DNA from: Lentisphaerae bacterium RIFOXYA12_64_32
Lineage (GTDB): Bacteria; Verrucomicrobiota; Lentisphaeria; Oligosphaerales; YB12-FULL-65-16
Assembly (NCBI GenBank): GCA_001803235.1
Contig: MHBL01000006.1
Coordinates: 1-57,306 of the forward strand
Reading direction: 5' to 3'
DNA length: 57,306 nucleotides
A model generated the notes under the pieces. It was not told the origin of the DNA, did not search any database, and worked only from the letters and a program-made list of their open reading frames with translations. This document shows, piece after piece, positions 1 to 57,306 of the stretch. Numbering within the stretch: position 1 is the stretch's first letter; each line of letters starts with the position of its first letter. The translations under genes were made by a program, and so were the position numbers.

Positions 1-11
1 GAACCCGTTCA

Positions 12-32
12 CCTGCCACACGAGGTGGCAGG
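12..32. terminator. hairpin beyond the end of the first gene
   Basis: Eight-bp perfect stem (CCTGCCAC / GTGGCAGG) with a 5-nt loop, 50 bp past the minus-strand stop at 82. No T-run follows, so it is at most a weak or factor-assisted terminator, or part of a repeat. Confidence 0.4.
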
Positions 33-51
33 GGTCTGTGCTCCACCCTTA

Positions 52-86
52 GCTGACGCAGCACCCCTTCCGTGTACTGCGTCAGC
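52..86. terminator. inverted repeat overlapping the stop codon of the first gene
   Basis: Ten-bp perfect inverted repeat (GCTGACGCAG / CTGCGTCAGC) with a 15-nt loop that spans the minus-strand stop codon at 82-84. Together with the following CCCGGGCAG it resembles segments at about 21382-21402 and 38217-38237 that share a CCCGGGGG..GCTGACGCAT core, so it may be a dispersed element as well as a transcript end. Confidence 0.4.
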
Positions 87-3000
87 GCCCCCCGGGCAGT
101 GGCCCGCCCGCAGGTGCCTTGACCTGCAGTGCGACGTCGAGCCAGCGCGCTTTGGCGACCGGGCCCGGGTTGAGTGTGACCTCGATCAGGTTGGGGCCTT
201 CCTTCACCAGGTTCAAGGCGACCGGGTAGTCGAGCCAGGGCGCGGTCGCGGTGGCACCTGTGAGCGGCGTGCTGTTCAGCGTGACCACCAGATTGTCCGC
301 CGCCACGCCACCGTCCACCCGAACGCGCAGGGTTGCGGACACCGCACGGGCCGGATCGGCACTCGCTTCGGGCATTCCGTCCACGCGCAGTTCGATGGAT
401 GCCGGCTTGCCGGGTTCGAGCGGTAGCGGTCGTTCGGGTGTCAAGTAGGCGCGTTTCTGGAAGCGTTTTTCGCCATCCGCCATCCAGAAGTTGGTGACCT
501 GCGCGCCGCGCGCCGCGACGACAAACGTCTTGTCCAACGCGCGCAGCGCGTTGGCGTCGCCGAGTTCGCGCCACAGCGGACTGCGCGGGTCGAACGCATT
601 GAACATGTAGATGCCGTCCACGCCTTCGGCCCAGGCCACGGCGGCGCGGCCACGGTAGCAGGCCGGTGTTGAGCGCAGGCGCGCCGCGTCGGTGTCTTTC
701 AGCCGCGTCTCGCTCAGGCAGGCGTAGACCGGCACGCCGTACTTGTGGCCCAGTTCCGTGCTTACCGTCCACGGGTTCAGCCGGAAGTAGTCGGACACAG
801 CCATGGTGTCGACCAGCCCGTCGGCCAGCCAGCGCTCGATGTCGATGCCCATGGCCTTGGCGTACTCGACCGAATCCGGCACGCGCACCGCGACCAGGAT
901 CGGTCGCCCGCGCTGCAGGCCGATGCGTTCCGTGACGTCGCGGACCTGGCGCACCATATCGGTGAGCTTGGCGAGTTCGTCGGCCGTCGCGTCCGTGCCC
1001 CAGGCCGGGCCCTTGAAGTAGACCGCGTGGCGCAGGAAGTCCATCTCGATGCCGTCGACGTCGTAGTTCTGGCATACTTCCTCGATGAACCTGACCGCCA
1101 GGTCGCGCACCTCCTGGTGATTGAAGTCCATGGCGGTCCAGCCGCCGTGCTTGGCCCGGTCGTAGTCCTTCACGTCGGTGCTGCCCGGCGTGGCGCCCGC
1201 TTTCAACGGCGACACGAGCCACTCGGGGTGGTCCTTCTTCAGTTGCGGGAACAGCAGGCTGCCGTACCAGCTGCCCCAGGCGTCGTGTGTGTCGTTCATG
1301 CGGAAGGACCAGAAGGCTTCGATCCGGTGCGCCTTGCAGAAGTCGACCATGATCTTGAGCGGGTCGGTGCCCTGCTGGATGAACTCGGCTGTCTTGTTCT
1401 TCGAGAGTCCGCCGCGTTTGTTGTCCGGGTGCGTGGGGTTTGCCGTGGACGTGAAGACCTCGCCGACCTTTGTGTTGTGCGTGAACACGCCGAATCCGGA
1501 GCTCCAGGTGCAGTAGAAGATGGAGTCCACCTGCGAGCCGAGCAGCCCTGTCGTACGGCAGGCCAGCAGCGCCTCGGGTGTCGCGGTGTCGCAGAGATAG
1601 ACGGGCTCGTTCCCGTCGTTGTTGAAGATGATGCGCCGCGGCCGCCAGGCCTGCTTCTTGCGCGCCTCGCGCAGTTCCGGCAGGGTCGTGACCTTCGGTT
1701 CCGGTGCGGTTGGCATGGCCTCTTCTCCTTTTGTGCGGGTTCGCCGGACTTCGTCCAGCGTGGTCTTGATGATCTCCAGGTACCTGGGATTGTCGGTGTA
1801 CATCTGCGTCTCGTAAAACTCGATCTCGTCGAGCTGCGGATCGGCAAGCCAGCCGGGGAAGTCGGCCGTGAAGGTTCGAACCGCTTCCTCCCTGCGGTCC
1901 TGGGGGAGGAAGTAGGCGCCGTTGTCGACGAACTTCACCAAGCGGACTTTCGGGGCACCAGGCTGACCCAGTTGCGGGTACTGGCCGGGCGGGAACCCGA
2001 GCAGGCGCACGCCGGCCACGGCCCCGTCCTTGAGCCATTGCTCGGCCTGGAACGGCATGCCCCCGTACATGCGAGCGTAGCCGGTGTTGGGCGCGGGGCA
2101 GTCCATGTACAGGGGGCGGGGCGCGATGGCCGCCGAGGCCAACTTGAGATATTCGTTGACCGCCTCAGCCCGGAGCGCGGACCAGGCGTCACGGTCGAAG
2201 TCGTCGCGCCAGATGTCCTTGCCGTACCGTTTCAGGAATTCGTCGCGGACAATGTCATTGAAGCCGTACTTCGCCGGCGCGGAGACGCGGCTGTGGGTTC
2301 GCAGCGAGTAGGCGAACCCGTCGAACGGGTAGGCGGCCAGTTCCCGGAGTTTGGCGAGTTTGTGGGCTTTGGCCTCCGGGTAAGACAACTCGAGCATGCC
2401 GTAGGACGGCGGCAGCGGCGGTGTGCACTTGGCAACGACCAGGGCGCGTGTGCCGTAGTCCAGGGCGAAGCGGCTCATACTGGCGAAGTCCACACCGCCG
2501 GTGCCGGGGTCCGTTCCTTCGGAGAACGAGCAGAACGCAGGGCGCCACGCATCGTCAAAGAACACCTCAGTCAGTGTGGCCGGCATGCCTGCGATCGTGT
2601 AGGTGCCGTCCTGGGGCCACTCCTGCTTGAAGGCGATTTTGAGGTAGGGCTCCGTGATGCGCAGGTTCTCCAGGATGACCACCGGCCCCGGGCCGCTGGG
2701 CTGGATCGTGACCGTGACGTCGTCGGCCGGGTAGCGCGTGAAGGTGCGGTTGTCCGGGCTCACGTACACGTCGAGCAATTCCCGGGTGACGCGCGGCGCC
2801 TTCTTCTCCTCACTGACGATACGCACTTTGGTGATCGGTCCGGCGGCGGTCTGGGTTGCAGCCGCGGCGGCCGGGTCGGTCTTGAGGCGTGGATCCAGGG
2901 TCCATTGCAGGTGCGGATTGGCGATCAGGAACGGATCCTTGAGCGGGTACTCGCCGTAGGTCTCGTACTTGGCGTTGCCCTTGACCGGCGGGTAACTGAA

Positions 3001-3507
3001 GACCGTGGCCTCGTCATCGAACAGGTTCTCCCAGGCCCAGACGCTCAGACCGTACTTGCGGCCCAGTTCGATCGTCTTCTGGAGCGGGTCGTATTTCTTC
3101 AGCGTGTTCGCCAGGTAAGTCGAGCCGGGGTCGCGGCCGTCGCCGGCGAACTGTTTGCCGACCTGGGTCGGGTACAAGGTAAGGCCGCACACATTAACAC
3201 GGATGTAGATCTTGCCGATACCCGCTGCCGCCACGGACTTGATGACGTCCTCGTACTGCGCCTCGGTGAAGTACCCGACGTCAGGCTGAGTTCGGTAAAA
3301 GCAGTAGTCCAGGAAGTCGATGGTCGTGCTGACAAGGGGCACAGGCCGTGGCGCCTGGGGAGGAGCGGGTTCCGCCGCCCGAGCCGGGCCCGCAAGCATG
3401 CCGGCGACGGCCGCCGTAAGAACCATGCGGCGCCAGACGGCGGGGTTCGAAACGATTTTCCGTCGTGTCACGAGAGCGCCCCGGAGCGTCTTGCATTCCT
3501 CGCGCAT
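82..3507 (-). CDS. Secreted GHL10-like two-barrel carbohydrate-active protein
   Basis: Protein of 1141 aa. The N-terminus has a basic stretch then a hydrophobic core ending PARAA near residue 45, consistent with an export signal. Residues about 50-590 look like a first glycoside-hydrolase-like TIM barrel, interrupted at about 225-345 by a beta-rich insert resembling a discoidin-type module. Residues about 630-960 form a second barrel with the NNDGNEP and DGIEMDFLRH stretches seen in GHL10-like proteins of Planctomycetes and Lentisphaerae. Residues 970-1141 are probably a beta-sandwich. Acidic residues at barrel strand ends suit a glycosidase, but the substrate cannot be read. It is the last gene of a minus-strand run. 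The start lies just after a GAGGTGACCC sequence; a later start at Met28 is possible. Confidence 0.75.
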   Translation of the reverse strand: MREECKTLRGALVTRRKIVSNPAVWRRMVLTAAVAGMLAGPARAAEPAPPQAPRPVPLVSTTIDFLDYCFYRTQPDVGYFTEAQYEDVIKSVAAAGIGKIYIRVNVCGLTLYPTQVGKQFAGDGRDPGSTYLANTLKKYDPLQKTIELGRKYGLSVWAWENLFDDEATVFSYPPVKGNAKYETYGEYPLKDPFLIANPHLQWTLDPRLKTDPAAAAATQTAAGPITKVRIVSEEKKAPRVTRELLDVYVSPDNRTFTRYPADDVTVTIQPSGPGPVVILENLRITEPYLKIAFKQEWPQDGTYTIAGMPATLTEVFFDDAWRPAFCSFSEGTDPGTGGVDFASMSRFALDYGTRALVVAKCTPPLPPSYGMLELSYPEAKAHKLAKLRELAAYPFDGFAYSLRTHSRVSAPAKYGFNDIVRDEFLKRYGKDIWRDDFDRDAWSALRAEAVNEYLKLASAAIAPRPLYMDCPAPNTGYARMYGGMPFQAEQWLKDGAVAGVRLLGFPPGQYPQLGQPGAPKVRLVKFVDNGAYFLPQDRREEAVRTFTADFPGWLADPQLDEIEFYETQMYTDNPRYLEIIKTTLDEVRRTRTKGEEAMPTAPEPKVTTLPELREARKKQAWRPRRIIFNNDGNEPVYLCDTATPEALLACRTTGLLGSQVDSIFYCTWSSGFGVFTHNTKVGEVFTSTANPTHPDNKRGGLSKNKTAEFIQQGTDPLKIMVDFCKAHRIEAFWSFRMNDTHDAWGSWYGSLLFPQLKKDHPEWLVSPLKAGATPGSTDVKDYDRAKHGGWTAMDFNHQEVRDLAVRFIEEVCQNYDVDGIEMDFLRHAVYFKGPAWGTDATADELAKLTDMVRQVRDVTERIGLQRGRPILVAVRVPDSVEYAKAMGIDIERWLADGLVDTMAVSDYFRLNPWTVSTELGHKYGVPVYACLSETRLKDTDAARLRSTPACYRGRAAVAWAEGVDGIYMFNAFDPRSPLWRELGDANALRALDKTFVVAARGAQVTNFWMADGEKRFQKRAYLTPERPLPLEPGKPASIELRVDGMPEASADPARAVSATLRVRVDGGVAADNLVVTLNSTPLTGATATAPWLDYPVALNLVKEGPNLIEVTLNPGPVAKARWLDVALQVKAPAGGPLPGGR

Positions 3508-3535
3508 GGGTCACCTCGCCTTTATCGTGGTCAAT

Positions 3536-3572
3536 TCTTCACCATGAAGTCCATGAAGATCATGAAGGATAG
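3536..3572. repeat. ATGAAG-rich dispersed motif
   Basis: Short repetitive stretch (CACCATGAAGTCCATGAAGA followed by TCATGAAGG) between two minus-strand genes. It has an imperfect 9-base periodicity and is noncoding in the neighbouring gene frames. A related but diverged TTCATCGAGATCTTC pattern lies at 53100-53150. Confidence 0.4.
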
Positions 3573-3579
3573 CCGTGGA

Positions 3580-4638
3580 TCAGCCGTCCTGCAAAGCCTT
3601 GAGGTTCAGGGCGCGGAACTTCAGGCTGAGCAGGGTCGAACTCTTGCCTCCGATGAGGGCCGAATCCTGGCCGACGTAGTAGGTCAGCAGCGCGCGGTCG
3701 CCAGCGAAGGCGATGCTGGCATAGGCGAAGGTCGCTGTGGCCGACGCCTCCAGCGGCAGCCGTTCCGGCGGCGCTGCGAGGTCCGCAGCCGCCACGGCCA
3801 CGTGCAGGGGCGAGCGCCGTCCGCCGTGCGAGCGCGCGGCGGGATCGTAGTCCGCGTTCCACACCAGCAGGAGGCGGTCCGTGCCGGGAATCAGGCGCGC
3901 CGCAATAGGCGCTTCCTGGCTGGTCAGCACGCTCGGCGTTGAGGGCGACCACGTTTCGCCATCGTCGTCACTCAGCGACTGGTAGACGCAGCCCATCTGG
4001 GTCCGCAACAGCATCAGCAGCGTGCCGTCGGGTTTCTCGACGAGCACCGGTTCCATGGCGCCGCGCTTCGGGCAGTCGACATCGCCCTTCGCCGCGCGCC
4101 ACGAGCGGCCGCCGTCGTCGCTGAGGCACACGCGTGCAACGTAGAGTTCCTGCGTCGTCCAGCACGCGCTCGCAGAGAAGTAGACCGGGCACAGGACGCG
4201 GCCGCTGCGGAGCTGCACGAGGCTGTCGTTGACAAAGCCCATGTAGGCTTGCCACGGGTTGATCTGCACGGGCGCGGCAAACGTCTCACCCTCATCCTCG
4301 CTGCGCCGCGCGTAAAGCGTGCAGGACTGGTGCGAGTCCTTGCGGATGAAGGCCAGCAGCACGGCCCCGTCCTGCAGGCGCAGCAGGGCAGCGCTCATGA
4401 CATTGCAGCCGCCGACATTCGGCTGCAGGACGCGTTTGCCACCCCAAGTTCGGCCGCCGTCTGTGGACACCACGCCCACGATACTGGCTGCGGCGTCGTC
4501 CTGGCCGCCACCGTAGAACTCGGTGTAGGCCAGCAGGTACGAACCGTCGCGGCGCAGCAGCAGCGACGCCTCGGTGTTTCGCGGCGTCCCGGCGTCCGCC
4601 GGGGCCGGCATGCTCTCCACGACCGTTTGCAGCCGCAT
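3580..4638 (-). CDS. Sialidase-like (BNR/Asp-box) beta-propeller protein
   Basis: Protein of 352 aa from the ATG at 4638, preceded by GGAGGGACC; the frame is open further upstream but has no comparable ribosome site. Four Asp-box motifs are visible (STDGGRTWGG, SEDEGETF, SDDGGRSW, SDDDGETW), the hallmark of six-bladed sialidase/BNR propellers. The chosen start gives no signal peptide, so it may be cytoplasmic. The catalytic Arg triad and Tyr/Glu pair cannot be assigned without alignment, so the function could be exo-sialidase or a related hydrolase. It belongs to the minus-strand glycan gene run and is one of three sialidase-like genes in 7.5 kb. Confidence 0.8.
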   Translation of the reverse strand: MRLQTVVESMPAPADAGTPRNTEASLLLRRDGSYLLAYTEFYGGGQDDAAASIVGVVSTDGGRTWGGKRVLQPNVGGCNVMSAALLRLQDGAVLLAFIRKDSHQSCTLYARRSEDEGETFAAPVQINPWQAYMGFVNDSLVQLRSGRVLCPVYFSASACWTTQELYVARVCLSDDGGRSWRAAKGDVDCPKRGAMEPVLVEKPDGTLLMLLRTQMGCVYQSLSDDDGETWSPSTPSVLTSQEAPIAARLIPGTDRLLLVWNADYDPAARSHGGRRSPLHVAVAAADLAAPPERLPLEASATATFAYASIAFAGDRALLTYYVGQDSALIGGKSSTLLSLKFRALNLKALQDG

Positions 4639-4840
4639 TGTTGAGGTCCCTCCATCACGTTTACCGCCAAAATACTCTTGCCAACAGCAGGCTGCCGATA
4701 TGCGGGACAGTTCCCTGTTCAGCAGCCTTGGCACGCATTCCATTGGACTATTCCCCTTGATGTATGTATATGGAATAGCCCTATTCCGCACGCTCTGCAA
4801 CGCCAAGGCCGCGTCCTTTCAAGCATGTTCAGACGGGGCA

Positions 4841-6079
4841 CTACTCGGCGGGAATGCTGCAGGTCTTGTACTGCTCCTGGAACCAGCGGTAGAGAACGTC
4901 CGCCGCGGGTGACGTGTCGCCATCCGGACGTTCGATGAAGCCGATGTCCTTGCTGAGGATGACACGGCGTGCCAGCGGTTCGCGCCCTGACGTGTTCGCG
5001 CCGTCGGTCATCGAGGGCAGGATGGCGATCGTGTCCCACTCCTGCCGGCCAAAGGCCAGGGCGTAGTCCAGGATCCAATTGTACGAGCGGATGAACTGCT
5101 CTTCCGATGGGGCGTCGGCCGCGGCAGGCACGCCCACAACGACCAGGTCGGGTTTCTTGGCGCGAATGCCGGCACTCCACTTCTCCATCGGGCCCAGCGC
5201 TGCCGGGGCGGTCGGCCATACGGTCACGTTGATCACGGCGTCGGGGCGGATCTTGCGGAGTGCATCAGGCATGAGTCGGTCGTACGGCGGCATCGCAATG
5301 ACGCTGAGCGGTTTTCCCGCCTGCAGGCGCGCGTAGGTGAACGCCAGCGATGTCGGAAGCGGGCCGACGTCGTCGAGCTTTACGCGCTTCCCGGACATCG
5401 CCTCCGCAATGACTTCAGCGAAGAGTTTGTGGCCGTTCATGCCGGGGTGAATGGTCTCGCTCATCAGCAGTTTCCACTCGAGCGGGTTGGCGGCGTGCAG
5501 GTCTTCGTAGGCCTTGTAGCAGTCGGCGAGGGGGACGGACATCTCGGCGGCCACCTTGCGGACCGCCTCTGCGAAGTCCGCAAGATGCTTGTCTCGGCCT
5601 TGGTCTTCCGGGTAGATCGAGTTCGGCGTGCACAGCACGACCTCGGCCCCAACGGCGCGGCTGCGATGGACGATCGTCTTCAGGTTGTCGCCGAACACGC
5701 CCGGCTTGCCGCTAGGGCAATCGTTCATTCCGAACATCGCGATCACCAGGTGCGGTTTGTGAGCCAGAACGTCCTTCTCCATCCGTGCCAACCCGGCGGC
5801 GGTGGTGTTGCCGCTAATCCCTGCGTTGATCATCTCGAGTTTGGCGTTGGGATAGATTCTGGCCAGTGCGATCCCCAGCATATCGCACCAGGCGCGTCGC
5901 CCGCCCGTGTGGTAGTAGACACCGGTAATACTGTCGCCGAAGCAGACGATGCGGACCGTCTCTTGCCCCGACTCGAGCATTGCCGTCACGCGGGGCGGGG
6001 CGGGGCTGTCCGCACTGCCGGTGTGGGCTGTGCCCACGGCGGTGACCAGCGTCGTTGCGGCCAGAACGTGCAAACGCAT
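4841..6079 (-). CDS. Secreted SGNH/GDSL hydrolase with a second degenerate SGNH-like half
   Basis: Protein of 412 aa from the ATG at 6079 (GGAGGAG 8 nt upstream), with a Sec signal (MRLHVLAATTLVTAVGTAHT). Block I is CFGDSITG with nucleophile Ser50, block II NAGISGNTT, block III FGMND. Block V reads SETIHPGMNGH, with Glu where the usual Asp of DxxH stands. This family deacylates sugars, so removal of acetyl groups from glycans is the likely role. Residues about 225-412 repeat the fold outline (KPDLVVVGVP, EEQFIRSYNWILDYA) without a GDS Ser, suggesting a duplicated inactive domain. It lies between two glycan genes on the same strand. Confidence 0.8.
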   Translation of the reverse strand: MRLHVLAATTLVTAVGTAHTGSADSPAPPRVTAMLESGQETVRIVCFGDSITGVYYHTGGRRAWCDMLGIALARIYPNAKLEMINAGISGNTTAAGLARMEKDVLAHKPHLVIAMFGMNDCPSGKPGVFGDNLKTIVHRSRAVGAEVVLCTPNSIYPEDQGRDKHLADFAEAVRKVAAEMSVPLADCYKAYEDLHAANPLEWKLLMSETIHPGMNGHKLFAEVIAEAMSGKRVKLDDVGPLPTSLAFTYARLQAGKPLSVIAMPPYDRLMPDALRKIRPDAVINVTVWPTAPAALGPMEKWSAGIRAKKPDLVVVGVPAAADAPSEEQFIRSYNWILDYALAFGRQEWDTIAILPSMTDGANTSGREPLARRVILSKDIGFIERPDGDTSPAADVLYRWFQEQYKTCSIPAE

Positions 6080-6469
6080 GGGAGACTCCTCCGCGGGGCC
6101 GATGGTATCGCTTCCCAGGCGCCCATTACCCAAACCGGCCTCCCCCCCAAAGCGACTGAGGTTCTCCGGTGCTGCGTGTCCGTCGCACCTGGCAAACGCG
6201 TCGGGATCGCGGCGAATCGTGGCCATCGACAGCGGTATGTGGAGTGCGGCGGCAGAGTCCCGCTGTACAGCAGGACGGCGCCGCCGCTTTGGCTGGATTA
6301 CGTTGCGCGGGCAATGCGCCTCAGTCAAAGCGGTGTCGCGCCGCCCGTGGCGGACTTGCCACCGCGCTCCATAGGGTGACGTCGCCGAGAACCTTGGTAG
6401 CATTGGGCCTGCGCCCTTTCGCGGCCGTTCGCGTCTTTCATAGTTCCCGTTTCACCGTACCAACACCAG
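6080..6469. other. 390-bp spacer, no gene seen
   Basis: This is upstream sequence of the SGNH gene. The only recognisable content is a partial copy (about 6414-6449) of the AACTACGAAA-type terminal repeat described at 26517-26704. I see no convincing ORF or RNA gene. Confidence 0.5.
6414..6449 (-). repeat. single end of the AACTACGAAA element
   Basis: The reverse complement closely matches the left end of the 26517-26704 element (GGGAACTACGAAAG type core followed by GCGAACGGCCGCGAAA), with a few mismatches. No opposite end is visible here, so it is a solo terminal repeat. Confidence 0.65.
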
Positions 6470-7897
6470 CTACTCGCCGAACTTGAACGAGCAAATGTCG
6501 GCGTCGCTCATCGTTATTTCCATGGTGACCGGTTTGCCCGAGAGCGCCGCCACATCGCCGGCCTCGAAGACGACTCGCCGATCCAGACTGTCGCCGAACA
6601 GCTCGCAGGAGTCAAGCGCCAGACCTTCGCCGACGAGACGGATCTTGAGGTAGCCGATCGCGGACGTCGCAAAGTTAATCGATAGCGAACGGCCCTCGAA
6701 GATGAACGGCTTGGTCGCCACCGTGCAGGGCTTGTAGGTGGCATGGTAGGACACGAACCCGTCGACTCTTATCGTGTGGCGGCGCAACTTGGCGGGCGTC
6801 CTGGACCAATGATTGTCGAACGTGTACATCGACAGCTCATTCGGCGCACCGGTCAGGTCGTTCGCCGTCTCAATCATGCCGAGAGCCGGGTAGCAGTCGC
6901 CGTAGACCCAGTTGCGCTCATGCTCCAGGCCCGGCGTCATGAACGCTTCGTCCCAGCGCTTCCACGTCTTGCCGTCACGCGACGACATGAACACGCAGTC
7001 GGTGATGGCGAGGCCGTAACGCGGGTGCAGTTTCATGCGTGTCTTGCGTTCGGCGGCGCCCGCGAGTTGGTCGAAGTTCGAAGTCCATTGCTTCTTCTCC
7101 ACGTATCGCGACGGGAACCCAACATACATGTGGTCGGCGCGGTAGTAGGGCTGAACGACGTTGGTGTAGAGCGGATAGTCATCGGCGCCGCCGAAGTCGA
7201 GCAAGACCGGGATCGTCCAGCCTTTGAAATCCCTTGACACCATCCAGCGCACGTCCCGGATGCCGGCGTTCAAGTCATTGCCCGGCACACTGTGGAAGTT
7301 GCGGATATAGCATATGTACTGGTTTGTATGCTTGTCCCAGAACGCGATGTTGAGCGTGTCGAACTTGCCGTGGTTCGTCATCGGCCATGACTTCCGGAAA
7401 TGGATGCCGTCCTCGCTCGTGAAGCACCACAGGTAGTCCTTTCCGCCAAGACCTACCCCTTTGTAGAGCTCACTCCTGGGGCAATCGGGATTCGTGTCTT
7501 TGAACACGGAGAAATTGTCGAACGCCGCGGTGTTTTTGTCGAGGATGATGTTGTTCGCCGTTGAGCCCTCGAACTCGCAGATGCCGAGATCGGGCTTTGT
7601 CCAGGTCCTGCCGTCCTGGCTCTCGGCGTAGCAGACGACGACCGGGCGGGGTAAGAGTCGTGTGGTCTCCGGATTCATCATCTCCCAGCCGAGGTAGTAG
7701 AGCCGGTAGAGCCCGGCGTCCTTCAGAATGCAGTAGAAATCGCAGCCGTCGCCTTCCCACGGCAGGTTGTGGTCGATGACGACCTCGCGTGCCTGCGGCT
7801 GGTGCAGCCTCAGTTGCGCCGTGGTCTTCTGAGTATCGATGAGATATTCGTCCCAGAACAGTTCGCGCCGATTCCCGATGTTGATCGCGTCTGGCAT
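6470..7897 (-). CDS. GH32/GH43-like five-bladed propeller protein
   Basis: Protein of 475 aa from the ATG at 7897, which follows ACGGAGAC; the open frame continues upstream into repeats and is unlikely to be translated. There is no signal peptide. Features include the start RRELFWDEYLID, repeated blade-like segments such as YAESQDGRTWTKPDLG, TSEDGIHFRKSW and SSRDGKTWKRWDEA, and a beta-rich C-terminal part after about residue 385. This arrangement is common in PVC proteins annotated as glycosyl-hydrolase-family-32-like. The substrate is unknown. Its leader holds the opposed G-run arrays described separately. Confidence 0.7.
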   Translation of the reverse strand: MPDAINIGNRRELFWDEYLIDTQKTTAQLRLHQPQAREVVIDHNLPWEGDGCDFYCILKDAGLYRLYYLGWEMMNPETTRLLPRPVVVCYAESQDGRTWTKPDLGICEFEGSTANNIILDKNTAAFDNFSVFKDTNPDCPRSELYKGVGLGGKDYLWCFTSEDGIHFRKSWPMTNHGKFDTLNIAFWDKHTNQYICYIRNFHSVPGNDLNAGIRDVRWMVSRDFKGWTIPVLLDFGGADDYPLYTNVVQPYYRADHMYVGFPSRYVEKKQWTSNFDQLAGAAERKTRMKLHPRYGLAITDCVFMSSRDGKTWKRWDEAFMTPGLEHERNWVYGDCYPALGMIETANDLTGAPNELSMYTFDNHWSRTPAKLRRHTIRVDGFVSYHATYKPCTVATKPFIFEGRSLSINFATSAIGYLKIRLVGEGLALDSCELFGDSLDRRVVFEAGDVAALSGKPVTMEITMSDADICSFKFGE

Positions 7898-7941
7898 GGT
7901 TGTCTCCGTTGTCTCTCTTGCACCTGTCCCGTGGCCTGGCC

Positions 7942-7975
7942 GGGGGATGGGGGACTGGGGTATTGGGGTATTGGG
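7942..7975 (+). repeat. G-run array with G-quadruplex potential (plus strand)
   Basis: Five runs of 3-5 G separated by AT, ACT, TATT and TATT. This fits an intramolecular G-quadruplex on the plus strand, which is the template strand of the downstream minus-strand gene. Confidence 0.7.
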
Positions 7976-8040
7976 TGGAATTGGCGGAGTGGGTGCGGTT
8001 CCTGGGGCGGCTGTCGAGGGGCATCGCACTTCTTGCATCA

Positions 8041-8076
8041 CCCCATCACCCCATCACCCCATCACCCCATCACCCC
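8041..8076 (-). repeat. CCCCATCA tandem repeat, 4.5 copies
   Basis: Perfect 8-bp tandem repeat. On the minus strand it reads GGGGTGAT repeated, giving five G4 runs with TGAT loops inside the leader of the GH32/43-like gene. The array is noncoding. Confidence 0.85.
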
Positions 8077-8107
8077 AATCTTCCCAATCTCCCATGCTCT
8101 GCCCCTC

Positions 8108-9220
8108 TCACCTCCCCGGCTCAATGAACTCGCGGTCGAGGCGGGTGAACGTGATGAACTTGTAGTCGCCGCGCTCCCAAAGTACCCCGACCGTCTTGTC
8201 CTTGAGAATCGTCAGGTCCGAGTAGGCCGCCGGTTCGTCCGTGATCAGCCGTTCGTGGGCGAAGGTCTGACCTTCATCACAGCTGATGCGGGCCACGAGA
8301 TGGCTGCGTCCCGGGCCCTTGGGGCCGGTCCAGAGAATGCGGTCGCGGTCGTCGCCCGCGGACTTGAGCGTGTAGCGTTCGATGGCGCAGGCCACGGCGG
8401 TGACCGTTACGCCAGGTCGGGGTTCGGACCAAGTCAGGCCGGCGTCGTTGCTGGTGGCCAGCCAGCGGTGCGGACCGGAGTTCTGGCGGATGTCGAACAG
8501 GATCTTTCCGTCGGCCAGTTCGACGAGCTGGTTCTCGTTGCCGTTCTGTCCGCCTGGCACCATCCCGCCGCGTTGCCAGGTACGGCCGTGGTCGTCGCTG
8601 AAGAGGACACATTGATGCCACGCCGGGCAGGTCCAGACCGGTGCAAGGAGCCGGCCGGTCCGGGTCTGGATCGCGCCGCCGGGCCCCACAACGCTGGAAG
8701 TCCAGCCCGGGTCGTTCATGTCGCGCGCCACGCCGGTGAGGTCGATCGGCTCCGACCAAGTCAGGCCCTGGTCGTCGCTGGTGCGGGCGAGCGTCTGCAG
8801 GTCGTCGGTCCCGGCTCGGGCCGTCGCAGTGCCGCGGTCCGGCTTGCAGCGGAGGTACAGGAGCCAGACTCGTCCGTTGTTGCGATTGACCACCGTGGCC
8901 GGGTTCGCTGCCGACCACATCGCGCCCGCGTGCTCGATCACCGTCATGGCCGACCAGGTCGCGCCGCCGTCGGTGCTCCGCTTCAGCACCAGGTCGAGCT
9001 CGCTATTTGGCTCTCCGGGGTCGCCGCGATTGTACTTGCGGGCCTCGGCAAACGCCAGCAGCGAACCGTCAGCGGCCGTCTCGATGGCCGGAATGCGGTA
9101 GCAGCAATAGCCGTCCGCACCCGACACGAATACATCGGTGTGCCTCAAGACCGGTTGGGCGGCGAACAGGTTGCCTGCCGCCAAGCCAACAATGCTCATC
9201 GGACTCGTGGTGTGTCCCAT
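8108..9220 (-). CDS. Exo-alpha-sialidase (GH33-like)
   Basis: Protein of 370 aa from the ATG at 9220 with GGGAGG 6 nt upstream. The N-terminus (SPMSIVGLAAGNLFAAQ) may be a weak signal peptide. The YRIP motif (CCYRIPAIET), which carries the first catalytic Arg in sialidases, is followed by at least five Asp boxes: STDGGATW, SDDQGLTW, SDDHGRTW, SNDAGLTW and SCDEGQTF. The segment AYSDLTIL fits the region of the nucleophilic Tyr. Of the three sialidase-like genes this is the best match to a true GH33 exo-sialidase releasing terminal sialic acid. It is 62 bp from the upstream fusion gene and probably co-transcribed with it. Confidence 0.85.
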   Translation of the reverse strand: MGHTTSPMSIVGLAAGNLFAAQPVLRHTDVFVSGADGYCCYRIPAIETAADGSLLAFAEARKYNRGDPGEPNSELDLVLKRSTDGGATWSAMTVIEHAGAMWSAANPATVVNRNNGRVWLLYLRCKPDRGTATARAGTDDLQTLARTSDDQGLTWSEPIDLTGVARDMNDPGWTSSVVGPGGAIQTRTGRLLAPVWTCPAWHQCVLFSDDHGRTWQRGGMVPGGQNGNENQLVELADGKILFDIRQNSGPHRWLATSNDAGLTWSEPRPGVTVTAVACAIERYTLKSAGDDRDRILWTGPKGPGRSHLVARISCDEGQTFAHERLITDEPAAYSDLTILKDKTVGVLWERGDYKFITFTRLDREFIEPGR

Positions 9221-9282
9221 CGTTGCCTCCCTGCGGCTATCGCCTCTCGATGGTCGGTGTGAATCGCGCCGGGACGGTTCGA

Positions 9283-11037
9283 TCACTTTACGGTATTGCG
9301 GATGACCGGCAGCAGCAGTTCGCTCACCAGTTGATGCCCGAGGTCGTTTGGGTGCATGCCGTCGAGCAGCATCTCGTCAACCGTGATCTTGTGCTCCGCG
9401 GCAAAGGCGGGGTATGCGGCGCGGACATCCACGAGTGGCACGTTCAGTTCCTTCGCCAGCGCGCGGACCGTATCGCAGTAACCCGTGAGTATCGGCGCGT
9501 CAAAGCCGTCTTCGGCGTCGGCGCGGTAGGGCGGTTTGCCGTACATTTCCTGGAGCGCGGGTGTCCAGCGCACCGGATTGGTGGTCATCAGAATGACCTT
9601 GGCGTTCTCCTTGGCGGCTTCGGCGATCATGGCCCGCAGGTTCGCCTCGTATTCCGCCAGCGGCACGCGCGACGCGGTGGCGGGCGGCGTCTTCCACACA
9701 TCCACGGCGGCATCGTTGATGCCGAACTGCATGACGATGAGCTTGGGCTTGTATTGCAGCACGTCCTTGGCAAACCGCTTCCGTGCGTCAGCCGTCGTGT
9801 TGCCGCCGATCCCGGCATTGTAGACCGCGAGGCTGGAACCGCTGCTCTGCAGCACTTCACCCACACGCACGGAGTACACCTTCTTGACTGAACCGGGGCG
9901 CGGGGCGGTCGTTGAATCGCCGAACGTGATGATGCCACCCGGTTCGGGCTTGGGCACAGGCTTCGGTTTGTGGACGGGAATCTCGCCACCGTCCAGCTCG
10001 GCGACGTTGACCCTCATGCGCAGGTTGCCCTGCATGGTGGTGATCCACAACTCGCCCGGTTTCCGCTCGTACAGATACGGATACGACACGCGCGCACCGT
10101 CGTCGTAGTTGGCCGCGACAATGACCGGCTTGGACCAGGTTTGCGCATCGTCCGCCGAGAACGCGAGCGACAACTCCGCGCGGCTGTGACGGTCCGCGGG
10201 TGCGTGGCGTGGCGGCGCATTCCACTGCAGGGCGATGCGTCCGTCCTGCAACCGCGCCATCTGCGGGCAGCACGTCACCGACGCGACCTGCGACTGCTTC
10301 AGCCCGTCCCATTTCAGGCCATCCGCGGAGGTCGCCTCCCAGAGCCACCCCGACTCCGTGCGCAGCAGCAGGTACAGCGTGCCGTCCGTCCGTTCGATGA
10401 CCGTGCCTTCGATGGAACCGGCGTGATCGTGCTTGCCGACACCGTAGTCCAGCATGTTGCTGCGCTGCCAGGTTTGTCCTAAGTCATCGGAGACGAACAT
10501 CACCGTCGCGTGGCGCCACTCGGGGATGATCTCCTGTCCCACCAGCACGATGCGCCCGCCGCGGGTCTGGATCATCGAGTGGATGCAGCCGCACCAGGGC
10601 TCGCTGAGTTTGACCGGCGCCTCCCAGGTCTTGCCGCCGTCGAGACTGCGGCAGGCATACGTCGGCAGCACGAACTCCTGCCAGCTCACATCCTTCCCGC
10701 CCCAGTGCCAGCCTTTTGGCGACCGGCGCTCCGCCCCGTTCATCCACGCCGCAATCACCACCCCTTCCCGGGTCCGCAGCAACGCCCGTTCATTGCTGAT
10801 CATGAACTTCGCCGGCTCGGTAAACACCGGTGTGGCGCTCCAGGTCGCCCCTTCATCGCTGCTGCGCAGCGCATTCTTCGCATCCACACACAAAACGCCG
10901 CCGTCCTTCGTGGTGACGAACGGTCCCTGGTGTTTGAACGGCAGCGCCTGCGCTTTCGGATGCAGCGTGGGAGTCGAATCCGCGGCACCGGCCAGCGCCG
11001 GCAGAAGAAACAGGGATGCGATGGTTCTCATGTTCAT
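9283..11037 (-). CDS. Secreted sialidase-like propeller fused to an SGNH esterase
   Basis: Protein of 584 aa starting at 11037 after GGAGG, with a signal peptide (MNMRTIASLFLLPALAGAA). Residues 25-345 form a BNR propeller with Asp boxes SSDEGATW, SLDGGKTW, SDDLGQTW and SADDAQTW. A proline/lysine linker (HKPKPVPKPEPGG, about 356-368) joins it to an SGNH hydrolase with FGDST (Ser375), NAGIGGNTT, FGIND and DGMHPNDLGH (Asp559, His562). The SGNH part keeps the whole Ser-Gly-Asn-His set, unlike the gene at 4841. The fusion suggests coupled removal of O-acyl groups and terminal sugars from one glycan outside the cytoplasm. Confidence 0.85.
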   Translation of the reverse strand: MNMRTIASLFLLPALAGAADSTPTLHPKAQALPFKHQGPFVTTKDGGVLCVDAKNALRSSDEGATWSATPVFTEPAKFMISNERALLRTREGVVIAAWMNGAERRSPKGWHWGGKDVSWQEFVLPTYACRSLDGGKTWEAPVKLSEPWCGCIHSMIQTRGGRIVLVGQEIIPEWRHATVMFVSDDLGQTWQRSNMLDYGVGKHDHAGSIEGTVIERTDGTLYLLLRTESGWLWEATSADGLKWDGLKQSQVASVTCCPQMARLQDGRIALQWNAPPRHAPADRHSRAELSLAFSADDAQTWSKPVIVAANYDDGARVSYPYLYERKPGELWITTMQGNLRMRVNVAELDGGEIPVHKPKPVPKPEPGGIITFGDSTTAPRPGSVKKVYSVRVGEVLQSSGSSLAVYNAGIGGNTTADARKRFAKDVLQYKPKLIVMQFGINDAAVDVWKTPPATASRVPLAEYEANLRAMIAEAAKENAKVILMTTNPVRWTPALQEMYGKPPYRADAEDGFDAPILTGYCDTVRALAKELNVPLVDVRAAYPAFAAEHKITVDEMLLDGMHPNDLGHQLVSELLLPVIRNTVK

Positions 11038-11090
11038 GGAGTTCTTCCTCCTTCAGCGCTCGACGCTCGTTCCGTCCGCCGCCGCGCCCG

Positions 11091-11810
11091 TCACCAGTGG
11101 TAATCATAGGTCGTCCCGCCCGCGAGCAGGCGGTAGCGCGGGCGCACGTCCGGCCGCGGCCGCCAGCCGACACTGCCGTCGAGTCGGAGGACATTGACGC
11201 CCTCAGGAATCGTCTGGCTGTGGCTGGCAATCACGGGAAAGGTTGGCGCGTTGGACAGGCGGAACATGTCCGCCATGATGACGGCCTCGGGCGAGTTGGT
11301 GTTCAGGCTGGGCACGTCGCGGTCATCGAGGAGAAAGCGGGCACTGCGGTCCGCGCCTTTGCCGGTGAAGAAACAGTAGCTGCTGGCGCGGCCGTAGTTG
11401 TGATAGGACGGGGCCCAGTAGTAATCGGCAGACGCATTCCCGACTCCCTTGGACCAAATCTCGTCGGCGGGGCAGAACCAGACCTCCCGCGGGATCGCGT
11501 ACGTCGGCACGAGGTACTCTGAGAACTTGTCGCCCGCCGCGGTCCAGTAGAGGACGTTGGGGATGGCTGTCTCATGCGGGAAGAGCGCTCCGTCAAACTC
11601 GCCGGCGTACAGGTGCGAAACCGTGGCCCACTGCTTCAGGTTACCCATGCACACGGCGCGCTTCGCCCGGTTCTTCGCCCCCGCCAGCGCCGGCATCAGC
11701 ATCGACGCCAGCACGGCAATGATGGCAATCACCACCAGCAATTCCACGAGCGTAAACCGGTGCCGCCGGTCCCGCTCACGGTGTGACGTCGCTGCGGTGC
11801 GGTTCGTCAT
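11091..11810 (-). CDS. Pseudopilin-like protein with type IV prepilin N-terminus
   Basis: Protein of 239 aa from the ATG at 11810 with GAGGAGG 8 nt upstream. The segment RFTLVELLVVIAIIAVL carries the invariant Glu5 and hydrophobic helix of type IV pilins and type II secretion pseudopilins. Residue -1 is Arg, not the usual Gly, a pattern I associate with Lentisphaerae. The segment CMGNLKQW and a late His..LDGSVGW block fit the PVC H-X9-DG pilin-associated domain. Such genes in these phyla often stand beside carbohydrate enzymes, as here, so a role in display or secretion at the cell surface is plausible but unproven. Confidence 0.85.
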   Translation of the reverse strand: MTNRTAATSHRERDRRHRFTLVELLVVIAIIAVLASMLMPALAGAKNRAKRAVCMGNLKQWATVSHLYAGEFDGALFPHETAIPNVLYWTAAGDKFSEYLVPTYAIPREVWFCPADEIWSKGVGNASADYYWAPSYHNYGRASSYCFFTGKGADRSARFLLDDRDVPSLNTNSPEAVIMADMFRLSNAPTFPVIASHSQTIPEGVNVLRLDGSVGWRPRPDVRPRYRLLAGGTTYDYHW

Positions 11811-11940
11811 GGTGCAGGCCTCCTCGGTGTCCTCGGTTCGCATCCAGCGGATAACCTGGTTAACCACATCAACCAATGGCAATATGCACCCGGCTCGGCC
11901 GCTTGTCAAGAGCGCCCGTGAAAAGCCGTGGGTGATGTTC

Positions 11941-11975
11941 TTGACAACATGTGTCACGCGTGTCACATTGGCTGT
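11941..11975 (+). promoter_or_regulatory. Promoter and palindromic operator of the phd-vapC pair
   Basis: A consensus -35 TTGACA lies at 11941-11946. At 11949-11968 is a 20-bp near-perfect palindrome (ATGTGTCACGCGTGTCACAT, one mismatched pair) overlapping the expected -10 zone. Antitoxin binding here would autoregulate the operon. With 17 bp spacing the transcript would start close to the antitoxin ATG, so a leaderless message is possible. Confidence 0.65.
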
Positions 11976-12206
11976 ATGAAGACCATTTCCATTCGGGAAC
12001 TGCATGCCGCGACCGGCAAGCACGTACGCGCCGCGCTTCTCGAGCCGGTGATCATCACGGAACGCGGCCGGCGCATGGCGGTCATCAAGCCCTTCTCCGA
12101 AGCAGAAGTCGCGGGAATGCCCTTCCCAAGACGTCGGGCCGAGCGCCTTCCCGCTGTTGGGATTGACACCACGTTGCTGATTGGCGAAGACCGGGACGGT
12201 CGATGA
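11976..12206 (+). CDS. Phd/YefM-type antitoxin
   Basis: Protein of 76 aa with the N-terminal DNA-binding pattern MKTISIRELHAATGKHVRAA and the ITERGRRMAVIKPF strand typical of the Phd/YefM family. The C-terminal 35 residues would be the toxin-neutralising tail. The start at 11976 was chosen because upstream codons lie in the operator. The stop overlaps the toxin start (ATGA), giving translational coupling and a type II operon with the following PIN-domain gene. Confidence 0.88.
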   Translation: MKTISIRELHAATGKHVRAALLEPVIITERGRRMAVIKPFSEAEVAGMPFPRRRAERLPAVGIDTTLLIGEDRDGR

Positions 12207-12640
12207 TGTACCTGGACACGTCCTACATCGTGAAATGTTACCTCCGGGAGCCGGGGACGGAGGAGATTCTCGCCTGGTTGGAAGGCAGGACGGGATTGTC
12301 GTGCTGCCTGCACGGGCGCCTGGAATTCGTGGCGGCGGTAAAGCGACATGTCCGTGAGAAGCGTTTGAGCCTGCGCGACGGGCAGGCCGTTTGCCGGCGC
12401 CTCGAGGTGGACGAACGCGCCGGCCTCTGGCGGTGGTTCAGCGTGACGGACGCCATGGTACAGTCGGCGTGTCAGCGCCTGGAAGCGCTGGCGCCAGCGG
12501 TCTTCCTGCGGGCGGCCGATGCCCTGCACCTGACCTGTGCGCTCGAACATGGCTTCGACACCGTCTACAGCCACGACGAGCACTTGCTGGCTGCAGCCCC
12601 TGCGTTTGGCCTGAAGGGCGTGGATATCCTTGGCCCGTGA
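12203..12640 (+). CDS. vapC: VapC-type PIN-domain ribonuclease toxin
   Basis: Protein of 145 aa beginning MMYLDTSYIVKCYL. The PIN acidic set is visible: Asp5, Glu41 (GRLEFVAA), Asp106 (RAADALHL) and Asp125 (YSHDEHLL), which bind metal for RNA cleavage. Family members cut tRNA or rRNA; the target here is unknown. It overlaps the antitoxin by 4 nt. All four acidic residues are present, so it should be active. Confidence 0.9.
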   Translation: MMYLDTSYIVKCYLREPGTEEILAWLEGRTGLSCCLHGRLEFVAAVKRHVREKRLSLRDGQAVCRRLEVDERAGLWRWFSVTDAMVQSACQRLEALAPAVFLRAADALHLTCALEHGFDTVYSHDEHLLAAAPAFGLKGVDILGP

Positions 12641-12858
12641 TCTGTCGTTGGCCTCGCCCCGCAGGATCTGGCCGCGGACGGTTGGCGCGGAATGCGGGCG
12701 GGCTTGATAGCGCCGGGGCCTGCGCCGTGAATCGAGAGTCGCGCATCATTCGCCCTGGCCTCAGTCTCATTGGAAGCACAGTCCCGCACCGTAACCGAGG
12801 GAAGGTTGTCCGCAGGCCGTCAATCCTCGTCCAGCAAGAGGGAGCACTCAGCAGCACC

Positions 12859-14748
12859 ATGCCTACACGACTCAAACCCGAGCAGACCGCCCGTGCTTTG
12901 TCGCGCCGACTTCTTCGCAACGCCCACACCCGGGTGATGATGGGCTACTACCGGGAGAAACTTCCCCGGCTCCAGTATCCCGAGACGGCCGCCGAGTGGG
13001 GCCAGCGCACCGCGCAGGTCCGGCGCGACCTGCTCGCCAAGGTGTACCTGCGCGGGCACCGGCCGGGGATCCAGGACGCGCCGCCCAAGGTGGAGTGGCG
13101 CGGGGTCATCGATGCGGGCAAGGACTACCGCATCCGCAAGCTCCGTTACGAAGGCTACCCGGGGATGTGGATCCCGGCCTTGCTCTATGAACCGAAGAAC
13201 CTGCGCGGCAAGGTTCCGGCGGTGTTGAACCCGAATGGGCACGATCGCGGCGGCAAGGCGGCGACGTACAAGCAGACGCGGTGCATCAACCTGGCCAAGC
13301 GCGGCATCCTGGCCCTGAACACCGAGTTCATCGGCATGGGTGAACTGCAGGGCTCGCACAGCCACATGCACCAGGGCCAGATCGACCTGTGCGGCGTCGC
13401 GGGCGTCGGTGTCATGTACCTCGCCATGAAGCGCGGCCTGGATGTGCTCCTCCGCCACCCGCACACCGACCCCGAACGGGTCGCCATGACCGGGTTGTCC
13501 GGCGGCGGTTGGCAGACGGCCGTCCTCTCCGCCATCGATGAACGGATTCGTGCGACCATGCCGGTCTCCGGGCACTCGCCGATCTGGCACCGCGCGACCA
13601 TACGCTGGCAGGACCACGGCGACCTTGAACAGACGCCCGTGGACCTTTGCACCATCGCCGACTATGACACGCTGACGGCGATGTTCGCACCCCGGCCCGC
13701 GGTACTCGTCCACAGCGCCAACGACGGCATCTTCCGGCCGGAGTTCATGCGGCCGGCCCTGTACGAGCCAGCCCGCAGGGTCTACAAGCGCCTGGGCGTC
13801 GAGGACCGGATCGCGTTCTACGTGAACACCGTCCCTGGCACGCACAACTACGAGAAGGACATCCGCGAGCGGTTCTACCGGTTCCTGAACGAGGCGTGGG
13901 ATTTGGGCATCTCCACGCAGGACATCCCGTGCGAGGGCGAACTCCGCTCCGAGTGGGAACTGGCGGTCGGGCTGCCTCCGGGCAATCCAACGCTGCTGCG
14001 CATTGCCGCAGACCTGGCCGCCAACCTGCCGGTCAGGCGCTCGTCGCGGCGGACCGCCGCCTCGGACCGGAAGCGCCTGGCGCAGGTCCTGCACCTTCCG
14101 GCCAGCTACGCCGTGACCGCCTGTGCCGCCGGCCAGCCACGGACCGTCGCCGGGGTCGAGATCCGCCACCACGTTCTGGCCATGGACCGATGGCGCGTTC
14201 CGGTCACGGAGTTCCGGCCGGCCGGCACATCCGGGGCCCCGCTGCTGGTCATCCCAGAATCGGGCCGTGCCAGAAGCGGCGGACAGGTCCACGCGGCGGT
14301 GGCCAGCGGCAGGCATGTCTTCGTCGCCGACCTGTTCGCGTTTGGCGAGCAGGTGATCGCCAAGGGCGAGTACCATTACCTGTTCATGGAATGCGTGGCG
14401 GCGGCGGGCGACCGGCCGCTGGGCATCTGCACGGCGCAGCTTCTCGCGGCGGGCGAATGGATTCGGACCGAGACCGGCGCCGCGGGGGTGGACGTCGCAG
14501 CGCCCGGGCTGCAGGCAGGGCTGGTGGCGCTGTGCGGCGCCGCGCTGCGCCCGGGCGGCTTCGGGACGCTGAGCCTGCCGGTCAATGTGCCCGACACTCT
14601 GCGCCGGTTGATGGACTGGCAGGTGGACTACGTTCAGAACTCAATCGTTTTCTGCTTCGGGCTGCTCGAGCAGTTCGATGTCCAGGACCTGATCGTCTTG
14701 TCCGATCCCGTACGCATCGAGATGGCGGGCCGTGGTCCGATGCGGTGA
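12859..14748 (+). CDS. Acetylxylan-esterase-like alpha/beta hydrolase
   Basis: Protein of 629 aa from the ATG at 12859; the ribosome site is weak (GAGGGAG about 15 nt upstream), so the start is uncertain. The nucleophile elbow is GLSGGG (Ser214), the acid probably Asp in HSANDGIF and the base His in VPGTHNYE, giving a complete triad within residues 80-350. This resembles the acetyl xylan esterase/peptidase-like hydrolases common in PVC carbohydrate loci. The C-terminal third (about 390-629) is a second domain with no recognisable elbow. No signal peptide is visible. The gene is convergent with the glycosidase-like gene downstream. Confidence 0.75.
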   Translation: MPTRLKPEQTARALSRRLLRNAHTRVMMGYYREKLPRLQYPETAAEWGQRTAQVRRDLLAKVYLRGHRPGIQDAPPKVEWRGVIDAGKDYRIRKLRYEGYPGMWIPALLYEPKNLRGKVPAVLNPNGHDRGGKAATYKQTRCINLAKRGILALNTEFIGMGELQGSHSHMHQGQIDLCGVAGVGVMYLAMKRGLDVLLRHPHTDPERVAMTGLSGGGWQTAVLSAIDERIRATMPVSGHSPIWHRATIRWQDHGDLEQTPVDLCTIADYDTLTAMFAPRPAVLVHSANDGIFRPEFMRPALYEPARRVYKRLGVEDRIAFYVNTVPGTHNYEKDIRERFYRFLNEAWDLGISTQDIPCEGELRSEWELAVGLPPGNPTLLRIAADLAANLPVRRSSRRTAASDRKRLAQVLHLPASYAVTACAAGQPRTVAGVEIRHHVLAMDRWRVPVTEFRPAGTSGAPLLVIPESGRARSGGQVHAAVASGRHVFVADLFAFGEQVIAKGEYHYLFMECVAAAGDRPLGICTAQLLAAGEWIRTETGAAGVDVAAPGLQAGLVALCGAALRPGGFGTLSLPVNVPDTLRRLMDWQVDYVQNSIVFCFGLLEQFDVQDLIVLSDPVRIEMAGRGPMR

Positions 14749-14797
14749 GAGACGCCGGGGAGTGCGCCGGCGTGAGCTTGCGGGTCATCGTAATGCT

Positions 14798-16750
14798 TCA
14801 GTCCCAGCGGTTGGCGAGTGCGAAGTCCGCAGCATCCCCGACCGGGATATCGCGCACTGCTCTCTTGCCCCCGGTCGCTGCGAGTGTGACCCGCAGGTGT
14901 GCGGCGCTGGCACGCTCGACCTCGACGTCGAACACGCTGCCGAAGGCGTGCACGCCGCGCAGGGCCATGCGGTCCCAGGCACCGGGCAGGCGCGGGCGGC
15001 AGGTGAACGTGTCGAACCCCGTCGGGGTGATGCCGAACAGACCTTCGGTGAAGACGCGGCAGTAGAGCGCGCTCTCCGCGCCGAGCTGCGCCTGGCCGCC
15101 TTCCGGCCACGCCTCGACCACGTACGGCACGTGGTCTCCGAGCAGGCGGCGGTGCGAGAACGCGGTCAGGAATTGCAGGGCCGTCTCCGTCTCGCCGGCG
15201 GCGAACACGCCGCGCAGGCCGTAGAGCGTGGCGCGGTCCCAGAAGGTGCGGTCGCCCGCCTGCGTGGCCAGGCCGTCCGGGGTCCAGAGCCGCGGTGAGA
15301 ACAGCGCGACGATCGTGCCCTTGGCGCGCCGGAACAGGCCCATCGTGAGCGGCAGGCAGATCCAGGCACGCAGGACCGCGCCGCCGTCGTAGTAGCGGTA
15401 CGTCTCGAACCCCTCGACCTCCGCGCCGAAGTAGCGCTCGATCGCCGCGTCCAGGGCGGCGGCACGACGGTCGAACTCGGCGGCGGGTTCAAGCTTGCCC
15501 AGCCCGCGCGCCACGGCGGCCGCGGCGCGGTATCCGCCGTACGCGAGCGTCGAGGTCGACAGGTTCGCCTTGCCCGACGGGAAGCGGCCCTCGAGTTCGT
15601 CGGTGTCGGACGCGACGACGCCGGCGGCGGTGGTCTTGCGCCGGCAGTACTCGGCGCACCACTCGATGGCGGGCCAGAGTTCGGCGGCCAGGCTGCGGTC
15701 GCCGCGCGCCAGCAGGTAGCGGCTGCACCCGTACAGGTACATGGCCGCGTCGCCGCGGTCGCCGCAGTGCGTCCAGGGCTTGTCGCCTTCGACCTCGAAC
15801 GAGGACGGGATGGCCGTGTACTCCGGCGTCATGGCGCGGGCAAAGATGCGGTAGGCGTTCAGGGCGGCGAGGTTCGCATCCGCGTCGCCGAGGAACGGGA
15901 AGAGCGGTCCGGCGTACTCGACCTGGTCATTGGCCCAGATACCACCGTAGTAGCTGTTGCCGGCGGGCGAGTGGACCAGGCCCATCTTCGTCTCGAACAG
16001 CGTCTCGCCGGTGCGCTGGCAGGCGAACGCGAAGCAGCGGTTCAGGACCGGGTCGGGCGTCTCGAGCCGCAACGCCTCGCGCAGCGTCCGGCAGCGCGTC
16101 TGCCGGCGCGCAAGTGCGGAGTCCGCAGTCACGGTCTCGGCCGGCCGGTCACAGCGGCGTGCGGCAAACATGATGGCGGTGGTCAGCACCGCGCCGGGCT
16201 GCAGGATCGCCTCGCAGGCGGTATGATCCACGGTCAGTTCATACGCGCCGTACACGCCACCGCTGCCCTGGCGCCAGTGCAGGTCGGTGAGGGCGAGTTG
16301 GCGCGGCTGCGTGTCGCGGTTGGTGAACGTCCACTGCTCGACCACGGCGTGCTGGTCCGGGCAGGGGAAGAGGCGGCGCGTCAGTTGCAGGCCGCGGTGC
16401 GGTGCGTGCTCGAACGTGAGCACGCCGTCGAACCGGACGCGTTCGACCTTCGTCTTGCCGCCGCGGTCCTCGATGCCGTCAAGGAGAATGACCGGCTCGA
16501 ACAGCTCGTCGAACTCACGGCGCATGTAGCCGCGTACATCGTCGGCGCGGCCGCGCAGCATGGGCCAGTAGATGCGCCGAACCAGGCGCAGGTCGCGGTT
16601 TTGGCCCAGCTCGTACCGCGCAATGAGCGACACGTGCCGGCCGCTCATCTCGACATGGTCCTGGTGCGGCAGCCGCGCGCCCTCCTGCACGTCCCAGGCG
16701 ATCCCATCGCCATCCAGGCGCCAGCGGTCGGGTAGTACGGTGTCGGGCAT
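14798..16750 (-). CDS. Six-hairpin (alpha/alpha)6 glycosidase-like protein
   Basis: Protein of 650 aa starting at 16750 after a GGAG. An N-terminal beta-sandwich (about 1-240) is followed by a helical barrel with segments typical of the six-hairpin glycosidase superfamily: YYGGIWANDQVEYAGPLFPFLGD, cut here as WANDQVEYAG, then HCGDRGDAAMYLYG, FWDRATLYGLRG and VVEAWPEGGQ. The family includes GH63, GH65, GH78 and GH116-type enzymes acting on alpha- or beta-linked oligosaccharides; the exact family and substrate are not evident. No signal peptide is seen, so it may act on imported oligosaccharides. Confidence 0.7.
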   Translation of the reverse strand: MPDTVLPDRWRLDGDGIAWDVQEGARLPHQDHVEMSGRHVSLIARYELGQNRDLRLVRRIYWPMLRGRADDVRGYMRREFDELFEPVILLDGIEDRGGKTKVERVRFDGVLTFEHAPHRGLQLTRRLFPCPDQHAVVEQWTFTNRDTQPRQLALTDLHWRQGSGGVYGAYELTVDHTACEAILQPGAVLTTAIMFAARRCDRPAETVTADSALARRQTRCRTLREALRLETPDPVLNRCFAFACQRTGETLFETKMGLVHSPAGNSYYGGIWANDQVEYAGPLFPFLGDADANLAALNAYRIFARAMTPEYTAIPSSFEVEGDKPWTHCGDRGDAAMYLYGCSRYLLARGDRSLAAELWPAIEWCAEYCRRKTTAAGVVASDTDELEGRFPSGKANLSTSTLAYGGYRAAAAVARGLGKLEPAAEFDRRAAALDAAIERYFGAEVEGFETYRYYDGGAVLRAWICLPLTMGLFRRAKGTIVALFSPRLWTPDGLATQAGDRTFWDRATLYGLRGVFAAGETETALQFLTAFSHRRLLGDHVPYVVEAWPEGGQAQLGAESALYCRVFTEGLFGITPTGFDTFTCRPRLPGAWDRMALRGVHAFGSVFDVEVERASAAHLRVTLAATGGKRAVRDIPVGDAADFALANRWD

Positions 16751-16792
16751 GGGGAGGCTCCGGGGGTTGGGTGTCGAGTGTCGAGGGGAAGA

Positions 16793-16822
16793 GGTTTCGG
16801 GTTTCAGGGTTCAGGTGTCAGG
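16793..16822 (+). repeat. Heptamer array (GGTTTCA type), 4 units
   Basis: Units GGTTTCG, GGTTTCA, GGGTTCA and GGTGTCA run directly into GG. It lies just upstream of the six-hairpin gene and overlaps the 3' end of the small membrane-protein gene. It belongs to the heptamer family also found at 23.8, 47.7, 51.5 and 53.1 kb. Confidence 0.8.
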
Positions 16823-17068
16823 AGGCCGGACGGGTGTCGGGGCGACGCTCGTCTGGGACGCACGCCACTCGCGGACGCGGTCGGCGTGCCATTTCCAGCC
16901 CACGGTGCAGTTGGTGGCCAGCAGCCCGGCGATCAGCGCGTAGTACGGGAACTCGGGGTGGGCCGCCGCGAAGTAGCGGTAGGTGCAGCCCGGGCAAGCG
17001 ACCGCCTCCCCGCACGCCACCGATAGAACGAGCACACCGACCAGTACCTCAAGACGCCTGTGTGGCAT
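16811..17068 (-). CDS. Small membrane or exported protein of unknown function
   Basis: Protein of 85 aa, not recognised. A hydrophobic segment VLVGVLVLSVACGEAVA could be a signal peptide or membrane helix. It is followed by CPGCTYRYFAAAHPEFPYY and a second hydrophobic stretch (ALIAGLLATNCTVGW), then a basic tail. The last residues are encoded by heptamer-repeat DNA, suggesting the C-terminus was reshaped by the repeat. The ribosome site is weak and the frame is open further upstream, so start and reality are uncertain. Confidence 0.5.
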   Translation of the reverse strand: MPHRRLEVLVGVLVLSVACGEAVACPGCTYRYFAAAHPEFPYYALIAGLLATNCTVGWKWHADRVREWRASQTSVAPTPVRPPDT

Positions 17069-17311
17069 AGCTACGCCATCGTTGCCCGATTCGGCACACC
17101 GGTTGCGCTGGCAACGGTTCGGAGGCCGACGCGGGCACGATCCCTCTGCTGAGCTCTGACACTCGATCCCACACCAGGAACCATAGCACGGTGGGGGCGA
17201 GATTGCGCACGGGGCAGGTGCCCGGAACAAACCTTGACCCCGTCGCATCGTTGCAGTATCTTCACCAGGCAAGGAATTCAGGTGAGGTGCCTCCCATGAA
17301 ACCAAAAGACG

Positions 17312-17554
17312 GTGAAACGTGTTCCTTCGTTGGCAGATCGGATCATGATCGATCCGGAGATCTGCAACGGCAAACCCGTGCTGCGCGGGAAGCACATTAC
17401 GGCGCAGGCGATCCTTGAGTTCCTGAGTGCGGGCGAGACACATGCGGAGATCCTTCGCCAGTACCCCTCTCTGGAGCCGGAGGATATCCAGACCTGCCTG
17501 GTGTACGCAACCCGTCTGATGGGACACCACACCCTCGTCAAGCAGATTGCGTGA
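17312..17554 (+). CDS. DUF433-family protein (VapB45-like antitoxin)
   Basis: Protein of 80 aa from a GTG at 17312; an in-frame ATG at 17345 is the alternative. It matches the DUF433 pattern: RIMIDPEICNGKPVLRGKHI, then AQAILEFLSAGETHAEILRQYPSL and a helix-turn-helix-like end. DUF433 proteins are usually antitoxins paired with a DUF5615 PIN-like toxin. No such partner follows; instead hicB-hicA begin 23 bp downstream, so the three may form one operon. Confidence 0.8.
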   Translation: MKRVPSLADRIMIDPEICNGKPVLRGKHITAQAILEFLSAGETHAEILRQYPSLEPEDIQTCLVYATRLMGHHTLVKQIA

Positions 17555-17577
17555 AGTAGCCTAACACCGAGGACCCC

Positions 17578-17844
17578 ATGAAACTCGCCGTGACCATCGA
17601 GATTGTGCGGAAGGAAAAGTGGTATCTGGCGCGTATTCCTGAACTCGATTTCGGCTCGCAGGGCCGCACGCCCGGGGAAGCCAGGGAGAACGTCTTGGAG
17701 ATGATGCGAATTCAGTTCGGTGAGATGCGCGACCTGGGAACGCTGGAAGAGTACCTGGCGGAGTGCGGGTTCTCAACGACCGATGCTGGACGATGTGTCG
17801 AGAGTGAGCTTGTGGGGTTCGAGAAGTCGACCGTTACGGTGTAA
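17578..17844 (+). CDS. hicB: HicB-family antitoxin
   Basis: Protein of 88 aa with GAGGA before the ATG. The partial RNase-H-like fold of HicB is recognisable: MKLAVTIEIVRKEKWYLARI, then PELDFGSQGRTPGEARENV and a helical end. It lacks a long C-terminal DNA-binding domain, so DNA binding may need the complex. The stop is 2 bp from the hicA start, giving tight coupling in antitoxin-first order. Confidence 0.88.
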   Translation: MKLAVTIEIVRKEKWYLARIPELDFGSQGRTPGEARENVLEMMRIQFGEMRDLGTLEEYLAECGFSTTDAGRCVESELVGFEKSTVTV

Positions 17845-17846
17845 CC

Positions 17847-18077
17847 ATGCCGCGGCTTACGCCCGTTCACTACCGCACGTTGATCCGTATGTTCGAGATG
17901 TACGGTTGCCAGTACCTGCGCAAGGAGGGGTCGCATCATATCCTGCGCTTTCCGGGCGCCAAACGGGCAGTCGTGATTCCGGAGTACGACGAAGTCGACG
18001 TCGAGATCGTCAAGAACAATATGCGGACGGTCGGTATGACGCGCGAGCAGTACTTCGATCTACTCGCCCGGGTGTGA
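17847..18077 (+). CDS. hicA: HicA mRNA interferase toxin
   Basis: Protein of 76 aa of the YcfA/HicA type, a small dsRNA-binding-like fold. The catalytic His sits in KEGSHHILRF (His30, with His31 next to it). The N-terminus is MPRLTPVHYRTLIRMFE and the C-terminus VEIVKNNMRTVGMTREQYFDLL. It cleaves mRNA when free and is neutralised by HicB just upstream. Family residues are intact. Confidence 0.9.
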   Translation: MPRLTPVHYRTLIRMFEMYGCQYLRKEGSHHILRFPGAKRAVVIPEYDEVDVEIVKNNMRTVGMTREQYFDLLARV

Positions 18078-18146
18078 CCGCAATGCTACCCAACTCGGGC
18101 GACGTGGCCATGAGAAGAGGCGTGTCCCGGCTGGGATGCGATCGAG

Positions 18147-18273
18147 CGCGCGGTGGCTCGGCGCGTCTCGCGTCGAAGCGGGGTAGGTTACGCCGGCCGG
18201 TCTCCGGCCGAGGGCCTCGGGCCGAGACGGCCCCGAGTACTCTGCTGCGGTCCCGGAGGTCCCGCGCCACTGC
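18147..18273 (+). repeat. GCAGTGGC element, copy A (127 bp)
   Basis: First of four copies. Left end CGGTGGCTCGGCGCGTC, right end TCCCGGAGGTCCCGCGCCAC then TGC. The interior is palindromic (CGGCCGAGGGCCTCGGGCCG). It occupies the spacer between hicA and the beta-helix gene, whose coding ends converge. Confidence 0.85.
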
Positions 18274-18331
18274 TGCCGCTGCGTGACAACCTGGACACGC
18301 GTATCGAGATGCCTATTGCATGTGGCCACCC

Positions 18332-21199
18332 TCACTCCAGCGTCACGGTGCCGGCCTTGTCGAGTTCCCAGGTTGAGCCGGAGCCGAACCACTGGATCCA
18401 CTCGGCGGTGTCGGTGCGGCGCAGGCCGAGGTTGAACCCGAGCTTCAGGCCGGGCCGGTACTCGATGCCGGCAGCGGTGAGCGGGATGGCCCACTCGCCG
18501 GTCCAGTCCTTCTCGTTGATGCGCGCAGCGAACCGGACAGCCGCACCCAGCTTGGCTGCGGACTCCGCAGGCGCGCCGGCGTCGCTGACACTGAAGCACT
18601 TGCCGCTCGGGTAGCCCTGGACCACGAACGTCGGGCCCGGCGGTGCGGACTGCGCATTCCGGACGCAGACTTCCGCACCATCGCTTTCGGTCCATTTCTC
18701 GCCCGGTACGATCTTCGCGGCAGTCGACACGGGCACGGTCAGTGCCACGTACAGGTAAGCGCCGTCGTGCCCGAACCGCATCGTGCACGGTGCTCCGGCA
18801 ATGGGCGTGCCGCCGGGTGTCTGGTTCAGCGTCAGGGTCTTTTCCGGCCACTCGTTCGCGGCGAGCGTGCCGTCGACGGTGACTGGAGCGGCCAAACGCG
18901 GTACCGTGGCTTGGGGCGCGGTCCGCGGCGGTGGTGGCGCGGGCCAGGGAATGGGCGCGGGCGACTCGGACGTGAACGGTTTCTCCCGCGCGCCGGGCGC
19001 TTCGACGATCGGCCACGACGCACGCAGCGGGTGCGCGTACGGGCCGATCTTCTCGACCGGGATCGGCTGGAACCCGAGCGGCAGCGCGGGCGAGTCGGGC
19101 TTCAGCCGGTAGTCGTCCTTGTCCGGGTCGACGAACAGCGGGTCGGCGATGACCGAGTGCACATCGCTGCCCTGTTTCTGCCACTCCTCCCACTGCTTTT
19201 CAGGCGCGATTCCGGGCAGGTTGACGCGCAGCGGTGCGTCGCTGTGCCAGATCAGGTTGTAGTCGCACTCGTTCTTGTCCGGCAGGTAGTTGTTGGCCAC
19301 GTAGAGGCTCGACTGCGGATCGCGGTAGCAGATGATGTTGCGCACGAACCGGTTGCCGCCCATGGGCCCGTCCGTCTCGGGGTTGAGCGCTGCGAATTTC
19401 GCATAGTGTTTGCGGTATACCTCGCTGTCCTTGTACGCCTGGTACTTGTCGCGCATCTGGGGTTCGAGCGTGTTCGGCGGCTTGGACCCGGACCAGGTCA
19501 TCTGCTGCTTGCCGCAGTCGACGAAGATGTTGTTCTCGATCGTGTGGTCGCGGCCGCCGTGAATGTGCGAACCGCCCAGGACGGTGCGTGCGACGATGTT
19601 TCCGTACACGGTCGCCTCGCAGATGGCGTCGTCCAGGTAGATGCCCCAGGAGTAGCGTGGACACTCCCACTTGCCCTCGTTGCGGCCGAACCCGAGGATG
19701 TCGGAGAGGAAGTTGTGGCGGATGACGAGGCCGCGGCGCATCCAGCCTTCCTGGCCGGCGCAGACGTAGATGCCGCCGGTGTCTTCGGTGTCGAGATTGG
19801 CGTGGCGGATGCGGTTGAACTCGATGACGTTGTCGTTGCCGCCGCCGAAGATGCCGCAACGCGCGGTGTCGTGGATGAGGTTGTGCGCCACGCGGTTGCC
19901 GACACCGCCGACACCCATGCCGCAGCCGTGTCCATTGATCAATCCGGTGTGGTGGATGTAGTTGTTCTCCGCGCAGTGCCCCGCCGGGGTCAGGGTTTTC
20001 GTGTCACCGCCAGAGACTTGGAGGCCGTAGTTGCCGACGTCGTAAATGTCGTTGCCGAAGGCGACGTTGGCCGTGCCGTTCCGGATCTCGATGCCAGCGC
20101 TCCAATCGCTGCGGCCGCCAATGTTGCGGATCGTGCAGGCGACGACCTGGCAGTCACTGGCGTCGCGCAAAGCCACGCCCGAGCCTTCGCAGCACTCGAT
20201 GGCAAAACCGCGTATGGACGTGTACTCGGTCTTGTCGAGGGCGATCACGTTCTCGGTGAGCGGGGCGCGGACAGTGGCGCCGGCAATGTCACCGGGACCC
20301 TCGGGCGGCCAGAAGTACAGCGTCCAGGTGCGGTGGTCGAGGTACCACTCGCCGGGCGCGTCGAGTTCCTCGAACAGGCCGCGGACATAGTAGCGGTCGA
20401 ACGGGCGCATCTCGTAGCGCGCGTCCTGCGCCAGGGTGACGACGCGTTTCTCGCGGTCAAAGGCGGCGATGGGAACAATGCTGTTGCCCCAGTTGTAACG
20501 CGGGTAGATGTTGACCTCGCCGTCCTCCGGGTGCGCCCAGGCGCGGAGGTCGTCGGCGCGCACGAGGAGGTCGCGTTTCGTCTCCTGTTCGGGCGGGGGC
20601 TTCTGGTACATGGAGAACGGTTTGCCGTCGGAGAATGCCCAGCCGCCGGTGCGCGGCCGCGCCGGGTCGGTGTTCGGGTAGCGCGCCGGCGTCTGGCGCT
20701 CGCCGTTCAGGTACAGTTGCCGGAACCGCACGCCCTTGAATCCCTGCGCGGCCACATCGGCCTGCAGGATGTTGTCCTTGAATGGCTTGAAATCCGTGAT
20801 GCGCTTGCCGCCGAACAGCACGGGCTTCTCGCCCGGGAAGGCGCGGTACACGATTGGCGCGGCCGCGGTTCCCGAGTCCTCCGCCGTAAGCTGGAACGGC
20901 TTGGTCAGTTCGTACTCGCCGGCACGTACGAGCAGGGCGGCGCCGTCGGTGACTCCACCCGTCCTGCGGCGCTGGCGGAGTTCGTCCCGGGCGCGCTCGA
21001 GGGTGGCGAACGGGCCGTCGGTGCGGCCGGCGTTTGGCTCGGCGAGCGTGCCGGTCCAGGCATCGTTGCCGGCCGGTGCGACGTAGAGCACCAGCGCCGG
21101 CAGTTTGTCGGTGTCGGCGGGTTGAGACAACGTGTTTTGGGCGCGGGTTGTGGCGCAGGCACAGGCCAGGGTCAGCACGCAGGCCATGGGGAGTCGCAT
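18332..21199 (-). CDS. Secreted parallel beta-helix protein with C-terminal CBM9-like domain
   Basis: Protein of 955 aa with a signal peptide (MRLPMACVLTLACACATTRAQ). Residues 35-110 carry the YVAPAGNDAWTGT..GPFATLERARDEL pattern that opens many pectate-lyase-like helices. Repeated short Asn/Ile-rich coils follow to about residue 690 (ENNYIHHTGL, NRVAHNLIHDT, NVIEFNRIRHA), indicating a right-handed beta-helix. After a Pro-rich linker (about 725-740) residues 745-955 resemble a CBM9-type sugar-binding domain (VTVDGTLAANEWPE). It may be a polysaccharide lyase or glycosidase; catalytic residues cannot be assigned. Confidence 0.8.
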   Translation of the reverse strand: MRLPMACVLTLACACATTRAQNTLSQPADTDKLPALVLYVAPAGNDAWTGTLAEPNAGRTDGPFATLERARDELRQRRRTGGVTDGAALLVRAGEYELTKPFQLTAEDSGTAAAPIVYRAFPGEKPVLFGGKRITDFKPFKDNILQADVAAQGFKGVRFRQLYLNGERQTPARYPNTDPARPRTGGWAFSDGKPFSMYQKPPPEQETKRDLLVRADDLRAWAHPEDGEVNIYPRYNWGNSIVPIAAFDREKRVVTLAQDARYEMRPFDRYYVRGLFEELDAPGEWYLDHRTWTLYFWPPEGPGDIAGATVRAPLTENVIALDKTEYTSIRGFAIECCEGSGVALRDASDCQVVACTIRNIGGRSDWSAGIEIRNGTANVAFGNDIYDVGNYGLQVSGGDTKTLTPAGHCAENNYIHHTGLINGHGCGMGVGGVGNRVAHNLIHDTARCGIFGGGNDNVIEFNRIRHANLDTEDTGGIYVCAGQEGWMRRGLVIRHNFLSDILGFGRNEGKWECPRYSWGIYLDDAICEATVYGNIVARTVLGGSHIHGGRDHTIENNIFVDCGKQQMTWSGSKPPNTLEPQMRDKYQAYKDSEVYRKHYAKFAALNPETDGPMGGNRFVRNIICYRDPQSSLYVANNYLPDKNECDYNLIWHSDAPLRVNLPGIAPEKQWEEWQKQGSDVHSVIADPLFVDPDKDDYRLKPDSPALPLGFQPIPVEKIGPYAHPLRASWPIVEAPGAREKPFTSESPAPIPWPAPPPPRTAPQATVPRLAAPVTVDGTLAANEWPEKTLTLNQTPGGTPIAGAPCTMRFGHDGAYLYVALTVPVSTAAKIVPGEKWTESDGAEVCVRNAQSAPPGPTFVVQGYPSGKCFSVSDAGAPAESAAKLGAAVRFAARINEKDWTGEWAIPLTAAGIEYRPGLKLGFNLGLRRTDTAEWIQWFGSGSTWELDKAGTVTLE

Positions 21200-21239
21200 G
21201 ATTGGGTGTCCTTTCGGGGAATCGTACTTGCGCTCGTAC

Positions 21240-21330
21240 TCCCATGAAACTCGAACCCGGACCGCGTGAACGCGGTACTACAAGCCTCGTTGCGCTGTTG
21301 GCCAGGTTCGTAGTACCGCCTTCAGGCGGT
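21240..21330. repeat. fragment of a GTAGTACCGCC / GCGGTACTAC repeat
   Basis: GTGAACGCGGTACTACAAG and, about 45 bp on, GTAGTACCGCCTTCAGGCGG form an inverted pair around the shared GGTACTAC core. A related GTGAACGCGGAACTACGAAC occurs near 54690. It probably belongs to a dispersed noncoding family. Confidence 0.5.
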
Positions 21331-21477
21331 CTTGGTGCATCGTCGCCAGTTTCACTCCGAGATGACCGGGCGGTCTGCCGCCCGGGGGTGCTGACGCATC
21401 ACCATTCCGTCTTCCACGCCCAGCCTGCAACCCTTGCCAGGCCGGGCGACCTGGCGACCACCTCAGCCGCGACCCAG

Positions 21478-22245
21478 TCACAGCGTGGCCAGCACCGAGC
21501 GTTCGATGTCCGCGAGCACGGCGACCCAGAACCGGGCGGCGTGGATCAGGACTTGCGGGCTGGGCCCGATGGCGCCGCGCCGCACGCCGCCGGTGCGTTC
21601 CATCTGGTCGAGCACGCGTTCCAGGCTCCACTGGGGTTTGCCCTCGGGCGGGCGCTGGTGCAGCCGGATCCGGACCGTACGCACGCCCTCGGGGGCGACG
21701 ACCTGGCAGTCGACCCAGTCGGTGAGGCGCCAGGGGATGAGCATTTCCTCCGGGCCGTGCTTCATGGTGCAGGTGTGGATGGGCGCGCCGAGCATCAGGA
21801 CGTAGCCGCCGTGCTGGGCGATGCGGCCCCAGGCCCCGTCCGGACCGATCGGTGAACGCGCGCGTTCGTGGTCCCGGATCAGTTCGTCGGCGAGCGGGCC
21901 GATGGCCGCGATCGAATGCGTCGGGTGCAGGCTGCGCTTCGCTTCCGGCCGTTGTCGGAACGTTTCCGGGATGTGGCCGACGATGCAGGGCCGCGTCTTC
22001 GGGTCGAACAGCGGCGGCGGGTTTTCCGGCGCAAACGGCCCGTAGGTCAGGGTCGGTACCGCCACGGTCCCGCCCGGCGACACGGCGTCCAGGAGCGCAT
22101 CGATGACCGCATCGGCGCCGCCCTCGACGCGGCCGAAACTCTTCAGCGAACTGTGGACTATGACGAGGTCGCCGCTGCGCAGGCCCAAGTCACGGAGCCC
22201 GGCGCAGATCGCGGTCCGCGTGAGAACCGGTTTGTCGTCGTGCAT
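21478..22245 (-). CDS. AAC(3)-family N-acetyltransferase
   Basis: Protein of 255 aa with the conserved opening IVHSSLKSFGRVEGGADAVI, the SLHPTHSIAAIG motif and a C-terminal GAIGPSPQVLIHA. The family transfers acetyl from acetyl-CoA to an amine. Resistance enzymes acetylate the 3-amino group of aminoglycosides, but many PVC and environmental members act elsewhere, for example on amino sugars. The location in a glycan region, opposite a uronate-type dehydrogenase, makes a sugar substrate equally likely. Confidence 0.75.
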   Translation of the reverse strand: MHDDKPVLTRTAICAGLRDLGLRSGDLVIVHSSLKSFGRVEGGADAVIDALLDAVSPGGTVAVPTLTYGPFAPENPPPLFDPKTRPCIVGHIPETFRQRPEAKRSLHPTHSIAAIGPLADELIRDHERARSPIGPDGAWGRIAQHGGYVLMLGAPIHTCTMKHGPEEMLIPWRLTDWVDCQVVAPEGVRTVRIRLHQRPPEGKPQWSLERVLDQMERTGGVRRGAIGPSPQVLIHAARFWVAVLADIERSVLATL

Positions 22246-22344
22246 GGCGTGTTGCCCTCATCTACCGACGGGAAGCGGCGTTGTGGCACGCGCTGGGAAG
22301 ATATGCCAAGCGCGCTCGGAACGCAAGCGGTGGGGCGCGGTGAA

Positions 22345-22500
22345 CAGGGCTGTTTCAAGATCTGGCGCCGCGTCTCGGAAGGCCACACCTCCGCGCACAC
22401 CTGGTAGGGGCGGCCTGTCCTCAGGCCGCCCCCCCCCGGCGTGGGGACACGCCGGGGGTACTCGCGGCCCGCGACGGTCACGAATCTTGAAACAGCCCTG
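22345..22500. mobile_element. 156-bp MITE-like element with perfect 17-bp inverted ends
   Basis: The left end CAGGGCTGTTTCAAGAT (22345-22361) is exactly complementary to the right end at 22484-22500. Inside are two perfect hairpins: 22409-22430 (GGCGGCCTG / CAGGCCGCC) and 22433-22458 (CCCCCGGCGTG / CACGCCGGGGG). There is no coding capacity. It sits in the divergent promoter region between the acetyltransferase and the SDR genes, so it may affect both. Confidence 0.75.
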
Positions 22501-22607
22501 GCCCGCGGCGGGTCTCGCTTGATATTTGGTCGTTCCAAAAGGATATTGCGTACTCGGCTGTTGACTGGCAGGGGCTTTGCGTGCTTCGAGCAATGGAGGA
22601 TTAACCC

Positions 22608-23465
22608 ATGGCAGTACCGTTCAAGATCGATCTGACGGGCAAGGTGGCGGTAGTCACTGGCGGCGGCGGGATCCTGTGCAGTGTGATGGCGCAGGCACTG
22701 GGCGAGTGCGGGGCGAAAGTCGCGGTGCTCGACCTGCGCGCCGACGCGGCGGAGAAGGCGGCCGACACGGTGCGGGCGGTGGGCGGCACGGCCATGGGCG
22801 TGGCGTGCAATGTGCTCGAGCGGCCGAGCCTCGAGGGGGCGCTGGCGACGATCAAGGCGAAGTTCGGCCCGTGCGACATTCTCATCAACGGCGCCGGCGG
22901 CAACCATCCCAAGGGCACGACCAGCAAGGAATACCTCTTTAAGGAGGATCTGAAGGGGCCGGTGGAGGGAGTGACCACGTTCTTTGACCTCGACCCGAAG
23001 GGGATCGAGTTCGTGTTCGGCCTGAACTTCCTCGGCACGCTCGTGCCGACACAGGTGTTTACGCGCGACATGGCTGTCAACGGCAAGGGCGTGGTGATCA
23101 ATATCTCGTCCATGAACGCGTTCACGCCGCTGACGAAGATCCCGGCGTACAGCGCGGCCAAGGCCGCGGTGAGCAATTTCACGCAGTGGCTGGCGGTGCA
23201 CCTCTCGAAGGTCGGCGTGCGCGTGAACGCGATCGCGCCGGGGTTCTTCCTGACCGACCAGAACCGCAGCCTGTTGACCAAGCCGGACGGCAGCATGACG
23301 CCGCGCGGCAAGACGATCATCGACCACACGCCGATGACCCGGTACGGCCAACCCGCTGACCTGGTCGGACCACTGCTGTGGCTGGTGAGCGACAGCGGAG
23401 CCGGGTTCGTGACCGGCACGGTCATCCCGGTGGACGGCGGCTTCAGCGCCTTCAGCGGCGTGTGA
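22608..23465 (+). CDS. SDR oxidoreductase, D-mannonate-oxidoreductase-like
   Basis: Protein of 285 aa with GGAGGATTAACCC before the ATG. Classical SDR motifs are present: TGGGGIL cofactor loop (residues 17-23), NGAGGN, NISSMN and YSAAK (Tyr181, Lys185). The loop NHPKGTTSKEYLFKEDLKG and the ending VIPVDGGFSAFSGV match SDR-type mannonate (fructuronate) reductases, which interconvert D-fructuronate and D-mannonate in hexuronate catabolism. This assignment is from memory of the family. It would fit breakdown of uronate-containing glycans. Confidence 0.78.
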   Translation: MAVPFKIDLTGKVAVVTGGGGILCSVMAQALGECGAKVAVLDLRADAAEKAADTVRAVGGTAMGVACNVLERPSLEGALATIKAKFGPCDILINGAGGNHPKGTTSKEYLFKEDLKGPVEGVTTFFDLDPKGIEFVFGLNFLGTLVPTQVFTRDMAVNGKGVVINISSMNAFTPLTKIPAYSAAKAAVSNFTQWLAVHLSKVGVRVNAIAPGFFLTDQNRSLLTKPDGSMTPRGKTIIDHTPMTRYGQPADLVGPLLWLVSDSGAGFVTGTVIPVDGGFSAFSGV

Positions 23466-23472
23466 CACGGCG

Positions 23473-23627
23473 GCGGGGACTCTGTCCCCGCACCCCTGCC
23501 GGGAAGGACCATTGGCCCTTCCCGGACCCATCCCAATGATCATTCGCGGATTTGCCCCGGCGGTCGCCGGGGCAAATCCGCGAATGAAGCGGCCATCCAG
23601 CGCTCGCGCCTCCGCGAGCGCTGGATG
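23473..23627. repeat. Cluster of four perfect hairpins
   Basis: The four hairpins are 23473-23491 (8-bp stem GCGGGGAC), 23499-23525 (9-bp stem CCGGGAAGG), 23540-23587 (22-bp stem around ATTCGCGGATTTGCCCCGGC, loop GGTC) and 23594-23627 (15-bp stem CATCCAGCGCTCGCG, loop CCTC). They follow the SDR stop. The first may terminate transcription; the last two are too long and perfect for ordinary terminators. Confidence 0.85.
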
Positions 23628-23778
23628 AGGGGATGAGGCGGCCCTGCAACGTTCTTCGGGGCGACAGGGCTCCCGGAACGCTTCGGGTCTGTTTGTGGAG
23701 CCGGCTTTGCTCAGTGACGAGATGCTTTGGATTCGGAAGGGGCAAGATCGTTCTACACACCGTTCTCCTGCCCCCCCC

Positions 23779-23799
23779 CGAACCCTGAACCCCGAACCC
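23779..23799 (-). repeat. Heptamer array (CGAACCC/TGAACCC), 3 units
   Basis: Units CGAACCC, TGAACCC and CGAACCC follow a C9 run, 45 bp upstream of the membrane-protein start. Same heptamer family as at 16.8 kb, opposite strand. Confidence 0.7.
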
Positions 23800-23843
23800 C
23801 GAGTACTGAGTCCCCATCACAACCCCGCGGAGGAAACGGTGTA

Positions 23844-25865
23844 ATGCGTGCAGTCATTCTGGGTCTGCTGGGTGCGAGTTTCATCTGCGGTTTTACCTAC
23901 TTCAACGACTGCGTTCTGCACCAGAGCCTGCTGATCAGCGACCACATGCCGGTGGTGATCTACGGCGGGCTGATCCTGTTCGTGGGCCTGCTCAATCCGC
24001 TGCTCCGGCGGCTGCGCCCGAGTTGGGCGCTGTCGCCGCGCGAGTTGGCGGTGACTCTGGCTCTGGTCCTGGCCTCCTGCACCGTGCCGGCGTTCGGGCT
24101 GATGCGCACCTTCACCGCATCGCTGATGCTGCCGCACTACCACACGCTGAAGGAACCGTCCTGGCGCGAGAACAAGGTCGTTGGCATGGTTCCGGACAAG
24201 ATGCTGGCCGACATCAGCGGCGACGAGAACGAGAAGCTGACCACGTTCATCCAGGGCGGCGCCACCGGCAACCAGCACATCGCGTTCCGTCAGATCCCGT
24301 GGTCGGCGTGGAGCCGGACGCTGGTGTTCTGGCTGCCGCTGATCGTGGCGCTGTGGTTCACCTGCATCGCGTTGGCGGTCGTGGTGCATCCGCAGTGGGC
24401 GAATCACGAGCAGTTACCGTACCCGATTGCGAAGTTCGCCGACTCGTTGCTGAGCCCCGGCGACGGGGAGGGGGGCGGACGCATCATCACCAACAAGCTG
24501 TTCCTCGGCGCCTGTGGGTTCGTGTGCTTTATCTACTCGTGGAACTACCTGTGCGGGTGGTTCCCGCAACTGGTGCCGGTCAACATGCAGCTCAAGTTCT
24601 GGCCGCTCGGCCAACTCGTGCCGACCTTCATGGACGGCGGCGGCGGGCGCTTGCTCTCGATCACGATCCGATTCATGCCGATCGGGTTTGCGTACTTCCT
24701 CGCCAACGACGTGGCCTTCTCGCTCGGGATCGGGCCGTACCTGTGGTGCTTCATCGTCGGCATGTTCATGAAGTACGGCATCTCGCTGGAGGGCGGCGAC
24801 TACATGTCGCTGAAGACGTCGATCTTCATCAACTTCGGCGCCTACTTCGGTTTCTTCATCGCCATCCTGTTCTGGGGCAGGCATTACTACAAGAGCGTGT
24901 TCCGCAAGGCCATTGGGCTGAAGGATACCGAGAGCATCGAACCGCAGTACGTGTGGGCGGCGCGCTGTGCCATGGTCGGAGCGTTGCTGTTCACCTTCTT
25001 CGTCTGGAATTCCGGGCTCGACCTGCCGCTGGCGGTGCTCTACTCGGGCGGCGCCCTGATCATTTTCGTGGTCGTCGGCCGCATCACCGCCGAGACGGGG
25101 CTGTTCTTCCTCCAGGTCTGGACGTTCCCGTGCGTCGTGCTCTGGGGGTTGCTCGGACCCCAGGCGCTGGGGCCCGACACGCTCGCCGTGCTGTGTCTGA
25201 TCAGTTGCGTCATCCTGCTTGACCCGCGCGAGGCGCTCATGCCGTACATGGTCAACTCGATCAAGCTGCTCGACCTGCACCGGGCCCGGATCGGCCGCAC
25301 TGCCGCGCTCTGCGCCGTGTCAGTCCTGCTCGGGTTGCTGATCGCCGTGCCGGTGACGCTCTACTTCCAGTACGACCGCGGTCTGTTCACCATTGATGGG
25401 TGGACGCAGTTGGCGTCGGGGTTCCCGTTCCAGAATGCGGTGAAGATCAAGCGCGATCTGATGCTGACCGGCGATCTGGACAAGGCGCAGTCGCTGTCCG
25501 GGTGGGCGCGCTTCGCGAATGCGCGGCCGCAGAGCCGGTGCGTGATCGGGTTGCTGGCGGGCGTGGTTGTCGTGCTGCTGTTCTCGGTGGCGCGGGTGCG
25601 GTTCTCCTGGTGGCCTTTGCACCCGGTGATGTTTCTCGTCTGGGGTACCTACCCCATGTGGCGGTTCGGGCCGTGTTTCCTGTTCGGCTGGCTCGTCAAG
25701 GTGGTGGTGGTCAAGTACGGCGGCGCGAGGCTGTATCGCCAGCTCACTCCGCTCATGCTGGGGTTGATCGCGGGCGAGATTCTCGGGTACCTGGTCAGTA
25801 TCGTGGCAGGGCTCGGTTACTGGGCCGTGACCGGCGAACTGCCACGGTTCTCGTTCTGGCGGTAA
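23844..25865 (+). CDS. Polytopic membrane protein of the DUF6785/DUF6784 type
   Basis: Protein of 673 aa from the ATG at 23844 with GCGGAGGAAAC upstream. About twelve or more hydrophobic helices span the length, starting ILGLLGASFICGFTYFNDCVL and ending with LVSIVAGLGYWAVTG. Conserved-looking loops include NHEQLPYPIAKFADSLL and GRITAETGLFFLQVWTFP. It resembles the large PVC and Armatimonadetes family carrying paired DUF6785/DUF6784 domains, topologically similar to oligopeptide-type transporters. Substrate transport is inferred, not shown. It is followed at once by the TPR-like gene. Confidence 0.7.
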   Translation: MRAVILGLLGASFICGFTYFNDCVLHQSLLISDHMPVVIYGGLILFVGLLNPLLRRLRPSWALSPRELAVTLALVLASCTVPAFGLMRTFTASLMLPHYHTLKEPSWRENKVVGMVPDKMLADISGDENEKLTTFIQGGATGNQHIAFRQIPWSAWSRTLVFWLPLIVALWFTCIALAVVVHPQWANHEQLPYPIAKFADSLLSPGDGEGGGRIITNKLFLGACGFVCFIYSWNYLCGWFPQLVPVNMQLKFWPLGQLVPTFMDGGGGRLLSITIRFMPIGFAYFLANDVAFSLGIGPYLWCFIVGMFMKYGISLEGGDYMSLKTSIFINFGAYFGFFIAILFWGRHYYKSVFRKAIGLKDTESIEPQYVWAARCAMVGALLFTFFVWNSGLDLPLAVLYSGGALIIFVVVGRITAETGLFFLQVWTFPCVVLWGLLGPQALGPDTLAVLCLISCVILLDPREALMPYMVNSIKLLDLHRARIGRTAALCAVSVLLGLLIAVPVTLYFQYDRGLFTIDGWTQLASGFPFQNAVKIKRDLMLTGDLDKAQSLSGWARFANARPQSRCVIGLLAGVVVVLLFSVARVRFSWWPLHPVMFLVWGTYPMWRFGPCFLFGWLVKVVVVKYGGARLYRQLTPLMLGLIAGEILGYLVSIVAGLGYWAVTGELPRFSFWR

Positions 25866-25866
25866 T

Positions 25867-26454
25867 GTGAACCTTCCGGAAAAAGCGATTCGGCTCGTCG
25901 TCGGCGTGTCGGCGATTGTACTGGCGGCGCTGACATTCAGGTGGACCGGCCTCTCGGTTGGGGCCCTCGGTGCCGTGCTAATTGCTACTGCACTGGGCGG
26001 CATTGCCGGTTACTGCCTGCACCCGTTCATCTCCGGGCCGTTGAGCGAGTTCGCCGGCAGCCTGTACTTCCCGGACACACGACGGCGGCTGCGCGAGCAG
26101 TACACCGCGATCCACAGCATGATCGCGCAGGGGCAGTTCGCCGAGGCCGAAGCGCAGCTGCGCGAAACGCTGCGAAAGGCGCCCGACGCCCTCGACGGCA
26201 GCGTCCTGCTCGCCGAACTGCTGCACACGCACCTGCAACGGTCCGACGAGGCGCTGCAGGTGGCACTGCAGGCCCTCGCGTCGCGGCGGAAGTGGGAGGC
26301 GGAAAAGGAGCGGCTGGTGATGCTGGCCGTCGACATCTGCCTGGACCGGAACGACACGCCTCGCGCCAAAGCGATCCTGACCGAGTACGCGCGGAAGGCC
26401 GGGCGCTCCGGGGCTGCCGCCCGCATGTCCGAACGGCTCATGCACCTGCCGTAG
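25867..26454 (+). CDS. Membrane-anchored TPR-like protein
   Basis: Protein of 195 aa from a GTG one base past the preceding stop, so translation is probably coupled. Two adjacent hydrophobic segments (about 8-26 and 29-52) anchor it. Residues 78-190 are helical with TPR-type spacing (IAQGQFAEAEAQLRETLRKA, then LLAELLHTHLQRSDEALQVA). It may be a scaffold or partner for the membrane protein upstream. I do not recognise a specific family. Confidence 0.7.
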   Translation: MNLPEKAIRLVVGVSAIVLAALTFRWTGLSVGALGAVLIATALGGIAGYCLHPFISGPLSEFAGSLYFPDTRRRLREQYTAIHSMIAQGQFAEAEAQLRETLRKAPDALDGSVLLAELLHTHLQRSDEALQVALQALASRRKWEAEKERLVMLAVDICLDRNDTPRAKAILTEYARKAGRSGAAARMSERLMHLP

Positions 26455-26516
26455 CACTCCCGGTTTGGCCTGCCAAGTCAGGGGTCCGTGAGTGGGCCGA
26501 ATCGCCCGGACCAGGG

Positions 26517-26704
26517 GAACTACGAAAGGCGCGAACGGCCGCGAAAAGGGGGCAATGGCCGGGGCGTTGCGGCGGTCTGGCCTGGGGATGGTGTCTTGCC
26601 CGGCGGACAACCGCCGGGACTGCGACACCACTACGAGCGGCGCCGTGGCCGGATTTACCCGCACAGGTCGATTGTTTTCGTGTCTTTCGCGTGTTTCGTA
26701 GTTG
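26517..26704. mobile_element. 188-bp element with imperfect 30-bp inverted ends
   Basis: The left end begins GAACTACGAAAGGCGCGAA. The right end, read on the minus strand, begins CAACTACGAAACACGCGAAA. Between them is a hairpin at 26591-26626 (GTGTC..CCCGGCGG-ACAA-CCGCCGGG..GACAC). It has no ORF and fills the spacer between the convergent ends of the TPR gene and the glycosidase-like gene. A solo end occurs at 6414-6449. Confidence 0.7.
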
Positions 26705-26765
26705 CCCAAGACGCTGGGGCAACACGACCGCGACCCGACGCCGCGACCTGGCTGGGCCGGCGGCG

Positions 26766-29402
26766 TCAGAACGTGAGGGTCACGGTGGCGGCGCCTTTGA
26801 AGTGCGGAATCCGCACCGTCTCGCGTTCCGGGATGTACTCGCCGCCGCTGACGGTGCGAGCTTGGGTCCCGCGCGGGTGCGGTAGCCGGACTTCGACGAC
26901 CTTGGGCCGGCGGTTCGACCGACACTCGATGCGCGCCTCAACGATGCCGTGGTCCAGGTCCGAGACGACCTCGAGCGAGGCGGGGCCAAAGTAGGTCGCC
27001 ACGCGGCTCAAGGCGATGCGTTTGCCGGACTCGAGCCAGCGTCGCGGCACGGCCGGGAGGAACGTCAGCGTGTCGCCGGACTCTTTGTAGAGCATCCACC
27101 GGGTCTGCATCAGGTGCCAGCCTTCCTCGTGCGTCTTGTGCGGGCTGGCGTGGAAGTAGTGCTCCCACCAACTGTAGGTCTCGCGGTCCGCGAGCCCGGC
27201 GAACCCGTTGTAGAACGTCTTCAGGAACGGCTTGACTTCGCCGCGCAGGAGGTGCACTTGCGGGTGCCGGCTGTAGTACGGCTGGCTGAGCGCGACGTTG
27301 CGTTGGCACAGCAGTTCGGCGTGCCAGTCGAGCAGCCAGTCGGACGCGGGTTCGTGCGGGTCCAGCACCTCGGTGAAGATCAGGTAGATCGGGCCGAGCA
27401 GTGAATCGCGGCCGGTGAATGTCCCGTGCGTGTACCAGCGCCCGGGCTTGGCGTACAGGCACAACGGCCCCTGGTCTTCGGTCCACGGCGCGCACGTCGG
27501 GCACCAGGACCCGTCCCCGAGCGGCACCACGGGTGACTGCGCCATGGTCTGGAAAAACGCGGCGCGAATGTCAGTCTTGAACGCCTCGGCCTCCTTGGCG
27601 AGCCGCCGCGACTGGCGCGGGTTGACCTTGCCCAGCATTTCGGCAACGCGGCTCATGCCGAGATACGCGTAGCCGTTGAGCATGAACGAGTGGAACGGGT
27701 CGACCGGGTCAGCGACCTTGCCTTCCTGCAGGCCGTAGCCCTTGCCGCGCAACGCCTCGGTCTTGTTGCGGTTGCGCCACTCCAGCATGAAGTCGCAGGA
27801 CTTGATCAGTTTCGGCGCGATGCTGCGGACCCAGGCGTTGTCACGGGTCAGGCGGTAGTGCTCGCCCATGCTCCACAGGGCCGGGCCGGTCTCGAGCATG
27901 TAGCCGCCGAAGTTCTGGATGAACCCGTCGTCGTGCTGCTTCTCGAGGAAGTACGACAGGGACCGGCGCGCCACGTCGTGCCAGCCCATGGAATCGAAGA
28001 ACTGAATGATCGGCGAACTCTCCGACCCGATCGGACAGTAGACCCCGATCGTGGCCGCCATCGCGCCGTCCGGCTCCTTGCCGTAGGTGACCAGATCGAG
28101 GTGCAGCAGCCCGGCCTTGGTCATCTCGTCGACGCGCGGTTCGGGCAGGCTGATCTGCGCGGCGCTCGCCAGCTTGGCCTGCCAGAAGGCGCTGCACTCG
28201 GCGTGGCGTTCTGCGAAGTCCGCCTTGGCCAAGGCCTGGGCCCGGGCCGCGGGGATCGGCCGGTGCGGCAGGTAGAACTCGTAGACCGCCGTTGCGCCCG
28301 GTTCGACCAGAACCCCGACTTCGTTCTGCGGCATCGGCTGACCGTTCAGCCGCGTCACGGCAAACACGCGTCCCGACGCCTTGTAGACGCCGAACCCGTG
28401 CGCGTCGAGTTCCCACTCGAACGGCTTGGTCAGCCCGCCCGGCGCCACCGGCTGCAGGCCCATGAACCAGGCGTAACGCGGCACCTTCGCGGTGTTGACC
28501 GCGGTCACGCGGCAGCAGAACACGGTCTCTTCGGGCTGGCTCAACTCCGCGGGCAGCAGCGCCTCGCGCTGCGTCTTCTGCGCGGGCGTGAGCATGTTGC
28601 CGTGTCCGTACCCGTCTGCGACGAGGTAGTCCGTCCCGCGCAGGTTGGCGGCGGTCAGCGGCCCTTTCTCCAGGCCGACGAACGCGGTGACCTCGTACTG
28701 CACGTCCTCGTCGTTCAGCGTCGCGTGCAGGATCGGCAGTGCGCCGTCCTCGAGCCGGCGCCGAATGTCGTTGATGCAGCCCCAGCCGCGGCCGATCACG
28801 AACTGGTACCGGACGTCCTTGTTCTCCGCCTCCGGCAGGGGCACCCCGTAACCGTGGAACCGCGGCACGATCTGGTCGAACATGGAGAAACCGGCGCGCC
28901 GAAACGCGAACTCGAAGATCCGCATGTCGCGGCTGAGTCCGAGCCAGGTCGGGACCTCGACTTGCCGCGTGTGGCGCGCCGCTTCCTCGTACGACTCTTC
29001 CGGCTCCTGGTCGCAACGCTCGAGGGTTGTGCTCAAGTGCTGCGCCTGCACCGCGGCGGCGATCTCCGCATACGTCCGTGAATCGGCGACCGCAGTGACC
29101 GCCACGCCATAGACGGGGATCCAGATCGGGCGCTCCGGCCGCACATCGCGCAGGAAGAACGTGAACGCGTGCGCCGCCGCCCGCACCGTCACCCGTGTCG
29201 CGCCAGCACCGGGTGCGATGTTCGCATTCGCGATCGTGAGTTCGATCCGGCAGGGCGTTGCGGAGTCCGCAACGAATCCGGTCCCGCGTGCGCGGCCCTT
29301 GCCCGCGGTCAGCCGTAAGGACACGACGGGACCGTTGCTCGCCTCGATGGTTCCCTCGCCGGGGCCCTGCTGCCATACCATCGCTACGGTGATCTTGTTC
29401 AC
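26766..29402 (-). CDS. Large six-hairpin glycosidase-like protein
   Basis: Protein of 878 aa from a GTG at 29402 with AAGGAGA 8 nt upstream. An N-terminal beta-rich region (to about 430) precedes a helical barrel with YGKEPDGAMAATIGVYCPIG, FFDSMGWHDVARRSL, ETGPALWSMGEHYRL and WWEHYFHASPH, in line with (alpha/alpha)6 glycosidases. A short beta tail ends GAATVTLTF. There is no signal peptide. It may act on imported oligosaccharides, but neither GH family nor catalytic acids can be named from sequence alone. It is preceded on the same strand by the PIG-L deacetylase gene. Confidence 0.68.
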   Translation of the reverse strand: MNKITVAMVWQQGPGEGTIEASNGPVVSLRLTAGKGRARGTGFVADSATPCRIELTIANANIAPGAGATRVTVRAAAHAFTFFLRDVRPERPIWIPVYGVAVTAVADSRTYAEIAAAVQAQHLSTTLERCDQEPEESYEEAARHTRQVEVPTWLGLSRDMRIFEFAFRRAGFSMFDQIVPRFHGYGVPLPEAENKDVRYQFVIGRGWGCINDIRRRLEDGALPILHATLNDEDVQYEVTAFVGLEKGPLTAANLRGTDYLVADGYGHGNMLTPAQKTQREALLPAELSQPEETVFCCRVTAVNTAKVPRYAWFMGLQPVAPGGLTKPFEWELDAHGFGVYKASGRVFAVTRLNGQPMPQNEVGVLVEPGATAVYEFYLPHRPIPAARAQALAKADFAERHAECSAFWQAKLASAAQISLPEPRVDEMTKAGLLHLDLVTYGKEPDGAMAATIGVYCPIGSESSPIIQFFDSMGWHDVARRSLSYFLEKQHDDGFIQNFGGYMLETGPALWSMGEHYRLTRDNAWVRSIAPKLIKSCDFMLEWRNRNKTEALRGKGYGLQEGKVADPVDPFHSFMLNGYAYLGMSRVAEMLGKVNPRQSRRLAKEAEAFKTDIRAAFFQTMAQSPVVPLGDGSWCPTCAPWTEDQGPLCLYAKPGRWYTHGTFTGRDSLLGPIYLIFTEVLDPHEPASDWLLDWHAELLCQRNVALSQPYYSRHPQVHLLRGEVKPFLKTFYNGFAGLADRETYSWWEHYFHASPHKTHEEGWHLMQTRWMLYKESGDTLTFLPAVPRRWLESGKRIALSRVATYFGPASLEVVSDLDHGIVEARIECRSNRRPKVVEVRLPHPRGTQARTVSGGEYIPERETVRIPHFKGAATVTLTF

Positions 29403-29478
29403 GTATCGTCTCCTTGTCTCTGATCGTGCCGCGCAATCGTCGTCGCAGTCGTTCTTCCCCGACCAGACTGCTATCGGG

Positions 29479-29600
29479 CGCGCAGTGGCTCGGCGCGTCC
29501 CGCACCGAAGCGGCGTGCGCCGGCCGGTCTCCGGCCGCGGACCTCGGTCCGGGACGGACCCGAGGACCCTGCTGCGGTCCCGGAGGTCCCGCGCCACTGC
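29479..29600 (+). repeat. GCAGTGGC element, copy B (122 bp)
   Basis: Ends GCAGTGGCTCGGCGCGTCCC and GGTCCCGCGCCACTGC. It lies between the PIG-L gene and the glycosidase-like gene, in the leader of the latter. The interior differs at several paired positions that keep base pairing (CGGACCTCGGTCCG). Confidence 0.85.
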
Positions 29601-29631
29601 CGTATCCGCACCAGGGACGCAGGCCCCCCCC

Positions 29632-30414
29632 TCACCGGCACTCGATACACAACTCGCTCAGGATCTGCTTCAGAATATTGTCCTGAGGATGACCGTTGCC
29701 GAGGTGCTGGATGAAACCTTCGGCGAACTCCGCACCGACCGCCTCGCCCTCGGCCCGGGACCAGCGCTTCATGGTCTCGGTGTACTCGTCCCACTGGTTG
29801 TGATGTGCCAGCCACTGCCGCTGCGATTCGTGGCAGGCCAGCATTTTCTTCTTGGTCCGGATGACTGACGAAATGTCGACCCGCATCGTGATGGGCAGCG
29901 GCCGGCCGAAGATGTCCTTCAGCCCCACCGCGTTCCAGTAGTAGAGGTATGGGAAGCGTCGGGTATGCCGCGTCGGCACGCCGCAGTCGTAGTTTGGCAC
30001 GGACGCGATGTACGCCGCGTTGCGCACCAACCGCGACGTTTCCTCGTGGTCGACCAGGTAGTCGGCGGGCGGCGGCGCCAGCACGATCAGCGGGTCGACC
30101 TCGCGCATCACCCGTGTCGTCTGCCGTCGGTAGAAATCGTTGTACTCCACCTCCAGGTCCTGGCCGCCGGCGTAGTGGAACCGACCGCCCAGCACGAACG
30201 CCGCGGTCTCGGCCTCGTGGAGTCGAGCGGCGCGGATCTCCTGCGCCGGCTGTGTCGGCGAACCCATCTCGCCGCCAGCCATGCACGCAATGTGGATCTC
30301 GTAGCCGTTCTTCGCCAGCAACGCGAGGGTCCCGCCCGCCATGAACTCGACATCGTCCGGGTGACACCCGAACGCCAGGACGCGATCTCTTGCCTTCTTA
30401 GCGCCACGCGCCAT
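29632..30414 (-). CDS. PIG-L (LmbE-like) family deacetylase
   Basis: Protein of 260 aa from the ATG at 30414 (GAGG 7 nt upstream; an ATG five codons earlier is possible). The zinc motif CHPDDVEF (His18, Asp20, Asp21) and a later DYLVDHEETS supply metal ligands. The family removes N-acetyl groups from GlcNAc-type sugars in glycolipids, mycothiol-like molecules or free sugars. In this context an N-acetyl sugar released from glycans is a reasonable substrate. Cytoplasmic. Confidence 0.85.
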   Translation of the reverse strand: MARGAKKARDRVLAFGCHPDDVEFMAGGTLALLAKNGYEIHIACMAGGEMGSPTQPAQEIRAARLHEAETAAFVLGGRFHYAGGQDLEVEYNDFYRRQTTRVMREVDPLIVLAPPPADYLVDHEETSRLVRNAAYIASVPNYDCGVPTRHTRRFPYLYYWNAVGLKDIFGRPLPITMRVDISSVIRTKKKMLACHESQRQWLAHHNQWDEYTETMKRWSRAEGEAVGAEFAEGFIQHLGNGHPQDNILKQILSELCIECR

Positions 30415-30660
30415 GCCGCACCTCACCATGTCAGGAACTGTTGCCGCGACCGACCGACCCGAAGCGATCCGTGCCCTGTCCCCAAGGCAAGAGCGCCGCC
30501 GCCGTCAATGCCCGCACGGCGCAACGCCGCACCACAACCGTGCCTTCTCAATGCGTTCCACAGTACTCCGCTCTCGCGATGGCAAGAATGGCTGACACTG
30601 CAGAGAACATGTACAAAACTGCAGAACCACACATCGACTGCCACACGACCGCTGCACGGC

Positions 30661-30702
30661 TTGTCTGCACTCGGCGGCACACGTATAGTTGCACAGTATA
30701 GT
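30661..30702 (+). promoter_or_regulatory. Promoter of the mntA-hepT module
   Basis: TTGTCT (30661-30666), a 17-bp spacer and TATAGT (30684-30689) form a good sigma-70-type promoter. A second TATAGT lies at 30697-30702, giving a direct repeat around TGCACAG that could be an operator. The first codon of mntA is 72 bp further on. Confidence 0.6.
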
Positions 30703-30773
30703 GAGGTAATTTGTCGGCAGCGCACGACGTTACGGCCAAGACCCGTTGTCGTTTGCACAGGGTGGGGGCTCCA

Positions 30774-31046
30774 ATGAGTGTGAATCTGGACAAACTCCCG
30801 CAAGCGGTCGAGGCTCTTGTGCGATTGGGCGCACGCCGGGTCATCCTGTTCGGCAGCGCCGCCGAATGCCCTGAAAAGGCCAACGACATTGACCTGGCTG
30901 TTGAAGGCATCCCGGATTCACGCATCCTGGACGCGGACGTGGAGTTGATGAAAATCCTTGAGTGCCCCTTTGATCTGGTCAGCCGCGACATGAGTCCGCG
31001 GTTCTACGACATTGTTCGGGACTACGGAAGGGTGTTGCATGGATAG
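30774..31046 (+). CDS. mntA: MntA-type nucleotidyltransferase antitoxin
   Basis: Protein of 90 aa with the minimal nucleotidyltransferase motif GSAAECPEKANDIDL (Gly27-Ser28, Asp38 and Asp40). Known MntA proteins silence HepT by adding AMP to its conserved Tyr. The gene precedes and overlaps hepT by 8 nt, the arrangement of a coupled module. The spacing GSX9DXD is one residue shorter than the usual GSX10DXD. Confidence 0.85.
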   Translation: MSVNLDKLPQAVEALVRLGARRVILFGSAAECPEKANDIDLAVEGIPDSRILDADVELMKILECPFDLVSRDMSPRFYDIVRDYGRVLHG

Positions 31047-31488
31047 GCGACGGTTGGCGCGGGAAATCGGTTGCGAGATCGAGCAACTGCGAGGCGGTGC
31101 CGTCCTCGCCGCCACTCTCGCCGCTGTCCCGCATTCCGAGCGCAGGCCATGGGACCCACAGGCTGCAGCCAAGATCGTGGCTGACCTGGCTGGCGGATTC
31201 GAGAACCTCTGCCGCCGGCGATGGAAGTTCCTTGGCATACAGCAACCGCAAGGCCCTGACTGGCACAAGCGCATGTTGGAGGATTTCCTTTCGACCGAGG
31301 GGCTTGGGGACCAACTCTCTGCCGCTCTGGCAGATCGCCTGCGCAAGTACCTGTCGTTTCGGCACCGATTCGTTCACGGTTACGGAACTGAGGTCAGTTG
31401 GGCCACAGTCGAGGAACCCCTCCGTCTTCTCCCTGAGACCGTCGAGATTCTCGCCAGCGTCTGGACCGGCTGGCTGCAACGTCCGTAG
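31039..31488 (+). CDS. hepT: HepT-type HEPN ribonuclease toxin
   Basis: Protein of 149 aa, all helical, with the exact RX4HXY motif RHRFVHGY (Arg108, His113, Tyr115). Arg and His form the HEPN RNase site, and the Tyr is the AMPylation target of the paired nucleotidyltransferase. It is a little longer than common HepT proteins because of the 40-60 loop. It overlaps mntA, so the pair should be translated together. Confidence 0.85.
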   Translation: MDRRRLAREIGCEIEQLRGGAVLAATLAAVPHSERRPWDPQAAAKIVADLAGGFENLCRRRWKFLGIQQPQGPDWHKRMLEDFLSTEGLGDQLSAALADRLRKYLSFRHRFVHGYGTEVSWATVEEPLRLLPETVEILASVWTGWLQRP

Positions 31489-31647
31489 AGTTGGCTCGAG
31501 ATGCTCTGTCGGGCACTGAGAGGCCACCGTTGACGGCGGTTACAGGAAAGCGTCCCGCCCGACGTGGCCCGAGGGACCGCGCGTTGCGCCTGTGGCCGCA
31601 GGCTGCGCGCGAGAACTCCGCGAACAAACTCTTCGAGGGAACTCCTT

Positions 31648-34122
31648 ATGATGACCCCCGCATCTTGGCAACACATGGCTCTCGGGTTCGTACTCGCGGG
31701 AGTACTGACCGGCACACCCGCGCTGGCGCAGACCAACCTGGTGGCGAACCCGGACTTCGAGGTCTTGGGCGAGAATGGGTTCTTCTCTGACTGGGCGGAC
31801 GGCGAGTTCGGCAAGGTCGGCAAGACGTTGTTCGTCGAGACGCAGGGTGCGCACTCGGGCAAGACCTGCCTGCGTACGCTCGGGACCGCGAGCCCGACCA
31901 GCCCGTGGACCACCTGCGCCGGCAAGCCCATCGCCGTCAAGCCGGAGACGACCTACTGGATCACCTGGTGGTTCAAGGCGCAGCAACCCCCGACCAGCCG
32001 TACCTACCTGTTCCTGCAGACCAACCAGGCGCAGCGCGTGTTTCGCGAGACCGACCGTGTCGACGCTTTCGACTGGACGTTCAACATTGTCGGCTACCGC
32101 ACGCAAACGGGCGAGACCACGTTGCACCCGGTCTTGACCATGATGACTGCGGGCGAGCAGGTCGGCACCGCCTGGTGGGACGAGATCGGCGTGTGGGAGA
32201 AGCTGCCGCCCGATATGGAAGCGGCCTACCGCCGCGAGCATCCGTGGGACGACACGACGGTCGCCACAGCGCGAAGCCTGGCGCAGACCGAGTCGTGCCG
32301 GGTCTGGGGTGATCGCCCCGAAGTGCGCATTTACTTGCAGCAACCGCCGCCCACCGTCCTCCCGGCAGCCGACGGGATTGCGCTGACCGCACCCGGCGGC
32401 GGGCACGACCTGTACCAACTCGCCGTGACGGCCACGCAGGCGCTTGAACCGCTGACCTTGGAGTTCGGCCCGGTCACGGGCCCGGCCGAGATGCCCGCGT
32501 CAAGCCTGCGCTACCGGGTCGCACGCTGTGTGCCGGTCCAGGAGGTCCGGGACAAGAACTTCCCACTCGGTCCGACTCCGGACCCACTGCTCGACCCGAC
32601 GCAGCCGGAACCGGTCAAGGTCGGCGAGAGCACCCTGTTCTGGGTCGAATGGGCGCCCCCGCCGGGCGGGGCAGCGGGGCAGTACCAGACCGCGATACGC
32701 ATACTGGCTGGCGGCAAGCCGCTGGCCACTGTGCCGCTGCGCTTGCGGCGCTGGGGTTTCGAGCTGCCCGAGCAACCGCACTACCGCTCCATGGTGTTGT
32801 TCTCCAGTTCTGAGATCCGCCGATTCTATCCGGGCATGTCAGACGACGACGCCATGGCGCTGGGTTGGGACATCCTGAGCGCGTACCGTCTCAGCGGGTT
32901 CAACCTGGCCGTCTGGCCGACACCCACCCTGCGCGACGGTCAACTCGAGATCGACTGGGCCCGGTTCGACCGCATCCTCGAAGCGGCGAAGAAGTACAAG
33001 GCCAGCGCTATCACGCTCGGACCGATGTTCGGCGGCGGCTGCAGCGAAGGCTGGAAGCCGCGGGTCAAGTTTGCCGGGTTCACGGCGCTGGCGGACGCGG
33101 GTTTCGACGCCGTGTACGTCGAGTTCAACCGCCGCATGGCCGAGCGGCTGCGCACCGCCGGACTGCTCGACAAGGCCTACGTCTACCCCTACGATGAGTC
33201 GGAGGCTGACTACTTCGACAAGATCGCTCGGCTCTGTGACCTCATCCACCAGGGCGCACCCGACTTGAAGGTCCTGCAGACCATCACGCCCGTAGGCGCC
33301 AACGCGCTCTGGGGCAAGGTGAACGCCTGGATCTGCCCCGGCGCGCCGCGCCGCGAAGTCCTCGAACAGCGTCGCGCCGCCGGCGACGAGATCTGGCTGT
33401 ACAACATGATTGCCGGCATCGAGAACACGCCGTTGAGCCACCGGCTCTGGATGTGGCAAGTCCTGAAAGCAGACGCGCGCGGCGGCCTGCTCTGGAACGC
33501 CGCATGGTGGCACAAGATCAACCCGTGGGAGAACCCGACGGCGGCGGCGTACCCCGTCGGCCGAAACGGCGATCAGCTCTACCGCTACCAAGCAGGTGAG
33601 GCGTCGCTGTTCTACCCCGACCCGGCGGGCAAAGGCCCGCTCATTCCCTCGCTGCGTCTGCTCCTGATCCGGCAGGGCGTCGAGGACTTCGACATCGTCA
33701 CCGAACTGACGCAGGCCTGGCGCAGTGACTTGGACAGGCTGGCCCCGAAAGCGAAGGAACTCGACGCGGCTGGGATCGCCCGGGCTGCCATCATCGCGCC
33801 CGTCATGCTGTCGATGTCAAAGGCGACGGACTGTGGGGCCCGCGCCGAGGCGTTGCGGCTGTTGGCCGGCAACGAGCTCGAGGCGGCGCGGCAGCAACCG
33901 ACCGTGCTCTGCTACCCGATCCGCGACGACAACGGCCAACTCGCGATCAGCGGCTTTGCCGAACCCGGCACGCAACTGACATTGAACGGTGCTCCGGTCG
34001 CGCTCGACGCGGACGGCCGCTTCAGTCTACCCGTCAGCGACGACGCACTCGCCACCGGCATGGCGTGGACTGCCGAGAACGCCGGCAGCCGCAAGACCTG
34101 GGCGTGGCCGGGCGTGCGCTGA
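31648..34122 (+). CDS. Secreted DUF4091 (GH123-like) protein
   Basis: Protein of 824 aa from the ATG at 31648 with GAGGGA 8 nt upstream. Signal peptide ends TPALAQ. A beta-sandwich CBM-like domain (about 30-190, NLVANPDFEVLGENGFFSDW cut here at 20) comes first. A second beta domain and a TIM barrel follow (LFSSSEIRRFYPG, AYVYPYDESEADYFDKIARL). The DUF4091 region lies at about 590-720 (GVEDFDIVTELTQAW). DUF4091 proteins are related to GH123 beta-N-acetylgalactosaminidases; the Asp-Glu pair of GH123 (YDE) is visible in YPYDESEADY. Secreted amino-sugar hydrolase is the best guess. Confidence 0.78.
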   Translation: MMTPASWQHMALGFVLAGVLTGTPALAQTNLVANPDFEVLGENGFFSDWADGEFGKVGKTLFVETQGAHSGKTCLRTLGTASPTSPWTTCAGKPIAVKPETTYWITWWFKAQQPPTSRTYLFLQTNQAQRVFRETDRVDAFDWTFNIVGYRTQTGETTLHPVLTMMTAGEQVGTAWWDEIGVWEKLPPDMEAAYRREHPWDDTTVATARSLAQTESCRVWGDRPEVRIYLQQPPPTVLPAADGIALTAPGGGHDLYQLAVTATQALEPLTLEFGPVTGPAEMPASSLRYRVARCVPVQEVRDKNFPLGPTPDPLLDPTQPEPVKVGESTLFWVEWAPPPGGAAGQYQTAIRILAGGKPLATVPLRLRRWGFELPEQPHYRSMVLFSSSEIRRFYPGMSDDDAMALGWDILSAYRLSGFNLAVWPTPTLRDGQLEIDWARFDRILEAAKKYKASAITLGPMFGGGCSEGWKPRVKFAGFTALADAGFDAVYVEFNRRMAERLRTAGLLDKAYVYPYDESEADYFDKIARLCDLIHQGAPDLKVLQTITPVGANALWGKVNAWICPGAPRREVLEQRRAAGDEIWLYNMIAGIENTPLSHRLWMWQVLKADARGGLLWNAAWWHKINPWENPTAAAYPVGRNGDQLYRYQAGEASLFYPDPAGKGPLIPSLRLLLIRQGVEDFDIVTELTQAWRSDLDRLAPKAKELDAAGIARAAIIAPVMLSMSKATDCGARAEALRLLAGNELEAARQQPTVLCYPIRDDNGQLAISGFAEPGTQLTLNGAPVALDADGRFSLPVSDDALATGMAWTAENAGSRKTWAWPGVR

Positions 34123-34214
34123 CGGACCAAACGGACAACGTAATCCGGTCGGCCCGACCTGCGTGGGCTTGGCGTTCTGTACGGTTATAGACGGGGTCGC
34201 CCCGCTGTCCCCCG

Positions 34215-35069
34215 TCAGCGAATGCTCGTGACGATCTTCTCGAGGCGCTGCGCGTACTCGAGCCAGATGCGCCGGGCGGCGTCGGCGTCGCTGACGTCCT
34301 TGCCGGCGTGGATGGCCGCGGCCATGTGCGGCTCGATCGAGACCCAGTCGGAGTAGCCGCGCTTCTTCAGGTCGGCCAGGACGCGCTTCTGGACCGGATC
34401 TTCGTCCGGGTAGCAGGTCTGCATCTTGCCATCGGCGCCGCGTTTGTAGGCCTTGATGTGGACGTGCACGATTTCCTGCTTGCACGCCTCGTAGTAGCGC
34501 CAGGTCGCCTCGATGTCGTTGTCGTGGCCACTGTTGTTGCCGGTGTCGAAAATGAGCTTGAGCGCCGGGCTCTTCACCGCGTCGACCAGTTCCATGTACT
34601 GGCTCGGGCCGAGCCCGCCGTAGCCGCTGCAGTTCTCATGGCCCAGGATGACGTCCAGGTCCTCAGCCATTTTCGCCAGTTCGCGCAGCCGCTTGAACAC
34701 TTCCTTCTTCCACGGGTCGACCGGCCAGGGTTCCTTGGCGTTCGGGTAGGACATGACGCGCAGCAGGCGCGTCCCGGCCTGCTTCATGCGCGGCGCCACG
34801 CGCTTCAGTTCGGCGACGTCGGCCGCGAAGTCATTGGTGATCGGCCGTGCCCAGTTGGCGATCTGGCCGCCGAACCCGGCCACGGTGATCTTCTCCTTCT
34901 GCAGCGTGCCCCAGACCTCGGCCCACTCGGCATCCGTCAGGTCGCAGACGCTCTTGCCGCTGATGGCGCGCAGTTCGATGCTGTTCCAGCCCGCCTTCTG
35001 CACCACGCTGATCTGCTCGGCCAGTGACTTCCCCGCCTCATCGGCAAACCCGGTGTAACGAAACGCCAT
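34215..35069 (-). CDS. Sugar phosphate isomerase/epimerase-like TIM barrel
   Basis: Protein of 284 aa with AAGGAG upstream. Pattern of xylose-isomerase-like barrels: YTGFADEAGKSLAEQISVVQ at the start, Glu in VILGHENCSG, Asp in LKLIFDTGNN, His in VHVHIKAYK and Glu in WVSIEPHM, which together would bind one metal. The family covers inosose dehydratases, tagatose epimerases and hydroxypyruvate isomerases; the exact reaction is not evident. Cytoplasmic sugar catabolism is likely. Confidence 0.82.
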   Translation of the reverse strand: MAFRYTGFADEAGKSLAEQISVVQKAGWNSIELRAISGKSVCDLTDAEWAEVWGTLQKEKITVAGFGGQIANWARPITNDFAADVAELKRVAPRMKQAGTRLLRVMSYPNAKEPWPVDPWKKEVFKRLRELAKMAEDLDVILGHENCSGYGGLGPSQYMELVDAVKSPALKLIFDTGNNSGHDNDIEATWRYYEACKQEIVHVHIKAYKRGADGKMQTCYPDEDPVQKRVLADLKKRGYSDWVSIEPHMAAAIHAGKDVSDADAARRIWLEYAQRLEKIVTSIR

Positions 35070-35228
35070 GATCGCTTTCTCCTTATGTCCTGACTGAACG
35101 GTTCCAGCTCGGATATGCGTTGGATAGCGTAACGCCTTGGCGGCGCCAGTTCAACCCGAACTCCGGGGGCAAGCGTCACCGCCAGTCGGAAGGCTTTGTC
35201 CCGTTCCCCGCCCTCGAATGTTTCCACC

Positions 35229-37202
35229 TCAGGCGGTGATGACAGGCCCGTCCGCCGCCTTCCGCCCGAGTCGCGAACCGCTCTTGGCCAACGACGGTTT
35301 CCACCTCCCGATGGTCTCGACGGTGCGCACCCGCTCCGGCATGCCGCAGGTCGCGTAGCAAGCCTTCGTCCACGCGTACGCCTCGGGCATCGCGCCGATG
35401 AACGTGATCGGGCGCGGGAATGCCAGCGCCAGGTTGTGCGGCAGGTCGCCGGTGCGCAGCACGTTGAGGAACTCCGGGCCGCCGTTCCAGTGCGTGGTGA
35501 CCGGGTCCTGGAGTGCGATCTCCGCAATCCCCGGGTCGAGGAGTGCGGCGTAGATCGCAATGGCTGCGTCGTAGCCCCTGCCGAACACGACGACGTCGCC
35601 CACGTTCGTCTCGGCGCGCAGCACCTGGATCGCGGTCAGCAGGTCGAGCATGCGCCGCTCGTACAGTGTCTGCCCGAGGATGGGCATGGCGCGGCGCACG
35701 GTCCACTCCAGACCCGGCCCGATCGAAGTCGACCCCGTACCGCGCACCTCGACGCACGCGTACCCCGCCACCTCGGGATTGACGCCCTCCAGCCCCGCAC
35801 CGCCACCGCAGAACGAACTGCGCGCCTCCGGGCTCATCGGCCCGACAACCACGGGGTACGGTCGTGGCCCATGGATCGGAATTGCCAGGTGCGTCCGGAT
35901 CAGCATGCCGGGTTCCGACTCGAACTCGTAGGTGCGGTAGAGATGGGTTCCGCCCTGGCCCTGGCGCCGGCTCGAAAACGCCGGTGCCGGCGCCGGTGCC
36001 GGCGCCGGAACGGACGTCTGGCGGAAGGTCTGACACAGGAGCTGCGCCATAGCCTTTGCCCAATGCCGTCGCCACGCCGCCCGTCCGTTGACCTGCGGCG
36101 GTCCCGGCAGCGGGATGAAGAAGCGGTCAACCTCCTTGAGCCGGTCGCGGGCCGGCGGCTTCATGGTCTTGTAGACGGCGAGGTCCTCGTCCTTCTCGTT
36201 CTTGTCCGTGATGTCCTCGGTCACGGCCTGGTCGGAGCCCTTGAGGTGTTTTCCGAACCAACGGAAGATGCCCAGGCGCGTCTTGGGCGAGTAGCCGTGC
36301 TGCGTCACCGCCTCGCACAGTGCCAGTTTGTCCTCGCAGCCGCACTGGATGTAGAGTTGGCGGGCACGGTGGACCAGATCGCGGAAGGCGTAGGGCCGGA
36401 ACAGCGTGTCTTCGGTCGCTGCAGCGACCAGCAGCGGGCGCGGCGCGATCAGGCACGCCAAGTCCGGGAAGTCCCAGCCGTACGTGTTGACCCAGTAGGT
36501 GCAGTCGCAGTGCCCGTCGACGGTGCGGTCACGCACATGCTGGTACATGTTGCCGGTCTGGCAGGAAGGCACGACGCAGGTGAATCGTGGGTCGGCCGCG
36601 CCGGTGAACCACGAGATGGTGCCTCCGCCCGAGTTGCCCGTGATGCCAAGCTTGCCTGGGGCTACGTCGTCGCGCTGCTGCAGGTAGTCCGCGGCGCGCA
36701 TGGCGGCCCAGACCTCGACGCCGGCGGGCGAGTAGCCCTGGCTGTACCAGTGCCACCAACCCTTGCTGTAGGTGCCGTGATGGAAACCGCCACACTCGCC
36801 GATCTGGATGGCATCCAGGATCATACACACGTAGCCGTGCTCGCCGAACCAGCGCGGGTGCGGCTGGTACCAGCACTTGGCCCGCTGCGCATGCCCGCAG
36901 ACGTAGATCACCGCCGGGAGTCGCCCTTGCGTGTGCTTCGGCCGGTAGAGGTTCGCCGTGACCCGGCAGTCCGGGAGTGGTTGGAAATGCAGTTTCTCGA
37001 CCACGTAATGCCCGCGGTCGAGGGCTCCGGTCACCGTCGGCTTCAAGTCCGTGCGCGGTGGCAGCGGATCGAGGCCGAGCATCTCGCGCCATTGCCGGCG
37101 CCGTTCGGGCAACTGCTTCTTCCACACCTCGATGGGAGGCAGCTCGAACGCGCAGCGACTCGAAAGCTGTTCAGCGGTCCTGACAAGTGTTTTGTAGATC
37201 AT
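35229..37202 (-). CDS. Two-domain acetylxylan-esterase-like hydrolase
   Basis: Protein of 657 aa from the ATG at 37202 (GGGAGG 7 nt upstream). The first alpha/beta hydrolase domain (about 50-370) has the elbow GITGNSGGG (Ser191) and a late HGYSPKTR likely holding the base. A PAPAPAPAPA linker (about residues 412-421), encoded by alternating GCCGGT/GCCGGC codons, joins a second hydrolase-like domain whose elbow position reads FGRGYDAA, lacking a Ser. The second half is therefore probably inactive, perhaps for substrate binding. No signal peptide. Sugar ester hydrolysis is the inferred role. Confidence 0.75.
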   Translation of the reverse strand: MIYKTLVRTAEQLSSRCAFELPPIEVWKKQLPERRRQWREMLGLDPLPPRTDLKPTVTGALDRGHYVVEKLHFQPLPDCRVTANLYRPKHTQGRLPAVIYVCGHAQRAKCWYQPHPRWFGEHGYVCMILDAIQIGECGGFHHGTYSKGWWHWYSQGYSPAGVEVWAAMRAADYLQQRDDVAPGKLGITGNSGGGTISWFTGAADPRFTCVVPSCQTGNMYQHVRDRTVDGHCDCTYWVNTYGWDFPDLACLIAPRPLLVAAATEDTLFRPYAFRDLVHRARQLYIQCGCEDKLALCEAVTQHGYSPKTRLGIFRWFGKHLKGSDQAVTEDITDKNEKDEDLAVYKTMKPPARDRLKEVDRFFIPLPGPPQVNGRAAWRRHWAKAMAQLLCQTFRQTSVPAPAPAPAPAFSSRRQGQGGTHLYRTYEFESEPGMLIRTHLAIPIHGPRPYPVVVGPMSPEARSSFCGGGAGLEGVNPEVAGYACVEVRGTGSTSIGPGLEWTVRRAMPILGQTLYERRMLDLLTAIQVLRAETNVGDVVVFGRGYDAAIAIYAALLDPGIAEIALQDPVTTHWNGGPEFLNVLRTGDLPHNLALAFPRPITFIGAMPEAYAWTKACYATCGMPERVRTVETIGRWKPSLAKSGSRLGRKAADGPVITA

Positions 37203-37325
37203 CGCCGGGCCTCCCAAGCCGTCATGGACGGGCACTCTCCACCTGTGTCTGACGTCGTGCAGAAACTCAGGGTGAGGCGCGCCCGCATGTGCCGCACCCC
37301 GCGCGGTCCGGACACATCCGATCTG

Positions 37326-37460
37326 TCAGATGACTCGCTCGTTGCCGCCGTCGACGGGAACTTGTGTCGCAGTGGTCCTGGCAAGGAGCGGGCCGCACAT
37401 TTCGGCCACCATCTCGGTGACGTACCGTGCTGCGTCCTGTTCGTTCCAAAGGTTCTTCAT
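37326..37460 (-). pseudogene. Internally deleted remnant of a rhamnulose-1-phosphate aldolase/SDR-type gene
   Basis: A 44-codon frame begins MKNLWNEQDAARY after a GGAG and ends TTATQVPVDGGNERVI. The opening resembles the N-terminus, and the VPVDGGNERVI tail the C-terminus, of the bifunctional rhamnulose-1-phosphate aldolase/short-chain dehydrogenase family, which normally has about 650-700 residues. The middle is missing, with the join probably after ARY. Start, ribosome site and stop are intact, so a short peptide could still be made, but not an enzyme. The family assignment is from memory. Confidence 0.55.
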
Positions 37461-38034
37461 GACACTCCATCCGCAACTGCCGGGACTTTCGTGGGGGATC
37501 TGCCTGCCGGCGCTTGACCGCGCGCGGCGGGTTAACCGAGCCCTGCGCCGTGGATGACTCTGTTTTGCCAACTGCGGGATTGTGGAGCAAGTATAGTGCC
37601 GGCCATCCGGTCCTGCCAGATGAACGGCCGCGGCGACGTGGATGCGGACAACCGTAACGCCCACCGGCCTGGCAGCACACTTGGTTGACATCCGGACTGG
37701 CGGTCAGGCTGCTCGGGACCCGCTGCGGGGCGGGCTGTACGAGAACCTGGTCATTCTGGACATCCCGAAAGGGCCGTTTGCCCAGTGCAACACCAAGCCA
37801 GCCCCAAGCCAGCCCGCGAGGACGCGGGCGCTCCAGGGAACCGTCTCCCCGCACGGCCAGCGTCTCGCTGGCCGTTTGGCCTCACGCTGGGGGTGATTCG
37901 GACTGCACCCGCTCTTGCTGCAGACCAAGATGCAGTCATACTCCCTGTCCCGTCCTTTGGTCCGCGTCTACCAGGGCCCGCGGGACCGGGCCGGTCCCGC
38001 CACTTTGGGCAGCCACCCCCAACCCTCCACCCGC

Positions 38035-38088
38035 GACTCCCATGTTGCTGACGGGCCCTTCCCCGCCGCCGCCCGGCTCGTCCGGGCG
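38035..38088 (+). repeat. 54-bp dispersed repeat, copy 1
   Basis: It begins GACTCCCATGTT and ends CCCGGCTCGTCCGGGCG. It matches the reverse complement of 54877-54930 over its whole length with about eight differences. Confidence 0.75.
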
Positions 38089-38094
38089 GGGCGA

Positions 38095-38170
38095 CGATTG
38101 GGAAAGGGGGGGGGACGCCAACCGCCCCCCCTTTTTCCCAATCGACGCCCCACGGGCACAAGGCCCGTGG
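38095..38170. repeat. Two hairpins in tandem, one with G8/C7 stem
   Basis: 38095-38144 pairs CGATTGGGAAAGGGGG with its complement CCCCCTTTTTCCCAATCG around a short ACGCCAACC loop. 38150-38170 pairs CCACGGGC with GCCCGTGG. Function unknown; they may end transcripts from either side. Confidence 0.75.
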
Positions 38171-38784
38171 CGGCGCGAGCCGGTCAGTAACCCGCAGGGT
38201 ATGATCGGGCGGTCCCCGCCCGGGGGACGCTGACGCATTACGGCAACCTTCATCTCGGGGATTGCCAACCGCCCTCCGGCGCGCTACAGTGTCGCACCTG
38301 CGGGTGCGGGATCCGCACTCGCCCAGATAAGGGTGTAACGGCACGGGGGTTCGTTACAGGCGCTCTGGGTGGTCGGGCCGCCATCCGAACCTGATGGTAT
38401 TGGCGTCTCGACAGGAGGACTGCGCATGAACTTACCTCTCCGGGACAGGGCGTAGTGATACGCGCCGCCGTGTGTCCCTACGCTTCCGCGTTCGTGGATT
38501 CTCATTCGTGACGACGCATGGCGGACGCGACAGGCTGGCCGTTGGGGGGGGGCGCGGGATGACCAGGGCCAGGCGTCGATCGGTCCGGGGCTCTGGCTCT
38601 TCGGTCCCGATTTGTGTGACCCCTTGTCTCCCGTCAGCCCAATCCCTCCGGGATGCCTTGGTGCGGCGTCTGGGGTCCGTCCTGCCGTTCGGCGGTGTGG
38701 GCGGACTCCGAGGGTGGCGGGCTGGCTTTGGGATCGAGGTCGTTCATCCGGTGAAACGCTCGTGCGGGAAAGGTGCCGCAGGTG

Positions 38785-40023
38785 ATGTTGCCGAAGAAAC
38801 TCACTCTCACGCATTACATTTTCATCGGGTTCTTTCTGGGGATCCCTGCCGGGCGGTTTGGCGGGCCGGCGTTTCTCCCGGTGGCCGACGTGCTCGCGGA
38901 GGTGTTCCTTCGGCTCTTGCGCATGGCGATCGTGCCGTTGATCGTGACCTCGATCGTCTCGGCCGTGGTCAGTGTCGGACACTTGGGCCGAATCGGCGTC
39001 AAGACGTTCTGCTACTACATTGCCAGCAGCCTGATGGCCATTCTGACCGGCCAGATCCTGGTCAATGTCCTGCGGCCCGGGGTGGGGGCGAACATCAACC
39101 TGGAGGACACGCCGCAGCATATCGCCGCCGCGCAACAGACGGTTCGCGACATCCTCCTCCACATCATTCCTGAGAATCCCTTCGCGTCGATGGCTGAGGG
39201 GGATGTGCTTCCGGTCATCTTCTTCTCGATCCTGTTCGGCCTGTTCGTCGCCCGGCTGAAGGAGAAGTCCAGGACGCAACTGAGCGACCTGTTCCACGCC
39301 TCGTTCGAGGCTATGCTGAAGATGACCCTCTTCGTGGTCTGGAGCGCACCACTGGGCGTGTTCGGGATCGTGGCGCGCATCGTGGCCAAGACCGGCTTCG
39401 ACTCCTTCCGTTCGCTGGGTTTCTACTTCGTCGTCGTCCTGATCGGGTTGGCGATCCACATGTTCGTGAACCTGCCGCTGCTGCTGCTGCTGGTCGGGAG
39501 GGTGAACCCCATCAAACACTACAAGGGCATGGTGCAGGCCCTGATCTTCGGCTTCTCCACCTGCTCCACCATGGTGACGTTGCCGCTGACCATGAAGGCG
39601 GTCACGGGAAACTCCCGGGTCCCCAAGGAGATTGCCGGCTTTACCCTGCCGCTTGGTGCAACGGTAAATATGGATGGTACAGCACTTTACGAGTGTGTAG
39701 CGGCCATCTTCATTGCCCAAGTCTATGGCTTTCATCTCACCATGGGCGCGCAGTTAACCATCACCCTCACCGCCTTGCTCGCCTCGATCGGCGCGGCCAG
39801 CGTGCCGATGAGCGGCCTGGTCATGATGTCGATCATTCTGAAAGCCGTGGGACTGCCCCTGGAGGGTGTCGGCATCATTCTGGCGGTGGATCGGATTCTG
39901 GACATGTTCAGGACCACGCTGAACATCCTCAGCGACAGTTGCGGTGCGGTGATCGTGGCGCGGCTCGAGGGCGAGAGTCTGGAGGGCATGGGTGAGCCGC
40001 TGCCCGCGCAGGCGGAGGCGTGA
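38785..40023 (+). CDS. Dicarboxylate/amino acid:cation symporter (DAACS family)
   Basis: Protein of 412 aa from the ATG at 38785 (AAGG 11 nt upstream); a GTG four codons earlier is possible. Eight membrane helices and two re-entrant loops are expected. The signature TCSTMVTLPLTMKAVTGNS and GATVNMDGTALYE (NMDGT cation site) and the late VDRILDMFRTTLNI are all present. It imports dicarboxylates or acidic amino acids with Na+ or H+. It stands ahead of the mechanosensitive channel and citrate synthase on the same strand. Confidence 0.9.
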   Translation: MLPKKLTLTHYIFIGFFLGIPAGRFGGPAFLPVADVLAEVFLRLLRMAIVPLIVTSIVSAVVSVGHLGRIGVKTFCYYIASSLMAILTGQILVNVLRPGVGANINLEDTPQHIAAAQQTVRDILLHIIPENPFASMAEGDVLPVIFFSILFGLFVARLKEKSRTQLSDLFHASFEAMLKMTLFVVWSAPLGVFGIVARIVAKTGFDSFRSLGFYFVVVLIGLAIHMFVNLPLLLLLVGRVNPIKHYKGMVQALIFGFSTCSTMVTLPLTMKAVTGNSRVPKEIAGFTLPLGATVNMDGTALYECVAAIFIAQVYGFHLTMGAQLTITLTALLASIGAASVPMSGLVMMSIILKAVGLPLEGVGIILAVDRILDMFRTTLNILSDSCGAVIVARLEGESLEGMGEPLPAQAEA

Positions 40024-40124
40024 GTCGAGGTCCAGGAAGGCGGCTGCGGGGCAACGGATAGCGACGGAGCGCGTATGGCCGCGCCGGTGCGCGGTTCAGA
40101 ACACGCCGCAGCACGGAGAACGGC

Positions 40125-41897
40125 ATGAAAGCACAACAGCATCAACATTGGCAACGGCTGTGGGTTTTGGTCTGCCTCTGCTGGGCGGCGTCTCTTCTGG
40201 GCGGCGACGTCTGGCAACCGGTTCGGACGGATCACCCGCGCGATACCATGACCACATTCTTGCGTGCCATGAACGACTACCGCGAGGGCCGGGCCACCGA
40301 AGACCCGTCCAAACTGGTGCGACTGGACGACGCCGTGCGGTGTCTGAACCTCGATGACATCGGGGTGCTTTCGCGCACCGACACGGGCCGCCAGGCTGCC
40401 ATCGCCCTGAAGGAAGTCATGGACCGGATCATCGTGATCGACCTGGAAAAGGTTCCGGCCGACCCGGCGCTGGAGCGCTGGCGGCTGAGGGGCACGGAGA
40501 TCTGTATCACTCGCGTAGACGTCGGTGACCGCAAGGGCGAATTCCTGTTTTCGAAGGACACCGTGGCTCAGGCGTGGTCGTGGTACGAGCGGTTCAGCCA
40601 CCTTCCCTACCTCGAGGGCAGCGGGAAGGGCGCGTTGTACAGCGAGCCGTGGATAGAACGCAGCATTCCCGAGTGGGCGCGCGAAACCACGATCGGGTTG
40701 CCCAACTGGCAGTGGCTCGGGCTTCTGGGCGGCATGTTTTTGGGACTGGTGTTCTGGTTCATCGCCCAGCAGGCGTGCCGCTGGGCGAGGCGTCTGACAG
40801 CCCGTTCCGCGTCCCTGTGGGATGACCGCATCCTGGTCGCGATCCAGCGTCCAGCCGGAATGGTCGTGGCCAGTGCGTTCTGGTTCCTCGCCATCCGCCT
40901 GCTCCGCTTCGAGGGGTTGTTCCAGACGGCTCTGATACTCGTTGTTCACCTGATGTTCTGTGCCGGGTTGGTGTGGTGTTTCTACAACTTGGCTGACGTA
41001 TTGAGCGATTACCTGGCGCACTGGGCACAGAATTCCGAAACCCTGCTTGATGACCAGTTTGTGCCCTTGGTGCGCAAGGCGCTGCGGATCGGCGTCGTGC
41101 TGTTCGGTGTCCTGCTGACGGTCCAGAACCTGGGCTTCAACGTCATGTCCGTCCTCGCCGGCCTGGGTATCGGCGGCTTGGCGTTTGCCTTGGCCGCCAA
41201 GGACATGTGCGCCAACCTGTTCGGGTCGATCATGATCCTCACTGACCGGCCGTTCCGCATCGGGGACTGGGTTCTGGTGGACAAGATTGAAGGCACGGTC
41301 GAAGAAATCGGGTTCCGGTCCACCCGCATCCGCACCTTCTACAATTCCCTCGTGTCGGTCCCCAATTCAGTCGTGGCCAACACCAACATCGACAACATGG
41401 GTGCACGGAAGTACCGCCGGATCAAGACGTTCTTCGGGATCACGTACGACACGCCGGCCGAGAGGGTGGAGTCTTTTCTCGAAGGCATCAAGAACATCGT
41501 CAAAGCCAACCCGTACACGCGCAAGGACTACTACCACGTGGTGTTCAACGGGTATGGCGACTCGTACCTGGAGGTCATGCTGTATTGCTTCCTGGAGGTC
41601 CCGGACTGGGCTACGGAACTGGTTCAGCGGCAGAATATCTACCTGGAAGTGCTGCGCCTGGCCCGCGAACTCGGGGTCGAGTTCGCATTCCCCACGCGGA
41701 CCCTCCACGTGGAGACACTCCCCGGGCAGCCGCCGGGACGGGAGGCGCTGGACCACGATGCGATGGTGGGCGGTGCGGCCGCGTTCGGCCCGGGTGGCGG
41801 GCTCGCGCAACCGGGGGGGCTCGGCTACTTCACGCCCCCTTACCGCGATCCCGCAGCACAGGTTCCGGAATCGGGAAGCAACGGCACGAAGGGCTGA
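40125..41897 (+). CDS. MscS-family mechanosensitive ion channel
   Basis: Protein of 590 aa with GGAG 7 nt upstream and a signal or first helix near residue 10-25. A soluble region of about 200 residues precedes several helices (about 205-350). The pore-lining helix and beta domain read GIGGLAFALAAKDMCANLFG, then DRPFRIGDWVLVDKIEGTVE and SVPNSVVANTNI, diagnostic of MscS. The length and periplasm-like N-terminal domain place it with the larger YnaI/YbdG-like channels rather than the 286-residue MscS. It releases solutes on hypo-osmotic shock. Confidence 0.9.
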   Translation: MKAQQHQHWQRLWVLVCLCWAASLLGGDVWQPVRTDHPRDTMTTFLRAMNDYREGRATEDPSKLVRLDDAVRCLNLDDIGVLSRTDTGRQAAIALKEVMDRIIVIDLEKVPADPALERWRLRGTEICITRVDVGDRKGEFLFSKDTVAQAWSWYERFSHLPYLEGSGKGALYSEPWIERSIPEWARETTIGLPNWQWLGLLGGMFLGLVFWFIAQQACRWARRLTARSASLWDDRILVAIQRPAGMVVASAFWFLAIRLLRFEGLFQTALILVVHLMFCAGLVWCFYNLADVLSDYLAHWAQNSETLLDDQFVPLVRKALRIGVVLFGVLLTVQNLGFNVMSVLAGLGIGGLAFALAAKDMCANLFGSIMILTDRPFRIGDWVLVDKIEGTVEEIGFRSTRIRTFYNSLVSVPNSVVANTNIDNMGARKYRRIKTFFGITYDTPAERVESFLEGIKNIVKANPYTRKDYYHVVFNGYGDSYLEVMLYCFLEVPDWATELVQRQNIYLEVLRLARELGVEFAFPTRTLHVETLPGQPPGREALDHDAMVGGAAAFGPGGGLAQPGGLGYFTPPYRDPAAQVPESGSNGTKG

Positions 41898-41992
41898 CGC
41901 GTCAGGGGGTGGACTGCCTTGCGCGTCTTTGGGTTCTGCGGTCGGAGAATGGATCCCATGCGGGTGTAATGGTCGCGAAGGAGGGTCAAACG

Positions 41993-43411
41993 ATGAACCA
42001 GAAGCGGGAACTGAAACAGATTCGGGACTTGATCCTGACCGCTGGCGAGAAGGCGCGTCGCGAGACGCACAACGAGCCCGAGCCGAACGTGACCGGATCG
42101 CTGACCTGGCCGGTCGACTGCAAGGTGGGGCCTGGTCTGGAGGGCGCGATCGCCTGCGAGTCGCGGATCGGGTATGTGAACGGCTCGAAGGGCTGGCTGA
42201 TCTACCGCGGCTACGACATCTTCGATCTGGCCGCCAGTTCGACGTTCGAGGAGACGTCGTACCTGCTGTTCTACGGGCATCTGCCCACGTGCGCCGAACT
42301 GGAACGGTTCGATGCCAAACTCACGAAGTACCGGCACACGCCCCGGACGATCCGCAGGCTGTACAGCTTCCCGCTCGAAGAGATGAGCACCATGGCCGGG
42401 CTGCGCCTGGGCGCCAACCTGATGCGTCTGGCCCAGACGGGGCTGGACAAAGGCCGCCGTCCCGTGTCGCCGGGCGTACGCGCCCTCATCGGCAGTGACG
42501 AGGACTCCATTCCCATGGAGACATCGCCGACCGGCGGCAAGCAGGCGGTGTACGAGTTCAGTCAGCCGGCGAAGACCGCGCCGTCGTCAGCGCCGTCGCC
42601 GACACTGAGCAGCGGCATTGACGAAGCGGCCTGTCATCACCTGATTGCCGGCATGGGGACGATCTGCGGGGCCGTGGCGCGGATCCGCCAAAGCCGGCTC
42701 CCGCTGGAGCCCGATCCGGAGCTCTCGCACGCCGGCAACCTTCTGTACGTCATCACGGGCCGCCGTCCGGACCCGGTCGAGGAACGGATCATGGATGTGG
42801 CGCTGGTCCTGCACGCCGACCACGGCATGAACGCCAGCACGTTCGCGGCGCTGGTGGTGGCGTCGACCCTGGCGGACATCTACTTCGCGGTCGGCGCCGG
42901 GATCGGGGCGCTCAGCGGTCCGCTGCACGGCGGCACCAACGAACTGGTGCTCGGCATGCTGGAGGAGATCGAGCACCCGCGGCACGTCAAGGCCTGGTGC
43001 CGAACGGCGCTGAAAGAGAAACGGAAGATCCTGGGCTTCGGACACCGGGTGTACAAGACCTACGATCCGCGCGCGCGCATCCTGGGCCCACTGGCCAAGT
43101 ACCTGTCACGGTCGCACCCGGAAGTGCGGCCTTTGTACCGCGTGGCCGAGGCGCTGGAAAAGGAGGTCGTCCGGTCGCTGGGCGCGCAGAAGGGGATATT
43201 CCCGAACGTCGATTTCTATTCGGGCTTGGTCTACAAGGCGTTGGGTGTGCCCAGCGAGATGTTCACGCCCCTGTTCGCCGTCAGTCGCGTGTCGGGCTGG
43301 ACGGCGCGTGTCGCCGAGTACCTTGAGCACAACCGCATTTTCCGGCCGCGCGCCGTGTATGTGGGCGAATTCGGCAAGCAGTATGTGCCGCTGGACGACC
43401 GGGACGCGTAA
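41993..43411 (+). CDS. gltA: Citrate synthase with an internal insertion
   Basis: Protein of 472 aa from the ATG at 41993 (AAGGAGGG upstream). It condenses oxaloacetate and acetyl-CoA to citrate. Catalytic His277 (LVLHADHGMN), His312 (GPLHGGTNE) and Asp407 (FPNVDFYSG) are intact, as is GFGHRVYK. Residues about 150-208 form a Pro/Ser-rich insert (ETSPTGGKQAVYEFSQPAKT part) between the two helices where most type II enzymes have a short loop. This makes the protein longer than the usual 370-430 residues. It is the only TCA enzyme in the window. Confidence 0.93.
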   Translation: MNQKRELKQIRDLILTAGEKARRETHNEPEPNVTGSLTWPVDCKVGPGLEGAIACESRIGYVNGSKGWLIYRGYDIFDLAASSTFEETSYLLFYGHLPTCAELERFDAKLTKYRHTPRTIRRLYSFPLEEMSTMAGLRLGANLMRLAQTGLDKGRRPVSPGVRALIGSDEDSIPMETSPTGGKQAVYEFSQPAKTAPSSAPSPTLSSGIDEAACHHLIAGMGTICGAVARIRQSRLPLEPDPELSHAGNLLYVITGRRPDPVEERIMDVALVLHADHGMNASTFAALVVASTLADIYFAVGAGIGALSGPLHGGTNELVLGMLEEIEHPRHVKAWCRTALKEKRKILGFGHRVYKTYDPRARILGPLAKYLSRSHPEVRPLYRVAEALEKEVVRSLGAQKGIFPNVDFYSGLVYKALGVPSEMFTPLFAVSRVSGWTARVAEYLEHNRIFRPRAVYVGEFGKQYVPLDDRDA

Positions 43412-43492
43412 GAGAGCGAGGGGTGCCGAGACGGAGTCAGCCGGGTGCCGTCGTCGCGGCGCGCAGGCACAGTTGAGAAGGAGGACCGAGAT

Positions 43493-45298
43493 ATGTCGAA
43501 CGATACACGCACATTCCCGACGGAAGTCCTGACCGCAGCGGCCTTCCGTGGGCTGTTCGGTGACCTTCTTTCGCCGTGGCTGGTCTCTTGCGAGAGCCTG
43601 GACGACGTGCGCCGGCAACTCTACGCCGTGGTGTCAAAGCTGCAGTACGAGTCGGCGGCGGACGCGGTGCATGACAGCCGCTTCGTCGTGATGCGCGACT
43701 GCGCCAGGGCGCTGCGCGGCATGCTGTCGGCCCGCTCGGAAGCGCTCGCCAAATTCAGCGTCACGCAGGCCATCTGGGATGTGGTGCGGGGGCTGGGGCG
43801 GCCCGACCTGCAGCCGGCGTTCTTCGCCGATGTCAGTCACCTGCTGCTTGGCATCCTGGGCCAGGCCAAGATCGAGGTCCTCTCCAACGACGTGACGGTT
43901 GCTGGATTGCAGGGCCGCGAGGCGGCACTCGCCCGGTCGGATGAACTCGACCGGCTCTGGGGGACCGTTGAGGCGCGGTTGAATCGCTATCCGGACGGGA
44001 TGTCCCCCGATGCGGTGGCCCGCCGCCAGGCACGCCGCCAGCATATCCTGGCGACCCTGCACGGCAGTGATGCCGACTGGCAGGACTGGAACTGGCAGAA
44101 TCGGCACATCATTCGCGACGCGGAAACGTTGGCAAGACTTGTCTGCCTGCGCGACGACGAACGCCAGGCCGTCCAGTGCGCGTGCGAAGCCAAGGTCCCG
44201 TTCGGCATCACGCCGTACTACGCCAGCCTGATGGACGACGATCCCGCGGCCGGTCGTGACCGCGCCGTTCGCATGCAGGTGCTGCCGCCGCTGGACTACG
44301 CCGAGCGCATGGCCGGCAGCACCGATGACCGCGCCGTGGTCTGCGATTTCATGCGCGAACACGACACGTCGCCCATCGACCTGGTCACGCGACGGTATCC
44401 GGCCGTTGCGATCCTCAAGCCGTTCAACACCTGCCCCCAGATCTGCGTGTACTGCCAGCGGAACTGGGAGATCGAGGCGCCCATGATGCCGAACGCCTTG
44501 GCGCACCGCGACCAGATCGAGGCGGCGTGCGCCTGGCTGGAGCAGCACCCGGCCATCCGCGAAGTGCTGGTGACCGGCGGCGACCCGCTGGCCATGCCGG
44601 ACGCGGACCTGGCCTGGGTTCTGAACCGCATTGCGGCGATCCCGCACGTGGACATGATCCGCATCGGCACGCGCGTCCCGGTGACGTTGCCCATGCGCAT
44701 CACCCCGGACCTCGCCGCTTTTCTGGGCAGCCTGCGCCAACCGGGGCGGCGCGAGGTGTGCGTCGTGACGCACGTCGAGCACGTCTACGAGATCACGCCC
44801 GACCTCGTCACGGCCGTGGACCTGCTTCGGCGCCAGGGCATCGCGCTCTACAATCAACTGGTGTACACATTCTACGTGTCACGACGCTTCGAGGCCGCGG
44901 GGCTGCGGCTCCTGCTGCGCCGTTCGGGTATCGACCCCTACTACACCTTTGTGCCCAAGGGCAAAGAGGAAACCCGCGCCTACCGCGTGCCCCTGGCGCG
45001 GATCCTGCAAGAGCAGAAGGAGGAAGCAAGGCTGCTCCCGGGCTCGCGTCGTACCGACGAACCGGTCTACAACCTCCCCGGGTTGGGTAAGAACCATCTC
45101 CGAGCCATCCAGCACCGCGACCTGATCTCGATCCTGCCCGACGGTTCACGACTTTACGAATTCCACCCGTGGGAGAAGAACATTGCCCAGCGCGACTCCT
45201 ATGTCGGTGCCGACGTGCCTATCCTCGAGTACCTGACGCGGTTGACGGAGTCCGGCGAGCAGGCTGCCGACTATGATAGCGTCTGGTACTACTTCTGA
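43493..45298 (+). CDS. KamA-family radical SAM aminomutase-like protein
   Basis: Protein of 601 aa with GGAGG upstream. The cluster motif is CPQICVYC (Cys314, Cys318, Cys321) for the 4Fe-4S and SAM, preceded by the family signature DWQDWNWQNRHII. Lys533 in NLPGLGKNHLR fits the PLP lysine of lysine 2,3-aminomutase. The approximately 190-residue N-terminal helical region is absent from the classic 416-residue enzyme. It may move an amino group on lysine, glutamate or another substrate. No epmA or beta-lysine gene is nearby to settle this. Confidence 0.85.
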   Translation: MSNDTRTFPTEVLTAAAFRGLFGDLLSPWLVSCESLDDVRRQLYAVVSKLQYESAADAVHDSRFVVMRDCARALRGMLSARSEALAKFSVTQAIWDVVRGLGRPDLQPAFFADVSHLLLGILGQAKIEVLSNDVTVAGLQGREAALARSDELDRLWGTVEARLNRYPDGMSPDAVARRQARRQHILATLHGSDADWQDWNWQNRHIIRDAETLARLVCLRDDERQAVQCACEAKVPFGITPYYASLMDDDPAAGRDRAVRMQVLPPLDYAERMAGSTDDRAVVCDFMREHDTSPIDLVTRRYPAVAILKPFNTCPQICVYCQRNWEIEAPMMPNALAHRDQIEAACAWLEQHPAIREVLVTGGDPLAMPDADLAWVLNRIAAIPHVDMIRIGTRVPVTLPMRITPDLAAFLGSLRQPGRREVCVVTHVEHVYEITPDLVTAVDLLRRQGIALYNQLVYTFYVSRRFEAAGLRLLLRRSGIDPYYTFVPKGKEETRAYRVPLARILQEQKEEARLLPGSRRTDEPVYNLPGLGKNHLRAIQHRDLISILPDGSRLYEFHPWEKNIAQRDSYVGADVPILEYLTRLTESGEQAADYDSVWYYF

Positions 45299-45355
45299 TG
45301 CTCGCTCGGGGGACCAGGATCAAGGGGGAAATGCTGCACTCGATAGCGTCTGACG

Positions 45356-45377
45356 GCTTTCGACTGCCGTCGAAAGC
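45356..45377. terminator. Hairpin between kamA-like and ClC genes
   Basis: Perfect 9-bp stem GCTTTCGAC / GTCGAAAGC with loop TGCC, followed by TCTTCCCCCC. The two flanking genes converge on it, so bidirectional termination is plausible. The motif recurs in altered form near 50473-50515. Confidence 0.5.
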
Positions 45378-45420
45378 AGCGTCTTCCCCCCGCCCCCATC
45401 ACTCTCCCCGGTGGCAGTCG

Positions 45421-47343
45421 TCAGACGTCCCGCGGTGGTTCCGGTTCCGAAAGGACCTCAGCCGCGGCCATTTCGCTCATCTCATCCGGTTGGCGGGTGG
45501 ACTCCTGCAGCATCAGCGTGCGGCGGTAGGTGCTGAGAATCCGCGACTGCGAGACGAAGCCGACATACCGACCCTTGTCCGTGACCGGTAGATTCCACGC
45601 CCGGTGTTTCTCGAACAGGCGCATAACCCGCGCCATTTCCAAGTCGCGCTCGATGACGGCGGGCGGCCGGTTCATGACGTCGTCGGCGACCAGGACCTGG
45701 TACAGATCGGTACGGAACATGTAAGGTCGGATGTCGTCCAGGTAGATGACCCCGAGCAGTTTGCCGTTCGGGTTCACCACCGGGAAGATGTTACGCGTGC
45801 TTTGAGCGATGATCTCGGCCAGTTCGCCGAGTGTCGTCTGGGGCGTCACGGTCGCGAAGTCTGTTTCCAGCAGCGCGTCCAGATCCATCCTGGCCAGCAC
45901 GGTCCGGTCGTGGTTGTGCTGCGACCACATTCCCTGGCTGGCCAGGATCTTGGTGTAGACGGAGTACGGCTCGAAGATGCGTGACACGACGTACGACAAC
46001 GCCGCCACGATCATCAACGGGATGAACAGCACGTAACCGCCCGTCACTTCGGCAATCAGAAAAATCGCCGTCAGCGGCGCGTGGATGACACCGGCCAGGA
46101 CGCCCGCCATGGCTACGGCGACAAAGTTCGACTGGTTCAGCTCCGCCAACCCGAGCAGTCCCACCGTCTGGGTGAACGCGAACCCGACCAGGGCCCCGGT
46201 GAACAGGGACGGCGCAAAGATGCCGCCGTTCCCGCCCGCTCCGACCGTGACTGCGGTGGCCACGACCTTGACCAGGATGATCGCGACGCTGAACAGGACC
46301 GGGAGCCAAAGCGTCTGGCCGAGGTCCTGGAACACCGTGCCGTCGAGCAACTGCGACGACTGGCCGGCAAACAGCACCGCGACCGTGTCATAGCCCTCCC
46401 CGTACAGCGGCGGCATGAGGAACAGCAGGATTCCGACCGCCAGGCTTCCGACCAGCGCCTTGATGTAGGTCGATTTCCAGCGCGTGAACAGACGCTCCAT
46501 GAAGAAACTGACGCGGATGATGTAGGCGGAGAGCAGCCCGCACCCCAACCCCAGCACGACGTAGTAGGGCAGAGCACGCATGACCCAGCCTTGAGTAATG
46601 AGGAAGAACAACTGGCCGCTGTACGTGACCCGTGACACTACCGCGCCCGTCGCCGCGGCGATCAGCAACGGCACGAACGCCGGGGCCGTGACCTCGGTGA
46701 GCAGGACTTCGAAGGCGAGCACGACCCCGGCGACCGGGCTGTTGAAGATGGCGGCAATCCCGGCCGCCGAACCGCACGCCGCCAGCAGCGTCCGCTCCTG
46801 GTTGCTCAGCCGCAGGCTCTGCGCCACGTTGTCGCCGACCGCCGCGCCGGTCAGAACAATGGGCGCCTCCAACCCCACCGAACCGCCGAACGCGACCGTG
46901 GGCGCACTGGTCAGCAGGTGCGCGTAAGTGTGCGACCGCGGAATGCTGGTCTTCTCGCCGGACATGGCGTAGATCAGGCTGCTGAGCCCTTTGGCCAGCG
47001 GCCGGCGCAGCACGAACCGCACGAACAGCACCGAAATCAGCACCCCCACCACCGGCAGCACAATCAGGCGCCAGTTCGGCCCGGACGGGTCCAAGCCTCC
47101 CTTCAGCCAATCCTGGAGGAAATGGATGAATATCTTCAGCAGCACGGCCAGCATTCCGGCCAGGAATCCGACCAGAATGCTGAGCAGGATCAGGCGGTGC
47201 CGACCGAACCAGCGGATGCACCGGGCGACCCTGTCATTGGGGTTCGAAATGAAATGTGCCAACTGCAACGGGACTACCTTGCTGGCGTTCCTGCCAGTTC
47301 GACGCGCGTTCGGTGCCGGCCCTGCGGACTGCGCGCGTTGCAT
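45421..47343 (-). CDS. ClC-family chloride channel/transporter with C-terminal CBS pair
   Basis: Protein of 640 aa if started at the ATG at 47343; a TTG at 47268 giving 615 aa fits family length better. Ten or more membrane helices carry FGGSVGLEAPIVLTGAA, with the gating Glu in GLEAP, and AGGNGGIFAPSLFTGAL with the second chloride-site region. Two CBS domains follow (about the last 130 residues: MDLDALLETDFATVTPQTTL cut at 20; DVMNRPPAVIERDLEMARV), probably sensing adenosine nucleotides. Substrate could be chloride or fluoride/nitrate; antiport versus channel mode cannot be told. Confidence 0.88.
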   Translation of the reverse strand: MQRAQSAGPAPNARRTGRNASKVVPLQLAHFISNPNDRVARCIRWFGRHRLILLSILVGFLAGMLAVLLKIFIHFLQDWLKGGLDPSGPNWRLIVLPVVGVLISVLFVRFVLRRPLAKGLSSLIYAMSGEKTSIPRSHTYAHLLTSAPTVAFGGSVGLEAPIVLTGAAVGDNVAQSLRLSNQERTLLAACGSAAGIAAIFNSPVAGVVLAFEVLLTEVTAPAFVPLLIAAATGAVVSRVTYSGQLFFLITQGWVMRALPYYVVLGLGCGLLSAYIIRVSFFMERLFTRWKSTYIKALVGSLAVGILLFLMPPLYGEGYDTVAVLFAGQSSQLLDGTVFQDLGQTLWLPVLFSVAIILVKVVATAVTVGAGGNGGIFAPSLFTGALVGFAFTQTVGLLGLAELNQSNFVAVAMAGVLAGVIHAPLTAIFLIAEVTGGYVLFIPLMIVAALSYVVSRIFEPYSVYTKILASQGMWSQHNHDRTVLARMDLDALLETDFATVTPQTTLGELAEIIAQSTRNIFPVVNPNGKLLGVIYLDDIRPYMFRTDLYQVLVADDVMNRPPAVIERDLEMARVMRLFEKHRAWNLPVTDKGRYVGFVSQSRILSTYRRTLMLQESTRQPDEMSEMAAAEVLSEPEPPRDV

Positions 47344-47426
47344 TCCGGCGGCGCACAGCCCGGCACCCATACCATGGCACGGGTTGCGGGCCCTGCAAGG
47401 ACGGCGGGGGCAGGGATGTGATGGGG

Positions 47427-47548
47427 CGCGCAGTGGCTCGGCGCGTCCCGCGCCGAAGCGGGGTACTCGGGCCGGTCCCCGGCCGAGAACCGCGGGCCGG
47501 GACGGCCCGCGGCACTCCACTGCGGTCCCGGAGGTCCCGCGCCACTGC
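47427..47548 (+). repeat. GCAGTGGC element, copy C (122 bp)
   Basis: Ends GCAGTGGCTCGGCGCGTCCC and GGTCCCGCGCCACTGC. The interior stem is GCGGGCCGGGACGGCCCGC. It lies in the leader between the ClC gene and the NAD kinase gene, which diverge. Confidence 0.88.
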
Positions 47549-47625
47549 CGCTCGGCGCACTGCCCGCCGCGGTGAACCACTACGAACGCGCGTATCATGG
47601 CGCCCATTGCTCCGCCTTCTCTCTG

Positions 47626-47759
47626 GAGGCGCTTGCAAAACCCTTGCAAGCGCCAGGAACCAGGGTTCAGGGTGTCAGGGTTCAGGCAGGAAACTCTCTC
47701 ACTGAACCCCGAACCCTGAACCCTCCGCTTACACAAACCGGAGGTTTTGCAAGCGCCTC
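47626..47759. mobile_element. 134-bp element with TTGCAAGCGCC ends and inverted heptamer arrays
   Basis: Perfect 17-bp inverted ends (GAGGCGCTTGCAAAACC at 47626-47642 and its complement at 47743-47759). The left end also folds on itself (GGCGCTTGCAA / TTGCAAGCGCC). Inside, GGGTTCA-type heptamers (47663-47687) face CGAACCC/TGAACCC heptamers (47702-47723), making a nested hairpin. A second copy lies at 51513-51668. Confidence 0.82.
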
Positions 47760-47875
47760 TCTGTAGATTCACCCACACATGCCGATTGTTTTTCCCGCTG
47801 CCGGTGATTATCATACGTCATGGTGTTCCGGGAGTGTTGTTCGGAGAAGAATCGCTGGAGGCATCGGAAAACCGA

Positions 47876-48655
47876 ATGGCAGTCAAGTGCAAGTGCGGAG
47901 CGCGAAGCGCCGTCGGCCGCCAGCCGCTGCGCGTGGCATTGTGCGGCCGGAACCTCCGGGACATTGCCGATATCCTGCGCGGGTTCCCGGTGCGGGTCGT
48001 CGAGCGACAGCCCGATGTGGTCATCTCGTACGGCGGCGACGGTGCCCTGCTCGGCGCGGAACGCGATTTCCCCGGTGTGCCCAAGTGCCCCATCCGCGAT
48101 CGGCGTTCCGCCCCGAAGTGCGCCCGCCACGGCGAGGAACAGGTCGTCGAACTGCTGCTGGCCGGGCGACTGCGCGAGTCGCGGCTCAGCCGGCTCGAGG
48201 CCGAAGGGCCGGCCGGCACCCGCTTGGCCGGCATCAACGACGTGCTGGTCAACAAGAAGAACATCGCCAGTGCGGTGCGCTTTCGGCTGTGGCTGGACGG
48301 GCAGTTGTACAAGAGTCAGGTCGTCGGTGACGGACTGGTGGTGGCGACGCCGTTCGGCAGTACGGGCTACTACCGCAGCATCACGCACAGCCTGTTCCGA
48401 GTCGGCGTTGGATTGGCTTTCAACAACTCGACGGAGCCGCTCGACCATCTCGTCGTGGACGGCAGCACCCTGATCGAGGTCGAGATCCTGCGCGGGCCGG
48501 CCGTCCTCCTGGCCGACAACGACCCGGCACGCATCAGCCTGAATAAGGGCGACCGTGTCGCCGTCAGGAGAAGTGACGCCGAAACCACGATCCTCGGCCT
48601 CGACGTGTTCCGGTGCGAGGACTGTTACCAGTTGCGCCAGGACGGCAACGCGTAG
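47876..48655 (+). CDS. nadK: NAD(+) kinase
   Basis: Protein of 259 aa from the ATG at 47876. It phosphorylates NAD to NADP. The signature SYGGDGALLG (GGDG) is present, with GINDVLVNKK at the NE/D position and VVATPFGSTGYYRSI as the later Gly-rich substrate loop. It is slightly shorter than typical 280-300-residue enzymes, lacking an extended N-terminal lobe. The frame is open upstream to the repeat element, but the ATG at 47876 is the first good candidate. It precedes plsY on the same strand by about 110 bp. Confidence 0.88.
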   Translation: MAVKCKCGARSAVGRQPLRVALCGRNLRDIADILRGFPVRVVERQPDVVISYGGDGALLGAERDFPGVPKCPIRDRRSAPKCARHGEEQVVELLLAGRLRESRLSRLEAEGPAGTRLAGINDVLVNKKNIASAVRFRLWLDGQLYKSQVVGDGLVVATPFGSTGYYRSITHSLFRVGVGLAFNNSTEPLDHLVVDGSTLIEVEILRGPAVLLADNDPARISLNKGDRVAVRRSDAETTILGLDVFRCEDCYQLRQDGNA

Positions 48656-48768
48656 CGTTAGGCGGTAGGTAGATAGGCTGTAGGCAAGAATCACGCCTGA
48701 GACCAAGGACCCGTCCCCTCGACCCCCGACACTCATCCTGTGCCGTGGAAGAAAGAGCAACATTTACC

Positions 48769-49449
48769 ATGATGTGTGCGGCGGTATTGCTGGGCGGTTA
48801 CCTGCTGGGCAGCATTCCCTGGGCCCTTATCATCGGCTGGCTCAACCGGATTGACATCCGGCAGCACGGCAGCGGCAATATCGGCGCCACGAACGTGCGG
48901 CGCGTGCTGGGCAAGAAGTGGGGCATTCTGTGCTTTGTGCTGGACTGCGCCAAGGGCTTGGCGCCGGTCGTGGCGGCCGTGGTCTTGGTGCACCGCAGGC
49001 CGGAGGTGTGGCCCGGGTGGCTGCCGGCGGCCATGGCGGGCGCCGCGGTCGCCGGGCACGTGTGGCCCGTGTGGCTGCGCTTCAAGGGCGGCAAGGGCGT
49101 GGCGACCACGATCGGCGCCCTGGCGGCCTTGGCCCCGATCGCAGTCCTTGTGGCCGTGCTGGGCTGGTTGGCGGTGTTCTACTCCACGCGCTACGTGTCG
49201 CTGGCCAGCGTCGTGGCGGCGGTCTTGTTCCCGGTCAGCGCGGGGGTTCAGCGAGCGGTCACGGGCGGCAGCCCGAACACCGCCACCCTGGCACTGCTCG
49301 TCCTGCTGGCGACGACCATCGTGGTCCGGCACAGAACCAACATCCGGAAATTGCTGGACGGCACGGAACACAAGTTTGAGAAGAAAAACACGGACGCGGC
49401 CGCCGTCGCGGCGGCCGGTGAGAAGGCCGAGGGAGCGGAGAAACCATGA
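48769..49449 (+). CDS. plsY: Acyl-phosphate:glycerol-3-phosphate acyltransferase
   Basis: Protein of 226 aa from the ATG at 48769 (a GTG at 48745 is an alternative). Multi-spanning membrane enzyme making lysophosphatidic acid from acyl-phosphate. The three conserved PlsY loops are visible: LGSIPWALIIG, HGSGNIGATNVRRVLGK and FKGGKGVATTIGALA. The C-terminus has an extra hydrophilic Ala/Glu-rich tail of about 25 residues. Its stop overlaps the gpsA start (ATGA), linking acylation to supply of glycerol-3-phosphate. Confidence 0.93.
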   Translation: MMCAAVLLGGYLLGSIPWALIIGWLNRIDIRQHGSGNIGATNVRRVLGKKWGILCFVLDCAKGLAPVVAAVVLVHRRPEVWPGWLPAAMAGAAVAGHVWPVWLRFKGGKGVATTIGALAALAPIAVLVAVLGWLAVFYSTRYVSLASVVAAVLFPVSAGVQRAVTGGSPNTATLALLVLLATTIVVRHRTNIRKLLDGTEHKFEKKNTDAAAVAAAGEKAEGAEKP

Positions 49450-50444
49450 AAATCGGTGTCCTCAGTGATGGCGCCTGGGGCACGGCCCTGGCCATTACGC
49501 TGGTGCAGAATGGGCACGACGTCGTGCAGTGGGGACCATTCCCCGATTACCTGCTCGAGATGCGCGAGCGACGCGAGAATGTGCGGTACCTGCCTGGCCC
49601 CAAGCTGCCCGCCGCGCTGCGGCAGGAGCCGGACTTGGCTGCGGCCGTGCAGGGCGCTGAACTCCTCGTGCTGGCGCTGCCGGCACAGTACCTGCGCGGA
49701 CTTCTCGCGCGCCTGGACGCGCTCAATCTGCCCGCCAGCGTGACCTACTTGAACGTGGCCAAAGGCATCGAGGTGGGTTCGCTCAAGCGCATGGGCGAAC
49801 TGGTGGAGGAACTCCTCGGACCCGTGCGTTATGCGGTCCTGTCCGGACCGAGTCACGCCGAGGAAGTGGCGCGGGGTATCCCGACCGCTGTGGTGGCGGC
49901 CGCCCGGGAGTCGGGGCTGGCCGAGCAACTCCAGCAGACGTTCATGAACCCGCAGTTTCGTGTCTATACCTCGGACGATGTGATCGGAGTCGAGTTGGGC
50001 GGCGCCCTGAAGAACGTCTACGCCCTGGCTGCCGGCGTCTGCGACGGGATGGCTTTTGGCGACAACGCCAAGGCGGCGCTCATGACGCGCGGCATCGCGG
50101 AGATGGCAAGGCTCGGTCAGGAACTCGGCGGCCGCCCCGAAACGTTCAGCGGGCTCAGCGGCATTGGCGACCTGATTGTGACCTGCATCAGCCGCCACAG
50201 CCGCAACCGGCACGTGGGGCAGGAATTGGGCCGCGGCCTGACGCTGGACGCGATTCAGGCCGGCATGGGCGGCAAGGTGGCGGAAGGCGTGCCGACCACG
50301 AAGAGTGCGTTTGACCTGGCACGTCGCCGCAACATCGAGACGCCGATCATTGACCAAGTCCATGCGGCCCTGTACCAGGATAAGGACCCGCGGCAGGCGG
50401 TCACGGAACTGATGACGCGCGACGCCAAGCCGGAGAGAGGGTGA
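49446..50444 (+). CDS. gpsA: Glycerol-3-phosphate dehydrogenase [NAD(P)+]
   Basis: Protein of 332 aa reducing dihydroxyacetone phosphate to sn-glycerol-3-phosphate for lipid synthesis. The nucleotide-binding loop reads VLSDGAWGTALA, so the first Gly of the usual GAGSWG is replaced by Ser-Asp. The catalytic Lys lies in LGGALKNVYALAAG, and SGPSHAEEVARG and GLSGIGDLIVTC are conserved. It overlaps plsY by 4 nt and forms the lipid operon with it. Confidence 0.93.
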   Translation: MKIGVLSDGAWGTALAITLVQNGHDVVQWGPFPDYLLEMRERRENVRYLPGPKLPAALRQEPDLAAAVQGAELLVLALPAQYLRGLLARLDALNLPASVTYLNVAKGIEVGSLKRMGELVEELLGPVRYAVLSGPSHAEEVARGIPTAVVAAARESGLAEQLQQTFMNPQFRVYTSDDVIGVELGGALKNVYALAAGVCDGMAFGDNAKAALMTRGIAEMARLGQELGGRPETFSGLSGIGDLIVTCISRHSRNRHVGQELGRGLTLDAIQAGMGGKVAEGVPTTKSAFDLARRRNIETPIIDQVHAALYQDKDPRQAVTELMTRDAKPERG

Positions 50445-50467
50445 CGGGTGTCGAGTGTCGGGGGAGG

Positions 50468-50530
50468 GAATGCGGCTTTCGATGGCAATCGATAGCCGTC
50501 GACTGCAGTCGATCGCGGCCGATTGCAGCA
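50468..50530. repeat. TCGATxGC palindromic repeat
   Basis: GGCTTTCGATGGCAATCGAT is followed by GTCGACTGCAGTCGATCG, several overlapping palindromes between gpsA and the YdjY-like gene. Similar to the hairpin near 45339-45385. Confidence 0.55.
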
Positions 50531-50602
50531 CTTCCCTCCTGTCACCCGACACTCGTCCCCGTGGATCGCGGTGAGGGATTAGGCGAACAAAGGAGGCGGA
50601 CG

Positions 50603-51367
50603 ATGAGACCGATACTGCTGGTGACAGTGGCAGCACTTCTTGTCTTTCTCAGTGAGCGAGCCCTGGCCCAGGCTCCTGCGCCTGCGCCCGCCGCGGCGCC
50701 GGCCACGGCAAACGCTCCGGCCCCCGCAGACGCGGCCACCGCGCCGCCGGCAGCCCCGGCCCAAGCTGCGGCCCCGGTGGACTTCGAGCGTCTCCCCAAC
50801 GGCGACGTGCGCCTGGGCGGTATTACGCTGCACCGCGCCACCGGCGAGATCTCCTTCCCGGCGGTCCTGAACCTGCAATCCGGCGTCATCGAGGTCATCG
50901 TGTCGTTGCCCGACGGGCGGTTGCACGAGAGCCTGTTGAAGACCGAGGTCAAAGCCCTGCATCTCCAGACGTTGCTTCTGCTGGCCAACCTGAAGAACGG
51001 ACCGCGTATCCGGGACGAGAACGGGAACCAGGGTGACATCGGGGACCTCGACCTGGAATGGAAGGACAAGGACGGCAAGGCCGTGCGGGAACCGATCGAG
51101 GAATGGATCGTGGATACGCACACCGGCAAGCCGATGACACGCTACGGTTGGGCGTTCGTGGGGTCCGCCGTGGTGGACGGAATCTTCCAAGCTGATGCCG
51201 CATGTAATCTGGTGATCAATTATTCGGTCGCCGACACGGTCCTCGACATTGCCGACAAGTCAGGCGAAGACGACACGCTGTACGTGGGGAACGACCAGAA
51301 GACGGTGCCGGGCAAGGACGCCCCGGTGCGAGTCATCATCACGCCACGGCAACGGCAGAAGCAATAG
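50603..51367 (+). CDS. Exported YdjY-domain protein
   Basis: Protein of 254 aa with AAAGGAGG before the ATG and a signal peptide ending ALAQ. A low-complexity Ala/Pro tract (residues 23-58) separates the signal from the folded part. The latter carries the YdjY-like run FPAVLNLQSGVIEVIVSLPD, then HLQTLLLLANL and YGWAFVGSAVVDGIFQADA, a set seen in many Planctomycetes and Lentisphaerae. Molecular function is unknown. It stands between lipid and cell-wall genes on the same strand. Confidence 0.75.
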   Translation: MRPILLVTVAALLVFLSERALAQAPAPAPAAAPATANAPAPADAATAPPAAPAQAAAPVDFERLPNGDVRLGGITLHRATGEISFPAVLNLQSGVIEVIVSLPDGRLHESLLKTEVKALHLQTLLLLANLKNGPRIRDENGNQGDIGDLDLEWKDKDGKAVREPIEEWIVDTHTGKPMTRYGWAFVGSAVVDGIFQADAACNLVINYSVADTVLDIADKSGEDDTLYVGNDQKTVPGKDAPVRVIITPRQRQKQ

Positions 51368-51369
51368 GA

Positions 51370-51685
51370 AGGCTGTAGGTGGATAGACTGTACGCTGTAG
51401 GTTAAGAGCAATACGCGACCCCGCGGTCCGCGGAGTCCTTCAGGTGACCGGCGGTGCGGCAGACCTGCCTGGCCGAATGAATCGTATTCGAGCCAACGGT
51501 CTATAGCTAAACGAGGCGCTTGCAGAACCCCTGCAAGCGCCGGTTTCAGGTTTCAGTGTTCAGGTTTCAGGAATGCGTAACTGCGTGCGGTTGAGCGAGA
51601 TATTTTCCGACACCCGAAACCTGACACCTGAACACTCCGCATGTAAAACAGGGTTTTGCAAGCGGCTGTAAACAACCTACAGCCT
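51370..51685. repeat. Nested composite repeat between ydjY-like gene and murA
   Basis: An outer 11-bp inverted pair (AGGCTGTAGGT at 51370-51380, complement at 51675-51685) encloses the second TTGCAAGCGCC element (51513-51668) with its heptamers. CTGTAGG-type repeats also occur near 48665. It fills almost the whole 357-bp spacer. Confidence 0.75.
51513..51668. mobile_element. 156-bp TTGCAAGCGCC element, copy 2
   Basis: Left end GAGGCGCTTGCAGAACCC, right end GGGTTTTGCAAGCGGCTG (imperfect inverted pair). The left end also folds (GGCGCTTGCAG / CTGCAAGCGCC). Heptamers GGTTTCA (51542-51571) face CCCGAAA/CCTGACA units (51613-51633). Same design as 47626-47759 but with diverged interior. Confidence 0.82.
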
Positions 51686-51724
51686 GATTAACCCGCTCGA
51701 CGGCGCGATACGAAAGAAACAACC

Positions 51725-53023
51725 ATGACCATGCTCGAGATCCAGGGGGGGAAACCGCTGTGCGGAGAACTGACGGCAGCCGGAAACAAGAACGCCGTGC
51801 TGCCCATGATCGCGGCCTCGCTGTTGACCGACGAACCGGTGCAACTCGAGAACGCGCCCGCCATTGGTGACGTCCTGACCATGCTGCGGTTGGCCGAAGC
51901 ACTTGGCGTGCGCGCCTCGCACGACACGGCATCCGCAACCCTGACCCTGCACGCGGCGGATATCCGTGCCGACGTCATGCCGCCGGCCTTGTGCCGAACC
52001 GTGCGTGCCGGAATCCTGTTTGCCGCACCCATGCTGCACCGCCTCGGCCGGGTGACCATGTCGCCGCCGGGCGGCGACGTGATCGGTCGCCGCCGCCTCG
52101 ACACGCATTTTCTAGGTCTTGAGGCGCTCGGGGCGGAAATTCTCGCGGGTGAGGTGTTTCTGTTTCGAGCCCCCCGTGGGCTCAAGGGCGCGGATATCTT
52201 CCTGCCCGAGGCCAGCGTCACCGGCACGGCACAGGTTCTGATGGCCGCGGTGCTGGCGAAAGGCACTACAATTATCCGCAACGCCGCCGCCGAGCCGCAC
52301 ATCGAAGACCTGTGCGTGCTGCTCCGGGAAATGGGCGCGCAGATCGATGGCCTCGGCACCAACACGCTCACCGTGCACGGTGTCGAGCGCTTGCATGGGA
52401 CGCGGCACCGGGTCAGTTCCGACTACACCGAGGTCGGCAGTTTCCTGGCGCTCGCCGCGGCAACCGGCGGCGCGATCACCGTCCGCAATGTGGACCCGAC
52501 GCACTACCGTCTGATCACGCGTGTGTTCGAGCGCCTGGGCGTGGAACTTGAGTTCAATGGCGACGCTGTGAGCGTCCCCGCACTCCAGGAACTGCGGGTC
52601 AGGGCGGATATCGGCGGTGGCATTCCGGTGATCGACACCGGCATCTGGCCGCAATTCCCTTCCGACCTGCTCAGCGTCATGATCGTGCTCGCCACCCAGG
52701 CGAAGGGCACCGTACTGTTCTTCGAGAAACTGTACGAGAGCCGCCTGTACTTTGTCGACCGTCTCATCGTCATGGGCGCTAACGGCGTGATCTGTGACCC
52801 GCATCGCGTTGTGATTTCCGGACCGTCAAAACTGCACGGCATCGAGATGAACAGCCCGGACATCCGCGCCGGTATCGCCCTGGTCGGCGCCGCGCTCTGC
52901 GCCCAAGGCCGAAGCGTCATCCGCAATATCCGGTTCGTCGACCGCGGTTACGAACGCATCGAGGACAAGCTGCGCGCGCTCGGCGCCGACGTGCAGCGCG
53001 TTCCAGACACCAACCCGGGGTGA
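51725..53023 (+). CDS. murA: UDP-N-acetylglucosamine 1-carboxyvinyltransferase with active-site Asp
   Basis: Protein of 432 aa for the first committed step of peptidoglycan synthesis. Lys22-Asn23 in AGNKNAVLP and Arg94 region RTVRAGILF are present. The catalytic loop reads PPGGDVIGRRRLD, with Asp118 at the place of E. coli Cys115. Enzymes with this change (Mycobacterium, Chlamydia, Borrelia) are active and resist fosfomycin. No strong ribosome site is seen before the tandem ATGs (51725 and 51731). Full length and otherwise intact. Confidence 0.93.
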   Translation: MTMLEIQGGKPLCGELTAAGNKNAVLPMIAASLLTDEPVQLENAPAIGDVLTMLRLAEALGVRASHDTASATLTLHAADIRADVMPPALCRTVRAGILFAAPMLHRLGRVTMSPPGGDVIGRRRLDTHFLGLEALGAEILAGEVFLFRAPRGLKGADIFLPEASVTGTAQVLMAAVLAKGTTIIRNAAAEPHIEDLCVLLREMGAQIDGLGTNTLTVHGVERLHGTRHRVSSDYTEVGSFLALAAATGGAITVRNVDPTHYRLITRVFERLGVELEFNGDAVSVPALQELRVRADIGGGIPVIDTGIWPQFPSDLLSVMIVLATQAKGTVLFFEKLYESRLYFVDRLIVMGANGVICDPHRVVISGPSKLHGIEMNSPDIRAGIALVGAALCAQGRSVIRNIRFVDRGYERIEDKLRALGADVQRVPDTNPG

Positions 53024-53040
53024 GCGGGCAGCACCGCGAG

Positions 53041-53203
53041 AGGTTTCAGGTTTCGGGGGGTTGACACCTCCGGGCTCCGAACCGACACCGCGAATCTCTC
53101 GATTCCATCGGTTTCATCGAGATCTTCGGGATCATCGATATCTTCGCGACGGCCGGCACCTGAAACCTGAAACCTGAAACCTGAAACCTGACACCTGGGA
53201 CCT
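53041..53203. repeat. Inverted heptamer arrays upstream of the (alpha/alpha)6 gene
   Basis: GGTTTCA-type units at 53042-53055 face six units at 53159-53200 (four CCTGAAA, then CCTGACA, CCTGGGA). The right array ends 11 bp before the next start codon and takes the place of a normal ribosome site. Confidence 0.8.
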
Positions 53204-53213
53204 CTCTTCCCCC

Positions 53214-54434
53214 ATGCCCCTGAGCCACGACGAACTCAAGACCGCCCTGCGCCTGGCGTGCGACTGGCTGGTTGACGTCGCACAGGTGGCGACGCGCGAA
53301 CTGACGGTCGAGAAGAACAGCATGCGCCACCCGTACTCCGACTGGCGCGGCGCGATCCGCGGCGAGTACAGCGCCGCCACGCGCCAGTGGGACTTCTTCT
53401 GCCCTGTCTGGCACACCGGCCAAGCCGTGAAAGCACTGCTCGGCGCGGCACAGTCGCTGAACGAACCGCGGTACCGACAGGCGGCAGACGCCGGCGCCGC
53501 GTTCATCCTCGACAAACAGGTGTGGGACACAACGTCGCCGGACCACGGACTCATCCTCGCGTTCGAGGACTCGGCCGAGTTCGTCAACACGTCCGCCGTG
53601 CTCGAGTGCATGGACGGACTGCTCCGCCTCGCCGACGCGAACCGCGCGCCGGACGTGCAGCAGCGGCTGGTGCGGGCGGGCGAGTTCCTCATCGAGAAAC
53701 TGTACATGCCCGACGCGGGGCTGTTCCACGACGCGTATCACCCCGGCCGTCACGCAGTCGTCCTGCCCAACCCGTTCCGGACTCGGGAGAACGTGGGCGG
53801 CCGGCCGTTGCTTGACGACAGCATCTTTCTGAAGCTGTACCGGCAGACGGGCGAGACGCGGTTCCGCGACGTTCAGGTCCGAGTTTCCGAGACGCTCGTC
53901 CAAACCCAGCGGCCGCGTGGCAACTGGGTCGACTACGCGCCCTGCAACCCGGACCGGATGCGGTTCCACCCACGCCACACCTACTGGTGGGGCCTGCCAC
54001 TGCTTGACACGTACCGCGAGACCGGGCGAGGCGAATTTCTCGAAACGGCCGTGGCGGCCGGCGAGTTCACGCTGCGTGCTCTGCGCAGCGACGGTGGCTA
54101 CTTCCGCGAGGTCAGCGTCGAACCGGACGGGACCGTCAACACCGCCTCGTTCGGGCACGCGACGTCCGGCGCCGCCTGTGGCGCACTGCTGTTCTTGGCG
54201 CTGCACCGTGAGACCGGCGACGCGCGCTGGCTCGAGGGCGCCGAGCGCGCCCTCTCATTCTGCCTCAGCATGCAGATGCGGACTCCGCAGGACCCGAACC
54301 TGAAAGGCGTGATCATCGAGAAAGTCCTGCCCCCGCGCGGCACCGATGCCAGCCCCTATCACGTCCGCGACCTCGGTACCATCTTTTTCATCCAGGCCGC
54401 GGTGGCGTACCTGGGAACGCCCGGCCGCAGGTGA
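53214..54434 (+). CDS. (alpha/alpha)6-barrel protein, glycosidase- or epimerase-like
   Basis: Protein of 406 aa. Repeated helix pairs with WHTGQAVKALLGAAQ, FEDSAEFVNTSAVLECMDGL, DSIFLKLYRQTGETRFRDVQ and FGHATSGAACGALLFLAL suggest an alpha/alpha toroid as in AGE epimerases, GH88/GH105 or glucuronyl C5-epimerases. The family is not certain. No signal peptide and no clear ribosome site: the heptamer array abuts the start. Cytoplasmic sugar modification is plausible. Confidence 0.65.
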   Translation: MPLSHDELKTALRLACDWLVDVAQVATRELTVEKNSMRHPYSDWRGAIRGEYSAATRQWDFFCPVWHTGQAVKALLGAAQSLNEPRYRQAADAGAAFILDKQVWDTTSPDHGLILAFEDSAEFVNTSAVLECMDGLLRLADANRAPDVQQRLVRAGEFLIEKLYMPDAGLFHDAYHPGRHAVVLPNPFRTRENVGGRPLLDDSIFLKLYRQTGETRFRDVQVRVSETLVQTQRPRGNWVDYAPCNPDRMRFHPRHTYWWGLPLLDTYRETGRGEFLETAVAAGEFTLRALRSDGGYFREVSVEPDGTVNTASFGHATSGAACGALLFLALHRETGDARWLEGAERALSFCLSMQMRTPQDPNLKGVIIEKVLPPRGTDASPYHVRDLGTIFFIQAAVAYLGTPGRR

Positions 54435-54463
54435 GGGGGCATGCCGACCCTGCGGAGTTACGG

Positions 54464-54618
54464 CCGCAGTGGCTCGGCGCGTCCCGCGCCGAAGCAAGGT
54501 GCGCCGGCCGGCTCTGTCCGGCGAAGCTGCTCGCGCGAAGACGGATCCCCGGCCGAGGGCCTCGGGCCGGGACGGCCCCGAGCACCCTGCTGCCGTCCCG
54601 GAGGTCCCGCGCCACTGC
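54464..54618 (+). repeat. GCAGTGGC element, copy D (155 bp)
   Basis: Same ends as copies A-C. About 33 bp longer owing to an extra segment (CTGTCCGGCGAAGCTGCTCG region) within the central palindrome. Confidence 0.85.
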
Positions 54619-54876
54619 CCGCCGCTCGAACGTGTGTCACGGCTATGGTCACGCTGTCGGCTCGCCTTCACACGACGTCGCCCCGGACCACGTGAACGCG
54701 GAACTACGAACGGCAGCCGCGCCAAGCCCAGCCAGGCCGATGCGCGTACCCCTCGCCCCAGCCCTCCCAGGGGCTGCGCCGGCATTGCGGAGTGCGCAGG
54801 GCGGGACGCCGTGCGACCATTGGGACAGGGTCTAGGTTGATGTTACTCGCGCCGGTTCGCGCCGCCGCGGGTCTTG

Positions 54877-54930
54877 CGCCCGGACGAGCCGGGCGGCGGC
54901 GCAGAGCAGCCCGCGAGTAACATGGGAGTC
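54877..54930 (-). repeat. 54-bp dispersed repeat, copy 2
   Basis: Reverse-strand copy of 38035-38088. It ends CATGGGAGTC on the plus strand and has the same length with about 85% identity. Confidence 0.75.
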
Positions 54931-55072
54931 GGATGGTGCACGCGGCCCGCGGGGCCACGGGTACAGGGCATCCTGGTGGCGGATGCTTGTCACGCCGCTG
55001 CCGCTGAGAGGTACCGGGGCGACTCGGTCTGGGTGGTTTCCTTCGGTCACCGCCGCGGCCCCCATGGCGGCC

Positions 55073-57097
55073 TCAGAACCGCTTCAGGTCCGCGTCGTCG
55101 AGCGGAATCACCTCCTCAGGCTTCACCCCCCTATGCATGGCGCGGGCCGTGCTGGCCGGCTGGTGCGGGGACAGCGCGGTGCGCGCGTTCGACCGTGCGC
55201 TCCCGGCGGCATGGTGCGGAGCCAACGCCGTGGTCCGTGGCGCCGCCGCGATCTTCTTTCGCACCGCCTGGCCATTGTCGTCGCTCGCGCCACCCACGAC
55301 CGCAACCAACTCGGTGACCATAGTACTGAGTTCCTGCGCCTGACTCGACAGTTCCCCAGAGGCGCTCGCCGACTCCTCAGCGCTGGCCGCGTTCTGCTGC
55401 ACCACCTTGTCCATCTCGGCCACCGCCTTGTTCACCTGCTCGATGCCCTGCGCCTGCTCTTTCGAGGCCGCCGCGATCTCCGCAACCAGCGCTGCTACCT
55501 CGTTCGCGCTCTGCTGAATGGCCGCCAGCGACTTGGCCACTTCCTGCGTCACTTGCACGCCGGCCTCGGCATTCTTCTGTGCGCCCTCGATCAGGTCGGA
55601 AGTGTTTTTCGCCGCCTCGGCGCTGCGTCGCGCCAGATTCCGCACTTCCTCAGCCACCACCGCGAACCCTTTGCCCGCCTCGCCGGCACGCGCCGCCTCG
55701 ACCGCTGCGTTCAACGCCAGAAGGTTGGTCTGGAACGCGATCTCATCGATCGTCTTGATGATCTTGGCCGTCTGGGAGGCCGAGGTCTTGATCTTCTCGA
55801 TCGCCTCGGACATACGCTGCATCGCCTCGACGCCGCTGCCAACCGTGGCCTTCGTGCTCCGCATCAGGCTGTCCGCCTGGTTCGCATGCTCGGCATTCTG
55901 CTTTGTCATCGAGGCCATCTGTTCGAGTGCCGCCGAGGTCTCCTCCAGGCTCGACGCCTGCTCGCTGGCGCCCTGCGCCAGGGACTGACTCGCGCTGGAG
56001 ACCTGACCCGACGCCGACGTCACCTGGACCGCGCCCGTGGACAGGCCGCGAATGACGCCGCGCAGCGGCCCGGTAATCCCTCGGATAAGAAAAAACGCCA
56101 GTACGAACGCCACGCCCGAACCGACACCGACGCTAGCCATGACGAGCAGCGAGGACGCGGACAGCCGGCGGGCCGTGTCGTCCGCCCCCTTCGTTGCATC
56201 GTCCATTCCCATGGCGGCCAGCCTCTTGGCCTGCTCGGAAATGGCCTCACCCAATGTCGCGCGCTGGCGCAACACCGCCTCGCGTGCCGTCCACACCTCG
56301 CCAAATCGGTCCATGGCCGACCGATACGCGGCGGCCGCCGCGCGGCTTTCCTCGATGCGCTTCAGGTCGCCCTCCCAGTCGCAGATCTTCTTCAGCTCGT
56401 CGAGCTTCGCGTTTACCTTCCCGAATTCCACGGCTGCCGCGCTGATTCGCTGCGGATTACGCTCGAGCTGGCCTTGCCAGGTGCTTCCAAAGGCCTGGTC
56501 CCCAGCCTTGATCAGGTCCGCGACCAAGGTGATGCGATTGAGCCGCTTCTCGAGTTGATCGCCCTCGATTCCGGCAGCTATTTCGCCATGCATTGCAACC
56601 TTCTGCGCTTCATGGAACTCCTTGCACACCGCGTAATAGCTGCGCCCAGTCTCCGCAGTCGCCAGTTCCTGGCGCACAAGCGCGAGTTTCTCCGTCAAGG
56701 CCACGGCTGCCGCGATCAGCTTCTCGTACTCGGCGACGTCCGCGGCGGCTTTCGCAGCCTCGTCCTTCAAGCGGGCCAGGCGCGCCGACTTCGCAGCGTG
56801 CGCCCTGGCTGCCTCGATCTGCCGCTTGAGCTCGTCAAGATTCCGACGCGTCTCCTCGATCGACGCCTTGTCCTCCACGTAATCGTACCGCCGCAGGTTG
56901 AAGCGCATCTGTGCGGTGCAACGTTCGATATCGCCCGCAATGCTCACCTCCGGTACATCCTCGCCGGACAGGACCTGGGCGGTCTTCTCCGCCCGCTTCA
57001 TGCTTGAGGTCGCGACAATCCCTTGCACCAACGAGATCAGCACCACGATGCCAAACCCCAAACCCAGCTTCAGACCGATGCTTCTTCGCTTCGCCAT
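55073..57097 (-). CDS. Methyl-accepting chemotaxis protein
   Basis: Protein of 674 aa from the ATG at 57097 (GGAGG 6 nt upstream). A first membrane helix (about 9-30) and a second (about 316-340, [20 protein letters not shown]) bracket a helical periplasmic sensor rich in Ala/Glu/Lys. A cytoplasmic coiled coil follows, with the conserved hairpin tip [20 protein letters not shown], then [16 protein letters not shown]. This tip binds CheA/CheW. The tail is Ala/His-rich and ends DDADLKRF. No che genes are in the window. Confidence 0.93.
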
Positions 57098-57306
57098 CTC
57101 ATACCTCCGAAGGCCCCTGCAAGGCCCTGCCGCCCCGTTGTCCCGCTTGGAGGGCGAGCGGCCTCGCGAGCCGTTTCTCGCACGAACCGACCAGATCCTG
57201 CAAGGGCCTCGTGCACTCTCCAGCATGGTTCAAAGATTCACCGTTCGTAACTACTCAGGTAGGCAGGAGTCAGAATTCAGGAGTCAGAATGGGGACGCCA
57301 GTAGCG
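57098..57306. other. Upstream region of the chemotaxis receptor, window edge
   Basis: It contains a direct repeat TTCAGGAGTCAGAA at about 57264-57290 and no gene. Confidence 0.4.

What the first reader, a model, noticed from the sequence alone, without database searches (positions are those of the whole stretch)
18147..54618. Four-copy dispersed GC-rich element with GCAGTGGC/GCCACTGC ends
Copies at 18147-18273, 29479-29600, 47427-47548 and 54464-54618 share both ends and a central palindrome whose sequence varies while the pairing appears kept. All four lie in spacers and in the same orientation. No transposase is in the window. This looks like a family of non-autonomous elements or a conserved structured RNA. 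Compensatory changes in the centre (GGGCCTCGGGCC, GACCTCGGTC, CGCGGGCCGGGACGGCCCGC) argue for selection on structure or for independent copies of a folding unit.
Basis: partly seen in the sequence, partly recalled or inferred. Interest (0 to 1): 0.75.

Follow-up and report, generated by a model that had tools for sequence, protein, structure and literature searches.

The report
Mobile hairpin repeats inside transposons
The four repeats belong to a family of several hundred paired-hairpin DNA elements in this bacterial genome that are likely spread by a small single-strand-cutting enzyme whose gene sits among them, and many copies also lie in the middle of a second kind of transposon-like element, so two likely unrelated copying systems appear to share one piece of DNA.

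Summary
In detail: four copies of a 118-152 nt palindromic module (A). Genome-wide, 376 places match its 24-nt right end (control 0).

Module A is best read as a REPIN, a pair of inverted, tagged hairpins of a REP-associated tyrosine transposase (RAYT). One RAYT gene on another contig has module A copies on both sides. Several RAYT orthologues in related families have GTGG/GTAG-tagged hairpins beside them; one has the right-hand REP of module A at 22 of 24 bases. Stem changes are compensatory.

The surprise lies outside the given coordinates. About half of the copies tested sit in, or keep arms of, a MITE of 212-327 bp with 18-20 bp terminal inverted repeats and 8-bp target duplications (19 of 57 match at 7 or 8 of 8; shuffled mean 0.75). 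The same kind of MITE also carries a second, GTAG-tagged REPIN-like module (B) and, rarely, a third insert. Between MITE copies the core differs about 5-fold less than the arms (type A; 2.4-fold in type B).

Movement by RAYT, and what keeps the core alike, are inferred. No transposase for the MITE was found. REPINs and MITEs are known; a MITE with interchangeable REPINs looks like a new variant.

The parts
18151..18273 (+). Module A copy 1 (REPIN-like), 5-nt internal insert, left tag CGGTGG
18096..18150 (+). Left MITE arm of copy 1, without its terminal repeat
   Evidence: alignment score 33.5 to the arm consensus; 30.5 against 53 arms, reached by 0 of 400 random flanks
18275..18337 (+). Decayed right MITE arm of copy 1
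   Evidence: score 20.0; 21.5 against 53 arms, reached by 4 of 400 random flanks
29483..29600 (+). Module A copy 2; no arm above background
   Evidence: arm scores 17.0 and 12.0, reached by 61 and 386 of 400 random flanks
47431..47548 (+). Module A copy 3; third hairpin re-paired throughout
47564..47624 (+). Right MITE arm of copy 3
   Evidence: score 43.0; 41.5 against 53 arms, reached by 2 of 400 random flanks
47766..47784 (+). Right terminal repeat of the MITE of copy 3, parted from its arm by another insert (47626-47759)
54467..54618 (+). Module A copy 4 with a 34-nt internal insert; no arm above background
   Evidence: arm scores 17.0 and 16.5, reached by 61 and 101 of 400 random flanks
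26585..26636 (-). Half of a module B (GTAG-tagged REP unit), read on the - strand; the other half is missing or decayed
26652..26670 (+). Terminal inverted repeat of the partial type B MITE, exact consensus

Best explanation
The four sequences are copies of one REPIN-like element, a pair of inverted, GTGG-tagged DNA hairpins, likely moved by a RAYT single-strand transposase encoded elsewhere in the same genome, and many copies of the family lie inside a MITE that has terminal inverted repeats and 8-bp target duplications. Shown: several hundred copies, a conserved tagged hairpin at each end with compensatory stem changes, spacer location, a RAYT gene with modules on both sides, RAYT orthologues with tagged hairpins beside them, and the MITE's repeats and target duplications. 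Inferred: the RAYT cuts the tagged hairpins when they are single-stranded (for example on the lagging strand) and pastes the module into other spacers without a target duplication. Inferred: a DDE-type transposase, not found in this assembly, moved the MITE, so a REPIN captured in it spread by a second route. Inferred: the core inside decaying MITEs stays alike through RAYT-linked replacement, gene conversion with free copies, or selection; the data do not choose.
For: Copies: 376 right ends at up to 3 mismatches, control 0. Ends and hairpins; 9 pairs with double changes v 4.6 shuffled, 95.1% of cells paired. RAYT L307:1174-1779 passes NCBIfam REP_Tyr_transpos (84.6 v cut-off 80) and matches solved TnpA-REP 4er8 (E 2.6e-5); four A modules lie in its 3.2 kb, nearest 75 nt before and 40 nt after the gene; in the other fetched DNA no 3.2-kb window starting at a module has more than three, and 4 of 6 tandem single units lie on this contig piece. 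RAYT orthologues: tagged hairpins 41 near v 7 far, 11 of 30 v 2 of 30 loci with two or more; L331 has the right REP at 22 of 24 bases. Free copies: 48 of 93 have no arm signal, end sharply and have no target duplication. MITE: 8-bp match 0.645 v 0.290 shuffled, z 12.4; 19 of 57 at 7 or 8 of 8, shuffled mean 0.75, maximum 3 in 500. 24 of 57 hold module A, 31 module B, 2 a third insert.
Against: Only one RAYT in this genome has a cluster of modules; two of 11 Y1 matches with a module within about 200 nt would not be significant alone (my estimate). The tagged-hairpin scan scored 0 for L331 and most orthologue loci (19 of 30) have fewer than two; short loci make its far count too low. Core identity and arm score fall together (Spearman 0.51), so some 'free' copies may be very old MITE copies; missing target duplications could also be decay. 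The whole module was found in no other genome (1 of 98, own only; 37 candidates scored per genome), and no same-family genome is held, so no empty site could be shown. The tag is GTGG, not GTAG. No transposase with the MITE's repeats was found in five families searched.
Confidence: 0.78

Rival explanations
1. Module A is simply the palindromic middle of the MITE. All copies were moved by the MITE's own transposase, the arms decayed, and the core is kept in place by host selection (for example as a protein-binding site or a hairpin at mRNA ends).
For: Every MITE of the 57 carries an insert, none shorter than 212 nt was seen without a lower limit of 60 nt or more. Core identity and arm score correlate. 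Cores differ far less than arms: 253 of 253 pairs. Modules lie a median 40 nt from stop codons.
Against: RAYT gene with clustered modules and tandem single units, none with detectable MITE ends; the right REP beside a RAYT orthologue of another family; two unrelated tagged modules in one chassis; 48 of 93 copies without arms or target duplication.
Confidence: 0.15
2. A conserved structured RNA, such as a 3'-end stabiliser or regulatory RNA, that happens to be repeated.
For: Covariation in the stems; position close to stop codons.
Against: No Rfam match on the modules; in tandem-gene spacers 40 of 56 copies run against the genes; tandem arrays and RAYT linkage.
Confidence: 0.05
3. Assembly or binning artefact: repeated contamination or duplicated contigs.
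For: 503 contigs, contamination estimate 4.78.
Against: Copies differ from one another, have different flanks on many contigs and distinct 8-bp duplications.
Confidence: 0.02

Closest known systems
REPINs with RAYTs (Bertels and Rainey 2011, PMC3116915; passages seen)
   Same: Two inverted REPs forming a hairpin, extragenic, hundreds of copies, clusters beside a RAYT gene, REP ends conserved with a variable spacer (clear in module B)
   Different: Each half of module A holds two hairpins; many copies lie inside a MITE with 8-bp target duplications
GTAG REP families and REPtrons (Di Nocera et al. 2013, PMC3733652; abstract, sections 5, 7 and 16 and passages seen)
   Same: Tag outside (their HH dimers); GTGG variants reported for O. 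terrae; GTAG-15 dimers of A. variabilis reported within long palindromes not found without them
   Different: There no target duplication or MITE reading in what I saw; here 8-bp duplications and two REPIN types in one chassis
Bacterial MITEs (listed in PMC3733652 background: RUP, NEMIS, ERIC, Nezha; passage seen)
   Same: Short, no gene, 15-30 bp terminal inverted repeats, target duplication
   Different: The middle is a REPIN that also occurs outside the MITE
E. coli TnpA-REP (PDB 4er8; PMC8266576 abstract seen)
   Same: HUH-type enzyme family; tagged palindromic single-strand substrate
   Different: Distant in sequence (E 2.6e-5); cutting not tested here

Membership tests
REPIN | Two inverted REP hairpins at the ends of one unit | tested here: met
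   module B two inverted tagged units (by eye)
REPIN | Extragenic, high copy number | tested here: met
   376 matches; 97 of 97 non-edge modules between gene calls, 14 of 111 at edges not scored
REPIN | REPs cluster at a RAYT gene | tested here: met
   L307; one locus only
REPIN | Excision or transposition by the RAYT | not testable with these tools
   needs bench work or long-read populations
GTAG REP superfamily | Terminal GTAG tag | tested here: inconclusive
   module A has GTGG (a variant reported for O. terrae); module B has GTAG
RAYT | NCBIfam REP_Tyr_transpos cut-off | tested here: met
   L307 84.6 v 80; L305 43.8 and L303 60.8 are below
RAYT | HUH motif and catalytic tyrosine | tested here: inconclusive
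   MPNHVHAL and a downstream Tyr (TYIRDNP) seen by eye in the translation; motif recalled
MITE | Terminal inverted repeats, short, no gene | tested here: met
   57 elements, 212-327 nt
MITE | Target-site duplication of fixed length | tested here: met
   8 bp, z 12.4; lengths 7 and 9 at the same trim z 5.6 and 4.3
MITE | Autonomous partner with the same ends | tested here: inconclusive
   PF00872 0, PF01610 1, PF12762 2, PF01609 6, PF03050 1 matches, no terminal repeat within 4 mismatches in those loci; other families not searched
Structured RNA family | Match to a described family | tested here: not met
Structured RNA family | Covarying stems | tested here: met
   does not tell RNA from single-stranded DNA
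Structured RNA family | Transcription | not testable with these tools
   no RNA data

The most novel reading that the evidence does not exclude
A two-engine mobile element: a DDE-type MITE works as a chassis with an exchangeable cassette slot for REPINs of different RAYT lineages, and the slot is refreshed by RAYT-driven replacement, so the passenger stays near-identical while the chassis around it decays.
Probability: 0.25. Interest if true: 0.8.

Novelty: new variant of a known kind. Interest (0 to 1): 0.55.

Why it matters
How REPs and REPINs spread is called poorly understood (PMC8266576 abstract) and a central but unresolved issue (PMC3116915 passage). A MITE whose 8-bp duplications were identical at insertion gives an internal clock around the REPIN inside it. 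Here the REPIN stays alike while its surroundings decay, so replacement, conversion and host selection can be tested against one another in one genome. It also suggests a second, unrelated route by which REPINs can multiply.

Tried and rejected
Known RNA: no Rfam match on the modules. Whole module or type B MITE in 97 other held genomes of the order and class: none, each 1 of 98, the own genome. These searches scored at most 37 and 8 candidates per genome, and one search missed the single REP later seen in G018 (L331), so they speak only of the whole unit. Plasmids by blastn none at E 1e-3.

Autonomous MITE partner: three wide repeat pairs (1714, 2126 and 3394 bp) hold no transposase that I could recognise by eye; five transposase families negative for the repeat. 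Kissing of GUCCC and GGGAC loops: compatible almost throughout but nearly invariant, so no evidence.

Labels were too loose (several type B elements tagged A); redone (A 23, B 31, 3 unscored: L128 and L292 with the third insert, L103 with module A on the other strand). The first arm test used one consensus arm (55 of 96 without arms); the test against 53 arms replaced it (48 of 93; three rows dropped by a left-hairpin filter meant to remove copies read on the wrong strand). A tree of 61 cores does not put the armed copies in one clade, but has few columns.

Full report
Observation. The four copies are present at 18151-18273, 29483-29600, 47431-47548 and 54467-54618. The 24-nt right end is identical in all four; 100 shuffles gave none. 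Copy 1 has CGGTGG in place of CAGTGG. Copy 4 carries a 34-nt insert. The own genome (10.64 Mb, 503 contigs) has 376 matches to the right end at up to 3 mismatches, 197 forward and 179 reverse, control 0. So the four belong to a family of several hundred, and their shared orientation is local.

Anatomy. In 44 aligned copies the module is a nest of inverted repeats: an outer GTGGC/GCCAC stem; a left hairpin TCGGCGC(GTCCC)GCGCCGA; a second stem; two inner hairpins that are inverted versions of each other; and a right hairpin GCGG...CCGC. On this named structure 95.1% of cells pair against 93.3% in shuffles, 9 pairs have changes on both sides against 4.6, and sliding the partners by 1-3 columns drops pairing to 33-49%. 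RNAalifold by itself preferred a different pairing of the centre and found 4 of 40 pairs with double changes and a near-zero covariation term. In 60 distinct cores one pair of the third hairpin is G-C 34, T-A 23, C-G 2. Pairing says nothing about RNA versus single-stranded DNA.

Longer element. Flanks of many copies continue into a common element with terminal inverted repeats CGACCTGTGCGGGTAAATC...GATTTACCCGCACAGGTCG; 218 such ends occur in the genome at up to 2 mismatches, control 0. I collected 57 pairs, 212-327 nt, from the fetched DNA. The 8 bp outside the repeats match their opposite number at 0.645 against 0.290 after shuffling partners, z 12.4; lengths 7 and 9 at the same trim give z 5.6 and 4.3. 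Eight of 57 are perfect and 19 of 57 match at 7 or 8 positions; shuffled mean 0.75, maximum 3 in 500. This is the mark of a DDE-type transposon (established knowledge); at this size, without a transposase gene, it is a MITE. By content 24 of 57 hold module A (one, L103, on the other strand), 31 module B and 2 a third insert; the 23 scored A give z 7.6 and the 31 B z 9.5. Module B has ends TTCGTAGTGG...CCACTACGAA and two inverted units, each with a GTAG tag and a hairpin (by eye). The third insert has a perfect hairpin of about 25 bp (L128; also L292; by eye). No empty MITE was seen: the shortest pair was 212 nt with a lower limit of 60 nt and 214 nt with none. Some A elements have right arms of the B kind (L297, L299; by eye), so arms and modules have recombined.

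REPIN and RAYT. Y1 transposase domains were sought in the own genome: 11 matches. One gene, L307:1174-1779, lies among four A modules in 3.2 kb, nearest 75 nt before and 40 nt after it, with further single left units in tandem. It passes the NCBIfam model for REP-associated tyrosine transposases (84.6 against 80; two other Y1 proteins tested, L305 and L303, are below it) and matches solved TnpA-REP, E 2.6e-5. In 1.86 Mb of other fetched DNA no 3.2-kb window starting at a module has more than three modules, and 4 of 6 tandem units are on this contig piece. L305 has a module about 190 nt before its Y1 gene and L303 a module B about 260 nt behind it; at this repeat density neither is significant alone. 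Orthologues of the L307 RAYT occur in 35 of 98 genomes, the own one included. In 30 loci (the own and 29 relatives) GTRG-tagged hairpins number 41 within 450 nt and 7 in more distant windows; 11 of 30 against 2 of 30 loci have at least two (short loci make the distant count too low). Four (L332, L340, L341, L342) share the apex CG(TCC)CG of the left hairpin of module A. L331, a 53%-identical RAYT from another family of the order, has the right REP of module A at 22 of 24 bases, twice before the gene and again behind it, where the contig ends; none of the other 28 relative loci has it within 5 mismatches. This is the strongest evidence that the ends of module A belong to this RAYT lineage.

Free and riding copies. 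Of 93 canonical-length copies, 48 show no similarity to any of 53 MITE arms above the 97.5th percentile of random flanks, 22 one arm, 23 both. The 48 end sharply at the tags and show no target duplication of 2-10 bp (z -1.9 to 1.6). In the window copy 1 keeps a left arm (0 of 400 random flanks as good) and a weak right arm (4 of 400), copy 3 a right arm (2 of 400) and right terminal repeat; copies 2 and 4 nothing above background. Against a simple reading, core identity and arm score fall together (Spearman 0.51), so part of the free set may be very old MITE copies; a tree of 61 cores mixes free and armed copies (14 label changes, 20 in shuffles).

Uneven decay. In 9 A elements of 255-272 nt the mean pairwise difference is 0.141 in terminal repeats, 0.176 in arms and 0.032 in the core; in all 23 it is 0.161, 0.285 and 0.058, arms above core in 253 of 253 pairs; in 31 B elements 0.133, 0.255 and 0.105, 458 of 465 pairs, with the two REP ends conserved and the spacer variable. 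If arms and core arrived together, the core has been kept alike afterwards or was replaced. Arms may also have diverged in the source elements before insertion; which applies is not decided here.

Context. With home-made gene calls, 97 of 97 A modules away from region edges lie between genes (14 of 111 at edges not scored), 22 of the 97 between convergent genes against 124 of 916 spacers of 60 nt or more; the median distance to a stop codon is 40 nt; in tandem-gene spacers 40 run against the genes and 16 with them. Of 68 B modules 53 are between genes, 2 inside gene calls, 13 at edges. REPs of other genomes also lie mostly downstream of genes (PMC3733652 abstract).

Known or new. REPINs, RAYTs and MITEs are known. 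The nearest precedent I found is a remark that GTAG-15 dimers of A. variabilis lie within long palindromes not found without them (PMC3733652 section 7); the phrase 'target site' does not occur in that paper's main text. Searches for REPIN with MITE and nested (0 papers), RAYT with target site duplication and miniature inverted-repeat, RAYT with miniature inverted (14 papers, listing only) and a looser one (22 papers, 20 listed) showed no report of REPINs carried in MITEs; the library lacks most subscription papers. I rate it a new variant of a known kind.

Noticed in passing
window 38331-38386 (+): nhaA-I RNA (RF03057), 45.5 bits against a gathering score of 37.
   Followed up: no
window 47626-47759: Another inverted-repeat insert (GAGGCGCTTGCAAAACC...GGTTTTGCAAGCGCCTC) splits the right MITE arm of copy 3, with TCTG on both sides; its middle holds GGGTTCAGG-type repeats also seen elsewhere in the genome.
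   Followed up: partly
L128:6488-6816 and L292: A third insert type with a perfect hairpin of about 25 bp, between the same or similar terminal repeats; 8-bp match 4 of 8 in L128 and 7 of 8 in L292.
   Followed up: partly
L300:1365-2034 and L301:1397-2018: Two other Y1 transposase genes of this genome lie between long inverted repeats (60 nt at 95%, 33 nt at 97%), like the 'TIRYT' genes described in PMC3733652 section 16.
   Followed up: no
L120:16131, L233:12780, L296:13050: Three copies of a further GTGG...CCAC repeat with its own flanks, related to the left hairpin of module A but not part of it.
   Followed up: no
target duplications of the MITEs (list): Many 8-bp duplications are runs of A/G or T/C, so the MITE may prefer purine/pyrimidine tracts; seen by eye, not tested.
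   Followed up: no
L330, L332, L335, L337, L340, L341, L342 (RAYT genes of unnamed relatives): RAYT orthologues each carry their own tagged hairpin sequence, several with the same TCC loop: a series for studying how RAYT and REP change together.
   Followed up: partly
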